Assembly (NCBI RefSeq): GCF_032854445.1
Contig: NC_088297.1
Location: forward strand, 674,169-738,168
Origin: Liolophura sinensis
Taxonomy: Eukaryota; Mollusca; Polyplacophora; Chitonida; Chitonidae
Reading direction: 5' to 3'
DNA length: 64,000 nucleotides
Positions 1-64,000 of the stretch are shown one piece after another. Below the pieces are notes generated by a model that ran no database searches, had not been told where the DNA came from, and was given only the letters and a program-made list of their open reading frames with translations. A program made the position numbers and the translations under genes. Numbering within the stretch: the stretch's first letter is position 1; every line of letters begins with the position of its first letter.

Positions 1-377
1 CGGGTGTTGTGCAGCCCAAACCAACGTAAATGCTAAAATATTTGCCGTAGTTCGACCACTTAATAGTTATTTTCGACTCAATTTGCAAAAACGATGAATT
101 AAAATGTCTCAAGAAGATACTGAGTTAAGTTTTTCTTGTTTGCAGCTGAATTGTTAGAAGTCTTTTGAATTGAAGACAACAAAAGTTATTGACTAGTACC
201 CTGTTCACAAGTGTCGCTATCAGCATCAATGCTTGTCTGAACAAGAATAAAATTTATCGCCCAAAAACTCAGAGCCTGAAGTCTGCTCAGCGATGTCAGT
301 GTTATACATAGGAATTTCATTGTCGTCCATGACTGGTTCAAATTGATAAGGCAGCCCATTGGCCTCTGTATAGTGTA

Positions 378-625
378 TTGATTTATTTGATTGGAGTTTT
401 TTACGCCATACTCAAAGAGTATTTCACTTACAGGATGGCGACCAGCATTATGGTGGGAGGAAATGTGCAGGCAGAGTGCAAGGGAAACCCCTAACCATCC
501 ACAGGTTGCTCGAATCCTTCCAAAATACAGCTGGAAAGGAAGCCAACCGGAGCTGGACTTAAACTCACAGCTACTGCACTGTTGAGAGGCTCTTGGGTCA
601 TTGTGCCACGCTGGCATGATGACCC
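378..625 (-). mobile_element. SINE-A, near full length, diverged
   Basis: Reverse-oriented tail (TTGATTGGAGTTTTTTACGC), core and head up to the tRNA-like part near 620. Confidence 0.75.
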
Positions 626-1024
626 CACAGAGCCCCCTGTATAGTGTACCCCTTCCGATGGGAATAACCAGGTTAAAAGGCAAACCAGTCATGAGGAGTC
701 AGCTATGACATCGCCATTGAGGCACATGTATTGGGTGGCCAGCTTGAGACTGGTTAGGGCAATAAATCTATTATTTTCACTGAATTTAAAGTCGTTAATA
801 CGTTTTCTCAGAAGTCCTTCCGACAGTGAACTGTTTAAACAGGTTGCGATCGTTGTAATTATGACCATTAGCTGAATCTAGACACTAATCTTTTACGCTA
901 TCATAGAGTACAGACTTTGCCATCTACATGAGCCTGTTCCAGAAGACTACACATAAAATATTCTGTATAGCCAGCAACACGCTTGACCACTCACTAGCCA
1001 TCTTTATTTTTATCTAATCGTTGT

Positions 1025-1768
1025 CATGTTTGCTTCAAGTCTCGCAGCTGTCAAACAGACAAAATCTGGTATACACCTAATTCATCGTACTTTCAAAGGT
1101 CAGGGAAATTTTGTTGTCATGTTTGCTCCAAGTCTCGCGGCTGTCAAACAGACAAAATCTGGTATACACCTAATTCATCGTACTTTCAAAGGTCAGGGAA
1201 ATTTCGTTGTCATGTTTGCTTCAAGTCTCGCGGCTGACAAACAGACAAAATCTGGTATACACCTAATTCATCGTACTTTCAAAGGTCAGGGAAATTTAGT
1301 TGTCATGTTTGCTTCAAGTCTCGCAGCTGACAAACAGACAAAATCTGGTATACACCTAATTCATCGTACTTTCAAAGGTCAGGGAAATTTAGTTGTCATG
1401 TTTGCTTCAAGTCTCGCAGCTGACAAACAGACAAAATCTGGTATACACCTAATTCATCGTACTTTCAAAGGTCAGGGAAATTTAGTTGTCATGTTTGCTT
1501 CAAGTCTCGCAGCTGACAAACAGACAAAATCTGGTATACACCTAATTCATCGTACTTTCAAAGGTCAGGGAAATTTCGTTGTCATGTTTGCTTCAAGTCT
1601 CGCGGCTGACAAACAGACAAAATCGGGCATACATCTAATTCATCATACTTGTGAAGTTCACGGAAATTTGGTTGTCATGTTTGCTTCAAGTCTTGTGGCT
1701 GACAAACTGACAAAATCGGGCATACATCTAATTCATCATACTTGCGAAGTTCAGGGAAATTTCGTTGA
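1025..1768 (-). repeat. 93-bp tandem array x8 built from the GLS exon end plus splice donor
   Basis: Eight copies start at 1025, 1118, 1211, 1304, 1397, 1490, 1583 and 1676, spaced exactly 93 bp. The last copy runs into the real GLS exon: about 26 nt of exon 3' end plus the donor GTATGA and about 67 nt of intron form the unit. On the plus strand 93 bp (31 codons) leaves a 263-codon frame open, which I consider spurious. On the gene strand each copy carries a TAG a few codons after the donor. Confidence 0.9.
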
Positions 1769-4700
1769 AGGCCGTTCCACTCGGCTCGTGACCCACATAA
1801 TCATGGACAACCTCTGAACCAAGGTCATCCAACACTAGGGCATAGGTCAAAGGTTTGCTCATGGACTGCAGGCAGAATGGGATGTTCACATCTCCTACAG
1901 AGAATCTGAAATTCAGAGAAAAATGGACAAAAAGTAAACTAATCACTCCCTGAATCCAGGACAAAAGCTTCAAAAATTCCAAATATTTACAAATCAAATC
2001 AAATTTTCTGTATTCATCAAGAATAGCTGAAATCAATGCCTTTCAGTACATATCACATGCATGTATAGTGTTAAAATCATTCTAAAGGTTACATATAAAC
2101 ATTGCTAGAGTCTAAAGATTTTGTCAGGGTTTCATAATCACTCTAAAATCACAACCAACATGGGTTTCCTTTACATACATGTACCCTGACTGTAGAAAAG
2201 CTGGGGCCGCTTTCACAAAACTGCACAGATCATATTTCTCATAAAAGACAGTTTTTATGTTAAAGTGCCATAAGGCGACATCGTCTGCGAGAAAAGTTAC
2301 GAAAAACTGATTCATGAAGTCTTGTGAAAGAGAGGCCCAGTCTTGCAACCTATACACAGTGTTGTAGGCTATAACCACTACAAAATTAAACTGAAAAAGC
2401 GAATTTGTAATCGTAAGTATAGCTGTAATTACCTCTGGCCATCCACTGTGCAAACAGAAACTCCCCAAAGGTCCGGGCTGAAGCGAGCCAGCTGGGGAAT
2501 GTAGGAAGCCACCTGAAAATCAGCACGAGTCAACATAGAAACAATGAACCAATAAGAATCAAGCAAATGGTTAAATATGCAAATCTGATAAACAAACATG
2601 GCTGAATTAGGCGGTTCGAAAAACTGCTGCTGTACACAAAGTTTTACCAGCACCAAAGAATATCTGAAGCAATTATCGCATAGAAACTAAAACAAGAAAA
2701 AGTTCAGAACAGACAACCTGAATGACCCAAAAATAGCGCCCCTTGCTTCCAAGGAGGTAAGGATTAAACATATATAGAGTATATTTAAATACAAGGAAGC
2801 TACAGGTTTGTGAAGGAAGTTGTTTTGGGGGGGGGGGAGGTGAGGGGAGGGGCTGCTAAGGCGACAACAACATTATTTTGTCTTACGAAAGTAATTTGAA
2901 TCACTGTCTCTTAAGAACGATACAACACTAAAAACTCAAAAAACAGAATAAGTATAAATTGAAAATCTGATCTTTGTGCTTTTAAGATTTTTCAGTTTTT
3001 CAAGACTTTGTGATCACGCAAATATGTTTCCAACAGGAAAAACTGCAAACTTTCCACAAATTAGAAGATTGTCAATTTCTGTTATTTTCAGACCCTCTTT
3101 TGCCATTGATGATGCGAGTTCAAGTCCAGCTCATGCTCGCTTCCTCTTTGGCTGTATGTGGAATGGTGTGCCAGCAACCTGCGGATGGCTATGGTTTCCT
3201 TCCACAATAATGCTGGCCACCGTCATATAAGTGAAATATGCTTGAGTAAGGCATAAAACACCAATGACAGAAATAAATCCTCTGACAATGAAAAAAGATT
3301 TCTTCCACCCATAAAACAAGTAAGTTAAACTGGACAAGATTTTCAATAAAGACAGAATTATGAGAGAAAAAAAATGACACCAGACATGATTATTGATGGA
3401 ATGGAAATAAAATTGAAAATCCCACTTTTTATTTTGTCAAAACTGAAGGTTTTTCTAATTTTGATTATCTTTTTCAAGGCTTTCTGACCTCATTGTCACA
3501 TGGCTGAGACAGCCTACCTCCCAAAAATTTACTCATTTCTGAGTGTCACTTTCATTTTTACTACTCTCCTTCAACATTCAAAGGAGATTTATTATGCTCA
3601 GAGAACAAAAACCTAGCCTGGTGCAGCTTTCCCTAGTTATGTTCATAAAATTGCTTGGGATTTACCATTCCATTGTTATTGGTCTTGGCTCTCCAGTAGA
3701 GATTTTCTATCCTCTTGGAAAAAGCTGTAAATTCTGGAATTATCAGACGATTCTGGAAAGCTTTGGCCAACAGCACAATGTTATCTGTGACACATCTGCA
3801 ACAAGATGTGAGTGTGACAAGACCTTAATAGTGTGACAATTATCGGACGATTCTGGAAAGTATATGCCAACAGCACAATGTTATCTGTGACACAGCCAAA
3901 ACAAGATGTGAGTGTGACAAGACCTTAATAGTGTGACAATTATCGAACGATTCTGAAAAGTATATGCCAACAGCACAATGTTATCTGTGACACATCTGCA
4001 ACAAGATGTGTGTGTGTGACAAGACCTTAATAGTGTAACAATTATCGGATGATTCTGAAAAGTATATGCCAGCAGCACAATGTTATCTGTGACACATGTG
4101 CAACAAGATGTGAGTGTGACAAGACTTTAATAGTGTGACAATTATCAGACGATTCTGAAAAGCTTTGGCCAACAGCACAATGTTATCTGTGACACAGCCA
4201 AAACAAGATGTGAGTGTGACAAGACTTTAATAGTGTGACAATTATCAGACGATTCTGGAAAGTATATGCCAGCAGCACAATGTTATCTGTGACACATCTG
4301 CAACAAGATGTGAGAGTGACAAGACTTTAATAGTGTGACAATTATCAGACGATTCTGGAAAGCTTTGGCCAACAGCACAATGTTATCTGTGACACAGCCA
4401 AAACAAGATGTGTGTGTGACAAGACCTTAATAGTGTAACAATTATCGGATGATTCTGAAAAGTATATGCCAACAGCACAATGTTATCTGTGACACATCTG
4501 CAACAAGATGTGAGTGTGACAAGACTTTAATAGTGTGACAATTATCAGACAATTCTGGAAAGTATATGCCAACAGCACAATGTTATCTGTGACACATCTG
4601 TAACAAAATGTGAGTGTGACAAGACTTTAATAGTGTGACAATTATCAGACGATTCTGGAAAGCTTTGGCCAACAGCACAATGTTATGTTTGGACACATCT

Positions 4701-7145
4701 ACAACAAGATGTGAGTGTGACAAGACCTTAATAGTGAGACCTGTGAGGATAAATGTTAACACAATACTCTGGGTGGGAACAGACTTATACATGCAAGTCA
4801 GGTTAGCATTCAGAAATCTGTGTCACTGGCCTCAGACGCAGCCAGTCAGCTCTTAAACCACCTGAGCCATACCTAAAGCCATTCTAGTCCTCAAAAAACG
4901 TTTGGGCTCCCAAGCTGTTGGCCACCCAAGCTTATCAAGCTGTCCTAAAACTAACAAATAAACTGAACAAAGTTAAATTTTCATGCAAATTTCTTTTATT
5001 CACAGATTTAAAAGCTCTCAGAAAACAGCATTTTGTGATGAATTATATAAAATTTCAATAACCTTTAATACTTGGGATGAGAATCTTCAATTTTTTTCTA
5101 GATATGGCGTTGAGAACTGGCGTAAAAGAAACAAGAAACCACCCTTGTTTAATGACCCACCTGTAAGTCTTGTCATTATTATCACCCCTCTTGCATAAGG
5201 CTGGCGAGCGTGTTTTGCGCACCTACCCTCAACCTTTTTGCATAAGAAAGAGCAACTTTCAGCGCAGTTTATGCACATTACCAGTAATAATTAGATTTTA
5301 GATACAGAACAGCATTGGTCAGACTGGCCAATTTCATCGCCTCACAAAAACAACTTCTGTCTACACAGAGTAAAACCCTCAGAATATGCCTGAACAAACA
5401 CCCTGCAATTACAATACGTGTTGATTCATACTTCACGGACTAGGGAGTGTAATACCCTTTCTCAAAGTGAAAGGCTTACATGTTAAAGCTGGGCACAATT
5501 TTCAATTATGGTGAATGACCCAAAATTCCGCCAAAAAATTGCAATTTTAGAGGCAAATATAAAATATTTTTTTGGGAGCGGAAACAATGTTTCCAGACAG
5601 GAATATGTACCTTGCAGGCAAACATCTGAACAGCTTCCAAAGATCAAGAGACTTTCAGAATCAGGCCAAAATGTGCAACTTTTGTCACAGGCGAAATTTT
5701 AGATCACTTACCCGAAATCTCTTGTAACCATGGTAACTATACAGGTCGCTTACTCTCTAAATGTTTCCTTGTCGATGTTGATGCCATCCAATCCATCAAA
5801 GTCAGCGACTTTAGCCTGGAGATGTGAGAAGTTACCAATGGTCTCCTTCAGCCGTGGGTCTTCTTCCCGTAGGCCCGTTGCCTTGAGAGCCTGAAAAAAC
5901 ACAAACAACAGGATTTATGCATTTATTTAATACAGTTCAATACAGTTCAATACAGTTCAATACGGTTTCACACCTTACTGAAGAATGTTTCAAATGTACA
6001 ACAGCAAGCTCAGGGTCATACCTAGAAAAACACTAAAGGTTCTGAACCCAAACTTTAATGAAAAAAAAAAGTCACATTGTGACCGTGCAGAAAGAAATTT
6101 TAAAAATGAAACTCAAAATGATGCTTTTTTAAGAGCTTTTAAGCCTGTGAAAGAAATGTACTTTTCATTGGTAAACCGTCATATTTTTGATTGACTTACT
6201 TGTTAGTATTAATACAGCTTGTTTTGTTTGGGCGGTTAACAGTTTGGGCAGTTAACAGTTTGGGTGGCTTACAGTTTGGGTGGTTTACAGTTTGGGGCGG
6301 CTAACAGTTTGGGATCTCAAACGTTATCCAGAACCTAAGTGACTCCAGGTATGACATCTACTGACAACCTTTCTCATACGTGACATACAGTACATGTGTA
6401 CAACACCACATTGGTGGAATACAAGTGGCCTTTCAAGGGATACAGAATCAATTCTGATTGGCTGGTGGCAGAATTTAAACCAGGAAATCCTATCTCAACC
6501 GTCAGCCAATCACAATCGATTCTGCATCACTTTAACGATGGCTGTGTACAAACTGGGGTTCACATATTACACACAGTATACACATGTTCATTTATTTATA
6601 TATTTATTTGATTGGTGCTTTATGCCGTACTCAAGAATATTTCACTTACATGACGACAGCCAGCATTATGTTGGAAAGAAACCGGGCAGAGCCCGAGGGA
6701 AACCCACAACCATCTGCAGGTTGCTGACAGACCTACATGTGCATGTATACTAGCTATTATTGTACATATTATCCCGCATAAGACAAAATACTCTAGTATT
6801 ACAGCATACCCAGTACATATATGTACAACCAATAATGTAATGTACAACCAATAATGTATAACCGTGATGTACAACCAACAATGTACAACCAATAATGTAC
6901 AACCAACAATGTACAACCGATAATGTACAACTGATACTGTACAACAACTAATGTACAGCCGATAATGTACAACCAATAATGTAATGTACAACCAATAATG
7001 TATAACTGATAATGTACAACCACTAATCCATCCATGACTCACTGCTTTAAATCTGTTGACAGACAATCTTTGGGTCTTGTCACATAAAAGGTTGAACAGC
7101 ACATCTTCAAAGTGAGGGGGTCTGGGAGCCTCCTGGACACTGGGG
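1742..7145 (-). CDS. GLS: Glutaminase (kidney/liver type), five internal exons, 3' part beyond window
   Basis: Mitochondrial glutaminase hydrolyses glutamine to glutamate and ammonia. Five exons with GT-AG borders and matching phases: 7145-7043, 5890-5754, 3795-3666, 2512-2433, 1905-1742 (614 nt). Recognisable blocks in order are [65 protein letters not shown] and [20 protein letters not shown]. They line up end to end with the N-terminal helical region and the start of the catalytic domain of animal GLS. The SxxK catalytic pair (S-M-S-K) of the serine beta-lactamase-like fold and the tyrosine of the YIPQL motif are present. The last visible exon ends in phase 1, so the rest of the catalytic domain and the ankyrin repeats lie left of the window. 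Oddities: a 93-bp array abuts the donor at 1742, a 100-bp array abuts the acceptor at 3795, and a 14-16 bp array starts about 18 bp after the donor at 7043. Identity is very secure; the exon edges were set by eye. Confidence 0.93.
3108..3288 (+). mobile_element. SINE-A, 5'-truncated
   Basis: Begins at the box-B region (GCGAGTTCAAGTCCAGCTC) and runs to AAATAAAT; in the GLS intron. Confidence 0.75.
3744..4737 (-). repeat. 100-bp tandem array x10 built from a GLS exon start plus splice acceptor
   Basis: The TTCTGRAAAG landmark recurs at 3751, 3851, 3951, 4053, 4153, 4253, 4353, 4453, 4553 and 4653. The first copy is the genuine 5' part of the exon 3795-3666. The other nine repeat its first roughly 58 nt ([16 protein letters not shown], sometimes altered) plus about 42 nt of preceding intron. 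Six of ten copies keep an AG at the acceptor position; copies near 3890, 4190 and 4390 carry a shared variant that removes it. Confidence 0.9.
5930..5968. repeat. 10-bp repeat x4 (TTCAATACAG)
   Basis: AATACAGTTC repeated four times about 40 bp upstream of the acceptor at 5890, on the intron side. Confidence 0.7.
6228..6312. repeat. Short array, about 17 bp x5
   Basis: Repeats of (GGT)GGTTAACAGTTTGGG with small changes, in the GLS intron between 7043 and 5890. Confidence 0.75.
6589..6737 (-). mobile_element. SINE-A, 5'-truncated
   Basis: Tail TTTATTTGATTGGTGCTTTA through the core to TTGCTGACAGACC; in the GLS intron. Confidence 0.8.
6804..7025. repeat. 14-16 bp minisatellite beside the GLS donor at 7043
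   Basis: GTACAACCAATAAT and near variants repeat about 14 times, ending about 18 bp from the exon edge at 7043, inside the GLS intron. Confidence 0.8.
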
Positions 7146-7620
7146 CTGTGGGGAGAGAAGGAATTAGACTGTAAAGTGTGAATTAAAACAGTGGTGACTG
7201 GGGTATAGTTTTACATACATGCAGCTGTGGGAACGTTAGCCCTGGAAAAGCCTTTCTATATATACCTTGAACATGTACTTATGTACATCATTACATACAC
7301 CTGTAATATGTAAGTATGTAAACATGTAGATCAAAAACCCTTCATAAATACTTTTGAACGTGGGTATTGTTTTATTTCAAAAAAAAACAAAATTAAGGCT
7401 TGATTTTCGCTGTAACACACTGCAGATATACACGTATATGCATGCCAGTAAAAACAGACAACATCAAGTATTTGAGGATGAGAAAGCCTGTGCTTTTCAA
7501 GCCAAAGAATCCACAGATGTCTTCGAATAATGAACTGTTAGCAGATGTACATTCCTTGGATATTTTTCTTGTCCTAGTATCAAACACAATGACGTTTCAG
7601 GCCAGTTCTCATATGTCCCT

Positions 7621-7893
7621 GGGGGCCTCCGTGGCTCAGACGGTCAGCACGCTAGCGCAGCGTAGTGACCCAGAAGCCTCTCACCAATGCAGTCGCTGTG
7701 AGTTCAACACCAGCTCATGCTGGCTTCCTCTCCGGCTGTACGTGGGAAGGTCTGCCAGCAACCTGCGGATGGTCGTGGGTTTCCGCCGGGCTCTGCCCGG
7801 TTTCCATCCACCATAATGCTGGCCGCCGTCGTATAAGTGAAATTTTCTTGAGTGCGGCGTAAAACACCAATCAAAAAAAAAAAAAAAAAAAAA
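7621..7893 (+). mobile_element. SINE-A (tRNA-derived, V-SINE/RUDI-like), full length
   Basis: Layout of the family: a tRNA-like head beginning GGGGCCTCCGTGGCTCAG with box A (TGGCTCAGTTGG-type) and box B (GAGTTCAAGTCCAG-type); a central part with CTTCCTCTCCGGC; a conserved core with TGCGGATGGTCGTGGGTTT and CTGCCCGGTTTCCACCCACC; and a 3' end GTATAAGTGAAATATTCTTG-AGTACGGCGTAAAACACCAATC. This copy ends in a poly-A of about 20. The core resembles the V-domain of V-SINEs; the molluscan RUDI name is from memory. Confidence 0.85.
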
Positions 7894-8483
7894 TCATATG
7901 TCCCTGTATTCACAGTTGAATGTCAAATTCAAGATATATTTACAAGTAGTATGTCATGGTTGAGATACAGCCATATATATGCAATACCAGTCAAAATGGA
8001 CAGTGGACTTTAAAGTGTCACTGATATACACAGACACTTGATACATGTTGTTGCTGTTGTCTGGGACAGGCAGTTTGACAAAACTGTAACTTATGCACTG
8101 TAAACACCAAACACTGGCTCACATTGCAGTTTAGTCTGGGTATGACTGGTGAGGGTGCAGGTATGTTATAACAGGATTTTAACATTTAAAACAATGAAAC
8201 AGACAACTCATCTTGGTGTAGCAGAGCAGGTATAACCTTTCTTAATCACAAAGGCCATGTTTTAAGGTTAAATGTGCTATTTTTGGTCAATTTTTGCCTG
8301 GAAAAGGCCTTATTCATCAATATTTGGAAAGCCAGTGTCCTAGTATTAGACTTTAAGGGACATGTAACAATGCCGAGACCTGAATTGTTGTCATGGTTGT
8401 ACAGGGAGGGTGTTGTCATGTCTCCCTGAAGAGTATCATTACTGTCAAGCAGGTCATAAGAGATTACTGTCAAGCTTGTTACA

Positions 8484-8698
8484 TCTCACCAATGCGGTCG
8501 CTGTGAGTTCAAGTCCAGCTCATGCTGGCTTCCTCTCTGCCATATGTGGGAAGGTCTGCCAGCAACCTGCGGATGGTCGTGGGTTTCCCCCCGGGCTGTG
8601 CCCGGTTTCCACCCACCATAATGCTGGCCGTCGTCGTAAAAGTGAAATGTTCTTCAGTACGGCGTAAAACACCAATCAGATAAAAAAATAAATAAATC
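8484..8698 (+). mobile_element. SINE-A, 5'-truncated within the head
   Basis: Starts CTCACCAATGCGGTCGCTG. The flanks share AAGCTTGTTACATC (8474 and 8699), consistent with a target-site duplication. Further imperfect copies of that flank recur to about 8840. Confidence 0.8.
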
Positions 8699-8856
8699 AA
8701 GCTTGTTACATCAAACATTAGTGTTAAGCTTGTTACATCAAACATTAGAGTCAAGCATGTCACAATAAAGACTTCCTGACTACTGCCAAGCTTGTAATGT
8801 TAAACACTGTCATGCTGCAGACCTTAAATATTTCTGTCAAACTTGTGATGTCAAAC

Positions 8857-11800
8857 TAAGTTCACCATCAATACATGTAGTGTAGATGTACATACTGCTA
8901 AGTTCACCATCAATACATGTAGTGTAGATGTACATACTGCTAAGTTCACCATCAATACATGTAGTGTAGATGTACACACCGCAAAGTTCACCATCAATAC
9001 ATGTAGTGTAGATGTACATACTGCTAAGTTCACCATCAATACATGTTGTGTAGATGTACACACCGCTAAGTTCACCATCAATACATGTAGTGTAGATGTA
9101 CATACTGCTAAGTTCACCATCAATACATGTTGTGTAGATGTACACACCGCTAAGTTCACCATCAATACATGTAGTGTAGATGTACATACTGCTAAGTTCA
9201 CCATCAATACATGTAGTGTACATGTACATTCTGCTAAGTTCACCATCAATACATGTAGTGTAGATGTACATACTGCTAAGTTCACCATCAATACATGTAG
9301 TGTACATGTACATTCTGCTAAGTTCACCATCAATACATGTAGTGTAGATGTACATACTGCTAAGTTCACCATCAATACATGTAGTGTAGATGTACACACT
9401 GCTACGTTCACCATCAATACATGTTGTGTAGATGTACATACTGCTACGTTCACCATCAATACATGTTGTGTAGATGTACACACTGCTAAGTTCACAATCA
9501 ATACATGTAGTGTAGATGTACATTCTGCAAAGTTCACCTTCAATACATGTAGTGTAGATGTACATACTGCTAAGTTCACCATCAATACATGTAGTGTAGA
9601 TGTACACACTGCTACGTTCACCATCAATACATGTAGTGTACATGTACATTCTGCTAAGTTCACCATCAATACATGTTGTGTAGATGTACACACCGCTATG
9701 TTCACCATCAATACATGTAGTGTAAATGTACACACCACTAAGTTCACCATCAATACATGTAGTGTAGATGTACATACTGCTAAGTTCACCATCAATACAT
9801 GTAGTGTAGATATACACACCGCTAAGTTCACCATCAATACATGTAGTGTAGATGTACACACCGCTACGTTCACCATCAATACATGTTGTGTAGATGTACA
9901 CACCGCTAAGTTCACCATCAATACATGTAGTGTAGATGTACATTCTGCAAAGTTCACCATCAATACATGTTGTGTAGATATACACACTGCTAAGTTCACC
10001 ATCAATACATGTAGTGTAGATATACACACTGCTAAGTTCACCATCAATACATGTAGTGTACATGTACATTCTGCTAAGTTCACCATCAATACATGTAGTG
10101 TAGATGTACACACTGCTACGTTCACCATCAATACATGTTGTGTAGATGTACACACCGCTACGTTCACCATCAATACATGTTGTGTAGATGTACACACTGC
10201 TAAGTTCACAATCAATACATGTAGTGTAGATGTACATTCTGCAAAGTTCACCTTCAATACATGTAGTGTACATGTACATACTGCTAAGTTCACCATCAAT
10301 ACATGTAGTGTAGATGTACACACTGCTAAGTTCACAATCAATACATGTAGTGTAGATGTACATTCTGCAAAGTTCACCTTCAATACATGTAGTGTAGATG
10401 TACATACTGCTAAGTTCACCATCAATACATGTAGTGTAGATGTACACACTGCTACGTTCACCATCAATACATGTAGTGTACATGTACATTCTGCTAAGTT
10501 CACCATCAATACATGTTGTGTAGATGTACACACCGCTATGTTCACCATCAATACATGTAGTGTAAATGTACACACCACTAAGTTCACCATCAATACATGT
10601 AGTGTAGATGTACATACTGCTAAGTTCACCATCAATACATGTAGTGTAGATATACACACCGCTAAGTTCACCATCAATACATGTAGTGTAGATGTACACA
10701 CCGCTACGTTCACCATCAATACATGTTGTGTAGATGTACACACCGCTAAGTTCACCATCAATACATGTAGTGTAGATGTACATTCTGCAAAGTTCACCAT
10801 CAATACATGTTGTGTAGATATACACACTGCTAAGTTCACCATCAATACATGTTGTGTAGATGTACACACTGCTAAGTTCACCATCAATACATGTAGTGTA
10901 GATGTACATTCTGCAAAGTTCACCATCAATACATGTAGTGTAGATGTACACACTGCTAAGTTCACCATCAATACATGTAGTGTAGATGTACATACTGCTA
11001 AGTTCACCATCAATACATGTAGTGTACATGTACATACTGCTAAGTTCACCATCAATACATGTAGTGTACATGTACATACTGCCAAGTTCACCATCAATAC
11101 ATGTAGTGTACATGTACATACTGCTAAGTTCACCATCAATACATGTTGTGTAGATGTACACACTGCTAAGTTCACCATCAATACATGTAGTGTAGATGTA
11201 CACACCGCTAAGTTCACCATCAATACATGTAGTGTAGATGTACATTCTGCTAAGTTCACCATCAATACATGTTGTGTAGATGTACACACTGCTAAGTTCA
11301 CCATCAATACATGTAGTGTAGATGTACACACTGCTAAGTTCACCATCAATACATGTAGTGTAGATGTACATACTGCTAAGTTCACCATCAATACATGTTG
11401 TGTAGATGTACATTCTGCAAAGTTCACCATCAATACATGTAGTGTAGATGTACATTCTGCAAAGTTCACCATCAATACATGTAGTGTAGATGTACACACC
11501 GCTAAGTTCACCATCAATACATGTAGTGTAGATGTACATTCTGCAAAGTTCACCATCAATACATGTTGTGTAGATGTACACACTGCTAAGTTCACCATCA
11601 ATACATGTAGTGTAGATGTACATACTGCTAAGTTCACCATCAATACTTGTAGTGTACATGTACATACTGCTAAGTTCACCATCAATACATGTTGTGTAGA
11701 CGTACACACTGCTAAGTTCACCATCAATACATGTAGTGTACATGTACATACTGCTAAGTTCACCATCAATACATGTAGTGTAGATGTACATTCTGCAAAG

Positions 11801-13437
11801 TTCACCATCAATACATGTAGTGTACATGTATATACTGCTAAGTTCACCATCAATACATGTAGTGTAGATGTACATACTGCTAAGTTCACCATCAATACAT
11901 GTAGTGTACATGTACACACCACTAAGTTCACCATCAATACATGTAGTGTACATGTACATACTGCTAAGTTCACCATCAATACATGTAGTGTAGATATACA
12001 CACCGCTAAGTTCACCATCAATACATGTAGTGTAGATGTACACACCGCTACGTTCACCATCAATACATGTTGTGTAGATGTACACACTGCTAAGTTCACC
12101 ATCAATACATGTAGTGTAGATGTACATACTGCTAAGTTCACCATCAATACATGTAGTGTAGATGTACATACTGCTAAGTTCACCATCAATACATGTTGTG
12201 TAGATGTACACACTGTTAAGTTCACCATCAATACATGTAGTGTAGATATACACACTGCTAAGTTCACCATCAATACATGTAGTGTAGATGTACATACTGC
12301 TAAGTTCACCATCAATACATGTTGTGTAGATGTACACACTGCTAAGTTCATCATCAATACATGTTGTGTAGATGTACATTCTGCTAAGTTCACCATCAAT
12401 ACATGTAGTGTAGATGTACATACTGCTAAGTTCACCATCAATACATGTTGTGTAGATGTACACACTGCTAAGTTCACCATCAATGCATGTTGTGTAGATG
12501 TACACACTGCTAAGTTCACCATCAATACATGTTGTGTAGATGTACACACTGCTAAGTTCACCATCAATACATGTAGTGTAGATGTACATACTGCTAAGTT
12601 CACCATCAATACATGTAAAGTACATGTACATTCTGCTAAGTTCACCATCAATACATGTAGTGTAGATGTACATACTGCAAAGTTCACCATCAATACATGT
12701 TGTGTAGATGTACACACCGCTAAGTTCAACATCAATACATGTAGTGTAGATGTACATACTGCTAAGTTCACCATCAATACATGTAGTGTAGATGTACACA
12801 CCGCTAAGTTCACCATCAATACATGTAGTGTAGATGTACATACTGCTAAGTTCACCATCAATACATGTAGTGTAGATGTACATACTGCTAAGTTCACATC
12901 AATACATGTGTAGATATACACACTGCTAAGTCACCATCAATACATGTTGTGTAGATATACACACTGCTAGTTCACCATCAATACATGTAGTGTAGATGTA
13001 CATACTGCTAAGGTTCACCATCAATACATGTTGTGTAGATGTACATTCTGCTAAGTTCACCATCAATACATGTAGTGTAGATGTCATTCTGCTAAGTTCA
13101 CCATCAACACATGTAGTGTAGATGTACACACTGCTAAGTTCACCATCAATACATGTAGTGTACATGTACATTCTGCTAAGTTCACCATCAATACATGTAG
13201 TGTAGATGTACACACTGCTAAGTTCACCATCAATACATGTTGTGTAGATGTACACACTGCTAAGTTCACCATCAATACATGTAGTGTAGATGTACACACT
13301 GCTACGTTCACCATCAATACATGTTGTGTAGATGTACACACTGCTAAGTTCACCATCAATACATGTAGTGTAGATGTACACATCGCTAAGTTCACCATCA
13401 ATACATGTAGTGTAGATGTACACACTGCTAAGTTCAC
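8857..13437. repeat. 42-bp minisatellite, about 109 copies
   Basis: The unit is GTTCACCATCAATACATGTA followed by GTGTAGATGTACATACTGCTAA. Variants swap TAGTG/TTGTG, GATG/CATG, and CATACT/CACACC/CATTCT. Because 42 is divisible by 3, frames of over 1,000 codons remain open on both strands; indels near 12900-13100 break them. The unit contains TACATGTA palindromes. It lies in the inferred GLS first intron. No splice signals link it to a gene, so I treat it as non-coding. Confidence 0.95.
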
Positions 13438-13888
13438 ATCTCTACATGTACACGTGTAGTGAACACTTGTACGTGAACTCTGGGCCGAGTGGCAGGTGTT
13501 TGATTCTGGAGGACAACTTTTCGGTTCCAGATGTCACAATATAGGTAAGTTCATGTAATTATCCACATACGAGGCAAGTTCAGGAAGGTTGGGAATTTGA
13601 ATAAATATAATATATACATAGCCACACAGCTTATAAATGTTTTCCTGGTGAACAGATAGGGGTATAAATATGAGTACAGGTTATGGCTTTCAAGCTGAGC
13701 ACTCCTTCCAGCAATTTGCACATGTACAATTCAGGGTTTATAAATCATTGTGCAGACATGTGAACGAGTGGAGAATAATTCAACGCTTTCATCTAGTATG
13801 CCTACAAGTTTATAGAATCATTTAAAGGGGAACGTAAGAGGGTTGTCATATACAGCTAGACTTACGTACACCAGTTTATGACATTTAC

Positions 13889-14142
13889 TGGGGGCCTCCA
13901 TTGCCCAGCTTGCCATCGCAGCGCAATGACACGGGAGCCTCTCACTAATACGGTCATTATGAGTTCAAGTCCAGCTCATGCTGGCTTCCTCCCTAGCTGT
14001 TGTGGGTAGGTCTGCAGCACCCTGCGGATGGTTGTGGGTTTCCCAGGGTTCAGCCCGTTTTCCTCCCACCTTAATGCTGGCTGCCATCGCATGCGTGAAA
14101 TATTCCTGAGTATAGCATAAAACACCACTCAAATAAATATGA
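13889..14142 (+). mobile_element. SINE-A, full length, diverged
   Basis: GGGGGCCTCCATTGCCCAGC head to AAATAAAT tail. Confidence 0.8.
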
Positions 14143-14357
14143 ATCAAAGGAGGCATTTAGCGGGTCAACCCGTACCCAGTAGGCCCAGAGGCTGCATACA
14201 CTCTAACATGGCTTACATGTCAACTCAAGATCATCTGTCTTGCTGTTAAGATTTCTTGGTTCTAACACTGCTCTCACCAAGACATGCCTGACAACGCTGA
14301 ATAACACCGGTGTGCATTAAACACCAATAATACAACTGTAAACTTCTTCTTCTTCAG

Positions 14358-14629
14358 GGGGCCTCTGTGGCTCAGTTGGTTAGCGCGCTAGCGCAGCGCA
14401 ATGACCCAGGAGTCTCTCACCAATGCAGTCGCTGTGAGTTCAAGTCCAGCTCATGCTGGCTTCCTCTCCGGCTGTACGTGGGAAGGTCTGCCAGCAACCT
14501 GCGGATGGTCGTGGATTTCCCCTGGGCTCTGCCCGGTTTCCACCCACCATAATGCTGGTCGCTGTCGTATAAGTGAAATATTCTTGAGTACGCGTAAACA
14601 CCAATCAAATAAATAAAATAAATAAATCT
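14358..14629 (+). mobile_element. SINE-A, full length
   Basis: Well preserved head, core and (AAAT)n tail; apparent TCTTCTT-type flanking repeats. Confidence 0.85.
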
Positions 14630-14832
14630 TCTTGTTCATTACTTGACTGGAGTTTTTACACAGTCCATGTAAACGCATGCAGATATTGACAGATGTGGCT
14701 GTATTAATTGCATTAAAGATATGAATAATAAATGGGTATGTCATGAAATCAGTTAATTCCCATGATTATCCTGTACAAATGACACATACTGTAAGTGATG
14801 ATGTCTGCATCCAACAGGAGCAGATTTCCAGT

Positions 14833-15465
14833 GTTCACACCAGCAATACATGTCGCTAGCGGCAATTTCACATACCAGCAGTACATGTAGCTAACCGGAA
14901 TTTCTCATACCAGCAGTACATGCAGCTAGCAGAGTTTCTCATACCAGCACTACACATAGTTAGCTGAATTTCTCATACCGGCAGTACATGCAGGTAGCTG
15001 GAATTTCTCATACCAGCACTACACATAGTTAGCTGGATTTCTCATACCGGCAGTACATGCAGGTAGCTGGAATTTCTCATACCAGCACTACACATAGTTA
15101 GCTGGAATTTCTCATACCGGCAGTACATGCAGGTAGCTGAAATTTCTCATACAGCACTACACATAGTTAGCTGGAATTTCTCATACCGGCAGTACATGCA
15201 GGTAGCTGGAATTTCTCATACCAGCAGTACATGTAGTCAGCTGGAATTTCTCATACCAGCACTACATGTAGTTAGCTAGAATTTGTCATACCAGCAGTAC
15301 ATGCAGTTAGCCAGAATTTCACCTACCAGCAGTACATGTAGCTGGCAGGGAATTTATACCAGCAGTACACGTAGTCAGCTGGAATTTCTCATACCAGCAC
15401 TACACGTAGTTAGCTAGAATTTCTCATACCAGCAGTACGTGTAGCTAGGGGGAATTTCTCATTAG
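14833..15465. repeat. 34-35-bp minisatellite, about 18 copies
   Basis: The unit is CTCATACCAGCAGTACATGT followed by AGCTAGCTGGAATTT. Between about 14940 and 15220 two variants (CACTACACATAGTTAGC and CAGTACATGCAGGTAGC) alternate strictly, a dimeric higher-order repeat of about 70 bp. Confidence 0.85.
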
Positions 15466-15599
15466 CTCAGTTGGCAGATTGCTGCACTTTGGCTCTGGAA
15501 ATACTTGTACATTTGCAAGAGTAACTCTGTCAACTTTTATACAGTATACACAAGCCTTAATTATAGATATCCACTTGTCAGGACTGGAATTTTAAGCTC

Positions 15600-15730
15600 C
15601 TTGTCCTGTAAACCTAACAGTACATTTACCTTGACAGGGGGCCAACTATTTTTGTTATATGACAAACCTAACAATATATTTACCATGACAGGGGGCCAAC
15701 TGTTTTTGGTATATGACAAACCTAACATGT
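15600..15730. repeat. About 61-bp tandem duplication
   Basis: Two copies of a unit carrying ACAGGGGGCCAACT and TATGACAAACCTAAC. Confidence 0.75.
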
Positions 15731-16558
15731 ACATAATCTTGTTTCGTATTTAATACTTTAGGTAACAGCGAAATTGGCCAATCACTACATGCACCAAGCT
15801 AACAATCATTTTCGGCCCTGAATTTGATCACCTAAGCCATGTCAACTTGCTTCCATTTTCCTGAAGGCCATCAGTGGCATGACGCCATCAACGCCTTACA
15901 GGGCTCTACTGTGTGGTCTTTAATACATGAAGTTTGTTGTATTTATGAATTTGTAAATTTATTTCAACGGTGTTTTATGCCGTATTCTAAATTTATTAAA
16001 GTTTGCTGGAGACTGCTTAACATACCACCCACAAGGTGGGAAAGCTGATCAGTAGCTTGCCAAAGATCAGTGGTTTACTCCAGCCATAAACTTAACCCCA
16101 CATGCATGGGTCATTCCATGTCATTTCATCCAGCTGTTGTAGTGACCTCCTTGGATTATTTTGAAAAAATTCTCAAACATACATGTACCTTAGCATACAT
16201 GAAGAAAGTTTGCCTAGTTATAGCTCTAAATTTCAACTGGTTTTTAAGATACGGCCCTTCAGAAACACCATGTACTGTTCATTTTCAACAGTGTTAAAAT
16301 GCGTATTCGTTCTGCAAGCACTTTTAGACTTTTAGATGGCTGTAATTTTCTATTCAAGGAGACTAGATGTCTGGAACTCCACCCACTGGGGTTTTCCTAC
16401 CCAGGCTTTAAAAATATAGCAGAAAAGTAATATACTTAATACTTTATGAGATAATAGCCCTTAAACATCACACTTTAATTAACGTTTTTGTCAAATTTTG
16501 TATTTTCAGGGAGCTGTCATAGGTCAGGTGAAATATACATATATAGGAGATCTTTGTT

Positions 16559-16722
16559 ACCTGTATGTGGGAAGGTTTGCCAGCAACTTGCCAATGGTAG
16601 TTGGTTTCCCTCGGGCTTTGCTCGGTTTCCACCCACCATAATGCTGGCCGCCGTCGTGTAAGTGAAATATTTTTGAGTACAGCGTAAAACACCAATCAAA
16701 TAAATAAATAAATAAATAAATC
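16559..16722 (+). mobile_element. SINE-A, 5'-truncated, with target-site duplication
   Basis: Starts at TGTATGTGGGAAGG; ATCTTTGTTACCTG flanks both ends, so the truncated copy was itself inserted by retrotransposition. Confidence 0.85.
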
Positions 16723-17109
16723 TTTGTTACCTGGTTAATATTATTTATGTCATTTGCACAAGAAGGCCTGACTGCTTAAAAGCTTTATCTTTCATGTACT
16801 TGGTTGTCTGAACTATGCTACAGGACAAACAGCTGTCCAGTTTCCCCCTTTTTTATACTGTAACAGTTCACCACGTTGACAACTAGACAGCTAGACAGAC
16901 AGCTCTTTGAATATTTTCTCACATCATGATACATCTCTTAGCCAACTGTGGAAAAATATTCAAAATGCCTACCAGTGATATTTAAATTTGTTGTTTAAGA
17001 ATTTTTCAAAATAATCCAATGGGGTCACTGTAAAAAAAAGATTGGGGGGGGGGGGGGAGGGAGGTGGGCTGATTTGACATGCAATGACCCATATCAAGTA
17101 AAGAGAAAG

Positions 17110-17181
17110 GTGTTTTATGCCGTACTCATGAATATTTCACTGATACGACCGCGGCCAGCATTATGGTGGGAGGAAACCGGG
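17110..17181 (-). mobile_element. SINE-A 3' fragment
   Basis: GGTGTTTTATGCCGTACTCA to GGAGGAAACCGGG. Confidence 0.75.
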
Positions 17182-17486
17182 TCTTCATAAATAGGAAGTA
17201 GTAAGTGCTTTATGATTACATGAGCAGATAGAAACACATGATTAATACCACTAGCCTCTTTTTAAGGTGGTGTGCACAGAGAAGTTACTGCAATTTCACA
17301 CTGTACAGTATTTAAACACAGAGCAGTTCAACTCACAGCAAACACCCCCATCCCCCCCACCCCCACCCCTGCCAATTCTTAAAGATGGGAGGGAAAATTG
17401 TGAATACAAATAAATACAATATGTTGACGACAAAACATAAAATTTTCTCTAGTGAAGATATTACGATATAAATATATAAATAATAT

Positions 17487-17999
17487 AGAGTGAGTAAGTG
17501 AATGATTGAGTGAGTGAGTGAGTGCTTGGGGTTTATCGTCACACTTCACTTTTATAGTTACATGATGGCGAAGCAGTCCTAAGAGTGCCTGTTATGTGCC
17601 TCCTTCTTGCAAGACAGACTTTTGCCGCTCTTTTATCTGGTGCTGCTTCACTGAGATGAATTACCGAAGTAAGCCAGCCCGCCCCAGCCATTATACTGGT
17701 ACAGATCAACCAGTCATTGCACTATCCCCTTCATGCAGGGCAAGTCCATGTCACCAAAGTGCTGAGGCCGCTTAAGAATCATGCTGAAGACATCAGTACT
17801 TGACACCCCACCCAGTCACATTATATTGACACTCGGCCAACCAATCAGCTTTCCTTGCTTTCTGTGTTGAGCTGAAAGTGAGGCAGCAGCAAATGTCATT
17901 TTTAAAGTTTTTGGTAGGGCGTGAGCAGAGTTTGATCCTGGGGTCTCCTGATTTCAAAGCGGACACACTAACCATTAGGCCACCGATGCAGACTATTTA
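17487..17999 (-). mobile_element. SINE-B (second tRNA-derived family), long copy
   Basis: On the minus strand it has a tRNA-like head (GGTGGCCTAATGGTTAGTGT box A region; AGGATCAAACTC box B region), a body of over 350 bp, and a 3' tail with GTGACGATAAACCCCAAGCA followed by (CACT)n. The head is interrupted by the SINE-A at 17993-18262. Confidence 0.75.
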
Positions 18000-18262
18000 T
18001 TTATTTATTTGATTGGTGTTTTACGCCGTACTCAAGAATATTTCACATATACGACGGCGGCCAGCATTATGGTGGGGGGAAACCAGGCACAGCCCGGGGG
18101 AAACCCACGACCATCCGCAGGTTGCAGGCAGACTTTCCCACTTACGGCCGGAGAGGAAGCCAGCATGAGCTAGACTTGAACTCACAGCGACCGCATTGGT
18201 GAGAGGCTTCTGGGTCATTACGCTGCACTAGTGCGCTAACCGACTGAGCCACGGAGGCCCCC
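17993..18262 (-). mobile_element. SINE-A, full length, inserted into SINE-B head
   Basis: GATGCAGACT flanks both ends as a target-site duplication; the insertion sits inside the tRNA-like head of the SINE-B copy, which fixes relative ages. Confidence 0.85.
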
Positions 18263-18564
18263 TGATGCAGACTAATTCGGAAATGAGACACCCTAATATC
18301 AAATCTAAGTGGTACTACAAAATCTATGAATTCATAAATTATGTTATGTAGTAGCCTGCAGGTAAACAGGTATTATGCCTTTTTTATGGATTCAACAGTA
18401 AAAATCAGTATTTCCAGCATTCTGCTACACAGAAGCTAAGAAATAATGCTATATATATATCAGCATGATAATACTACAAACCCCAATTTTGTGCACATCC
18501 ACGTCATATGGCATAGCCCGGCACGTTGAAGAAAATCCATATTTTCTTATGGAAATGCCAGAAC

Positions 18565-18801
18565 TTAGAGTCTGAATCGATGATGAAATCTAAATGCTTG
18601 ATGCCGTTTTGACAGCAACGGCACATTTGTCTGTGTACCACTATTTCTGGAGGTTATCTTGCCGCCATCGGTGTATGACCTTCTGGATAAACAACTCTCT
18701 GTATGACCGTGACAACGAACTGGGCATAAAATCAGTTTTTCTGCCTTGCCACATCCAGTAACAAATCCCTGATACCGACTACAGATAGCTGAAGTTGCCA
18801 T
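18565..18801 (-). CDS. Possible first coding exon with mitochondrial-type leader (candidate GLS exon 1)
   Basis: A 78-codon open frame starts with ATG at 18801 and encodes a serine-, arginine- and histidine-rich, acid-poor peptide with a SRRSY motif near residue 45. That resembles a mitochondrial targeting peptide with an R-2/R-3 type cleavage site. It lies upstream of the GLS exons on the same strand and next to CpG-richer DNA, as a GLS first exon would. Against this, I find no strong splice donor in phase 2 (the phase needed to join the exon at 7145) before the in-frame TAA. Either another exon intervenes or this is not GLS. Confidence 0.33.
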   Translation of the reverse strand: MATSAICSRYQGFVTGCGKAEKLILCPVRCHGHTESCLSRRSYTDGGKITSRNSGTQTNVPLLSKRHQAFRFHHRFRL

Positions 18802-19330
18802 AGGCGCCGTAAAATCCGAAAATCAAAGGCCTTAATCTCCCCAGTGAGCGCTTAGTTAATAACGAAACCGCCTCTCAGTTACGTCAGTCGTCCTTTCTCG
18901 CCTCTCTCCCGGATTCTGTAAATTAAACACCAATGAGTCGCCGGCCGCGTGGATTTCGGCTATTTTTCACCCATGCTTCTTGCGTCGGTCTGGTTTAGGG
19001 AGGGGTCCGTTTGTGGATAGCAAGCAAGCGTTCGAACGACATGCACACAAGTCGTTTTATCTTCTTCACCTTCCCTATGCCAGTTAGTCAAATAGTGTAC
19101 CTTCTGGGAAAGGTATTATGAATTACAAGCGTATCATACTCATGTCCATGAGACCGCTGTTAGCGTTAGGCCACTCGTTAAGCAACGATACCTCCCGAAC
19201 TAAGCCCAGCACTGAGGCACTCTAAGGGGCGACTTCACGCTACATGACTCCAAACCGGCTCCATGCAATGGGTTCTAGAGGAGTAAGGTAAGCTATGTTT
19301 AATAGGCCATGCAAAATGGTTTAACCGTCA
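18802..19330 (-). promoter_or_regulatory. Candidate CpG-richer promoter region upstream of the 18.8-kb exon
   Basis: The stretch has far more CG dinucleotides than the surrounding AT-rich DNA. It contains a CRE-like TTACGTCAG (18879-18887), a CCAAT pentamer near 18930 and CGCCGGCCGCG nearby. I infer a promoter for the minus-strand exon that follows; no TATA box is obvious. Confidence 0.35.
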
Positions 19331-20120
19331 CCCTTAAATCATCACTCCGCCGAGGACTGATAAAATACTGCCCAAAAACTTAAATACAGTTAGCACTGTG
19401 GGGCTGTTTTTTAGGTATAAAATTTGTACAGGTACCCAAAAATACACACACGTATCTCCTAAACGTAGCCCCCATGAACAGAGCTAATATTCAGTTCATT
19501 TTCTGTTAATCTTCCAGATTAAGAGACTCTTAATCCCAGGTTACACATAGCCCAATGGGCATCTTTTATCGATCGCATTTACAGGAATTCGCGGGAGGGG
19601 GGGGGGGGGGGGGAAGGTGAAAAATAGTGCAAAAAAAAAAAACAAAAAAAAAAAAACGGACATCGGTGCAGGCCTACATTCAGCCCGATAGCCCATGGCC
19701 AATACCTTATAAAATCAGACTGTACCTCAAATGCAGATACTGATTGTTATGGGTATGAAATTCGCACGAAAACACAATTCACATGCACGTATGCCTGCAA
19801 ACGCCTCGATAGGCAATACTCCTAATAAAATAACGGCATATAAAGGAACATTAATTTCTGTACGTGTGCGCCAAGTGTGTGTATGATCGAGCTGTTGGAA
19901 TCGGCAGGAGCAGGAGACATTGGAGGTCTTATACAGGCTATAGTTATTAATTAACTCCCTCACTCCTAGCACGCTAGTCTTCACCCCCAGAGCGGAGAGG
20001 TCAAGATATATATTCCACCATGTGTACTGGAGAAAGTCAACGATCGCCACTGAACTTCATATAACACCATGCAACCGGTCTTTTAAAAACTGTGTCATCT
20101 CAACCGCCAATTGCCCCCAA

Positions 20121-20146
20121 AGTCCCGACGTGATATATAAGTCCCG

Positions 20147-20207
<61 letters not shown>
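20121..20207. repeat. (TA)n microsatellite with a flanking 20-bp duplication
   Basis: AGTCCCGACGTGATATATA occurs twice and then runs into about 27 TA dinucleotides. Confidence 0.85.
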
Positions 20208-20475
20208 GCTGTACTCGTCAGCTCTCATGTTTTTGAGATGAGTTTCCCGTATAATTATTATTGTATAATACAGTTGGAAATACACAAAACCTTTTTTTCT
20301 GAGGACTTCTTCCTCCTAGACACCCCCCCCCCCACCCCCACCCCCACCCCCACCCCATCTCCCACCACAGCCTGCAACCCCTGAATCCCGGCTGTTTGGG
20401 ATTCTCACTTCTTTCGTCTTGTTTAGGTTAACAACTCTTTATATATTTATTTATATAAAATTATATAGAGGATCA

Positions 20476-20552
20476 CAATGTGATTAAAATGAGATCGTAT
20501 GTATATCGCTTCGAGAAGGGATATACATACGTCACGATCTGATTTTAATCAG
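20476..20552. repeat. Imperfect inverted repeat, arms about 30-35 bp
   Basis: GATTAAAATGAGATCGTATG TATATC is mirrored by GATATACATACGTCACGATC TGATTTTAATC, with a 4-5 nt extra piece in the right arm and an 11-nt loop. Confidence 0.75.
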
Positions 20553-20606
20553 ATTAAGAGGATCAAATACCGCGGATGGCCTGTTAAAGGCTGAGACTGA
20601 ACACAA

Positions 20607-20780
20607 TTTATTTATTTATTTATTTGATAGGTATTTTACGCCGTATTCAAGAATATTTCACTTATACGACGGTGGTCAGCATTATGGTGGCAGGAAATCG
20701 GGCAAAGCCCGGGGGAAAGCCACGACCATCCGCTGGTTGCTGCCAGACCTTCCCACTTACGGTCGGAGAGGAAGCCAGCA
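20607..20780 (-). mobile_element. SINE-A, 5'-truncated
   Basis: Tail (TTTA)n TTGATAGGTATTTTACGCC through core to GGAGAGGAAGCCAGCATG. Confidence 0.85.
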
Positions 20781-21049
20781 TGGTGAACATGAGAACGAAG
20801 TTTCGAATGTTACATGTAAGTGAAAAACATCAATTTTTCCGGGGATGGAAATGAGTGTAACAAAATCGATATTGAAATGAAGCACCCTCTGCGCTCTTTT
20901 TGCTCTTGCACATTCATATCAGCAGGTACGAGAACACTGCACACAGGTTATTCACAAGTTTACGTGTGTTTCCTTAGATACAAAACGTTAATGATTAAAA
21001 TACATGTTTTTAAAAGAACTTTCAGTGACTTAATAACCTATTTTTTCCA

Positions 21050-21126
21050 GCACTGTAAAAGTCCATGGATTTAGTTTAAGTGGAAACAACTGTAAAAGTC
21101 CATGGATTTAGTTTAAGTGGAAACAT
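21050..21126. repeat. About 38-bp tandem duplication
   Basis: CTGTAAAAGTCCATGGATTT plus AGTTTAAGTGGAAACA occurs twice in a row, identical. Confidence 0.8.
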
Positions 21127-21329
21127 TCATGATAAATGCATTGATACAACTTTGGTAACTTATTGGTCCATGTTTAATTAGTCCATAATGCAATGTGAAA
21201 TCTAAGATCGACACCCCCCCCCCCCCCCCCAAATAACAAAAAAATTGGAAAAAAAACGTACTTTCAATGACTTATCCCAAAATACTTTTTAACGGCTTTT
21301 ACGGTTTTCACCACAAAAGACTACTGGCA

Positions 21330-21815
21330 CACGATAAAGAGTAAGCCCAGAGCAGCGACGAGGGTGTGATAGTTGGCAAATGGTCACATGTTACCGCTGA
21401 AATACGACTACAGCAAAGAGAGTAAAACCAGAGCAGCGACGAGAGTGTGATAGTTGGCAAATGGTCACACGTTACTGTTGAAATACGACTACAGCAAAGA
21501 GAGTAAAACCAGAGCAGCGACGAGGGTGTGATAGTTGACAAATGGTCACACGTTACTGTTGAAATACGACTACAGCAAAGACAGTAAAACCAGAGCAGCG
21601 ACCAGAGTGTGATAGTTGGCAAATGGTCACACATTACCGCTGAAATACGACTACAGCAAAGAGAGTAATACCTGAGCAGCGACGAGAGTATGATAGTCGG
21701 CAAAGGGTCACACGTTACCGCTGAAATACGACTACAGATAAGAGAGTAAAACCAGAGCAGCGACGAGAGTGTGATAGTTGGCAAATGGTCACACATTACC
21801 GCTGATATCCAGCCT
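21330..21815. repeat. 81-bp tandem array x6
   Basis: GAGCAGCGAC recurs at 21350, 21431, 21512, 21593, 21674 and 21755. Related single units occur near 30040, 38706 and 58404, so the array arose from a dispersed element. The 162-codon minus-strand frame through it is a by-product of the 27-codon period. Confidence 0.85.
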
Positions 21816-22230
21816 CTTGCAAGTTTACCGCAGTCAGGAGTTTATTTTAACTGTTAACGTAAGTACTTAAATATAGTAACAACCTAGAAGGTCATCGGCA
21901 CCATAGTTTACGCATAATTATACACAAAAAAATAATAATATAATTAACGTTAGACGCCATTGGTCTACAATTATATGTACAAAAAATGCTGTGTTGTCAT
22001 CATACATGGAAACAATGGAAATAAACAAAGCCTTTTAGTCCCCATATTACACGCCCATCACAAGACAACAAAGAACCATTAGCGTGTCGACATCTAGCGA
22101 GTCGCCATTACGCAAGGAACAGTTCCTCATCATTGTCCACATGGATATCATTGTATATACGTATGTTATAAGCCCTTGTGTCATTGCCATCGACTTTATC
22201 TTACACTAGTGTATGTGAACAATTGAACTC

Positions 22231-22237
<7 letters not shown>

Positions 22238-22300
<63 letters not shown>
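22238..22300. repeat. (TA)n microsatellite
   Basis: About 30 TA dinucleotides joined directly to the SINE-A tail fragment at 22299. Confidence 0.9.
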
Positions 22301-22303
<3 letters not shown>

Positions 22304-22392
22304 CCTCCCATCATAATGCTGTCCGCCGTCGTATAAGTAAAATAGTCTTGCGTACGGCGTAAAACACAAATGAGATAAATAAATAAACAAGT
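22299..22392 (+). mobile_element. SINE-A 3' fragment
   Basis: TTTCCTCCCATCATAATGCT to AAATAAATAAAC, abutting (TA)n. Confidence 0.8.
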
Positions 22393-24010
22393 ACAAATTA
22401 TCGATAGTACAATGTTACTGTATAGCATATAATATTTCACAGGACATCCACCTGTAGCTTACTGTAGGCACTTCTTATTACTTGTCAAGTTTAACAATTC
22501 ACAAAAGGCAATTGTGATTATTAAACATATTGGAATGCATTAAGTTGTTGAAGATCACGTGACTTGTTAAATGCTATTGCTGACCTACATAATGTGGATG
22601 GTAACTATTTTGTAGGTGTCAGTATCAACTTTGTTTGGGTTGGTTTTAAATGTACACGTATGTCTGTTCTCAGATTACACAGTTAAAACAGTAATGTTAA
22701 GTAGCATACAGTCAATGATAAAATATACATATGCACTGCTTTCAAGACAATATGCTGCAGGCCAACACAGAAATTGCTTTTGTATGTGCTATTTTGATAT
22801 GATAACCAATGTATTCGACATATCCACGGTGTTGATTCTAACTTGTTAAATGCAGATTAGTACTGGCCGTATCCGGTTCTCTGGATGTTACTTCACCATT
22901 CTGTCAGGGAAACATTGCTCATATATTGTATATATGTGTACGAATTTATGCCCCTAACATTCAGTTTCTCCGATAAGGCCCAAAGTTTGAAACTGCAACT
23001 GACAATGTTTGATGCCTTTTTCTTTCTAATACCTCTTCTACACACCAGAAAATAAATCAATTTTTAGTTTTTAGTTTTACGTATACTTGTATACACAGTC
23101 TTTCCCGGCCCGTTGTATGAACACTATATGTAACGAACGACAGATTGCTAAAACGCTTCAGTCCTCTTAAATGGCCTGTCATTATCAATTATTTTAATAT
23201 TGTTTTCAGTCCTATTGAATGTGTAGTGCAATAGTGTTCCCAAAAGCCACAATGCAGGAAACACCAGTGAATTATCCAACTGGAATTTCACTTCCGCTTA
23301 ATAATACCGCTTTATGTACAAGAATTTCAGTCTTCAGCCAGATTATCGGTTTGAAACGTACTCCAGATATTTCAACAAAATAATAATCGACCACAAAGGG
23401 TCTCAGCTAAAACACAACCGATCAAGCTTAAGTTACATGCACGTCAGTTATCAATCCGATATCTTCCCCTTGGCATATAACATAACTGCCTACACCAAGG
23501 CCAATAGAAAGATACGTTTATCTCCAAATGGGCTTTCATTAACGGCACTGGACTATCTGACCGTCACTTTGTCCCTTTGAATACTACTACCACTTGGAGG
23601 ATGTTCCGGAAACCGGACACAAATGAGCTGGTCTGGAAACTTTAATATTCGTTAACTGCCAGTACATTTAGTTTGCCTATATAGTCGCGTCCAGAAAGAT
23701 GATAAATATCTTCCCTTTTTCGATCGTTATCCATTTCTGATGTCTTGTAGAAAATTCTCAGAATAACAACCGTTGTGACTGTTAAGCCAGACGGCTACAA
23801 CACGCTTTCGCGATGAATTTTGTAGTAAGCATAGCTTTATACGTACACGTCAACTTGGAAGATACTCTCTGATTACAGAGCTCAAACTGCCACTTTTGTT
23901 TGGTCTGACGAAAGGATAGATTCTCTGCTTAATGTTGGGTAACTTGAACAGAGTATGCAAGGTAAATCTGCCCATATATAACATTTGTACTTCAAGTCCA
24001 AACCTCTCAA
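22393..24010. other. Intergenic, no supported feature
   Basis: AT-rich unique-looking DNA. Short frames (for example 23314-23580) have no splice signals or recognisable motifs. I see nothing else. Confidence 0.5.
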
Positions 24011-24185
24011 CAATGCGGCTTCCTCTCCGGCCGTACGTGGGAAGGTCTTCCAGCAACCTGCGGATGGTCGTGGGTTTCCCCGCGCTCTGCCCGGTTTCCT
24101 CCCACCATAACGCTGGCCGCCATCGCATCAGTGAAATATTCTTCAGTACAGCGTAAAACACCAATCAAATAAATAAATACATTAA

Positions 24186-24220
<35 letters not shown>

Positions 24221-24221
24221 A
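24011..24221 (+). mobile_element. SINE-A, 5'-truncated, long tail
   Basis: Starts CAATGCGGCTTCCTC and has an extended (AAAT)n tail of about 60 bp. Confidence 0.85.
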
Positions 24222-25039
24222 CCGTCCAAACCAATTCCCGACCAAATTAAAGAAAAACCAAAACACAGACATAAACGATTGGAAAACCGGTTATAAAAAC
24301 CAACCTTAACTCATTGTTTTTTTACACGTTTTCACTTCACGAAAATGCAGTCAAATGCTTGAATTCAATATGTGATCCGCTTTCAGGACCAAGCTAATGG
24401 TATATTTGATATTTACCCACAGAGGAAATGTTTGTAAAGTGTACTTATGACACAGAGGTACTTTAGCTAATAAAGGAGTGTGTGACGTCAATGATATCTA
24501 TAAAGTGGCTTACAAAAGCCGCCTTATAGACTTCAAACAACAGAGGGCATTTTGTTCAGCCATTCCATACAAGTAAACGTATTTTAGGTGACTGATAACC
24601 CAATGTCTGGCAGAAGCTGCTGGTCTGGAGTGACAGATGACACTTCTCATGAGCCCGATGGCATTAGGCGACAGTTGCGTTGACATGTTAATGGGTTGTG
24701 TAACAAACATGTTGAATTGTTTACGTCAGCCTCTAAAATTCTGTTTCTCAAGGTTCCTGTCCAGCGTCAAGGTCTCACCCGATTTAACGCGTAAACCTAC
24801 ATATGTACTCTCGAATAACATGTGCCGCTCCTATAAAGCCCGTAAACTTTCAGGCAAAAAACCCCCGTGTTTATTAATCTATATGGGGCAATAAAAAAGA
24901 TTATAAAACTAGAAATGTGAAAGGTGTGAATACGTGTACCAAGACACTTTTAGTCGACTTATGTACTGGTATATGTACCTATGTACTGGTATAAGGGTAG
25001 CGTAAATATGTGCTCACCAGTTTGAAAAAATAAACAAAA

Positions 25040-25795
25040 ATATAAAATAAAAAATATGAACTATGTAGGCCCTATCGTAATACATTTACCAGGGCAGCTT
25101 AGTCGACTTCACCTATGCAGTATAAGAGCAGCATAAATATATATGTTTTCTAATTTTAGGCAATAAAGAAAATAATCAAGTGAAAATATCAACTGTGTAG
25201 GCCCTATCGTAATACATTTATCAGGGCAACTTAGTTGACTTCACCTATGTAGTATAAGAGCAGCATAAATATATGTTTCCTAATTTTAGACAATAAAAAA
25301 TAATCAAGTGAAAATATCAACTGTGTAGGCCCTATCGTAATACATTTATCAGGGAAACTTAGTTGACTTCACCTATGTAGTATAAGAGCAGCATAAATAT
25401 ATGTTTTCTAATTTTAGGCAATAAAGAAAATAATCAAGTGAAAATATCAACTGTGTAGGCCCTATCGTAATACATTTACCAGGGCAGCTTAGTTGACTTC
25501 ACCTATGTAGTATAAGAGCAGCATAAATATATGTTTCCTAATTTTAGACAATAAAAAATAATCAAGTGAAAATATCAACTGTGTAGGCCCTATCGTAATA
25601 CATTTATCAGGGCAACTTAGTTGACTTCACCTATGTAGTATAAGAGCAGCATAAATATATGTTTCCTAATTTTAGACAATAAAAAATAATCAAGTGAAAA
25701 TATCAACTGTGTAGGCCCTATCGTAATACATTTACCAGGGCAGCTTAGTTGACTTCACCTATGCAGTATAAGAGCAGCATAAATATATGTGTTCA
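25040..25795. repeat. About 129-bp tandem array x6
   Basis: TAGGCCCTATCGTAATACAT recurs at about 25066, 25198, 25326, 25456, 25584 and 25712 (spacing 128-132 bp). Copies are nearly identical. Confidence 0.9.
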
Positions 25796-26107
25796 CCAAA
25801 TTCAGGGCTTGACCATGGAGTCACCTTACATTATATAGACTTCCAAACTCAATCCAGGGTTTTACCATGGAATCACCTTACATTATATAGGCTTCCAAAC
25901 TCAATCCAGGGCTTGATCATGGAGTCACCTTACATTATATAGGCTTCCAAACTCAATCCAGGGTTTGACCATGGAGTCACCTTACATTATATAGACTTCC
26001 AAACTCAATCCATGGTTTGACCATGGAGTCACCTTACATTATATAGGCTTCCAAACTCAATCCATGGTTTGACCATGGAATCACCTTACATTATATAGGC
26101 TTCCAAT
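25796..26107. repeat. About 52-bp tandem array x6
   Basis: Unit: CATGGAGTCACCTTACATTA, then TATAGGCTTCCAAACTCAATCCAGGGTTTGAC in pieces. It directly adjoins the 129-bp array with no spacer. Confidence 0.85.
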
Positions 26108-26782
26108 CTAGGTAATAGCCTAAATGTCATTAAATACGTCAATGGCAGATTCGAAGGTTAAAAAGAATTCTGATTTACCGCATTAATGCTCCATGCACAA
26201 GAATGGATCAAGATTTTCCGCTCTGCTGAACTTGCCTTTAGGACACACAGGTCACCATCAGGGAGTCGGTGTACAAATTAAAGTAATAATAATAATTAAC
26301 TTGATTAACTTGTAGAAATCACATTCTACACTTCGATACACAGGTTTCAATCGTGGCGAAACAGAAAAGCAAAGATCTGCTAGTTACACTACACGTTTGA
26401 ATCGCTACGAAGGGAGCGAACAGTGGTGTAGTTGTTACATTGTACAAGACATGAGCACAAGGAGTAGAAATACATGAAGAGGAGCGAGGACAATGTGATG
26501 ATTGGTCTTTCGCCTTTCAGCCGCATAAAAAACATGAGGCGAGGTTTCAAAACCGGCCTGCATTGGACAGGGAATATATACTTTCCCTCACTGGTTGTGG
26601 GGCCCTAGTAACAATGTTTGTTCGTTTGCGTAGTTTAACGTACGTTCAAGACCATATATATATTGTTCTCATATCTGCATGTATACGTCACATGTGGGAA
26701 AGTTAAGTTGTCAGTAATTTGATAAAGGTCCACATGGTGCACCTTGCCGGCACGCCGGTTACCGCAAATCCCCCCCCCCTAT

Positions 26783-26857
26783 AAAAATGACCGTTGTCGC
26801 ATAAGTAAAAAAAAATCTTGAGTATATGGCGTTAAAAGAACAATCAAACAAATCAAA
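26783..26857 (+). mobile_element. SINE-A 3' fragment, diverged
   Basis: ATGACCGTTGTCGCATAAGT to AATCAAACAAATC. Confidence 0.6.
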
Positions 26858-27039
26858 AATCGATAACATGATCTCCGTACTTTGGACGGGGCTTCATGTC
26901 TGCTGTTTTCGGTATGGCATTTTAGTGAGACAGCATGATAAAATTAAACACGTGCTGCAATAAATGAGGGTGAAATCAACCGTACAAAGAAAAGACAAGT
27001 AATTTAACCTGAATTATTTCGGAAGTGCGCTGGAAGCAG

Positions 27040-27200
27040 ATCTAAACGACCACAGCCCTTTTCTAGTAATAACTGAATCAGTTAATAACCTATTGGTTAA
27101 AATTGATAACATGGCGACGCTTTTAATTGGTTAATGTGTGTAAATTTTCCAAGCTTTAAACTGCGATATTTCGATAATGTAACATCGCCAAAATAAACAC
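27040..27200 (-). repeat. Dispersed repeat C, partial copy
   Basis: Reverse complement carries AAATATCGCAGTTTAAAG and GCCATGTTATCAATTTTAAC CAAT, as in the two plus-strand copies. Confidence 0.6.
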
Positions 27201-27923
27201 GTATACTTTTCAAACTTGCTCTTGTAGAATACTCTATAGACGCATACATACATTTGGTCTAGTGTTGTCGTTTCTTTTAAATCCAAAGCAAACAAACAAC
27301 AGGTAGCCTAAACAACAGGTAACACATGTATCAAGCCGGCCCAATGGGGAAACTTTCCCGCCTAAAGTAACACCAGCCAAAGCATTGTAATCTGTTGTTC
27401 ATTTCTGCGGTTGCAATGACGTTTTATGTGAAAATAAAGCTGAATAATTAAGACTTTCCAACTCTAAATTACCCACATTCTTTTTGGTTCACCTTCACCC
27501 ATGTACTTAAAATCCTCTCCTCGTTAGCTCGATACCTGCTAAGTCCATTTTGAACAATATTTTGACAAACAAAGTCTCCGACCTCACTTCGAATTGCATG
27601 CTTTCACTTTTGCCTGTGTACTTGCGTATACCATGCTGTGCTACAAACTACTTAAGTCACACGCGTCACACATATGTAAACTCTTCATTATTACAGCCTA
27701 CAGTCAGCCTTATCACTGTTTCTGCAGTACGCTCCAGTCAGAGTATTCCGACTATAGTGTGAATTTCTATTTATGAATTACAAGATAACAATTATTATCA
27801 ACTCAGCTTGGACCTGAATCGTCTTTACACGGGAAAGAGATACCCTCCATATATGGAAGACTTACATACTCAGATCTACTTCATTTTCATCTGTGCACTT
27901 TGATACTACCCCTCAACAAAGTC

Positions 27924-28196
27924 GCGGGGCCTCCGTGGCTCAGTTGGTTAGCGCGCTAGCGCAGCGTAATGACCCAGCAGTCTCTCACCAATGCGGTTGC
28001 TGTGAGTTCAAGTCCAGCTCATGCTGGCTTCCTCTCTGGCTGTACGTGGGAAGGTTTGTCAGCAACCTGCGGATGGTAGTGGGTTTCCCCCGGGCTCTGC
28101 CCGGTTTCCACCCACCATAATGCTGGCCGCCGTCGTATAAGTGAAATATTCTTGAGTACGGCGTAAAACACCAATCAAATAAATAAATAAATAAAT
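27924..28196 (+). mobile_element. SINE-A, full length
   Basis: GGGGCCTCCGTGGCTCAGTT head with both Pol III boxes, through to (AAAT)n. Confidence 0.9.
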
Positions 28197-28375
28197 CAAC
28201 AAAAGTAGCATTATTGCCGAAGTGAAATCCATTTATTCATTCATAAACGTTGAATGTCGCTAATATCATAAGAAAATGAGTCATTTTTTTTGTATATATA
28301 ATTTTGTAAATTGGTATATATATCTTAGCTTTTTTTGGTAAATGAGCAGGAGTGGGTGCGTTGAAGCTGTCGTCT

Positions 28376-28665
28376 ATAACTACATCACAGCAACACAGAT
28401 GGCAGCACTGATAAACACTGTAGGCTGAAATAGCCCAGGTGTCCATATTACCCGAGAGTCCATATAGCCCCACTTTACCCACTGTGCGTTCATATGCCAT
28501 GGCGAAAATGATACCGAGCCAACCAGTCATGTTTCCTGGCTCTAACCTCTCAGTGCTGAGTGTCAAGCGAGGTAGCAACAAGTATCATGTTTAAAGTCTT
28601 TGATACCACATGTCTCTTGAGTTTGAGGCGGACGTTCTCAGCATTAAGCCCACGAAGCCGCCTAT
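28376..28665 (-). mobile_element. SINE-B, partial
   Basis: Shares with the 17.5-kb copy the CAACCAGTCATGTTTCCTGG / GTGCTGAGTGTCAAGCGAGG block and a tRNA-like end (AAGCCCACGAAGCCGCC). Confidence 0.6.
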
Positions 28666-30037
28666 AACAATATAAATGTGCTTAAATTAATGTACACTCT
28701 GACAATCTATGACTCTAAACATTATAACAAATTCACAATGTCAAAGATTTCAATGGAAGAGCCATACAACTTCATGTTGCCTTTGATTCTGCCCGAGAAT
28801 TGTTAGTTCTGTTATCAGGACGCGAAGACGAAGGTCATATGGCAATGTTTCTCACGGTTGACCTTAAGTCTTTAGTAGAAAATCCCATGTATGTAACATG
28901 TTCCATTCTCACGTGAACTTGAAGTATGTCTATACAAGGTTGGTCTCCCTGGTACAGCCAGACTTAACATTAAGATACCAGTCTTATTTATATCAGGGGC
29001 AAGGTGAAAGGTCGAAATTTTCGGTGTCTATACAATGGTCTCTCTCATATACTGATCGAATGGGTCACTAATGCATATACAACAGTCTGTTACAAAACCA
29101 CTCATAACAATAGTGCCAGGGTGACACTCTGGGGGTCGATTATATTGTGTATAGTGCGGTCTGTTAGACGACAAGCCTAGGTACACACGGTAATCCACTC
29201 TAAGACGGCCGAATACGGACAATAGAATGTATAGCCATCTCGGGCTTGAAGTGAAATCTATATAATACATCAAAGTTGAATTCACATCGTATCGCCAAGG
29301 AGAATGTACAGTGTATATCACTAGGTGAATACGCGGTATTCAGGGACGTACGTTCTTTTTTGTTATTAGGTTTCAAGACTCCCGTTTACAGAATCCTGAA
29401 ATGGTGCTTTGTCAGCGCAAGGAGTGCAATTCGACCAGAATGGACAATTCGTACACATGATTATGAGAAAAGTCTGCAAAATGTAGGTTATATCTGCGTG
29501 TATAAGGCAGGCGTGTAGTGTAACCATTTTGCAACTGCGATAAACAAAAAAGAACAAAACGGTCCGTGTACCGTTTGACGTGAAGGTAGACAGTTACCAA
29601 TCGTCTTGACAAGGATAACTTTTAAGTCCACAACTGAGTTGAGGTAAAAAAGCACTTAACATACATCATTGTTTGTTGTAGTTTTTTAAGACACAGGTAC
29701 GGCTCTGTTCTACTCAAAAGCAGAACAGTCCTACTATAGTCACATCAGGAATTTTGGTTTGCCGTGTGTGTTGGAACATTACACATTTCGCGTGATAATG
29801 CCTGAAAAGCCATCGCACATAACTTAAAAATCCGAAACAAGGGCGTTTTACAGACGAGGTCGGGGCGACACGACCCAACCAATCAGAGCGAGTACTTGTG
29901 CTGTCAACCATTCACCGAAATAAAAACCTTACGCTTCCTGGTAGGCACTGTGCGGTGAAACCATTCTACTGGAAAGATTACAGCCAGAGGCCACCAACCA
30001 AGCAAAACAAACATTACAAACCTCTGTGACAGGTTTG
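28666..30037. other. Intergenic, no supported feature
   Basis: Overlapping short frames at 29028-29612 on both strands contradict each other and show no known motif. Confidence 0.5.
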
Positions 30038-30098
30038 GCTAAAGGCCACACTTCACGCGTTATGTGTGACCATTTGCCAACTATCACAATGTCGTTGG
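30038..30098 (-). repeat. Dispersed monomer fragment of the 81-bp unit
   Basis: GTGTGACCATTTGCCAACTA TCACA matches the reverse complement of the array unit. Confidence 0.55.
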
Positions 30099-30205
30099 TG
30101 CTGTTTTTTTTTTTTTTTCGGTTTTTGTTTTTTTTCTGTATGCTGTGGTGTTTTCATTATACAGCCCCTTTCCGTTCCGCATTCTGGTCAGATCTATGAT
30201 CAGAA

Positions 30206-30262
30206 TGTCTTTTCTTGAGAACGGCGTAAAATACCAATGAAATAAATAAATAAAATAAACCA
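30206..30262 (+). mobile_element. SINE-A tail fragment
   Basis: TTCTTGAGAACGGCGTAAAA to (AAAT)n. Confidence 0.6.
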
Positions 30263-30597
30263 AGTAAAGAATGCTCCTGCTCGTGCTGATATATTTCTCA
30301 AAAATAGTCGTATATAAATATGAATGACGAAGAATACAGTTTCCAGCTGTTCACCATGGCGATCGTAAAAACACATACCAACACCGCACAGACTTTTTGC
30401 ACGTGAATCAGGTTACATTGGTGCATTTAGAAACTTTCATTCAAACTGGTCATTCTTTTTCCATACATTTGACGGATTAAATCACGAATAAAACTTGTTC
30501 ACATGCCCTCATCAGCATAAGTCTCAGTGATATTGACAACACTATTTAAATATACTGAATTTTTCCAGCTCTGGCACATTATATGAAATTCAGGATC

Positions 30598-31235
30598 AGG
30601 TCATGCGAAAGACATAAATATTAGACCTCCGGATTGGGTCATGCCACAGACATAAATGTTAGACCTCCGGATCGGGTCATGCCAAAGACATAAATGTTAG
30701 ACCTCCGGATCGGGTCATGCCAAAGACATAAATATTAGACCTCCGGATCGGGTCATGCCACAGACATAAATATTAGACCTCCGGATTGGGTCATGCCACA
30801 GACATAAATGTTAGACCTCCGGATCGGGTCATGCCAAAGACATAAATGTTAGACCTCCGGATCGGGTCATGCCAAAGACATAAATATTAGACCTCCGGAT
30901 CGGGTCATGCCACAGACATAAATATTAGACCTCCGGATTGGGTCATGCCAAAGACATAAATATTAGACCTCCGGATCGGGTCATGACAAAGACATAAATG
31001 TTAGACCTCCGGATAGGTTCATGCCAAAGACATAAATGTTAGACCTTTGGATCGGGTCATGCCAAAGACATAAATGTTAGACCTCCGGATCGGGATATGC
31101 CAAAGATATAAATTTTAGACCTCCGGATCGGGACATGCCAAAGATATAAATGTTAGACCTCCGGATCGGGACATGCCAAAGATATAAATGTTAGACCTCC
31201 GGAACGGGTCATTCCAAAGACATAAATGTTAGACC
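30598..31235. repeat. 38-bp tandem array, about 17 copies
   Basis: Unit GGGTCATGCCAAAGACATAA followed by ATGTTAGACCTCCGGATC; each has a TCCGGA palindrome. Variants (AAAGAC/CAGACA, GTTAG/ATTAG) are in patches. It ends next to a SINE-B copy. Confidence 0.9.
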
Positions 31236-31239
31236 TAGC

Positions 31240-31500
31240 TACTTGTTGCTTCCTAGTCTGGCCCTCAGCACTGAGAGAGAAAGGCAAGAAGGAAACACAA
31301 CAGGTTGGCCCGATGTCAGTACAATATGAACTGGAGTGTCATGTCTGGTGTCATGTCTGGTGTCATGTCTGGTGTCTGCGACATGATGCTTCAATGGTGG
31401 CAGCACTCTGGCTGCCACAAAAAGACACAATATATGTACACATCTCTTGACTCCTCATCGTCATATGACTGATTGTTATTTGCGACGCTACACCCCAAGC
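31240..31500 (+). mobile_element. SINE-B, partial 3' part
   Basis: GCCCTCAGCACTGAGAGAGA body; an internal 13-bp triplication of GTCATGTCTGGT (31340-31378); and the tail ATCGTCATATGACTGATTGT ending ACCCCAAGCAC. Confidence 0.7.
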
Positions 31501-31570
31501 ACACATATATACATATATACATACATACATATATACATACATACACACACGCATGCGTGCATACATACCT
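31500..31570. repeat. (CATA)n/(TACA)n microsatellite at a SINE-B 3' end
   Basis: ACATATATACATAC-type repeats follow the SINE-B tail ending at about 31500. Confidence 0.75.
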
Positions 31571-33513
31571 ACATAGGTTATGTGGAATATCGCCGCAGTT
31601 CTTTTATCGCGTGTGGCCTATTGCACTATATACGTTATATATGACGTTATATATGAACGCGTAAGTTATCAAAAGCTACTTAGATAAGTGTGACTTATGA
31701 ATTATGTTCTATACGTGTGAGTCAACTCGCAATTTTCTCTGTTTTCCTACAATTCAAAATATATATTACATTATAAATATATATTAACACTATACAGGTG
31801 TATGCTAAATATCTCTCGTATTGTATGTTTGGTGGGCGGTAAGTGTGTGTGTGGGTAGTTATACTAAAATGTAAACACACCGACCTGTTTTTGGCGTCCA
31901 ATACGATGTTTTCCGGTGACACACTTTGGAACAGCTCCGGTCTATGCTGATACGTACAGCTTCGTGCCCAGAGAGCACTGCGGGAGCGATTCCTGCCTAT
32001 AAAATGTCTTCTAGCCGGCCAGCATGGTCTTATCAGTTCTCGATGACACGCCGCAGGGACGGATCCATAGGCCCTACGGGCGAAGTGATTGGCGACCCAC
32101 CAGGCCATGGATCCTCCACAACAGATGCCTCGGTATGAGAGGCCCGCCATGGATCTCTAACGCGCTCGGCGTCCGTAAGACTGAAATGTGAAGCTTTCTA
32201 TAACAATACTGAAATTTAGCCAGTCTGTTGTTGTTGTTTTTGTTGTTCTGGTTATGAATCGGGTCAAATTTCGCTCAGTGAACGCTTGGGGGTGCTAAGT
32301 CAAGGCCGAGACGGGATAAGTGTACCCACCATACAGAATGTCCGGTATCAGATCACACCTCTAGAGCTGTACATCGTCCACGATGTGCGGTAGCCTTTAG
32401 TGCGTTTTAAGACATACTGCTAGAATATGATTCCTCTCCTAAAATGTGTAACCGCAGACAATCTAAGGATCATAACCAAACACGTTAGAAGCCTCAATCC
32501 ATTGATGTGAACGCTTAGAACTGATATTGATGTCAATGGCCAGTGTGCAACACATATATAAGTAGCTGGCGCGTGGGTCACAGCGAGTTACGATTCGTCT
32601 CGCTTCACCGCCTTGAAGCAAGGCGGGGTCTGCCTCTGTGGCGGTACCCATGGACGCGGAGTGGATAGAGCTGGAAACATGGGGGACTGTTTTAAGGGAC
32701 ACCCCATCGTGATAACCAGCTTAATGTTCACTATAATATAGCCGATCCCTCACAGAATAGCACTGGGTTACGCATCCACCGATAGAGTCTCAACAATAGG
32801 CTTGTGCATAACAACATTATAGCATATTGACCTTCGACTGTAAGCCTAATATCCTCAGTGAAGTTGAATGCTTGTCCGATACGTGTATGTATCTATGTAT
32901 ATACACGTGTGTGGTACTACCGTAGCTCACCTAAAATTTCGTCCACGAGAGAGTCTTGGAAAGGTGTTTTGAGGTTTTTGTGCAAAGGTACATGAAAGAT
33001 GATATCCTAATGGGAAAATGTAAGTTTCAGCAAAAAAAAGTATTTTGTTACCTTCAGTCGCCGATGAAAGAAGTGGAGTTTTGGAGGGCGAAAGTTTAGG
33101 TAACATACGGTACGCAGGCCGAATGAATCCAAGATTATTTAAACATCTGTAGCTGTGTGTTACTATATAGCTTAAACCTCGGAAGTGAATGTTGTTGTTG
33201 TTCCGAGGTTGAACATGGGTGTCAGATGTCAGGTTGCGTACAGTGACGTCCGTTATTCCTATGCGTGTATTATGTAATATACTGACCTTTAGCTGACCTC
33301 TACCTGGTTAAGGCGAAGTTAATATGGATTTTAGGTTTGTTTACGGGATTAAACGTTGTGCATGATTTACAAAATAACATATATAAAACCACCAACCAAA
33401 AGCTAGAAAATATCGCCAAAATATTGCATAGATACCGAAGTCAAGCTTCTTGGAGGAAGTGTAGAGAGGAACATACTTAAAAAACAACACCAACAACAAC
33501 AAGAAGAAACGAT
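31571..33513. other. Intergenic, no supported gene
   Basis: The 31722-32150 minus-strand frame includes SVSPENIVLDAKN, loosely reminiscent of a kinase catalytic loop, but lacks the rest. A GC-richer patch occurs at 31960-32160. Confidence 0.4.
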
Positions 33514-33598
33514 TCCCCATCACAATGTTGGCCACCGTCGTATAAGTGAAATATTCTTTGAGTACGGCGTAAAACGCCAATCAAATCAAGAAAGAAAT
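33514..33598 (+). mobile_element. SINE-A 3' fragment
   Basis: CATCACAATGTTGGCCACCG to CCAATCAAATC. Confidence 0.75.
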
Positions 33599-34082
33599 AA
33601 AAAAGGACATTGGACAAAAAGCGAGAAGTCCAATAGTCATAGTCTAAAATCTAACACAGTAACGTGTTGTTTTTCTTCAACACAGAAACGAGTTACCCCA
33701 TGAGTTACATAAATATGAAGCACACATGTTTGTGTTAATGAAATAATGAAATAGAGACAAGACATTGTGTTTAGTCAGCACAAGACTGAATTGTTCAATT
33801 ATGACACTTTGTGGGAAAGAACAAAGTTTGTGTTCACACAAGTGTTTTTTGTGTGTACGGTTGATTCTTGTAAAACTGAAATGTTATAGGTTTATATAAT
33901 TTTAACAATGTTAAATTCCATATTTTGGGAGTGGTGGAAAGGGAGGGGGGTGGGGGTCATTTATAATGACAATAGCGTAACACTTAAAGTTTAACTTTTA
34001 TCAAGACGATTATACAAATGCTGTTATCTAAGACTAAATCTGACATCAAATTAACACTTTTAGGTGTTGTGTTTCGCATTAT

Positions 34083-34343
34083 ACTTATTTATTTATTTAT
34101 TTGGTGTTTTACGCCGAACTCAAGAATATTTCACTTATACGACGGCGGATAGCATTGTGGTGGGTGGAAACCGGGCAGAGCCAGGGGGAAACCCACTACC
34201 TTCCGCAGGTTGCTAGCAGACCTTCTCACTTACGGCCGGAGAGGGAGCCAGCATGAGCTGGACTCATAGCGAGCGCATTGGTGACAGGCTTCTGGGTCAT
34301 TACGCTGCGCTAGCGCGCTAACCAACCGAGACACGGAGGCTCC
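34083..34343 (-). mobile_element. SINE-A, full length
   Basis: Tail (TTTA)n through to ACCGAGACACGGAGGCTCC. Confidence 0.85.
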
Positions 34344-34449
34344 GTTTCGCATTATAAATGTTAAGAATGTTGTAATGAAACATTATGTTACAAGACACAA
34401 ATCATTACGAAGCGCAACATTTAAAGCTGCTACCACTAATTTTGCAGCT

Positions 34450-34498
34450 GTGGTAAAACTGAGCACGGTGTAAAACACTGAAATCAAATAAATGAATG
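34450..34498 (+). mobile_element. SINE-A tail fragment
   Basis: CTGAGCACGGTGTAAAACAC to AAATAAATGAATG. Confidence 0.55.
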
Positions 34499-34846
34499 AT
34501 GGCAACACAGTATTTTGAGTAATTCGACACCAGTAATCACTAATAAATTGCAACTGACATCACTGCATTTTTAACTAATTCTGCTTAAACCATGGTACTA
34601 GTGGGTGACGTACGAGGAGGTGTATATCACTCTGTATCCATTTACCTGTCTCCAAGAATAGGTATTCGCTTTGATCTGGTGTCAGCCCGAGGGGTAGAAT
34701 AAAGTCACTCACCTGATAAGTGAACAACATTACTTTCCTCGATTGTAAAAACCAAGTGGTGCAGAAACAAATTGTAAGTGATACATCTGCTGTCGTCAGC
34801 AAATTTTTTCACAACTAACAAAACGATGTATTCAAAGAGAATATAG

Positions 34847-35090
34847 GGGCCTCCGTGGCTCAGTCGGTTAGCGCGCTAGCGCAGCGTAATGACCCAGGAG
34901 CCTCTCACCAATGCGGTCGCTGTGAGTTCAAGTCCAGCTCATGCTGGCTTCCTCTCCGGCCGTACGTGGGAAGGTTTTTTCAGCAACCTGCGGATGGTCG
35001 TTGGTTTCCACCCACCATAATGCTGGCGGCCGTCGTATAAGTGAAATATTCTTGAGTATGGCGTAAAACACCAATCAAATAAATAAATCA
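34847..35090 (+). mobile_element. SINE-A, full length, short core deletion, with target-site duplication
   Basis: CAAAGAGAATATA flanks both ends; part of the core between GTTGGTTTCC and CACCCACC is missing. Confidence 0.9.
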
Positions 35091-35899
35091 ATCAAAGAGA
35101 ATATAGACACGTGCCCATACACTATCATCAGTCATAGTGTCATAGCCATTTGTGAGGAACTTCTGGCAAATGAAGTCATCATCACAACTCCGTTTAGAAA
35201 TCACTTTTAAAGCAAAATTTATTACAATTTATATAGTACATTTTCTTCATACGCTTAGCCGGTTGAGTTTAAAATGTCGCTCGTATGCTCTTATTGTAAG
35301 TGGCACCATGGTAAAAATCAGCCATCGACGACGCTCGTCGACGCTATCATAAACTTCATGTAAGGCCAACCGAATGTTCACACGATCGTGAGCGTCATCC
35401 ATCACTTACTACACCTCAAGAAAAGTGGTAGCATATTTCATATCGATGATTTCGTGTCCAGTCTGGGAATGAACCATCATCCCCAACCCACCCCCAACCC
35501 CAACCCCCGTGTCTTAATCTGTTAATTTTAACAGAAAGTATGTTGTCTGGGTGATGCTAGAATGTATGCTACAGCACACATTTTTTATTAATTCAACATA
35601 AAGATTCTGTCAGATTAACATGGTGTTATACTGAATATGACACAATATTGTGTCAGACAACAGAGTTTCTGTTATCATTAACAGATTAATGTTTAGAGCG
35701 TACAACGGCTAAAATACAAGCGTCACAACTAATCGGCCACGATTTGCTCCCTGTAAAATCTGTGAGCTTAACATTGTGAGCGACATTTTGCAAGCAGATA
35801 TCGTTGTAATGTTACCGAAATAATAGTTGGGGGGGGGGGGGATGGGCGATATACGTCCTCTTTGTATCCACATACACCATGAGCACGGCGCAATAACGT

Positions 35900-36047
35900 A
35901 GGGAAGATCTGTCAGCGGCCTGAGGGTGGTCGTTGGTTTCCCCCGGGCTGTGCCCGGTTTCCTTTCACCATAATGCTGGCCGCTGTTGTATAAGTGAAAT
36001 ATTCTTGAGTAAAGCGTAAAACACCAATCAAATAAATAAATAAACAA
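35900..36047 (+). mobile_element. SINE-A, 5'-truncated
   Basis: GGGAAGATCTGTCAGCGGCC to (AAAT)n. Confidence 0.8.
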
Positions 36048-36103
36048 GTAACTTTGGCTGTTGTTTGGACTGTGTTATTTGCAACGCACCTCAGTAGTAT
36101 GTA

Positions 36104-36270
36104 TGGTTTTACGTCGCACTTAACAACTTGACAAAGCCATCCCGGCGTAGGCTAACTTGACTGTAACTATTTCCTTGCTCTCTGCGCTGAGCGCCAGGCA
36201 AGGCGGCAGCAACTACCATGTTTAGAGTTTTTTACTCGGGGTATGATCCGATCTCGGGTTCACATCAGCA
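36104..36270 (-). mobile_element. SINE-B, partial
   Basis: GTTTTACGTCGCACTTAACA tail (reverse) and the GCTGAGCGCCAGGCAAGGCG block. Confidence 0.55.
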
Positions 36271-36717
36271 AGTTCATCTGTCAGGTACACGTGGTATTTG
36301 CACTTTTCTCTGGTCTCCTACACACACAAACGTACGACCACTGTTGCTTCTAGGGTGACTTTTATTTTGGTCAACGGTGTCAAATTAACGCTAATCAGGC
36401 AAATCAATAAGAGGTAAAAACCTCATTGGGAATAGTTTGTAGTTGTTTTTAACTTTAATAAAGAAAGTGAGTAAGGAATACCTCGTGCCGAAGGTTTACT
36501 GCTTGAAGAATTAATGTAAAGATAAAGTCTGGAACACGATTCGTTAAGGTAGCATTCACATGACCAAAATGTCTTCCGGCTGGGAACTGTGTTAAGTGAC
36601 GTTTGGTCCGAGCCTACTCTAGGTCATTAAAAGCGAGTGCAGCGCAATTAAAATAATTCTAATAAAATATGCGAGGCTTGACGTGAGATTCTATTTTGCC
36701 AATGAGTGCCCGACCGT

Positions 36718-36724
36718 GTTTATT
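36718..36724 (-). terminator. Candidate polyadenylation signal for the Ig receptor gene
   Basis: An AATAAA hexamer on the minus strand, about 305 bp past the TGA at 37029, is the first good one downstream. It is a short motif in AT-rich DNA, so the call is weak. Confidence 0.3.
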
Positions 36725-37028
36725 TTTTTTAAAGATGGTTGTCTTTTGTGCCATAAAAGACAACATTGTCAACGGAGACCTGAAATATCTCCAGTCCGAG
36801 TTCACTGACTGCAATCTGCACGAGTCAGTGTACTGGGGCTAACAATACAAAATGTCTCCAACAATACATTCTCCATAACGTCTCTGACTTAGATTTGTGG
36901 GAATGTCTCGGGCTTTGTATAGAGTTATTGCCAATGACGGTTTCCGAGAGTTTCGACAGCTGTATCATTAGTGTCTGCGACACATGAATGCAAATCATTC
37001 CTCGTTCGACTTGTCTCGTTTCACTTCC

Positions 37029-40000
37029 TCAAACCACTTCTTCCACTTCCGGTTCACGTGAGGTCGTTGTCACGGACATTTTGTCGTCAAATCCAGAGTC
37101 TCTCTCAAATACAGAGCCATCACTTTCAAAGTTCAGGAAAGACAAAAGAAAAGGTCCATTTAGATCATTAGAGTTTGGTTTTAAAGAATTCGTCATCATG
37201 TTCAAAATTTTAATAGTCAATTAACGACTTAACTCTTAAGCCTAGTGCCCATGTTTATTAAGCAACATATTACTTATTAAGACTCCAGACATAAACAGAA
37301 ACTTTCAACGGAAAAAACCCAACTTGTGGATTGTATATCGCGGTAAATAATCAGCGTACAAATTTAAAAGATCCGGCAGGCCAAAACATTTTAATTGCAG
37401 TTGTGTTTGAGTATGACTTAAGTCTTAAGATGCTTAAGTCCCAGGATCACGAAGCTCAGATGTAAGTCAAACTCAACTCCGAAATAGTGTACTGCGCCAA
37501 ACTTGTCATTTAGCTTGGGCATTTCTACTTCTACACTGAAAGTTGTCTTCGTTCTTCACGCTAAAAACAAAAATTAGGTAACTTAAGTATATATCTAAGT
37601 CCAGGAATGATACCGCGAGAGAAAACAAAGTCTGACTTAGGCCTAAGAGTGTTACGTGATCCTGAGTCTTACTTCAAGTCCTCCATGAGAAGTCGGTGTT
37701 CCCTGGAACGGTCCACTTTCCACGGTGGGATAGGGGCTTCTTCTGCGTCTGTGTACCACGCCTTTGGGGACACTAGAACAGACATATGACAATACATAAG
37801 CCGGGTGTTCGGCGCTGGGTTGAGTGTGTGCACAGAGGGTAGACTGAAGAGATTCAGCTGAGTAATTGATTTATTTATGTCTTTGGCGTCTTGTGTCATA
37901 GTCCAAATGGCTTGGGTGTCAGTTGCGTCAGTGTAGTCTTAGCTATCCTTACAAAGATATAGGACATCCAGTTGGCCTTTATTTAACAATATTATTACAT
38001 GTACATGTTCATGATTGGCAGTTCGGAAAGGTCTTTTGTAAACAAACGTCAAGATTTATATATTCCGGTAAACAGAGATTGGATTTACTTATTTGAAGCC
38101 CCGCTTAGCTCTCAGCGCTGCGAGGCTAGAGCAAGCTCACAGGGCTGGTTGTTTCGGTGTCAGTGTAATGTTAATGGGCGTGGTGTCATGTCTGGTGTCT
38201 TCCGCATGATACTTCAGCGCATGATGGCAGCACCTTTGTTGGCTTGGACTCGCCTTGTCACAACGGACACCGTACCCTACACACACCTAATGACTCCTCG
38301 TCGTCACATGACTGGCAAAGTACACGTACCTCTTAAACCCCCCAAGCATAAATACATACGCACGCACACATACATATACACACATACATACATACATACA
38401 TACATACATTCATCTTTAACCGATCAGCTAATCACAAATACATAATGTTACCAATATTAAAACCTACCTTGGAAGGGAGAAAAGATGTCCACGTAGCTAA
38501 GGCCTTGTCTGTCTGGCCTGCGGTCTCTAAGGTTCACCCACAGTGCAAACACGAAGCCGAGTTCAATAACGAGTACAACTACAACGATGGCGGGAATGAC
38601 GTAATGGCGAATGCCAGCATCCGGTGTCGGCTGTTGGTCATCTGGAGATTTGTAAATTGGGACAAGAAAAGTGATTGGTTGGTTGAAAGTTCTGCATAAG
38701 AATGAAGCTAGAGCAGCGATTAGCTGGCAAATTGTCGCACGTTACTAGTGAAGTATGGCCTCCTGTCGGTTTACCTTAGTCATCGTTTAATTCTTTCTGC
38801 TCATATAAATGCATAAATAGCAAATTACACGCTCCCCGAGCACCATGGCTTAAGCAGCTAGCAATAATCTCTTAAAACCCAACTTTGTTTTAAAACAACC
38901 AGAACATCAAAACAGATAACTGAATTAGTTTACGTTTCATCATTATAATGACATTTTGTCTGAATAGGATAATTCATTTTACACAGAAGTCAATGATGGT
39001 AAAACATCGAAGACGTGTTCAGGGAGAACGAATCTGCCAGGTAAATATAAAACGCATGTGTCTGTAGGAAAAGTTAATGGAGGGATTAAATATTTACCCT
39101 TATCAAGAAGGGATCTCTGCGACAAAACACTGAACAATTTTCCTTGGATTCAATAAATCAGAACAAAATGTGAACACCAAAAAAAGAATCCAAAAGATTC
39201 ACACATCCTTCTTCAGCCAAAAACTGGACGTTCAAATCGACCCATTTCCGATATATTTTTGAAGAGGCTACAGCAGAGAGTCTGGGCAAAAATTTGTGGT
39301 CTTAAAAATTATTCTGAAGTTTGAGAAAGTTATCATGCGATCCACTGTATAAATTTTAGAAACTTAATTAAGTACATTTAATTAATGATTTTGGGAACTA
39401 GAACGTGCACAGAAGAGGCTGGTATTTTGTAAAAAGTAATTATTTTGCCTATTCTAAGAAAACAGGAAAAATTCGAATGGATTTGCGCTGATCGATTTTC
39501 TTGTCAAGACATGTAGCATCTTCAAAGAGAAGAAACCAGAAGAAGCCAGCTTCAGTGCAGTAAGGAAGAACTTTTTGTTCTTCAAACAAAATACAAACTG
39601 TGACGGTCACGGTCAGACCTGTGGGTTTTTGTACACGAATCATGCGCAAAGATTGTATTTGTATTAATCAGCAACCGTGTTTAACCCAAACATGCTAGCT
39701 ATATGTACACCCGGTATCTCATAGGAACAACCTACTTTACATGGCACATAAGACTGAAAAATTGTTAAGTACGACATCATTGTTAAGTACGACGTCAAAC
39801 CCAAAGCATATATACACAATGTAAATGGCTGAAAATCACTGATAGAAATAATTTATATCGACAAATTTTTAATTAGAGATAATACCTTAATACGTTAATC
39901 TGAGTCAGCTGTTGATTTTTATCCATCCCAAGTAACAAATAATTTGATCATAATTTAGAAGCGTTCCTTTGGTGCATGTTTCAAGCTTTGGCAGGTTTTA

Positions 40001-43000
40001 AGATGTGTCATCTCAGATGATACGAATTTATAAATGCTACATCATATTTTCCTGACCATAATGAGGAAATACACTGTTTGTTTTCTTCCATCTAGTTATT
40101 ACTTTTCAGTTATTATAAAATGTATACATTCTGCTGCATTTAGTACCGCAATTGCACATCAAGCTGAATCCTTCACAAGGGAGATAACTCTAACTGTATG
40201 TCACTTTTTACGATACCCAGCATGAGATTACATACATACCTTTATATGTGTATTCTAGTTTCGCTCGCCACGATATGGTTGAGATATTCTCGATGTGACG
40301 TTAAGCCATAATCATTCATTCCAGTTTCGCTGCTGACTTTTAGTCTTGTCACAACAATCAGTGCAACCAAAAAGCCCAAAAAGTTTAGTGTATTACGTGT
40401 ACTGTGTATCTCGTGCCAGTCGCGGACAACGTTCTGTTAGGCAAAAAGCTGTACGTAGTATCTTATCGTGCCTATACAAACGGGAACAAAAATCTTTTAG
40501 ACAAAAAGCTGTGTCTATTTATTTATTTGTTTGATTGTGTTTTACGCCGCACTCAAGTATACTTCACTTATACGATGGCAGCCTCTTCGGCCGTACGTGG
40601 GAAGGTCTGACAGCAACCTGCGGATGGTCGTGGGTTGTCCTCGGGATCTGCCCGGTTTCCTCTCATCACAATGCTGGCCGCCGTTGTGTAAGTGAAATAT
40701 TTTTGACTACGGCGTAAAACATCAATCAAATAAATAAATAAAATATACCACGGCACCAGTACTATGGTAGGAAGAAATCGCGCTGCTGACAGACCTTCAT
40801 ATGCAAGGCCGGACAGTAAGACTGGACTTGAATTCAGAGCAACCGCATAGGTGAAAGGCTTCTGGGTAACTGCGCCGCGCATGCGCGCTATAACCTCCCC
40901 CGGAAACTTTGAGAACAAAGTAATGTTACATGTGCAGCTGCAGTGTCTTACCGTGTACTTTTAGTTGTACAGTTGTGGACAAAGTTCTGTTAGACATGAA
41001 GTTGTGGTATCTTACCGTGTACTTTCAGCTGTACAGTCGATGACAAAGTTCTGCTAGATATGAAGTTGTGTATCTTACTGTGTACTTTTAGCTGTACAGT
41101 CGATAACAAAGTTCTGTTAGATATGAAGTTGTGTATCTTACTGTGTACTTTTAGCTGTATAGTCGATAACAAAGTTCTGTTAGATATGAAGTTGTGTATC
41201 TTACTGTGTACTTTTAGCTGTACAGTCGAGGCCAAAGTTCTGTTAGATATGAAGTTGTGTATCTTACAGTGTACTTTTAGCTGTACAGTCGATGACAAAG
41301 TTCTGTTAGATATGAAGTTGTGTATCTTACTGTGTACTTTTAGCTGTACAGTCGATGACAAAGTTCTGTTAGATATGAAGTTGTGTATCTTACTGTGTAC
41401 TTTTAGCTGTACAGTCGATGACAAAGTTCTGTTAGATATGAAGTTGTGTATCTTACTGTGTACTTTTAGCTGTACAGTCGATGACAAAGTTCTGTTAGAT
41501 ATGAAGTTGTGTATCTTACTGTGTACTTTTAGCTGTACAGTCGATGACAAAGTTCTGTTAGATATGAAGTTGTGTATCTTACTGCGTACTTTTAGTTGTA
41601 CAGTCGAGGAAAATGTTTTGTTAGACATGAAGCTGTGTACCTTACCGTGTACTTTCAGCTGTACAGTCGAAGACAAAGTTCTGTTAGATTTGAGGACGAT
41701 TTCACACCTATATCGAGCAGAATCGGTCAACTCTGGAGACTCCACCAGCAGAGATAGCCCTTCTCCTAAACTGTACTTCCAGGTAGCCTCTCTGGGATTA
41801 GACATGTTCTCTGGGTGCCTTGCCTCAAGCACAATAACACTGTCGAGGGGCACGAGCGAGTCACCTTTAATTACGTCCCACGTGACAATCTTAACGCTCT
41901 CTGGCTGGACATCGCGAAAACATAAGCAGGGAATTCTAACACGGGAATCACCCGTGGAAAACTTAACCAGATCAATGGCCGTTTCATGAGCTATCGCCAA
42001 ATCCAACACTGCGAAAATAAACGAAGAAAAAAATCACCACCAAAAATCACCAATTAAACACAATTTCATCGATTTGTAATAAGCATCAGTGTGAATCAGT
42101 ATGGATGAGAGTTGGTATCATTCAATGAGGAGAAAAAACACGGATCCATTCCAGGTGAAACAATATAGCCAAAGCTGAATGTCAAGAAATATTAAAAAGC
42201 GGAACAACACCACGTAGACAGGAAATAGAAGAGTTGCGCGAGGCATCATCACCCTGAGAGAACAATAGGCAGTCAGCCATACTGGAGTCCTGTTAACATG
42301 AACTGGTATATCAACAGCACTCCACTATGGCCGCCAGAAGTAGGTCATGCAGCTCTTCTATCTGTAGATTCCTCCGCTCTAACTGAATGGGGGAGCCTTG
42401 GTGACAATTTTTTTGGAACGTTTTGCACCGTCTAACGTTCATTGGAGACACAACTATTGTACGCAGAACTGTACGTCACGTGTCGGAAAGCTTCCTTAGA
42501 AACTTTCCACAGGTCAGTGATTTACCCCCGACACTCCAGTTTCCTCCACCGATAAGGCTGTCTGTGCATCACTGAATAAGGGAAACATTCTTGAGCATGG
42601 CGTTATAAAACAACCCATAGGGAAACTGTGCCTACTCTAAAGAAATTTATTCATTTATTTATTTGATTTGTGTTTTACGTCGTACCAAAGAACATTCCTG
42701 TTGCACGATGGCGGCCAACATTATGGTGGGAAGAAATCGGACAGAGCCCGGGGGAAACCCATGACCATCAGCAGGCTGCTGAACTTCCCACGTACGACCT
42801 CAGCGGAAGCCATCATGATACCCTCAGTAAAAGCTTATGATCAAAACTTGAACTTAACTCTTATTAATCAATGTTAGAATGCCGTAGAATGCCTGTTAGT
42901 ATTTCTGTGTTGATTAGTTTTAGGATATTTTCCTCCATTATTTCTTATTCGAGATTGATCACAAAGAATTGGATCTATTTGAGTAATACAATACACATGC

Positions 43001-44341
43001 TGAGAAAGGTAAGCGACTGTCGACGGTTTAAACTCAGAATCGAAATTACGCCGAATGCAAGAGATACCTACGATGATTTTATATGCATGTATTTAGGCTG
43101 AGAATCCTACTTTAAAAAGAATGCTAAACATGAAAGTGTCCGTCGTCCAGGCAAACACCAGGCAAATTCGGTATTTGATTCATTGGTACAATATATGCCA
43201 GGGAACAGGTCTACAGAACTAAAGGTATTTCATTAACAAATTATTTGCCTCCGTGGACACGTGCACATCTGGTCCTGGATACTAAGGCATTTGGGACACT
43301 TGGACATTTTGGTACTTAGACCTCAGGAAATTTGGCAATTGGGTATATATGGACACTTAAATTCAATGGCAGACGATTTAGAGAGAAAGTCTACAAACAA
43401 GCAATGGATCTTATAACAAACGGGCGGTGACTTCGCCAATAATGTGGACGGCGCTTCCAATAAGTATAAAAATGGGTTCGAATACGGTATTACTGAAACC
43501 TGCGCTGTGAGGAGTATGAAAGTGTGACCGAAAAGTGCAGTTGTTAATTGAAAACTCGGCGTACTTTGAACCCTGTACGAGTATGGATAAGAGGCGGGAA
43601 AATGTAGCTGGTGAAACCTGGACCAAAAGGGAAAAAGACCGTAAACAGTATTGGGCAAAAGCCATCCACAATGGCAGAAGGGACCCTATACATATCAAAG
43701 TATAATATTAACGATGAGGACAAAAAAGTATGGAAACCTGTTGCAACCACGTGTGCTTTCGACCTTTCTTCATTTAATATTATACTACATGCAAACTATA
43801 CATTCTAAAACAGTGTTGGCCAACCCACCATTTTTTACCGTGCAGACATTCTGTGATTATATACACAATTGAAACATTCGACTTGAAAACAATGCAATGC
43901 TTTTGCTTGTCTAACTTATATGCGAGGAATACTTTAGCATCGATCCTCTCCGAAAAGGTACGACCTTAAACCCCATGCAATCACTTACTCCGAAACGACA
44001 TCTCCCTTTGCTTCGGAACGCTTTGTTCGCCTTGTTGACAGCAATATTCCCCTTTCATCGGTAGAAAACATGACAAGATGTCCAAAATCAAACCTCTACT
44101 GGAAATTCGCGTATCGAAAGGGATAATGTTCAGAAAAAAGGAAGAAATTTTTTTTAAACATTTAGTGTTTCTGCTACTTTCACATTTCTGAAAACAGCAC
44201 CAAATTACAATTCATCATTGTCACGATTATTATGAATTGATTAATTAATAATGTACTGAAAGTAAATGGTTAATACCTACCAAGGCAGATAGTTGTTAAT
44301 CCAAGACAAACTACCCTTGACTTTTCAAAATATCGCCACAT
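37029..44341 (-). CDS. Single-Ig-domain type I membrane protein with ITIM-like motif, 263 aa
   Basis: Assembled from five exons with GT-AG borders and consistent phases: 44341-44281 (signal peptide), 42008-41646 (Ig domain), 38641-38468 (transmembrane), 37772-37673 and 37122-37029 (cytoplasmic tail, stop TGA). The total is 792 nt. Residues 1-27 form a signal peptide with an AIA cleavage site. Residues about 30-141 form one V/C-type Ig domain, with the B-strand IPC, C-strand VTW and F-strand DSARYRC signatures; the exon is phase 1-1, as is usual for Ig domains. Sequons NMS and NRT are present. Residues 155-179 are hydrophobic (YVIPAIVVVV onward) and are followed by basic RDRR. LSYVDI at 189-194 fits the ITIM pattern [SIVL]xYxx[ILV]. 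The tail ends in an acidic REPEVEEVV. I infer a surface receptor with inhibitory-type signalling; I recognise no named family. If the donor at 37673 is not used, translation ends at TAA 37669-37671, giving a shorter tail. A 63-bp array of exon-edge copies follows the Ig exon. Confidence 0.8.
38083..38365 (+). mobile_element. SINE-B, partial, in an Ig receptor intron
   Basis: CTCTCAGCGCTGCGAGGCTA body, GTGTCATGTCTGGTGTCTTC, and tail CGTCGTCACATGACTGGCAA followed by (CATA)n. Confidence 0.7.
38348..38412. repeat. (CATA)n microsatellite at a SINE-B 3' end
   Basis: CATACATACATA run directly after the SINE-B tail, as at 31500; it lies in the Ig receptor gene intron between 38468 and 37772. Confidence 0.75.
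38700..38792 (+). repeat. Dispersed monomer related to the 81-bp array
   Basis: GAGCAGCGATTAGCTGGCAA ATTGTCGCACGTTAC then GGCCTCCTGTCGGTTTACC, homologous to the last unit and 3' flank of the 21.3-kb array. Confidence 0.65.
39757..39815 (+). mobile_element. SINE-B tail fragment
   Basis: ATTGTTAAGTACGACGTCAA ACCCAAAGC, with the first part duplicated. Confidence 0.5.
40266..40325 (+). mobile_element. Tail of a third molluscan-type SINE
   Basis: GATATGGTTGAGATATTCTC GATGTGACGTTAAGCC ATAATCATTCATTC. The wording differs from SINE-A and SINE-B. Confidence 0.5.
40514..40905 (-). mobile_element. SINE-A (minus) split by a nested SINE-A (plus)
   Basis: Minus-strand tail 40514-40577 stops at CGATGGCAGCC. 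A plus-strand 5'-truncated copy occupies about 40583-40742. The minus-strand element then resumes at CCACGGCACC and runs to its tRNA-like head near 40905. Confidence 0.8.
40940..41690 (-). repeat. 63-bp tandem array x12 built from the Ig-domain exon end plus splice donor
   Basis: The unit holds about 41 nt of the exon 3' end (NRTLSSTVQLKVH) and about 22 nt of intron starting GTAAG. The copy at 41646 is the real exon edge; the rest lie downstream in the intron. The gene-strand frame stays open through the array to about 40990, and the donor is preserved in every copy, in the same phase. Confidence 0.9.
42009..44280 (-). other. First intron of the Ig receptor gene
   Basis: It contains one SINE-A (42649-42812). 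A short plus-strand frame at 43580 (MDKRRENVAGETWTKREKDR and on to a stop after about 40 codons) is charged, may be a fragment of a mobile element, and is not otherwise supported. Confidence 0.5.
42649..42812 (-). mobile_element. SINE-A, 5'-truncated
   Basis: TTTATTTGATTTGTGTTTTA to CTCAGCGGAAGCC, in the Ig receptor first intron. Confidence 0.75.
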
Positions 44342-44679
44342 TGTAAAGGGTTTTGGAATTTCAGCGCCAAGAACAAAAGTGTGTAGACATGAATTCCAAC
44401 AGATTACTAAATGAATGTCTCCTCAGTCGAAAAATCTGGTTGTCAGTCATACTCAAATATGTACGGGCGAACTCAAATCAAAGTACAATTGGTTCTCAAT
44501 CCACAGATACCTAAAATATTGTGCAGACAGATCGCAAAGTAGGGATCTAGTTATGATATTTTATGCACAAACACCTACGTGATTTAACAATGTCACGTGA
44601 TCAATGATGACGCAACCATGAGCATTTGCCTTTTCTTCATATCACTTGAAATGTATACTTGGCAGAAACCACAAAGAGA
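44342..44679. promoter_or_regulatory. Candidate bidirectional promoter between two divergent signal-peptide exons
   Basis: The 338 bp between the minus-strand Ig receptor ATG (44341) and the plus-strand ATG (44680) contain a palindromic TCACGTGA E-box (44593-44600) and a CRE/AP-1-like TGACGCAA (44608-44615). A head-to-head arrangement this tight suggests shared control. 5' UTR exons cannot be seen, so true start sites may lie elsewhere. Confidence 0.4.
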
Positions 44680-44750
44680 ATGCCAGCTACGTTTCTGCTC
44701 GCCATGACTCTAATAACGTTCCTTCACCTAGCGGGCAGAGCATGGGAACC
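44680..44750 (+). CDS. Signal-peptide exon of an unidentified secreted or membrane protein
   Basis: ATG (AGAGAATGCC context) opens 23 codons, MPATFLLAMTLITFLHLAGR followed by AWEP. They end at a strong donor (ACC|GTAAGC) in phase 2. The hydrophobic core and the small residues near LAGRA are those of a secretory signal peptide. I could not find the next exon on this strand in the window, so the product is unknown. It is divergently paired with the Ig receptor gene. Confidence 0.5.
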
Positions 44751-44991
44751 GTAAGCCTCCAAAGAACATAACGGATCCAGGTCATAACGTTACCGATCAC
44801 ATGGAGTTGAATGAATCTCCCTGATGGTACAGGATTCGTAGGTTTTGGTACCTGTCTAACTGCGATAGAGGAAGGAATCTCCGTTCATATGATCGACATC
44901 ACAATTGCAGTGTGTATTATTAAAGATCCAAGGAAGGACAGTGTCGAGTATTCTAAAAAATTGCGACTTCCTTAAGCAAAATTAGGCAATA

Positions 44992-45207
44992 ATGTCGTCA
45001 CAGACAGGCGCGACATCAGGCGTGGATAATGACAGCATGCGGACACTTCCGGAAACAGAAGTGATGTTTTCAGATGTCGCTGTTACGGAATCCCAACAGG
45101 TTCTTCATCGGCGTTACATTGTCACTATACTACTGGCAGTGAAGCGCAAACCAGAAAGCTACCGAGGGATACGTTACCATAACAATATATCTAAATATGC
45201 ATTATAA
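44992..45207 (+). CDS. Small open frame, possible first exon of a membrane protein
   Basis: A 71-codon frame begins MSSQTGATSGVDNDS, is polar and acidic at first, then has RRYIVTILLAV, which could be the start of a first membrane helix. A GTGAAG just after CTACTGGCA could act as donor. I do not recognise it, and it may be chance. The polar N-terminus followed by a basic-flanked hydrophobic start resembles first exons of transporters, but that is only an impression. Confidence 0.2.
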   Translation: MSSQTGATSGVDNDSMRTLPETEVMFSDVAVTESQQVLHRRYIVTILLAVKRKPESYRGIRYHNNISKYAL

Positions 45208-45714
45208 TGCAGGCTGTATGCCGGTGCGTTGATAGACTGCCAAAGCATTTGTGCTGGCAGGTTCACCTGGCAGGTACATGAGGAACAGGAGTCATGAATA
45301 TTCATTTTACCTAAGTAAATAATGCCCCGGGATAAAGCATGCAGTTCAACACGCAACGTTATATACAATGGGATTATGAGCCTATGTGCCTTTAGGACGA
45401 AATGTTATTTCTGCCGACTGCACATGTACAATGTACCAGTCTCGCGCAGCGTGCTGGAACCATATAGGATATATTATAATAAATAACTTTCTTACTTAAA
45501 TTGATTTGTTTTGATGAAGGTCTAAACAGATAACCTGTAGAGTAATAAAATATGCAAATCTGTAAATGGTGTGACATCGTGTGTATAATACTTTTTGTCG
45601 TATTGCATGCCATTATGTCCGTCGTTAAGTGAAATGTCCATGTTAAAAGGTGAGATGTCAAAAAACTTTGACTTAAAGAGCTGCTCAGTACACCTGTATG
45701 TGATGTTATATACA

Positions 45715-46411
45715 TGTTATCTGACGACGGATTGGGAATAATTTGTATCAAAACGATGTATAAAACAAATGTACACTATATCAATTCAATACAGTTCCGG
45801 AAAGTTCCGAAAGGTGTAGCGGCTTGAGAGTAGGTTTAGGTATAGGCGTTTTTCACTGTTCTCACCTGTATCAACACACCTGTCATTAACGGAGGACTGA
45901 GTTAAGGACGATATTGATTTTATATTCACAAGAAAGGAAACATTACACTTCGAATATACAGTGAATAACAATAGCCTAAAGCGCTACGCTTTACAGTGTG
46001 TACAGAGGCGAAGCAGCTGTATGAACTTTCTATACAGAGGTCCCGATGTATTATGCACATAGCTCCGTTATCATAACATATTTGTGTTCAGATCCATCAG
46101 GTTTACGTTGACCGTGCTACTGAGAACTGCATCTGCTTTGAAATTTCTGTTATATTATGCATACATTGATTTTCAGTTTTACGTCATTATGTTTTTGCAC
46201 CATCCGCATTTGTGCACTGTCCGCATTGGTGCGGAGGATTTTTGTTGGAAGTGCCGTGCGTCCTTCACGCGGAAAACGCCAATACCTGAACCTACTCTCC
46301 AGACGATACACCTTTCGGAACTTTTCGGAACTATACTGAATTTATCTAGTGTACATTTATTATTTACATCGTTTTGATACAAAGTATTCCCAATCAGTCA
46401 TCAGATAACAT
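45715..46411. mobile_element. Non-autonomous inverted-repeat element, about 700 bp
   Basis: The left arm (about 45715-45850) matches the reverse complement of the right arm (about 46276-46411) over about 135 bp. Shared words are GTTATCTGA at the outer ends, TGTATCAAAACGATGTA, AGTTCCGAAAGGTGTA and GAGAGTAGGTT. No transposase-like frame lies between them. A target duplication is not clear. Confidence 0.8.
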
Positions 46412-46866
46412 ACGGGGAATGTTTTACGCCGTAAAATATTACTTGCGACATCTAATACCACGTGTTTTTTTTTTAAACGGCGGCCCACACCAAACACGCG
46501 GAAAACGCAAAGGACACGATTACGAGGACTTCACGAAGTCCGCGCCTTTTTAAAACCGTGTACTAATGGGGCAATAAACTGCTTCACTTGTCCACTATTA
46601 CATGTTTGCAAAGTTTTTCACAACGTTATCTTTCACATGTACAATACATATAGCGAAGTGAAGGGAGGTAATGCAATCAAAGAACGTCGTATCAAGTTAT
46701 GACGTTTTCATTGGCTCTCAATGTCTTTTCATTGGAGGGACGCGATTATGACATCAGCATTTATCATATTATATATCGACCAACGTTTCGGTTCAGGTTT
46801 CGACCATCTGAGACGTGTGGATTATCAGTCTGCATAATATTGTGATAGACAGTTCCTCTGAAGAGG

Positions 46867-47128
46867 GGGCCTCCGTGGCTCAGTCGGTTACCGCGCTAGC
46901 GCAGCGTAATGATCCAGGAGCTTCTCACCAATGCGGTCGCTGTGAGTTCAAGTCCAGCTCATGCTGGCTTCCTCTCCGGCCGTAAGTGGGAATGTCTGCC
47001 AGCAACCCGCGGATGGTCGTGGGTTTCCCCCTGGCTCTGCCCGGTTTCCACCTGGTGGCCGCCGTCGTATAAGTGAAATATTCTTGAGTACGGCGTAAAA
47101 CACCAAACAAAAAAACAAAACAAAAAAA
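46867..47128 (+). mobile_element. SINE-A, full length, with target-site duplication
   Basis: TCCTCTGAAGAG flanks both ends; the tail is (CAAAAAA)n instead of (AAAT)n, and part of the core is missing. Confidence 0.9.
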
Positions 47129-47160
47129 TCCTCTGAAGAGTATTCACTTAAGTTAACAGA

Positions 47161-47302
47161 GGATATTGCACAGTAAAGGCTGAATACCATAAATGTTGTT
47201 CGAGTGACAGGTGGAAATGATAACCCATGAAACGCGGGTTATCATTTCTACTTTTCAAGAGATTTATTTACGGTATTCAATCTTCACTGCGCAATATTCT
47301 AT
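47161..47302. mobile_element. Foldback/MITE-like hairpin
   Basis: Arms of about 65 bp (for example GAAATGATAACCC versus GGGTTATCATTTC, and GAATACC(A/G)TAAAT versus its complement) surround a 9-nt loop ATGAAACGC. Outer ends read ATATTGC(A/G)CAGT. Confidence 0.8.
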
Positions 47303-48602
47303 TTATTATTTATATTCTGACATTTTCTCTATATTTATATAAATGCGTATCAGTTTATCTGTAGCCTCAGTGAAAAAAAAGCTATGTGCCATCTTCGTCG
47401 TATTTCTGATTCTTTTCATACGCGCTGCAATTTCGTTCACGTCCGCGCCCACAAAACTTTTTTACTATTTTAAACGCTGTCTGTAAGTAATTACAGATCA
47501 TACAAAGGTGCTTAATGCTAATGCAATATAAGTACTTACGTAAAGTAAGCACATGGAGATTTTCTACTTCTTTTTTGGCGAACTATATATAAGTGCACGG
47601 CCTTGTGATGCGGTCCACGAGGCACGGTCTATCGGTCAAGGTCTCCAGCAGTGTAATAGCACAATGTAATAACAAAAGTGATATCTAACTAGAGAAGATA
47701 TCATTTTTATGAGTGATGGAAATACTGGGATTTCACCGATGTATAAATAATAATACGGTGTTCTTCATAAGGTAAGTAACCCAGTCTCATGACAGAATGT
47801 AAAAAATACACGAATGTCAAAGTTGATAGGGTTTTTATGCGCATGTATGCCCACAGCAGTATGAGTGCCAACGTTGGTATTACAGGCGAGAATTTATCAA
47901 CGAGAATATAAACCGACCTATAGGGGGTTACTTTCACTAAATTTGGTAATTCAGAGTTTCTCTTATTCAGGGTAAAACATCATGTAGCGACGTGATATGG
48001 GGCCTACATGTGCTACATTAACGTTACAAAAAACCGACTTACGAAGTTTTGTCAAAAGTGACCCGCTCTAGTTTCTCCATTGTGTCCTTAACTTCTGAAC
48101 CTTACTAAGCGTTAGGACACATTACAAACCTGAAATGACGAATTTGGGGGAGGGTGTGGGTGGGGGGGGGGGGGGGGGGGGGGAGAATATGTGAGGTAAA
48201 GAATTTCGACCATTTAACTGAGTGTAACTATTGGTATCGGCTTCCTCAACCATAGAAGACTGTATACATCGTCATACAGATGACATGACTTCATAATCTT
48301 CCCACCCTAACAAAAGTTAAGAACTGCAGTTATGGACAGATGACCAATATAGTAAGTATTGTTTTGTGATTTCTTTTATACTTATATATCCACTGCAGTT
48401 AGCGGTCATTATGTCAGGACAAAGACTGTGTAAATAAACAAAATTTATGAACTAAATCATGTACGTTTAAAAAACAACGACTAGAACACAACAGTTATAG
48501 CTGTAATGTGACGTTTATAATAAATAATACATGTCCATTTACTGGTTCTTCACTGGTTTTCAGCGAACGGAAGTGACAAATATATAGACTATCAACTCTG
48601 CA
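47303..48602. other. Intergenic, AT-rich
   Basis: One poly-G tract. No coding frame with splice support was seen before the ATG at 48603. Confidence 0.5.
48160..48184. repeat. Poly-G tract
   Basis: A run of more than 20 G with a GGTGTGGGTG lead-in. Other G or C runs occur near 2827, 17045, 19596, 20322, 21210 and 35828. Such tracts can form G-quadruplexes. Confidence 0.8.
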
Positions 48603-48718
48603 ATGGCGACGAAAGAGAAACTGACAGAGTATAAAGACCTCGAGAAGCTGAGAGAGAGGCAGTCACGTGGACGAGAAAAGAAAAGGGCATTTGGCAGGTT
48701 ACAGGGACAGGTACAAAG

Positions 48719-49296
48719 GTACGTGATATACTCTCTGTGTTCTGTTGTATAGTGGAAGCTGTACACATTAACTGATATACTCACTATATTCTTTTGTATA
48801 GTGGGATCGGTACAAGGTGCGTGATATACTCTCTGTGTTCTGCTGTATAGTGAGAGCGGTACAACGTAGGTGATATACTCTCTGTGTTCTGTTGAATAGT
48901 GAGAGCAGTACAAGGTAGGTGATATACGCTCTGCGTTCTCTTGTATAGTGGGAGTGGTACACATTACGTGATGTACTGTCTGTATTCTGTTGTATAGTGG
49001 GATCAGCACAAGGTAGGTAGGTATACTCTCTAAGTTCTGTGGAATAGTGGAAAATGTACAATGTAAGTGATATACTCTCTGTGTTCTCTTGTATAGTGGG
49101 AGTGGTACACATTACGTGATGTACTCTCTGTATTCTGTTGTAAAATGGGATCAGCACAAGGTAGGTAGGTATACTTTCTAAGTTCTGTTGTATAGTGGAA
49201 AATGTACAATGTAAGTGATATACTCTCTGTGTTCTCTTGTATAGTGGAAGCGCTACAAGGTACGTGATATACTCTCTGTATTCTGTTGTATCGTAG
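48719..49296 (+). repeat. 49-bp tandem array x12 filling the whole intron of the 48.6-kb locus
   Basis: Units of the type GATATACTCTCTGTGTTCTG plus TTGTATAGTGGGAGCGGTAC plus AAGGTACGT follow each other without spacers from the exon donor (AAAG|GTACGT, 48718/48719) to the next acceptor (TCGTAG|, 49296). Each unit contains a TATAG acceptor-like site, a 14-15 nt exon-like piece and a GTACGT or GTAGGT donor-like site. A three-unit (147-bp) higher-order pattern occurs twice near 48920-49205. Confidence 0.85.
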
Positions 49297-50409
49297 GATA
49301 GGTAGCGATATCGACGATAAAGACTGGCCTGATGCCACGTGACTCATCAAGGCTATGAAGAATAAAGACTATGCAGGTTTTTGGTCAGACAATGACAACA
49401 ACGACTACGAGGAAGAGGATGAGAGAATCTTCCACGCGACCATCAACAGGAAATCCCGTTCAGAATCCTTCAGAGCAATTCCTGAACGAGCAACGGGATT
49501 TGAGAGTCTGAGCGAGAGTCTGAGCGATGCCAAGTTTCGGCTAAGGCAGAACCTTCCAGTAAGCAACGTCAGCATGGATGAACTGGACGATCTGGATCTG
49601 TTCGCGTCGCGCAGTTTGCGATAATCACGCCAAAGGCAGCGACGAGCGTGATCAGGCTTCAGCAGGTATACACCTGAGAAGGGCCTCTGACCAACAATTT
49701 CGCCTTCTTACCCCATACAGTGCCAAACCCAAGGCATGGTACGAGGCCCCTATCGTCGGAAACAATACCAGTATCATAGAGAATAAGGCATGTATCAGCA
49801 ACGAACTGTATATCGGGCTCGAAACAAAACCTACTACGGTAATGCCACAAAGTGGTCTTCAGGACACAAAAGCAGAGAATTCAGGCCGAAATGGGACATG
49901 ATTGATAAGTTCTGAGCACATCGCAGTCCATTATTCTGACAGAATCACAGAAATGCAAGAATACGAGAAAGAAGCCATGTCATATTGTGTTCGGCTGTCT
50001 GACGACCGTAGAGAAACACCCCGAGGTGTCCAAAGGGAGGACGCAGAATTGCCAAGCAAAAAGTCCCGGTACACAACAACACCAGTTTACAGTGAATAAG
50101 GCGAAGGCTAGTTGCCGCCAGAACCATTTGGGGACGTGCGACCCTCTGGGCTGTCTAATTGTGCGATACCAACCAAAATAGACATAAATCTCTGTAGCAG
50201 TACAAGCGTGTTTAACTCGCCTGATGACAACGGCTATAAACCAAGTTTCAAATCCGTTAATGATGATAAAAAGTTAGTAAACAGCCAGACTGGATCTGGA
50301 TTCTTTCGGCCTCTGCCAAGTACCCAAAATGTATCCTCAGCTACGCAAAAAGCCAAAATGTGTCCCCACTTCCACGTGTAACTAATAAGAGTGCAAAAAA
50401 GGCTTAAAG

Positions 50410-50712
50410 CGTGAAAACACCGCAACCAGTTACAACAGCACAGAGTTCGACCACAGACCAAAGTGCTGGAGTACCCACAGCTCAGTGAAAACACTACAAC
50501 CAGCTACAATAGCACAGAGTTCGACCACAGACCAAGGTGTTGGCGTACCCACCGCCCAGTGAAAACACTACAACCAGCTACAATAGCACAGAGTTCGACC
50601 ACAGACCAAAGTGCTGGCCTACCCACAGCCCAGTGAAAACACCACAACCACCAGCAACAGCACAGAGTTGCCCACAGATCAAAGTGCTAGCCTACCCACA
50701 GCCCAAGCAACT
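50410..50712 (+). repeat. About 77-bp imperfect array x4 in the interrupted locus
   Basis: The unit contains ACAACCAGCTACAATAGCAC, AGAGTTCGACCACAGACCAA and CTACCCACAGCCCAGTGA. One frame reads Ser/Thr/Gln-rich peptide (AQSSTTDQSAGLPTAQ) ending in TGA in each copy. This suggests a mucin-like low-complexity coding segment that has decayed, or non-coding repeats. Confidence 0.65.
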
Positions 50713-53396
50713 CACAAAGCTCAACCAGAAATTGTCAAGGATGTGAATCAGAGATAGGCCGGAGACGCTGGAGCGAAAGTAAACCATACAAGGAGATTGA
50801 ATGGCGGTTATACAGGCATAGAACGTGGGAAAAACGGGTGTCTCGAGAGGGGACGAGGGCAAAGTCAGCAGAACTTTGCCAGGAGAGCAAAGGTTCCTTG
50901 TTCTTTGGCAACCAAAAATGGTAAGTTGAGTCCTGTGCGGTATGTTTATGTAAACAACGAAAAGCCTTTCCTGCCTGAAGTGATTGGGACCAAAACAGTG
51001 TTGTGTATTGGCCCTTCCTACGTTGGCTATAATAGGATTTTAGGGCAAACTAATAACATATAATATTCTTGTAAACTACAATAGAACAAACGTCTATTAG
51101 GCTTTAACCCCCCAAAAACGTGCCCCTTTGAACTAATTATCATAATCCAATACTTTAGCCATTCACCAGGTAGAAGTAATGTCCATTGTCAACATTCATG
51201 ACATATACCTCTTTTTTATGACCACAGTTAGCATCGTAATCCGATGTGGGCCTAAACATATTAAGGTCGATTCGTTTTCTAATGTAATATTTCAGACGAA
51301 TGTATATCGTGGTATACCATATGAATCTATGCGTCGAAAGAGACAACAGTCGTCAAGCGATACGGACGTTCCAGGTCAACAATCACAAGGCCAATTCCCA
51401 AAACGAAGAAACTTATTTTGCAATATTCCTTTCTTATCTCAACGTTGTAGAGAAAAGTTATATATATATACCTTCAGTGTACATGTAAGTGCAAAAAGTG
51501 GGAAAACGACATAACAATGCCTTGTCTAAACGCTAAGTAGACCGCAGAGAAAACGTCAGATGTGCAATAGACAAATTTTTCCTGTTTATTTTACTTCTAC
51601 CAACATATGCTTCCATCTTTATATATTTCGTGTTTCTGTCTTCAGAATTTAATGGACCAAGATTAACTGAGGGCGGACTCAGACAAAGAAAAAGAGGCTC
51701 TGTCTGTCTGAAACCAACCTTAGCTGCAATCTTTACCAGCCGTGGCCCACAATGGGATACCTCATTATCCCGGAAGAAGCTTGTGCCTGTGCAAAACTTC
51801 TCAACGCTGGTCTGAAAACGGGGCCGGCAAAGAAAAGTGGCAGGTGACAGACCGCGTTCTGTCTCGTCATGTGCCCACTGACACGACCATATCGGTAGCC
51901 CGTGAGCTGGTAACATCGTGAAACTCGTGCGTGGACATTACATCTGATTCAGGAAAGTCGTTCGACAACTGGCCAGAACAAATACAGAGAAAACCTGAGG
52001 GAAAGTTGCTAAATTTGTCAGATGACGCTGGAATCAGCTGAGGTAAAAATGTTCAGTTCTTAAGCTGCACAGCCAATCCTCAAACCGCGCAATAACGCTC
52101 TCTCGAGTATATATGGTTCGTGTTACAACAATCTATCTTCAACACATATATATCTAAGTTTGTGTTTCTCTAAGTCCTTTGTTATATTTTGTTCAAATAA
52201 ATGATCAAAAAACTTTGCATTGATTGTTTTGAAAACATACATGAATGTAGCTCTGTGCTTACAACCCTCTTAACCGTGAAACATTTCACATTTTTCACGT
52301 GTGAGAAAAACTGTCAAATGTGGCATAGATAAATATATATTCTGAGTTTCAAACATGATGTTCAAAGAATCACCAGCTTGTACGGAAAACCAATCTACGC
52401 TACAGCCGGTGTAAACGGAGAAAAATCTGCTTCTAGACGTTTTAGTGTGTTTTCTCTGAACATGTACGTATATTTATTATTCCAAGACAGGACAAGGCAT
52501 GTCTTTCACGTTTCAAATCAAACATTTCTACTGAATATGAATGGAAATGAACAACTTAGACACGCACACACGCACATGCACACTACAATTAGCCATTTAC
52601 AGCTCGGTCATGCATGCCCCTACTGCGCTGGAACGTAAACCAATCGGAAGCGGACGCGCCTACTGCGCTGGCGCGCTAACCACTCCGCCAGAGAGGCCCT
52701 ACCACTATTTAGAGTCCATACAAGTATATCGTTATAAACATTCCTCGCCATGGTACATGTAGTTACAATCCACTTATCCTAATTAAGATTGCTTCATGGA
52801 TTCTTACCAAGGGCTTATTTTTGTGCATTCGGTTAGGACATTGCTGACGCTGCCGCTGTAGACAATAGGCATTTAGAGCGATCTTTGAGACTTTTTGTTC
52901 ACATCCATCCGTGGTACGATTGGTCTATGTAGTTTATGGTTATGGTGCAATCTTCGTCTTTTTCCTCATTTCGTCTCGCTTTAGGGTCGTTTGGGCTTGG
53001 CTCAGCATATTTGTGCATCACACGTGGAGATGTTCGTCAGTGACTTGCCAAAGCTTGATAGTTTTATCATGGGAACTCCGGTTTTCTGCACACAGAAAAC
53101 CGACCGCAAACTGCGCGAGCAACCACACGATTGCGGTCAACCGCTTAATTGTTAAGTACCAGAGTAAGTTATAAAAGTTAATTGTGGGAAACTCCATACT
53201 TTGCTTAAATGTAAAAAATCGTGTTAAAATAACTTTAAAAGATAATCATGTATCAAATTAAAGAGAATAGTTACAGCACATGAGAATACAAGTACTCTGT
53301 TGAATTCAGCTATCACATGATGTTTTATGTGAAACAGAAATATTACAATTATATGAGCAAATGATCCAGAAGAAATCCGCCCCATGATCCATGCTG

Positions 53397-53600
53397 CAAA
53401 CGTGCTGCCGCCATTGAAGTATGATGCCGAAATCACCAGACATGACACCCCATCCAGTCACATTATACTGACACCTAACCAACCAGTAATGTTTCCTGTT
53501 TGCTCTAGTGCTGAGCACCAAGCGAGGCAGCTTTTTATAAAGGCATTGGTATGACTCGACCCGGGTTTTATCCCAGCTTTACCACATGGCCTTGTTACAG
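53397..53600 (-). mobile_element. SINE-B, partial
   Basis: CATCCAGTCACATTATACTG ACACC block and CTAGTGCTGAGCACCAAGCG, as in the 17.5-kb copy. Confidence 0.6.
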
Positions 53601-53671
53601 GGCTAATGTTATATTTGTTTTTTGATTTCAAGAAAGTTTTTCTTTCTTTTTTTAAATTTTGTAGTGGCCAA

Positions 53672-53727
53672 CATATGTGAAGTGTCCTTCATTACAGCGT
53701 GAAGCATCAACCAGATAAATAAAATCT
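53672..53727 (+). mobile_element. SINE-A tail fragment
   Basis: GTGAAGTGTCCTTCATTACA to AGATAAATAAAA, strongly diverged. Confidence 0.5.
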
Positions 53728-54034
53728 ATATCAATAAGTATATTCCTAACATTTTTAATTATACAATTAATTCTACATAGAACCGACACATAGATCTGTC
53801 TTCGTTCTAAATTGGTAAGTCTAATAGTCAGTAGGGCCTACAGCCCAACTTCCATGTATGTCTTCTTTAACATATTCATTTGAATTTTGTCAGAATTTCT
53901 GAATTAAGAAACACACGTTTCGCTCTGCAGATCTGCAAATTTAAGGGAACCAGTTAACAATAATGCAGTTAAAAGAAAAGACTATAGACCAAACGTGTTA
54001 TGTACGCACCCACAAGAAGTATAGCCCAGATGAA

Positions 54035-54365
54035 GTTTAAACAGCATAACGTTTTAATTGTGCAATGTTGCGGAACCGAGATATCGCAATTCAAAGTAAG
54101 CAAAATCGCACAAACTGAGACAACAGAAAGCGCCCCATGTTATCAGTTTTAACCAATCGGCCATCAGTTATTTCCATTACCCGAGGAAGAAACTGTTTCC
54201 GGTGACGTCACCTGAGCCCTGTTCTGTCTTTTAACCACATGTACATGGGGTACGAGTGATGCGATCGCGTTTCTGTTTGATCGAACATGGAGCGTCCCAT
54301 GGCCTCGATAGAATTCCTGAATAAATGTAGATTTATGAAGTTACCAAGTTTGACATAAAAAATGT
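54035..54365 (+). repeat. Dispersed repeat C, copy upstream of DTWD1
   Basis: Shares ATGTTATCAGTTTTAACCAA, GAGTTATTTCCAT-like and ACTGTTTCC..TGACATCAC-like blocks in the same order with 58975-59330, and in reverse with 27040-27200. Confidence 0.7.
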
Positions 54366-54939
54366 CTTTGGCCGTTTATTGGTCTGCTTCCATCACTCTT
54401 CCTTAATACATAATGTGTTGTACAATGTATTTTAATTCTTTAAAACGCAAAACACACATTTATCTGATAAAAAACACCATAATGTGAGTAATTTTAGATG
54501 TAAAATGAACATTTACTGTAAGCCGGCGGCTCGTGTAAAATTATTTTGTATGTACGTGTGTAGGCCTATGTATATATATAACTCAATTCTCGCGTATACG
54601 CTACATACACGGCCTGTATATGTCAACTTTTTGTAAATATGTGCAAATATACATGTATATGTATCCTACAAAAGAATTGCCCACGTAAGAAAATGTACAA
54701 ATGAACCGGGTCATATTTTATATACGAGAAAGTTGCCTCAGGGGAGATAATTAGGCGCGGCCCTATTCTTTTGCACAAACAACTTACATGTATATTAGTT
54801 CCAGATGTAACCTGCGAGATGTATACGGGAAAGGGGCCTGGTCAATGTGTTCATCAATTGCATAAGTTAAACTAGTCCTCTCGCGACAATAGGGCTCAAA
54901 TATTGGGGGCGTGGTGTCATCTGTTGATTTAAACCAGTC

Positions 54940-55473
54940 CAGCAGCTGTAAACTACGTGGCGGAAGTTTTGGTTGTTAGCCTCAGTGCGCATGTGGAAAG
55001 AGGCCATCAGGGAAGCACGTTGACGCGCAAACACAAATGACAACGAAGCAGTCTACTTATTCAGGTACTTGTTTGATAGGCAGTGGTTGGGGGTATGTTC
55101 ATTGTATCGTCGGAGGCGGTCAGTTGTTTAGGTTTGTAGTGTGACCTGGGAATATATCACTGGTCTACGGCAGATCACAGTAGACCACAGTGCGCCTTGC
55201 GAGTTGTGTCAATTCTCAGTGATGTGTGTCTCACGTTATGATGTGATACTGGCGTAGTCGACTCCAGTTGAGTTAAAACAAACGTTGATTAAGGAGAAAT
55301 TTTACGATTTGATAGTTAACGGCCAGATCGAAAGTTGAGTCAAAAAGTATACAAGCGTAATGTCAGAGATAGTTGAAGAATTTGTGAGTTAAAACACAGG
55401 CCTAAAGCCACATCCAGACAATACAACATCTATCAACTTTTCTTGACTCAGCAGCAAGGTGAATGCTTTTGAG
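54940..55473 (+). promoter_or_regulatory. Candidate DTWD1 promoter and non-coding first exon
   Basis: The region contains ACGTGGCGGAAGTTTTGG (ETS-like GGAAG), then a transcribed-looking stretch ending at a strong donor TTTTGAG|GTAAGT (exon end 55473). Joining to the acceptor at 57020 would give a 5' UTR exon followed by the ATG at 57040. Transcription start is inferred only. Confidence 0.4.
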
Positions 55474-57039
55474 GTAAGTTAAATGGCCCTCCACACTACA
55501 AATCAGATAGGTCAGCATTGTCCAACAATCTTGTCATATGTTGAGCTGTGTTTTTTTTTGTTTTTTTTTTTTACCAAACTTTGCATAAATTGGAGGGAAA
55601 TTTCTGTTTTTCTCTCCAGTGCATGAGACATAGTGACAAACTTCTGGAAGAATGGTGTCGTGGGTTTATCGGCTCCGCTTATTGCAGTGGCCATACTCCT
55701 GTGTCAACAAAACTGTCTCATGATGAGACCAGTTTCTCTCTTTTGCCTTTGGTACCGACATTTGGTCTAGGTCACATACCGTAAAGACGGTCACATTATT
55801 TCTACATGCCCGTTGATTGGCTATATTCAACCAACTCGACTCATCTTGTTAATAAAAAATACACATGCACATTTCCGATTCAACAAAGTTGGATGGTGTT
55901 GAGCGTTGTTGAACGGAATTGAAGAGCCCGTTCAGACTACTGTTGAGTCAACAAAGGTTGTGTGATGTTGGGTAGTCTGGACGGTTCTTTAGTATCGATC
56001 AAACCAGATCAGTCTGTCATTCTCTACACACATGTAGCTCTGTGGGGCTATGGTTATATAGGTGTGTCTTTATAGAAAGATAAGGTGGGAACAAAAGTTT
56101 TGTTGATTTTAGAAATAATGCTTTTCACGCGTAGTTACACGATTTTCTGTACATCATCGTGTTCTGAGAGTTCACCAGTGGTGTATCAGAAATATTCACG
56201 ATATGGACAGAATCCATCAAAATGCCGCCATGTAGATTGTAGTGATTTACACAGCGAGATTCTTTTCTGTCCTCTTTATCTTGTAATATAACCTACATCA
56301 TATTGTGGGATGGTTACAGAGAGAAGATAATGGCATTCTGCCCAGATAAGTCTGTGATGACGTTAAGATGGACTCTGTCCACCTTGCAGATAATTCCAAG
56401 AGGCTGCTGGCGGCACAAGACTCGCAGGATGCCACGAAATACAAGTTAATGGAGAATTAAGGGACAAATAGTATCTCCATGCTGAACGCCCACTGATCAA
56501 CTGAATAAGCTCTCAAATCCAGCTCTTGTTTGTTAGTCTGTGGCATTAAGTCAAGGAGGATATCAAGTCTGTCAGCCCCTCTCTTGGTCTGTGATGTTTT
56601 TAGTTTCTAACACTAACTGCTCCAAATCAGACTGTGGTAAGCTTTTCTGTGCAGGTTCATTTTCTGTATATTTTATACATATTTCTGATGGGTGGCATAC
56701 ACACTGCATAGGCCTACTTCTCAGAGTTTCACTGTTGAAAACATTATAGCTGCTGTCACTGTGTCAAGGGAAGTCATTCAAAAGCGGCCTTGATTTTGCT
56801 TTTATTGATCTTGGTTGGCTTCTGTGCATTAACAGTTTTAAATATTGTCTGATTTTGATAGATTTTTGTGTGCAGATTCACTTTCTCAAGAACGATGTCA
56901 AGTTCTTAAACCATGGCACCTTTGCTCCATGCATTGCATGTAGTTTTGCATCTTTAGCACAGGTTATAAAGTTGTTGAATTAGCATAATTACTGATATTT
57001 GCATATTTTTCATGTCACAGTTTTGAACCACCAATCAGC

Positions 57040-60000
57040 ATGACTTGTGAAGACGCCAGTGATCGTCATGACAACGAGTTTCATTCTCTGAGAACTCAGC
57101 CCAGAGAATTCCTGGATCAGATCAAGGGGAGATCACTCTGTCCAAAATGTGGAAAATCTAGGAAGTTTTATTGTTACACTTGCTATATCCTCATGGAAGA
57201 TGTCAAAACAAAGTTAAAACAAGTAAAGGTAATGTTACGTTTGAATATAATTAATGATATGTGTTTTCTTGGGGTTTTATATAGTAAAGGTACAATGTGA
57301 CCTCCCACTGTTATGCTGGTCACGGTCGTATAAGTGAAATATTCTTGAGTACGGCGTAAAACACCAATCAAATAAATAAATAAATAAATACATATACGTG
57401 CAATATTACCTATACATGGGGGGCCTGGGGGGCCGAATGGTTAGCCTAGTGCAGTACTATGACCCAAGAGCCTCTCACTAATGGCAACGCTTTGAGCTGA
57501 TGTCCAGCCCACGCTAACTTCCTCTCCGGTTCTACATGGAAAGGATTGTCAGCAACTTGTGGTCCCCTTTCCTCCCACCATAGGGCTGATGGTCTATCAG
57601 CAACCAGTGGATGGTCGTGAGGTTCCCTCGGGCTCTGCCCACTTTCCTCCCACCAAAGTGCTGATGGTTGTGGGTTTCCTACGGCCTCTGCCCATTTTCT
57701 TCCCACCATAGCGCTGATAGTTGTGGAGTTCCTACGGGCTCTGCCCAGTTTCCTCCCACCATAGAACTAATGGTTGTGGGTTTCCTACGGGCTCTGCCCA
57801 TTTTCCTCCCACCATAGAACTAATGGTTGTGGCGTTCCTACGGGCTCTGTCGACTTTCCTTCCACCACAGGGCTGATGGTCGTGGGGTTCCCACGGGCTC
57901 TGCCCAGTTTCCTCCCACCATAATGCTGGCTGTGGTTGGATATGTGAAATGTTCTTGAGTATGGTGTAAAACACCAACCAAGTAAATAAATAAAAATATG
58001 TGGACATGTTGGTATAATGAGGAGAGAATGGTATTATTCTATATCTTAGTAACGTTGAATGTACGTGAGACCTAAGAGTGTCCTTCAGCAACCTGCGGAT
58101 GGTCATGGGGTTCCCCCGGGCTCTGCCCAGTTTCCTCCCACAATAATGCTGGCTGCCGCTGTACAAGTGAAGTACTCTTGATTACAGAGTAAAACATTAA
58201 TCAAATAAATAAGTAATGTTGGACATATCCAGTTGCCACAAAATTTCCTTTTCTGCCTATCATTCCGCGTGGTTCCACTAGTATGTTGATTAGTATAGTT
58301 GTAACAGTTTTTGCAGGCCTTTTCTAAAACTCTGCCAGAGGTATATTGACAAGAACCCCGTATTTCTTTGTGTTATATGTTACCATTTGTGTTATATGTG
58401 ACCATTTGTGTTATATGTGACCATTTGCAGGCTGTCACACAGTTGTCACTTCTCTGGTTTTACTCTCTATGCTGTAGGCGTGTAAATGTATTTGTTTAAT
58501 TTTAAAAACTAAAGCAATAAATACATATATGAACAAATTTGCCCATACAGTATTTTGAATGTGCTCATTTGCTGTATTCTTACAGCTACCGGTTAAAGTG
58601 GATATCATCAAGCATCCAAATGAGGTGGATGGCAAGAGTACAGCTCCCCACGCCAGAGTTATCTCCCCTGATGATGTGACCATCTACACATACCCTTGTA
58701 TTCCTGATTACGACAAGGAGAAGGTGGGTGTGCCCTATCTAGTTGTGCAGTCTGTTGACAGGGTTGACATTTGTGTCGGAGAATATGAAAAAATCTCAGT
58801 TTTCGGCATCAACAAAGAAAATTTTAGTATTCTCACATGCAAACCCATGCCCTCCCCCCAAACCCTCCCCCCAGACCACTCATCCTCACTCACTTCTTCT
58901 GTATTATGATTTGATATTTTAGAACAAAAATACTCAACACTTGACCAAGTGTATTTATGCATTAATATAGTATCCCATATAAACTTTATAAAAGCATAAC
59001 TCTTTATTTCTGTGATGTTGGATAACCAAAATATCGCAGTTCAAGGAAAGGAAAGGATATTTGCACAAATGGTGAAAATCAAAAGCGCTGCCATGTTATC
59101 AGTTTTAACCAATCAGGCACGAGTTATTTCCATGACCTCAGAGGGTGACTGTTTCCACTGACATCACTCGAACCCTGTTTTGCCTTTTAAACCGTTTAAT
59201 TGTGATGTGTCAGTGATGTACAGCAGTGTTTCTGGTGTCTCAAAGATGACGTAACCCCAGGATCTTGCTAGAATTCCAGATTGAAAGTTAATTTATAGAA
59301 TTACCAAGTACATCACAACAAAATGAACATGGTTGTTAAGTTCTTTTTCCACCCAAAACAACTAAGGTTAAGTTAGTTGTTGGCTTTTTTAGTTGGGATA
59401 TTTTGATGCAGATGCAAGGTATTTTCGCTCAGAACTGGAAAAGTTCTGTAATTTTCATTAAAGAAACATGCATGTAAGGATTTTACTTCGGTTAAACTTT
59501 GCTTCACGCGGAAAAGCTGTCACATAGTGTGATATATTGTCTTGACTACTCTTAAATCTTCAACCTCCAAAGTATTTTTTCAATGCAATTTATGCACACA
59601 ATTATTATGAAAATGATGTGAAACTAAAAATGATTTGTGGGTGTCACTAAAGGTACAAGCTTTGTAAAACTCTGCAAGTTAGCTCTCTACACCCCAAAGC
59701 TTCTGAAAAAAAGAAAGATCCTGAAAAAATGGGGGTCGTCCAGTGAGAATAGATCAAAATTAATGACCTCCCTTGTCACTGTGACGGTAGCTGTAATGTT
59801 TTCAGGGGTAAATTTATGAGATGTGGGACCTCACCTCCTGAAGTAGGCCAATGATGTGGGCATGCTGGGTATTCTATGTCACAACACTGGCAACTGTATC
59901 CTAGGCAACAGACTTTAGAAAAAACATAACATGGACATTGAGAATAGCAGATCTTAGATGAAGTTTGTGTTTTTCAGCTTATGTAGAATATACATATTTG

Positions 60001-61742
60001 GTTAAGTTTACAGACTCTGTACTTGTTCAGTACAGTACTAGTATATTCACGAGGCAACTTTTCCTCCAAATGGTGTAAGAATTATAAAACATTATAGCTG
60101 AACTTTTCAAGTCAGTTTGTACAATTGAAGTCTCTTTTGGGTGGAAGTTTGCAACTAACACATGCTACTTTATCCATGAAACCCACTATTGGCCATTTTT
60201 GACATGTTTGCAAGGTGTTTGTTCAAGCATATTCTGAAGGCATTATTTTGTGTAGACTGATAAAGTTATTCTTTTTGTGAAACACTGACATTGGCCAATC
60301 CAACCAATGTAGTTTTGTCTCTAAAATCAAATTGAAAATGTGCATAAATTGCACTGAAAGTTGCTCATGTGCGAAAAGGTTGAAGAATCAGGCTAGATGT
60401 ACAGACATGTTTTTGCATTTTATGCTGACAGGTAAACTTTGCTGTTACATTTAGGTGATTCTAGTGTTTCCCAGTGAGGAATCTGTGACCTTGAATCAGC
60501 TGAAGGTACCTAAAATACAGGTGGAGAAATCTGTGAACAGTTCGATCAGCACAAGTGAAACAGACCGAAACTCAGGCGTGGCACATCAAGTTTTAAATGA
60601 AACTTCTGACGAGAGAAAATCTACTGGTGTGCATCAGGACTGCAAAACAGAACCTGACTTGAATGATTTGTGTAGTACAGGCCAAAGTGATTGTGATCGA
60701 AAGCGGAAAACATCAATATCCGCAAGTGAAGGTTGTGGACACGATAGCGAAGAGAAACAAATAAAGCTGGATGAAAGAGGCAGTATAGCAAAGGTCATAG
60801 GTCACGGAGCAGAGTTTGACAATTCGGATGTGTCACAGTGTCATCCATCCTTTGATCGGGTCATCTTTATCGACAGCACATGGCTGCAATCTAAGAAGAT
60901 TTTCAGCGATGAGAGACTGAAAGGTTTGTGGTAGTGAATTTTATGAAAATGTAATGAAAATAAAACTTTTGTGGGTAGGGGCCTCCATGGGTGAGGTGGT
61001 TAGTATACTAACATGCCACAGTGCCTCAAGAGCCTCTCCTCAGTGCAGTCCCCTTTCATATTAGGTCCATCTCATGCTGGCTGCCTGCCTCTCGAGTCAT
61101 GTGGGAAGGTCTGCTATCAACCTGCGGATGGTCATGGGTTTCCTCCCGCCATACTGCTGGCCGCCTTCTTAAAAGCGAATTATCCTTGAGTACGACATAA
61201 AAAAACTAATCAACTAGATAAATAAATAATTTGTGGTAAATGTGGACTGCCCCGGCACTTTTTCCTGTTGAAAACATATTTACATGCTCAGAATGCCTTG
61301 AAAAAACTGGAAAAATTTAAAAAAAAAAGGTATCAATATCAGACTTATTTTTTCAACGTAAAACTGATTTTCAGTTTTGTTTTTTTATTCCATTTTGGAT
61401 TTTTTAGTGCCGGGTTGCTTGCATTACAAAAAATAAATTTGATGTCATTAACACAATAAACAAATAATTTACAAGTACATAAATAAATCCTTGTTTCCGC
61501 CCTCAGGTATACGACAGGTGGAGATCAAGACAAGGCTGACCAAGTACTGGCGACCACAAGGCAACCACCCAGACACCTATTTGGCGACCATCGAGGCCAT
61601 ATACTACTTTTGTGTGGACTTTCATAAAGTGTTTATTTCAGACGATTATGCAGGAGACTATGATAATCTGCTCTTCTTCTTTCTTTATACATACGACAAA
61701 GTGAAGTTATCCAAGAACAGCAAAAAAGCATGCAAAAGATAG
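57040..61742 (+). CDS. DTWD1: DTW domain-containing protein 1 (tRNA-uridine aminocarboxypropyltransferase), 343 aa
   Basis: DTWD1 adds the 3-amino-3-carboxypropyl group from S-adenosylmethionine to uridine in the tRNA D-loop (acp3U at position 20 in human). Four coding exons with exact phase agreement: 57040-57228, 58586-58723, 60455-60923, 61507-61742 (1032 nt; stop TAG). The zinc-ribbon-like cysteines C34, C37, C45 and C48 ([16 protein letters not shown]) come first. Then follow [16 protein letters not shown] and IYTYPCIP, the family signature FIDSTW (DSTW at 249-252), [20 protein letters not shown] and YDNLLFFF. The protein is longer than human DTWD1 (304 aa). The extra length is mostly a polar, Ser/Glu-rich segment in exon 3, just before the DSTW motif. 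The start was chosen because the acceptor TCACAG (57015-57020) leaves only 19 nt upstream of this ATG; no in-frame stop precedes it, so a short upstream coding exon is not excluded. Introns carry several SINE copies. Confidence 0.94.
57300..57392 (+). mobile_element. SINE-A 3' fragment in DTWD1 intron
   Basis: GACCTCCCACTGTTATGCTG to (AAAT)n. Confidence 0.8.
57419..57995 (+). mobile_element. SINE-A with tandemly amplified core, in DTWD1 intron
   Basis: A head (GGGGGCCTGGGGGGCCGAAT) and a normal tail enclose about six copies of a roughly 60-bp core unit (GGTTTCCTACGGGCTCTGCC / CAGTTTCCTCCCACCATAG). Length is about 577 bp against about 270 for the family. Confidence 0.85.
58081..58213 (+). mobile_element. 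SINE-A, 5'-truncated, in DTWD1 intron
   Basis: CAGCAACCTGCGGATGGTCA to AAATAAATAAG. Confidence 0.8.
58370..58476 (-). repeat. Dispersed monomer of the 81-bp unit with a 21-bp triplication
   Basis: 58404-58476 in reverse matches the array unit (CTACAGCATAGAGAGTAAAA CCAGAG, then GTCAC). It is preceded by three copies of GTGTTATATGTGACCATTT. Confidence 0.65.
58975..59330 (+). repeat. Dispersed repeat C, copy in a DTWD1 intron
   Basis: Matches the copy at 54035 over about 330 bp with many substitutions; ends in a shared TTACCAAGT block. Confidence 0.7.
60978..61231 (+). mobile_element. SINE-A, full length, diverged, in DTWD1 intron
   Basis: GGGGCCTCCATGGGTGAGGT head to AAATAAATAAT. Confidence 0.8.
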
Positions 61743-61859
61743 GGAAAACTACGTTAGGAGTTTTTTTGTGGGCGGGGTGTGTGTGTTTTAGTCATTCCAT
61801 TTGTGTCATTCCCAGTATCCTTTAGCGTAGTATTTCATGCCTATCCATGGCTACATGCG

Positions 61860-62215
61860 AGGACAATTTCTGTGTTATAATATAGCATAGTTCGTAGAGC
61901 GTCCGTTTCGGGGGTGGTAGATCTGGGGTTAATCCTGGGTCAGGTCACACCTACGACTTTAAAAAAGAGGAAGTCGCATTAAGGAGATAGTGCAATGGCA
62001 GGTTGACTCTATCAGTACGATGGCTCGGAAGGTGGGCTTACTTGCCTTCGGTAAGGTGTCTCAGTGAAGCAGCTCCAGATAAAAGAACGGTGGAAATCGG
62101 TCCTGCAATAAGGAGGCACATTATATGCACTCCAAGGACTCTTTCGTCGTCATATGACTGAACAATTGTTATGTACAACATTAAACTCCAAGTACGCACT
62201 CACTATAGTTTTATT
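61860..62215 (+). mobile_element. SINE-B copy
   Basis: tRNA-like start GTAGAGCGTCCGTTTCGGGG followed by GGGTTAATCCTGGGTCAGG, the AAGCAGCTCCAGATAAAAGA body, and the tail CGTCATATGACTGAACAATT ending ACTCCAAGTACGCACTCACT. It lies about 120 bp past the DTWD1 stop, in or near the 3' UTR. Confidence 0.75.
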
Positions 62216-62677
62216 TTTTGCTCAACGATATCAGATTCGCAAAGCAGTAAAGATTGTAATTCAGAAGACTTCTGCGTACGTTTCTCAATAATTTCAGTTG
62301 ACGTCTTCAGAATTCCATGGACAGGATGGCTTATCATCAAACGTTGTTATCGGGCAGGAGGATGCATTGTAGTACTGAAGAGCCAATTGCACAGTTTGCA
62401 TTTTGTGTTGCGCACAAGGTCCAAATTCAATTCCAGCCTTGGATGGCAATAAGCAGTTGAAGGCACTAGTTTATAGGCTGTTTTTACTCGTTTCAGATCA
62501 CCAATACAGAATACAGTGAAAAACTCACCTTGAGAAGCTCGTCAGTTGCCCTGTTTACTTGCCAAAAGGCGAGTGGTTTTACTCTGGTTTTTCATCCATG
62601 AAACTGAGTGAAATATTCTTAATGTCAATGTGTGAACTCTTAATGCAACAGATAACACAACTCACCATAACACAGCA

Positions 62678-62822
62678 AAAACCTGTGGATGGTGGTAGAT
62701 TTCCAACTTACTCTGCCTGGTTTCCTCCCGCCATAATGCTGGACGTCATTGTATAGGTGAAATATTCTTGAGTAGGGCGTAAAACACCAATCAAATAAAT
62801 AAATAAATAAAAAAATAAAAAA
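62678..62822 (+). mobile_element. SINE-A, 5'-truncated
   Basis: ACCTGTGGATGGTGGTAGAT to (AAAT)n. Confidence 0.8.
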
Positions 62823-63172
62823 CATCAAAGAAAGGAAATAAGAAAGAGTTTTCATGGTTTGCAGAACATTTAATAAATCAGGCAGTTTACAAATAAATGA
62901 ATTGTAAAACAAATTCTGTAATATGTATGCTGTAAATGTGAAGACCTTTATCTGAATTTTTGATCAATTTCAGCTGAATTTTATACTTAACATAAAATAT
63001 TATCCATTTTGTACAAAATACGTTTATTACAATATGTACATACACAAGACAAGTAGATACTGCTAACCATTTTATCACAGTTGATAGATCACAGAACTGA
63101 AAATCAGTATAACAGGGAGTTCAGTATAAAGCTATCAGCAGGTATCTCCAATCTAACGTTGACCTACACTGA

Positions 63173-63500
63173 GCCTCCGTGGCTCAGTTGGTTAGCGCGC
63201 CAGCACAGCATAATGACCTAGGAGTCTCTCACCAATGCGGTTGCTGTGAGTTCAAGTCCAGTTCATGCTGGCTTCCTCTCCGATCGTAAGTGGGAAGGTC
63301 CGACAGCAACCTGTGGATTGTCGTGGGTTTCCCCCGGCTCTGCCCGGTTTGCTCCCATCATAATGCTGGCCGCCGTGGTATAAGTGAAATATTCTTGAGT
63401 ATGGCGATAAATGCCAATCAAATAAATAAATAAAATAACTGTTTTTTTGTTTGTTTGATTGGTGTTTTAGGCCTTACTCAACTCCGCCTACGACTGCTTT
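63173..63500 (+). mobile_element. SINE-A, full length, followed by an inverted tail fragment
   Basis: Plus-strand copy 63173-63438 with intact boxes; a minus-strand tail piece (TTTGATTGGTGTTTTAGGCC) follows at 63444-63500, close to the kelch gene 3' end. Confidence 0.85.
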
Positions 63501-63544
63501 GTGCGCGATGCCCCAGGATTGTATACATGCAGTTGTTGTCATTA

Positions 63545-63550
63545 TTTATT
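63545..63550 (-). terminator. Candidate polyadenylation signal of the kelch gene
   Basis: AATAAA on the minus strand about 130 bp past the stop codon at 63679. Confidence 0.4.
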
Positions 63551-63678
63551 CTGTACACCAAAGATTTCCACATGTACATAAAGGAGGATGCCATGTAAAG
63601 TTCAGTGTATGACAGATTTATCACCTCTATCTCCACACACATCTTCAGAACCTGCCAGTCATCACCTCTATATCGCGG

Positions 63679-64000
63679 TCAGCTAATTGTCAGCTCTCTT
63701 ACATCTCCACATACTTGTCCACGGCCTGTCAGTCCTCCATGTAAGAGGACACGATTCCCATCAGTGCAGCACACATGGCCTGCTCGCCCTAAGCTCTGCC
63801 CTCGAACAGCAAACCACTGGACACTGGGCTTGATGGTGACTAGGTACATCTCCCCTACAGGCTCACGGATGCGCCCATCAAAAGTCTCCCCTCCGTGAAC
63901 AAAAATAAACCCAGGCCCAGAGAGAGCGATGTGATTTTTCCGACCACACGGGACTTTAGTCAGTGGTGTGCAAAGGAAGTTTGACAGTTTGGAGAAAATT
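63679..64000 (-). CDS. KLHDC9: Kelch-repeat protein, C-terminal 106 residues (KLHDC9-like), 5' part beyond window
   Basis: The frame is open from the right edge to TGA at 63679-63681. It shows two kelch-type blades: FIFVHGGETFDG with a downstream EMYLVTIKPSVQWF, and GHVCC followed by NRVLLHGGLTGRGQVCG. The order (HGGET, a W-F block, R-x-GH-x-C, L-x-GG, QVC, then the C-terminus a few residues later) agrees with what I recall of the end of vertebrate KLHDC9. That assignment is from memory and moderate; kelch membership is firm. The gene is tail to tail with DTWD1. Confidence 0.65.
   Translation of the reverse strand, partial: IFSKLSNFLCTPLTKVPCGRKNHIALSGPGFIFVHGGETFDGRIREPVGEMYLVTIKPSVQWFAVRGQSLGRAGHVCCTDGNRVLLHGGLTGRGQVCGDVRELTIS

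Follow-up and report, generated by a model that had tools for sequence, protein, structure and literature searches.

The window, by which we mean the whole 64,000-nucleotide stretch of the Liolophura sinensis genome analysed here (contig NC_088297.1, positions 674,169 to 738,168), carries four tandem arrays with units of 93, 100, 63 and 49 bp, all reported in a first-pass annotation and all recovered by TRF. Arrays 1 and 2 lie in the same minus-strand GLS (glutaminase) gene, array 3 adjoins an Ig-like exon and array 4 is on the plus strand. A search of the window with Rfam at gathering thresholds and a tRNA scan returned nothing. The features discussed below are as follows.

1020..1767, minus strand: array 1 (TRF, 93 bp x 8.0, 96% matches)
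1742..1905, minus strand: GLS exon with the repeated donor (frame join; PDB phmmer; Pfam Glutaminase, E 8.7e-16)
2433..2512, minus strand: GLS exon without an array (PDB phmmer; edges; frame join; Pfam Glutaminase at 25.7 bits, E 8e-6, marginally under the cut-off of 27)
3666..3795, minus strand: GLS exon with the repeated acceptor (PDB phmmer; AG/GT edges; frame join)
3738..4740, minus strand: array 2 (TRF, 100 bp x 10.0, 89% matches)
5754..5890, minus strand: upstream GLS exon (AG/GT edges; frame join)
40946..41693, minus strand: array 3 (TRF, 63 bp x 11.9, 94% matches)
41646..42008, minus strand: likely Ig-like exon (Pfam V-set, a weak hit of 19.4 bits against a cut-off of 26, E 0.0013)
48710..49299, plus strand: array 4 (TRF, 49 bp x 12.0, 75% matches)

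The GLS exons at 5890-5754, 3795-3666, 2512-2433 and 1905-1742 have AG/GT edges and, when joined, give a single open frame of 170 residues; at the level of sequence, frame continuity across the exons holds. A solved kidney glutaminase (PDB, phmmer) aligns with residues 1-122 of the 124-residue piece encoded by three of these four exons (E 7e-48), and the alignment with the joined exons is gapless. The last two bases of the exon at 5890-5754 are GA and the first base of the following exon is A, so that the join reads E-C-V, a phase that fixes the acceptor at 3795. The in-frame join and the glutaminase match thus confirm both splice sites, the donor at 1742 as well as the acceptor at 3795, where the first-pass annotation had placed them.

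Array 1 repeats the donor side of this gene, its unit consisting of 26 bp of GLS exon end joined through the donor to 67 bp of intron. The true donor is the copy nearest the exon and is followed by seven decoys, identical to it at 80-87 of 93 positions. Copy-by-copy comparison found the GT retained in 8 of 8 copies, the donor reading CAA/GTATGA in the two exon-proximal copies and AAA/GTACGA in the other six. Past the GLS donor the translation runs S-M-M-N and then reaches a stop, so that decoy use there would truncate the protein. Array 2 repeats the acceptor side: the initial 58 bp of a GLS exon together with ~42 bp of intron carrying the acceptor. The AG at the junction is retained in 6 of 10 copies, the true copy included, and the array occupies part of its intron only.

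Array 3 combines 48 bp from the end of the Ig-like exon with a donor and 15 bp of intron, and its 11.9 copies contain 12 GTAAG sites. G precedes the GT in three of the 12, namely the true site and the two outermost; in the remaining nine the preceding base is A or T, and these score below the true site by donor weights. Within the array the reading frame is open down to 40993. At 41646, where the first-pass annotation had put an Ig donor, there is indeed a donor, ACG/GTAAGG, with a high score by the same weights, but the match of the exon itself to the V-set domain is weak. We therefore accept this exon and its junction as likely, from their sequence features, and as less certain than the GLS junctions.

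The units were also compared with exon edges by local alignment, and because every edge in a region was compared with each array there, the shuffle counts given here are not corrected probabilities; edge windows of <30 bases and units of <20 or >130 bases were left out. Against their own junctions the units of arrays 1, 2 and 3 scored 57, 82 and 60, respectively, whereas the best other edge gave 18, 16 and 16, and in no case did any of 200 shuffles reach the observed score.

Array 4 had been read as a whole small intron with both splice sites. GT and AG are indeed present at its edges, but the open reading frames on either side (48603-48719 before, 49343-49621 after) have no Pfam match. Of four exon-edge arrays originally claimed, arrays 1-3 stand, two firmly and the Ig one as likely, and array 4 lacks protein support; what can be counted safely is thus three junction arrays, and their host genes number two instead of three.

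Within arrays 1-3 every copy but one is a decoy, as had been proposed. In all three, the copy nearest the exon is the true junction, and growth was on the intron side in each. Furthermore, the units hold ~67, 42 and 15 bp of intron and hence are not wholly exonic, which indicates that the intron predates the duplication. This bears on a published model of intron creation (PMC4974935), in which a piece of exon carrying AGGT is duplicated in tandem; under it, the arrays would be young introns. An intron composed wholly of repeats could be represented by array 4, but the intron sequence within the units of arrays 1-3, the gapless alignment of the joined GLS exons with the solved glutaminase across the intron of array 2, and the restriction of array 2 to part of that intron all argue against the model, and we regard it as very unlikely here.

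To place these arrays in a wider sample, six myosin gene regions (56,103 bp, 28 exons) were picked by their number of exon matches before the letters were read. They held 29 of 81 myosin-head matches, of which L070 1-92 was dropped for its poor translation, leaving 28. Arrays were counted at a TRF period of at least 20 and a score of at least 100; edges other than the checked junctions were placed manually. Fifteen arrays were present, covering 18% of the regions, and four of the 15 cross an exon edge.

L069, 7542-7733: 31 bp x 6.2, crossing the exon edge with the donor at 7556
L070, 1146-2506: 32 bp x 42.9, crossing the exon edge with the acceptor at 2498
L074, 5678-6233: crossing the exon edge with the donor at 6218
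L074, 8219-8743: crossing the exon edge with the donor at 8728

The L074 donor arrays are 31 bp x 18 and 66 bp x 8.1. Exon translations align with PDB chains of myosin VIIa for L074 (first junction and next exon), myosin Va for L070 and muscle myosin for L069. In a fourth gene, L072, 32-bp units match a donor, the closest array beginning 60 bp beyond the exon. Judged by the homology of their units, 8 of the 15 myosin arrays match one of five junctions, three of the eight being in L072, with scores of 24-68 that none of 200 shuffles reached. A ninth array (L074 7285-8237) is weak, with a unit score of 21, and the best unit-junction scores of the other six were 12 to 17.

The recurrence of this structure elsewhere in the assembly, at five further junctions, together with the point differences among copies (80-87/93 identical in array 1), speaks against collapsed or over-expanded repeats. 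Array length is uncheckable from an assembly alone, and to that extent an artefact would fit, but we consider this explanation highly improbable. The arrays might instead be functional, the extra sites being kept to tune or diversify splicing. A precedent is the minisatellite of human IFI6 (6-16), which yields several splice donors (Turri 1995, via PMC4526556), two downstream repeat units among them. The junction sequence kept in the decoys (GT, AG and GTAAG as counted above, true copies included) and the open frame of array 3 are consistent with such a role. It is opposed by the stop shortly after the GLS donor, by the weaker A- or T-preceded sites that make up 9 of 12 in array 3, and by units of 31, 32 and 100 bp, which are not multiples of three, so that decoy use would shift the frame. 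Overall, a function of this kind appears unlikely.

Whether arrays cross exon edges more often than expected depends on the null model. Under the uniform null all placements are allowed, arrays inside exons included; under the tolerated null an array may not cover an exon nor enter it by more than one unit. For the myosin regions, the four crossings compare with 0.43 expected under the tolerated null (P 6e-4) and 1.73 under the uniform null (P 0.083). In the window, 3 of 15 arrays cross an edge, against 0.24 expected (tolerated, P 0.0016) or 0.72 (uniform, P 0.032), the choice of this window being post hoc. The other 12 cross no known exon edge, although exons without a known domain may be missed, and the edges of the DTW-domain gene and the kelch exons are approximate. 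For the null models as a whole, exon edges were mostly placed manually at the ends of matches. The unit-junction homology test covered arrays 1-3 and the myosin arrays.

At the P450 loci, none of 10 arrays crosses the edge of the matched exon (0.76 expected), and at the kinase loci none of five does (0.24 expected). These loci were the best 30 of 99 P450 and the best 30 of 138 kinase matches, with 18 AMP-binding matches left out; the matched stretch served as a stand-in for the exon, and some long open frames are perhaps intronless, so that not all edges are splice edges. Two of the P450 loci (L034 and L035) have arrays ~90-105 bp from acceptors, which do not reach the exon. With myosin, P450 and kinase pooled, 4 of 30 arrays cross against 1.43 expected under the tolerated null (P 0.041), and against 4.53 under the uniform null (P 0.69). 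The enrichment result leans on the survivorship (tolerated) null. The comparison of array edges with exon edges, proposed at the outset for the whole genome, came out positive in the myosin sample under the tolerated null, but not at the P450 and kinase loci and not in the pooled set under uniform placement.

These figures bear directly on a reading by chance and survivorship, in which minisatellites arise anywhere, those starting in exons survive only at the edge with the true junction outermost, and no special process is needed. It rivals the process and leaves the anatomy as described. The 0 of 15 at P450 and kinase loci and the pooled uniform result are what it would predict and, because array cover in the myosin regions is as high as 18%, some overlap between arrays and edges is expected. 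However, the tolerated null already includes survivorship and still falls short of the four crossings, both in the myosin regions and in the pooled set. Counts of splice motifs, given next, also run against it. We judge chance and survivorship to be a serious possibility, held with rather less than even confidence.

The assembly (609 Mb, 632 contigs) was searched on both strands for a triplicated donor motif, MAGGTRAGT x 3 with gaps of 12-42 bases. Matches, which overlap within arrays, numbered 1192, against 349 for the reversed motif (3.4x), 341 for a GT-to-TG swap and 567 for the reversed swap, over which the donor is only 2.1x higher. As a single copy, MAGGTRAGT was found 33,488 times and its reversal 24,245 times, a ratio of 1.38; after this correction triplicated donors still exceed the reversed control 2.5-fold. 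Supposing that the 9,243 surplus single copies represent real donors, the 843 extra triplicate matches amount to 0.091 for each, versus 0.014 per background motif. Among the matches listed for contig C1 up to 14.9 Mb there were 16 donor loci and four control loci (binomial P 0.035); control loci on C1 number 13 over 93.9 Mb and their density is uneven, and the longer comparison is not relied on. The acceptor motif YTTTNCAGG, for which there is no single-copy baseline, gave 601 matches versus 338. The motif test keeps a possible confounder, in that gene regions are perhaps richer in arrays generally. Moreover, no decoy in the printed units of the eight described junctions has exactly the donor motif used in the search, which makes the motif count insensitive.

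Taken together, these results suggest that tandem arrays in this mollusc genome derive from junctions disproportionately often, which would point, with moderate support, to a mutational preference beyond the survival of harmless cases. The recurrent, junction-expanding process proposed in the first-pass annotation is accordingly supported, not proven: the myosin sample and the triplicated donors favour it, but P450 and kinase loci show no crossing and the excess at exon edges needs the survivorship null. We consider it quite probable that arrays 1-3 are mirage minisatellites, that is, tandem copies of a junction of which the exon-proximal one is kept. More tentatively, and with confidence only approaching even, splice junctions could be hotspots of tandem expansion genome-wide, donors being triplicated several-fold more than equal motifs and the junction itself seeding minisatellites, as might happen if R-loops, pausing or breaks occurred at exon edges.

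For mirage minisatellites of this kind, a short stretch across an exon-intron junction would be tandemly duplicated and then multiplied through slippage or unequal exchange. The exon-proximal copy would serve as the working junction, held by selection on the coding sequence, and the remaining copies would join the intron and be removed with it. If the true copy exchanged with a decoy, a working junction would be restored, and such arrays may therefore be easily tolerated. Splicing would remain correct despite the decoys, the correct copy being chosen probably via exon definition.

Mirages are a kind of repeat already on record, though not widely known. In amphioxus they are described in the globins BflGb6 and BflGb9, with AG/GT decoys, length instability and RT-PCR suggesting regular splicing (PMC3087553), and in PGBD5, with Adh and troponin C mentioned (PMC3902484); the name comes from a paper on amphioxus Adh3, known to us via citation. 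The likenesses are units across the intron-exon boundary on the donor or acceptor side, AG/GT decoys in many units, and copies at the boundary that are less homogenised than the inner ones. The present arrays differ in belonging to a mollusc and in affecting GLS, an Ig-like gene, three myosin genes (edge-crossing) and a fourth myosin gene (near-edge), and one of them has ~43 copies. The amphioxus work looked at length polymorphism and at whether splicing is regular, whereas the mollusc arrays are known from the sequence of one assembly.

A cephalochordate origin of the genome itself is ruled out by a single haemocyanin locus: the domain PF14830 has eight matches genome-wide, all on the same strand and all within C8:37880506-37891931 (11.4 kb). 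We take this domain to mark molluscs, and eight matches presumably fit the eight-unit molluscan haemocyanin. The muscle-myosin exon of L069, whose closest PDB chains are from scallop, points the same way.

Other relatives resemble the arrays in part. The IFI6 minisatellite likewise lies at an exon end and repeats donor sites but, unlike the putative decoys of the mollusc, which are known from sequence, repeat units in it serve as donors. In human segmental duplications, internal tandem repeats with minisatellite-size units occur at exon-intron boundaries (PMC2812944); they can give recent paralogues new introns and alternative splicing, whereas the mollusc arrays adjoin existing introns in old genes. 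In AGGT intron gain, too, tandem duplication multiplies splice signals, but there an exonic piece is duplicated and a new intron made, while the mollusc units span an existing junction. An intron minisatellite has been published from abalone and is not described as a junction repeat in the available part of that paper (PMC6905558). No report of mirages in molluscs was found in the open-licence literature, nor was the sequence of a dispersed element of this genome in the literature searched; as far as that literature shows, molluscs would be a new phylum for mirages.

If junction arrays are common, this genome would offer natural experiments on splice-site choice, such as a myosin acceptor with dozens of near-identical copies upstream, or a myosin donor followed by five near-copies. 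Should the hotspot reading be true, hundreds to thousands of introns would carry long trains of near-identical decoys that the spliceosome must ignore. Common junction arrays would also mean that mirages occur beyond amphioxus, and that the origin of minisatellites and of new introns may be directly countable.

In the myosin Va gene region of the same genome (L070, local coordinates), TTTGTAGGTTTGAG was found 46 times within 601–2520, at a myosin Va acceptor (feature span 683–2506), with the final copy sitting at the true exon. A second myosin region (L069, local coordinates) carries two consecutive, similar versions of one myosin-head exon, at 5202–5300 and 6295–6387, which a myosin-head profile search placed at profile positions 118–152 and 121–152, respectively; these are perhaps mutually exclusive exons.

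Inside a myosin VIIa-like gene (L074, 950–4335, local coordinates), a 65-bp unit is repeated about 52 times, and alignment of this unit with the known junctions gave no match. In the window, Tandem Repeats Finder (TRF) delineated approximately 110 copies of a 42-bp unit at 8856–13450, 4.6 kb in total. Both strands of this array contain long open reading frames, and no exon edge is known close to it. Arrays of 35-bp units at two P450 loci (L034, 1874–2857; L035, 1–1467; local coordinates) lie approximately 90–105 bp upstream of P450 acceptors, and inspection of the sequence around these acceptors indicated that the arrays do not reach the exon.

An 81-bp array of the window (21338–21805) lies within a reading frame on the minus strand that runs for 177 residues without a stop and is similar to a translated stretch near 29945–30196. 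Within 48603–49621, the 49-bp array (array 4) is flanked on each side by a charged ORF, with stops separating it from the second; these ORFs may represent a decayed or lineage-specific gene.

Elsewhere in the assembly (G000), eight haemocyanin units (PF14830) occupy a single strand of contig C8 (C8:37880506-37891931), their sole location among the genome-search matches.

A dispersed element of approximately 267 bp gave 33 alignments within the 64-kb window, the probe itself included, with identity to the probe reaching 93% among the remaining copies. The element looks like a SINE, a class common in molluscs, and a 53-bp tandem array at 57610–57922 appears to have arisen from one of its copies.
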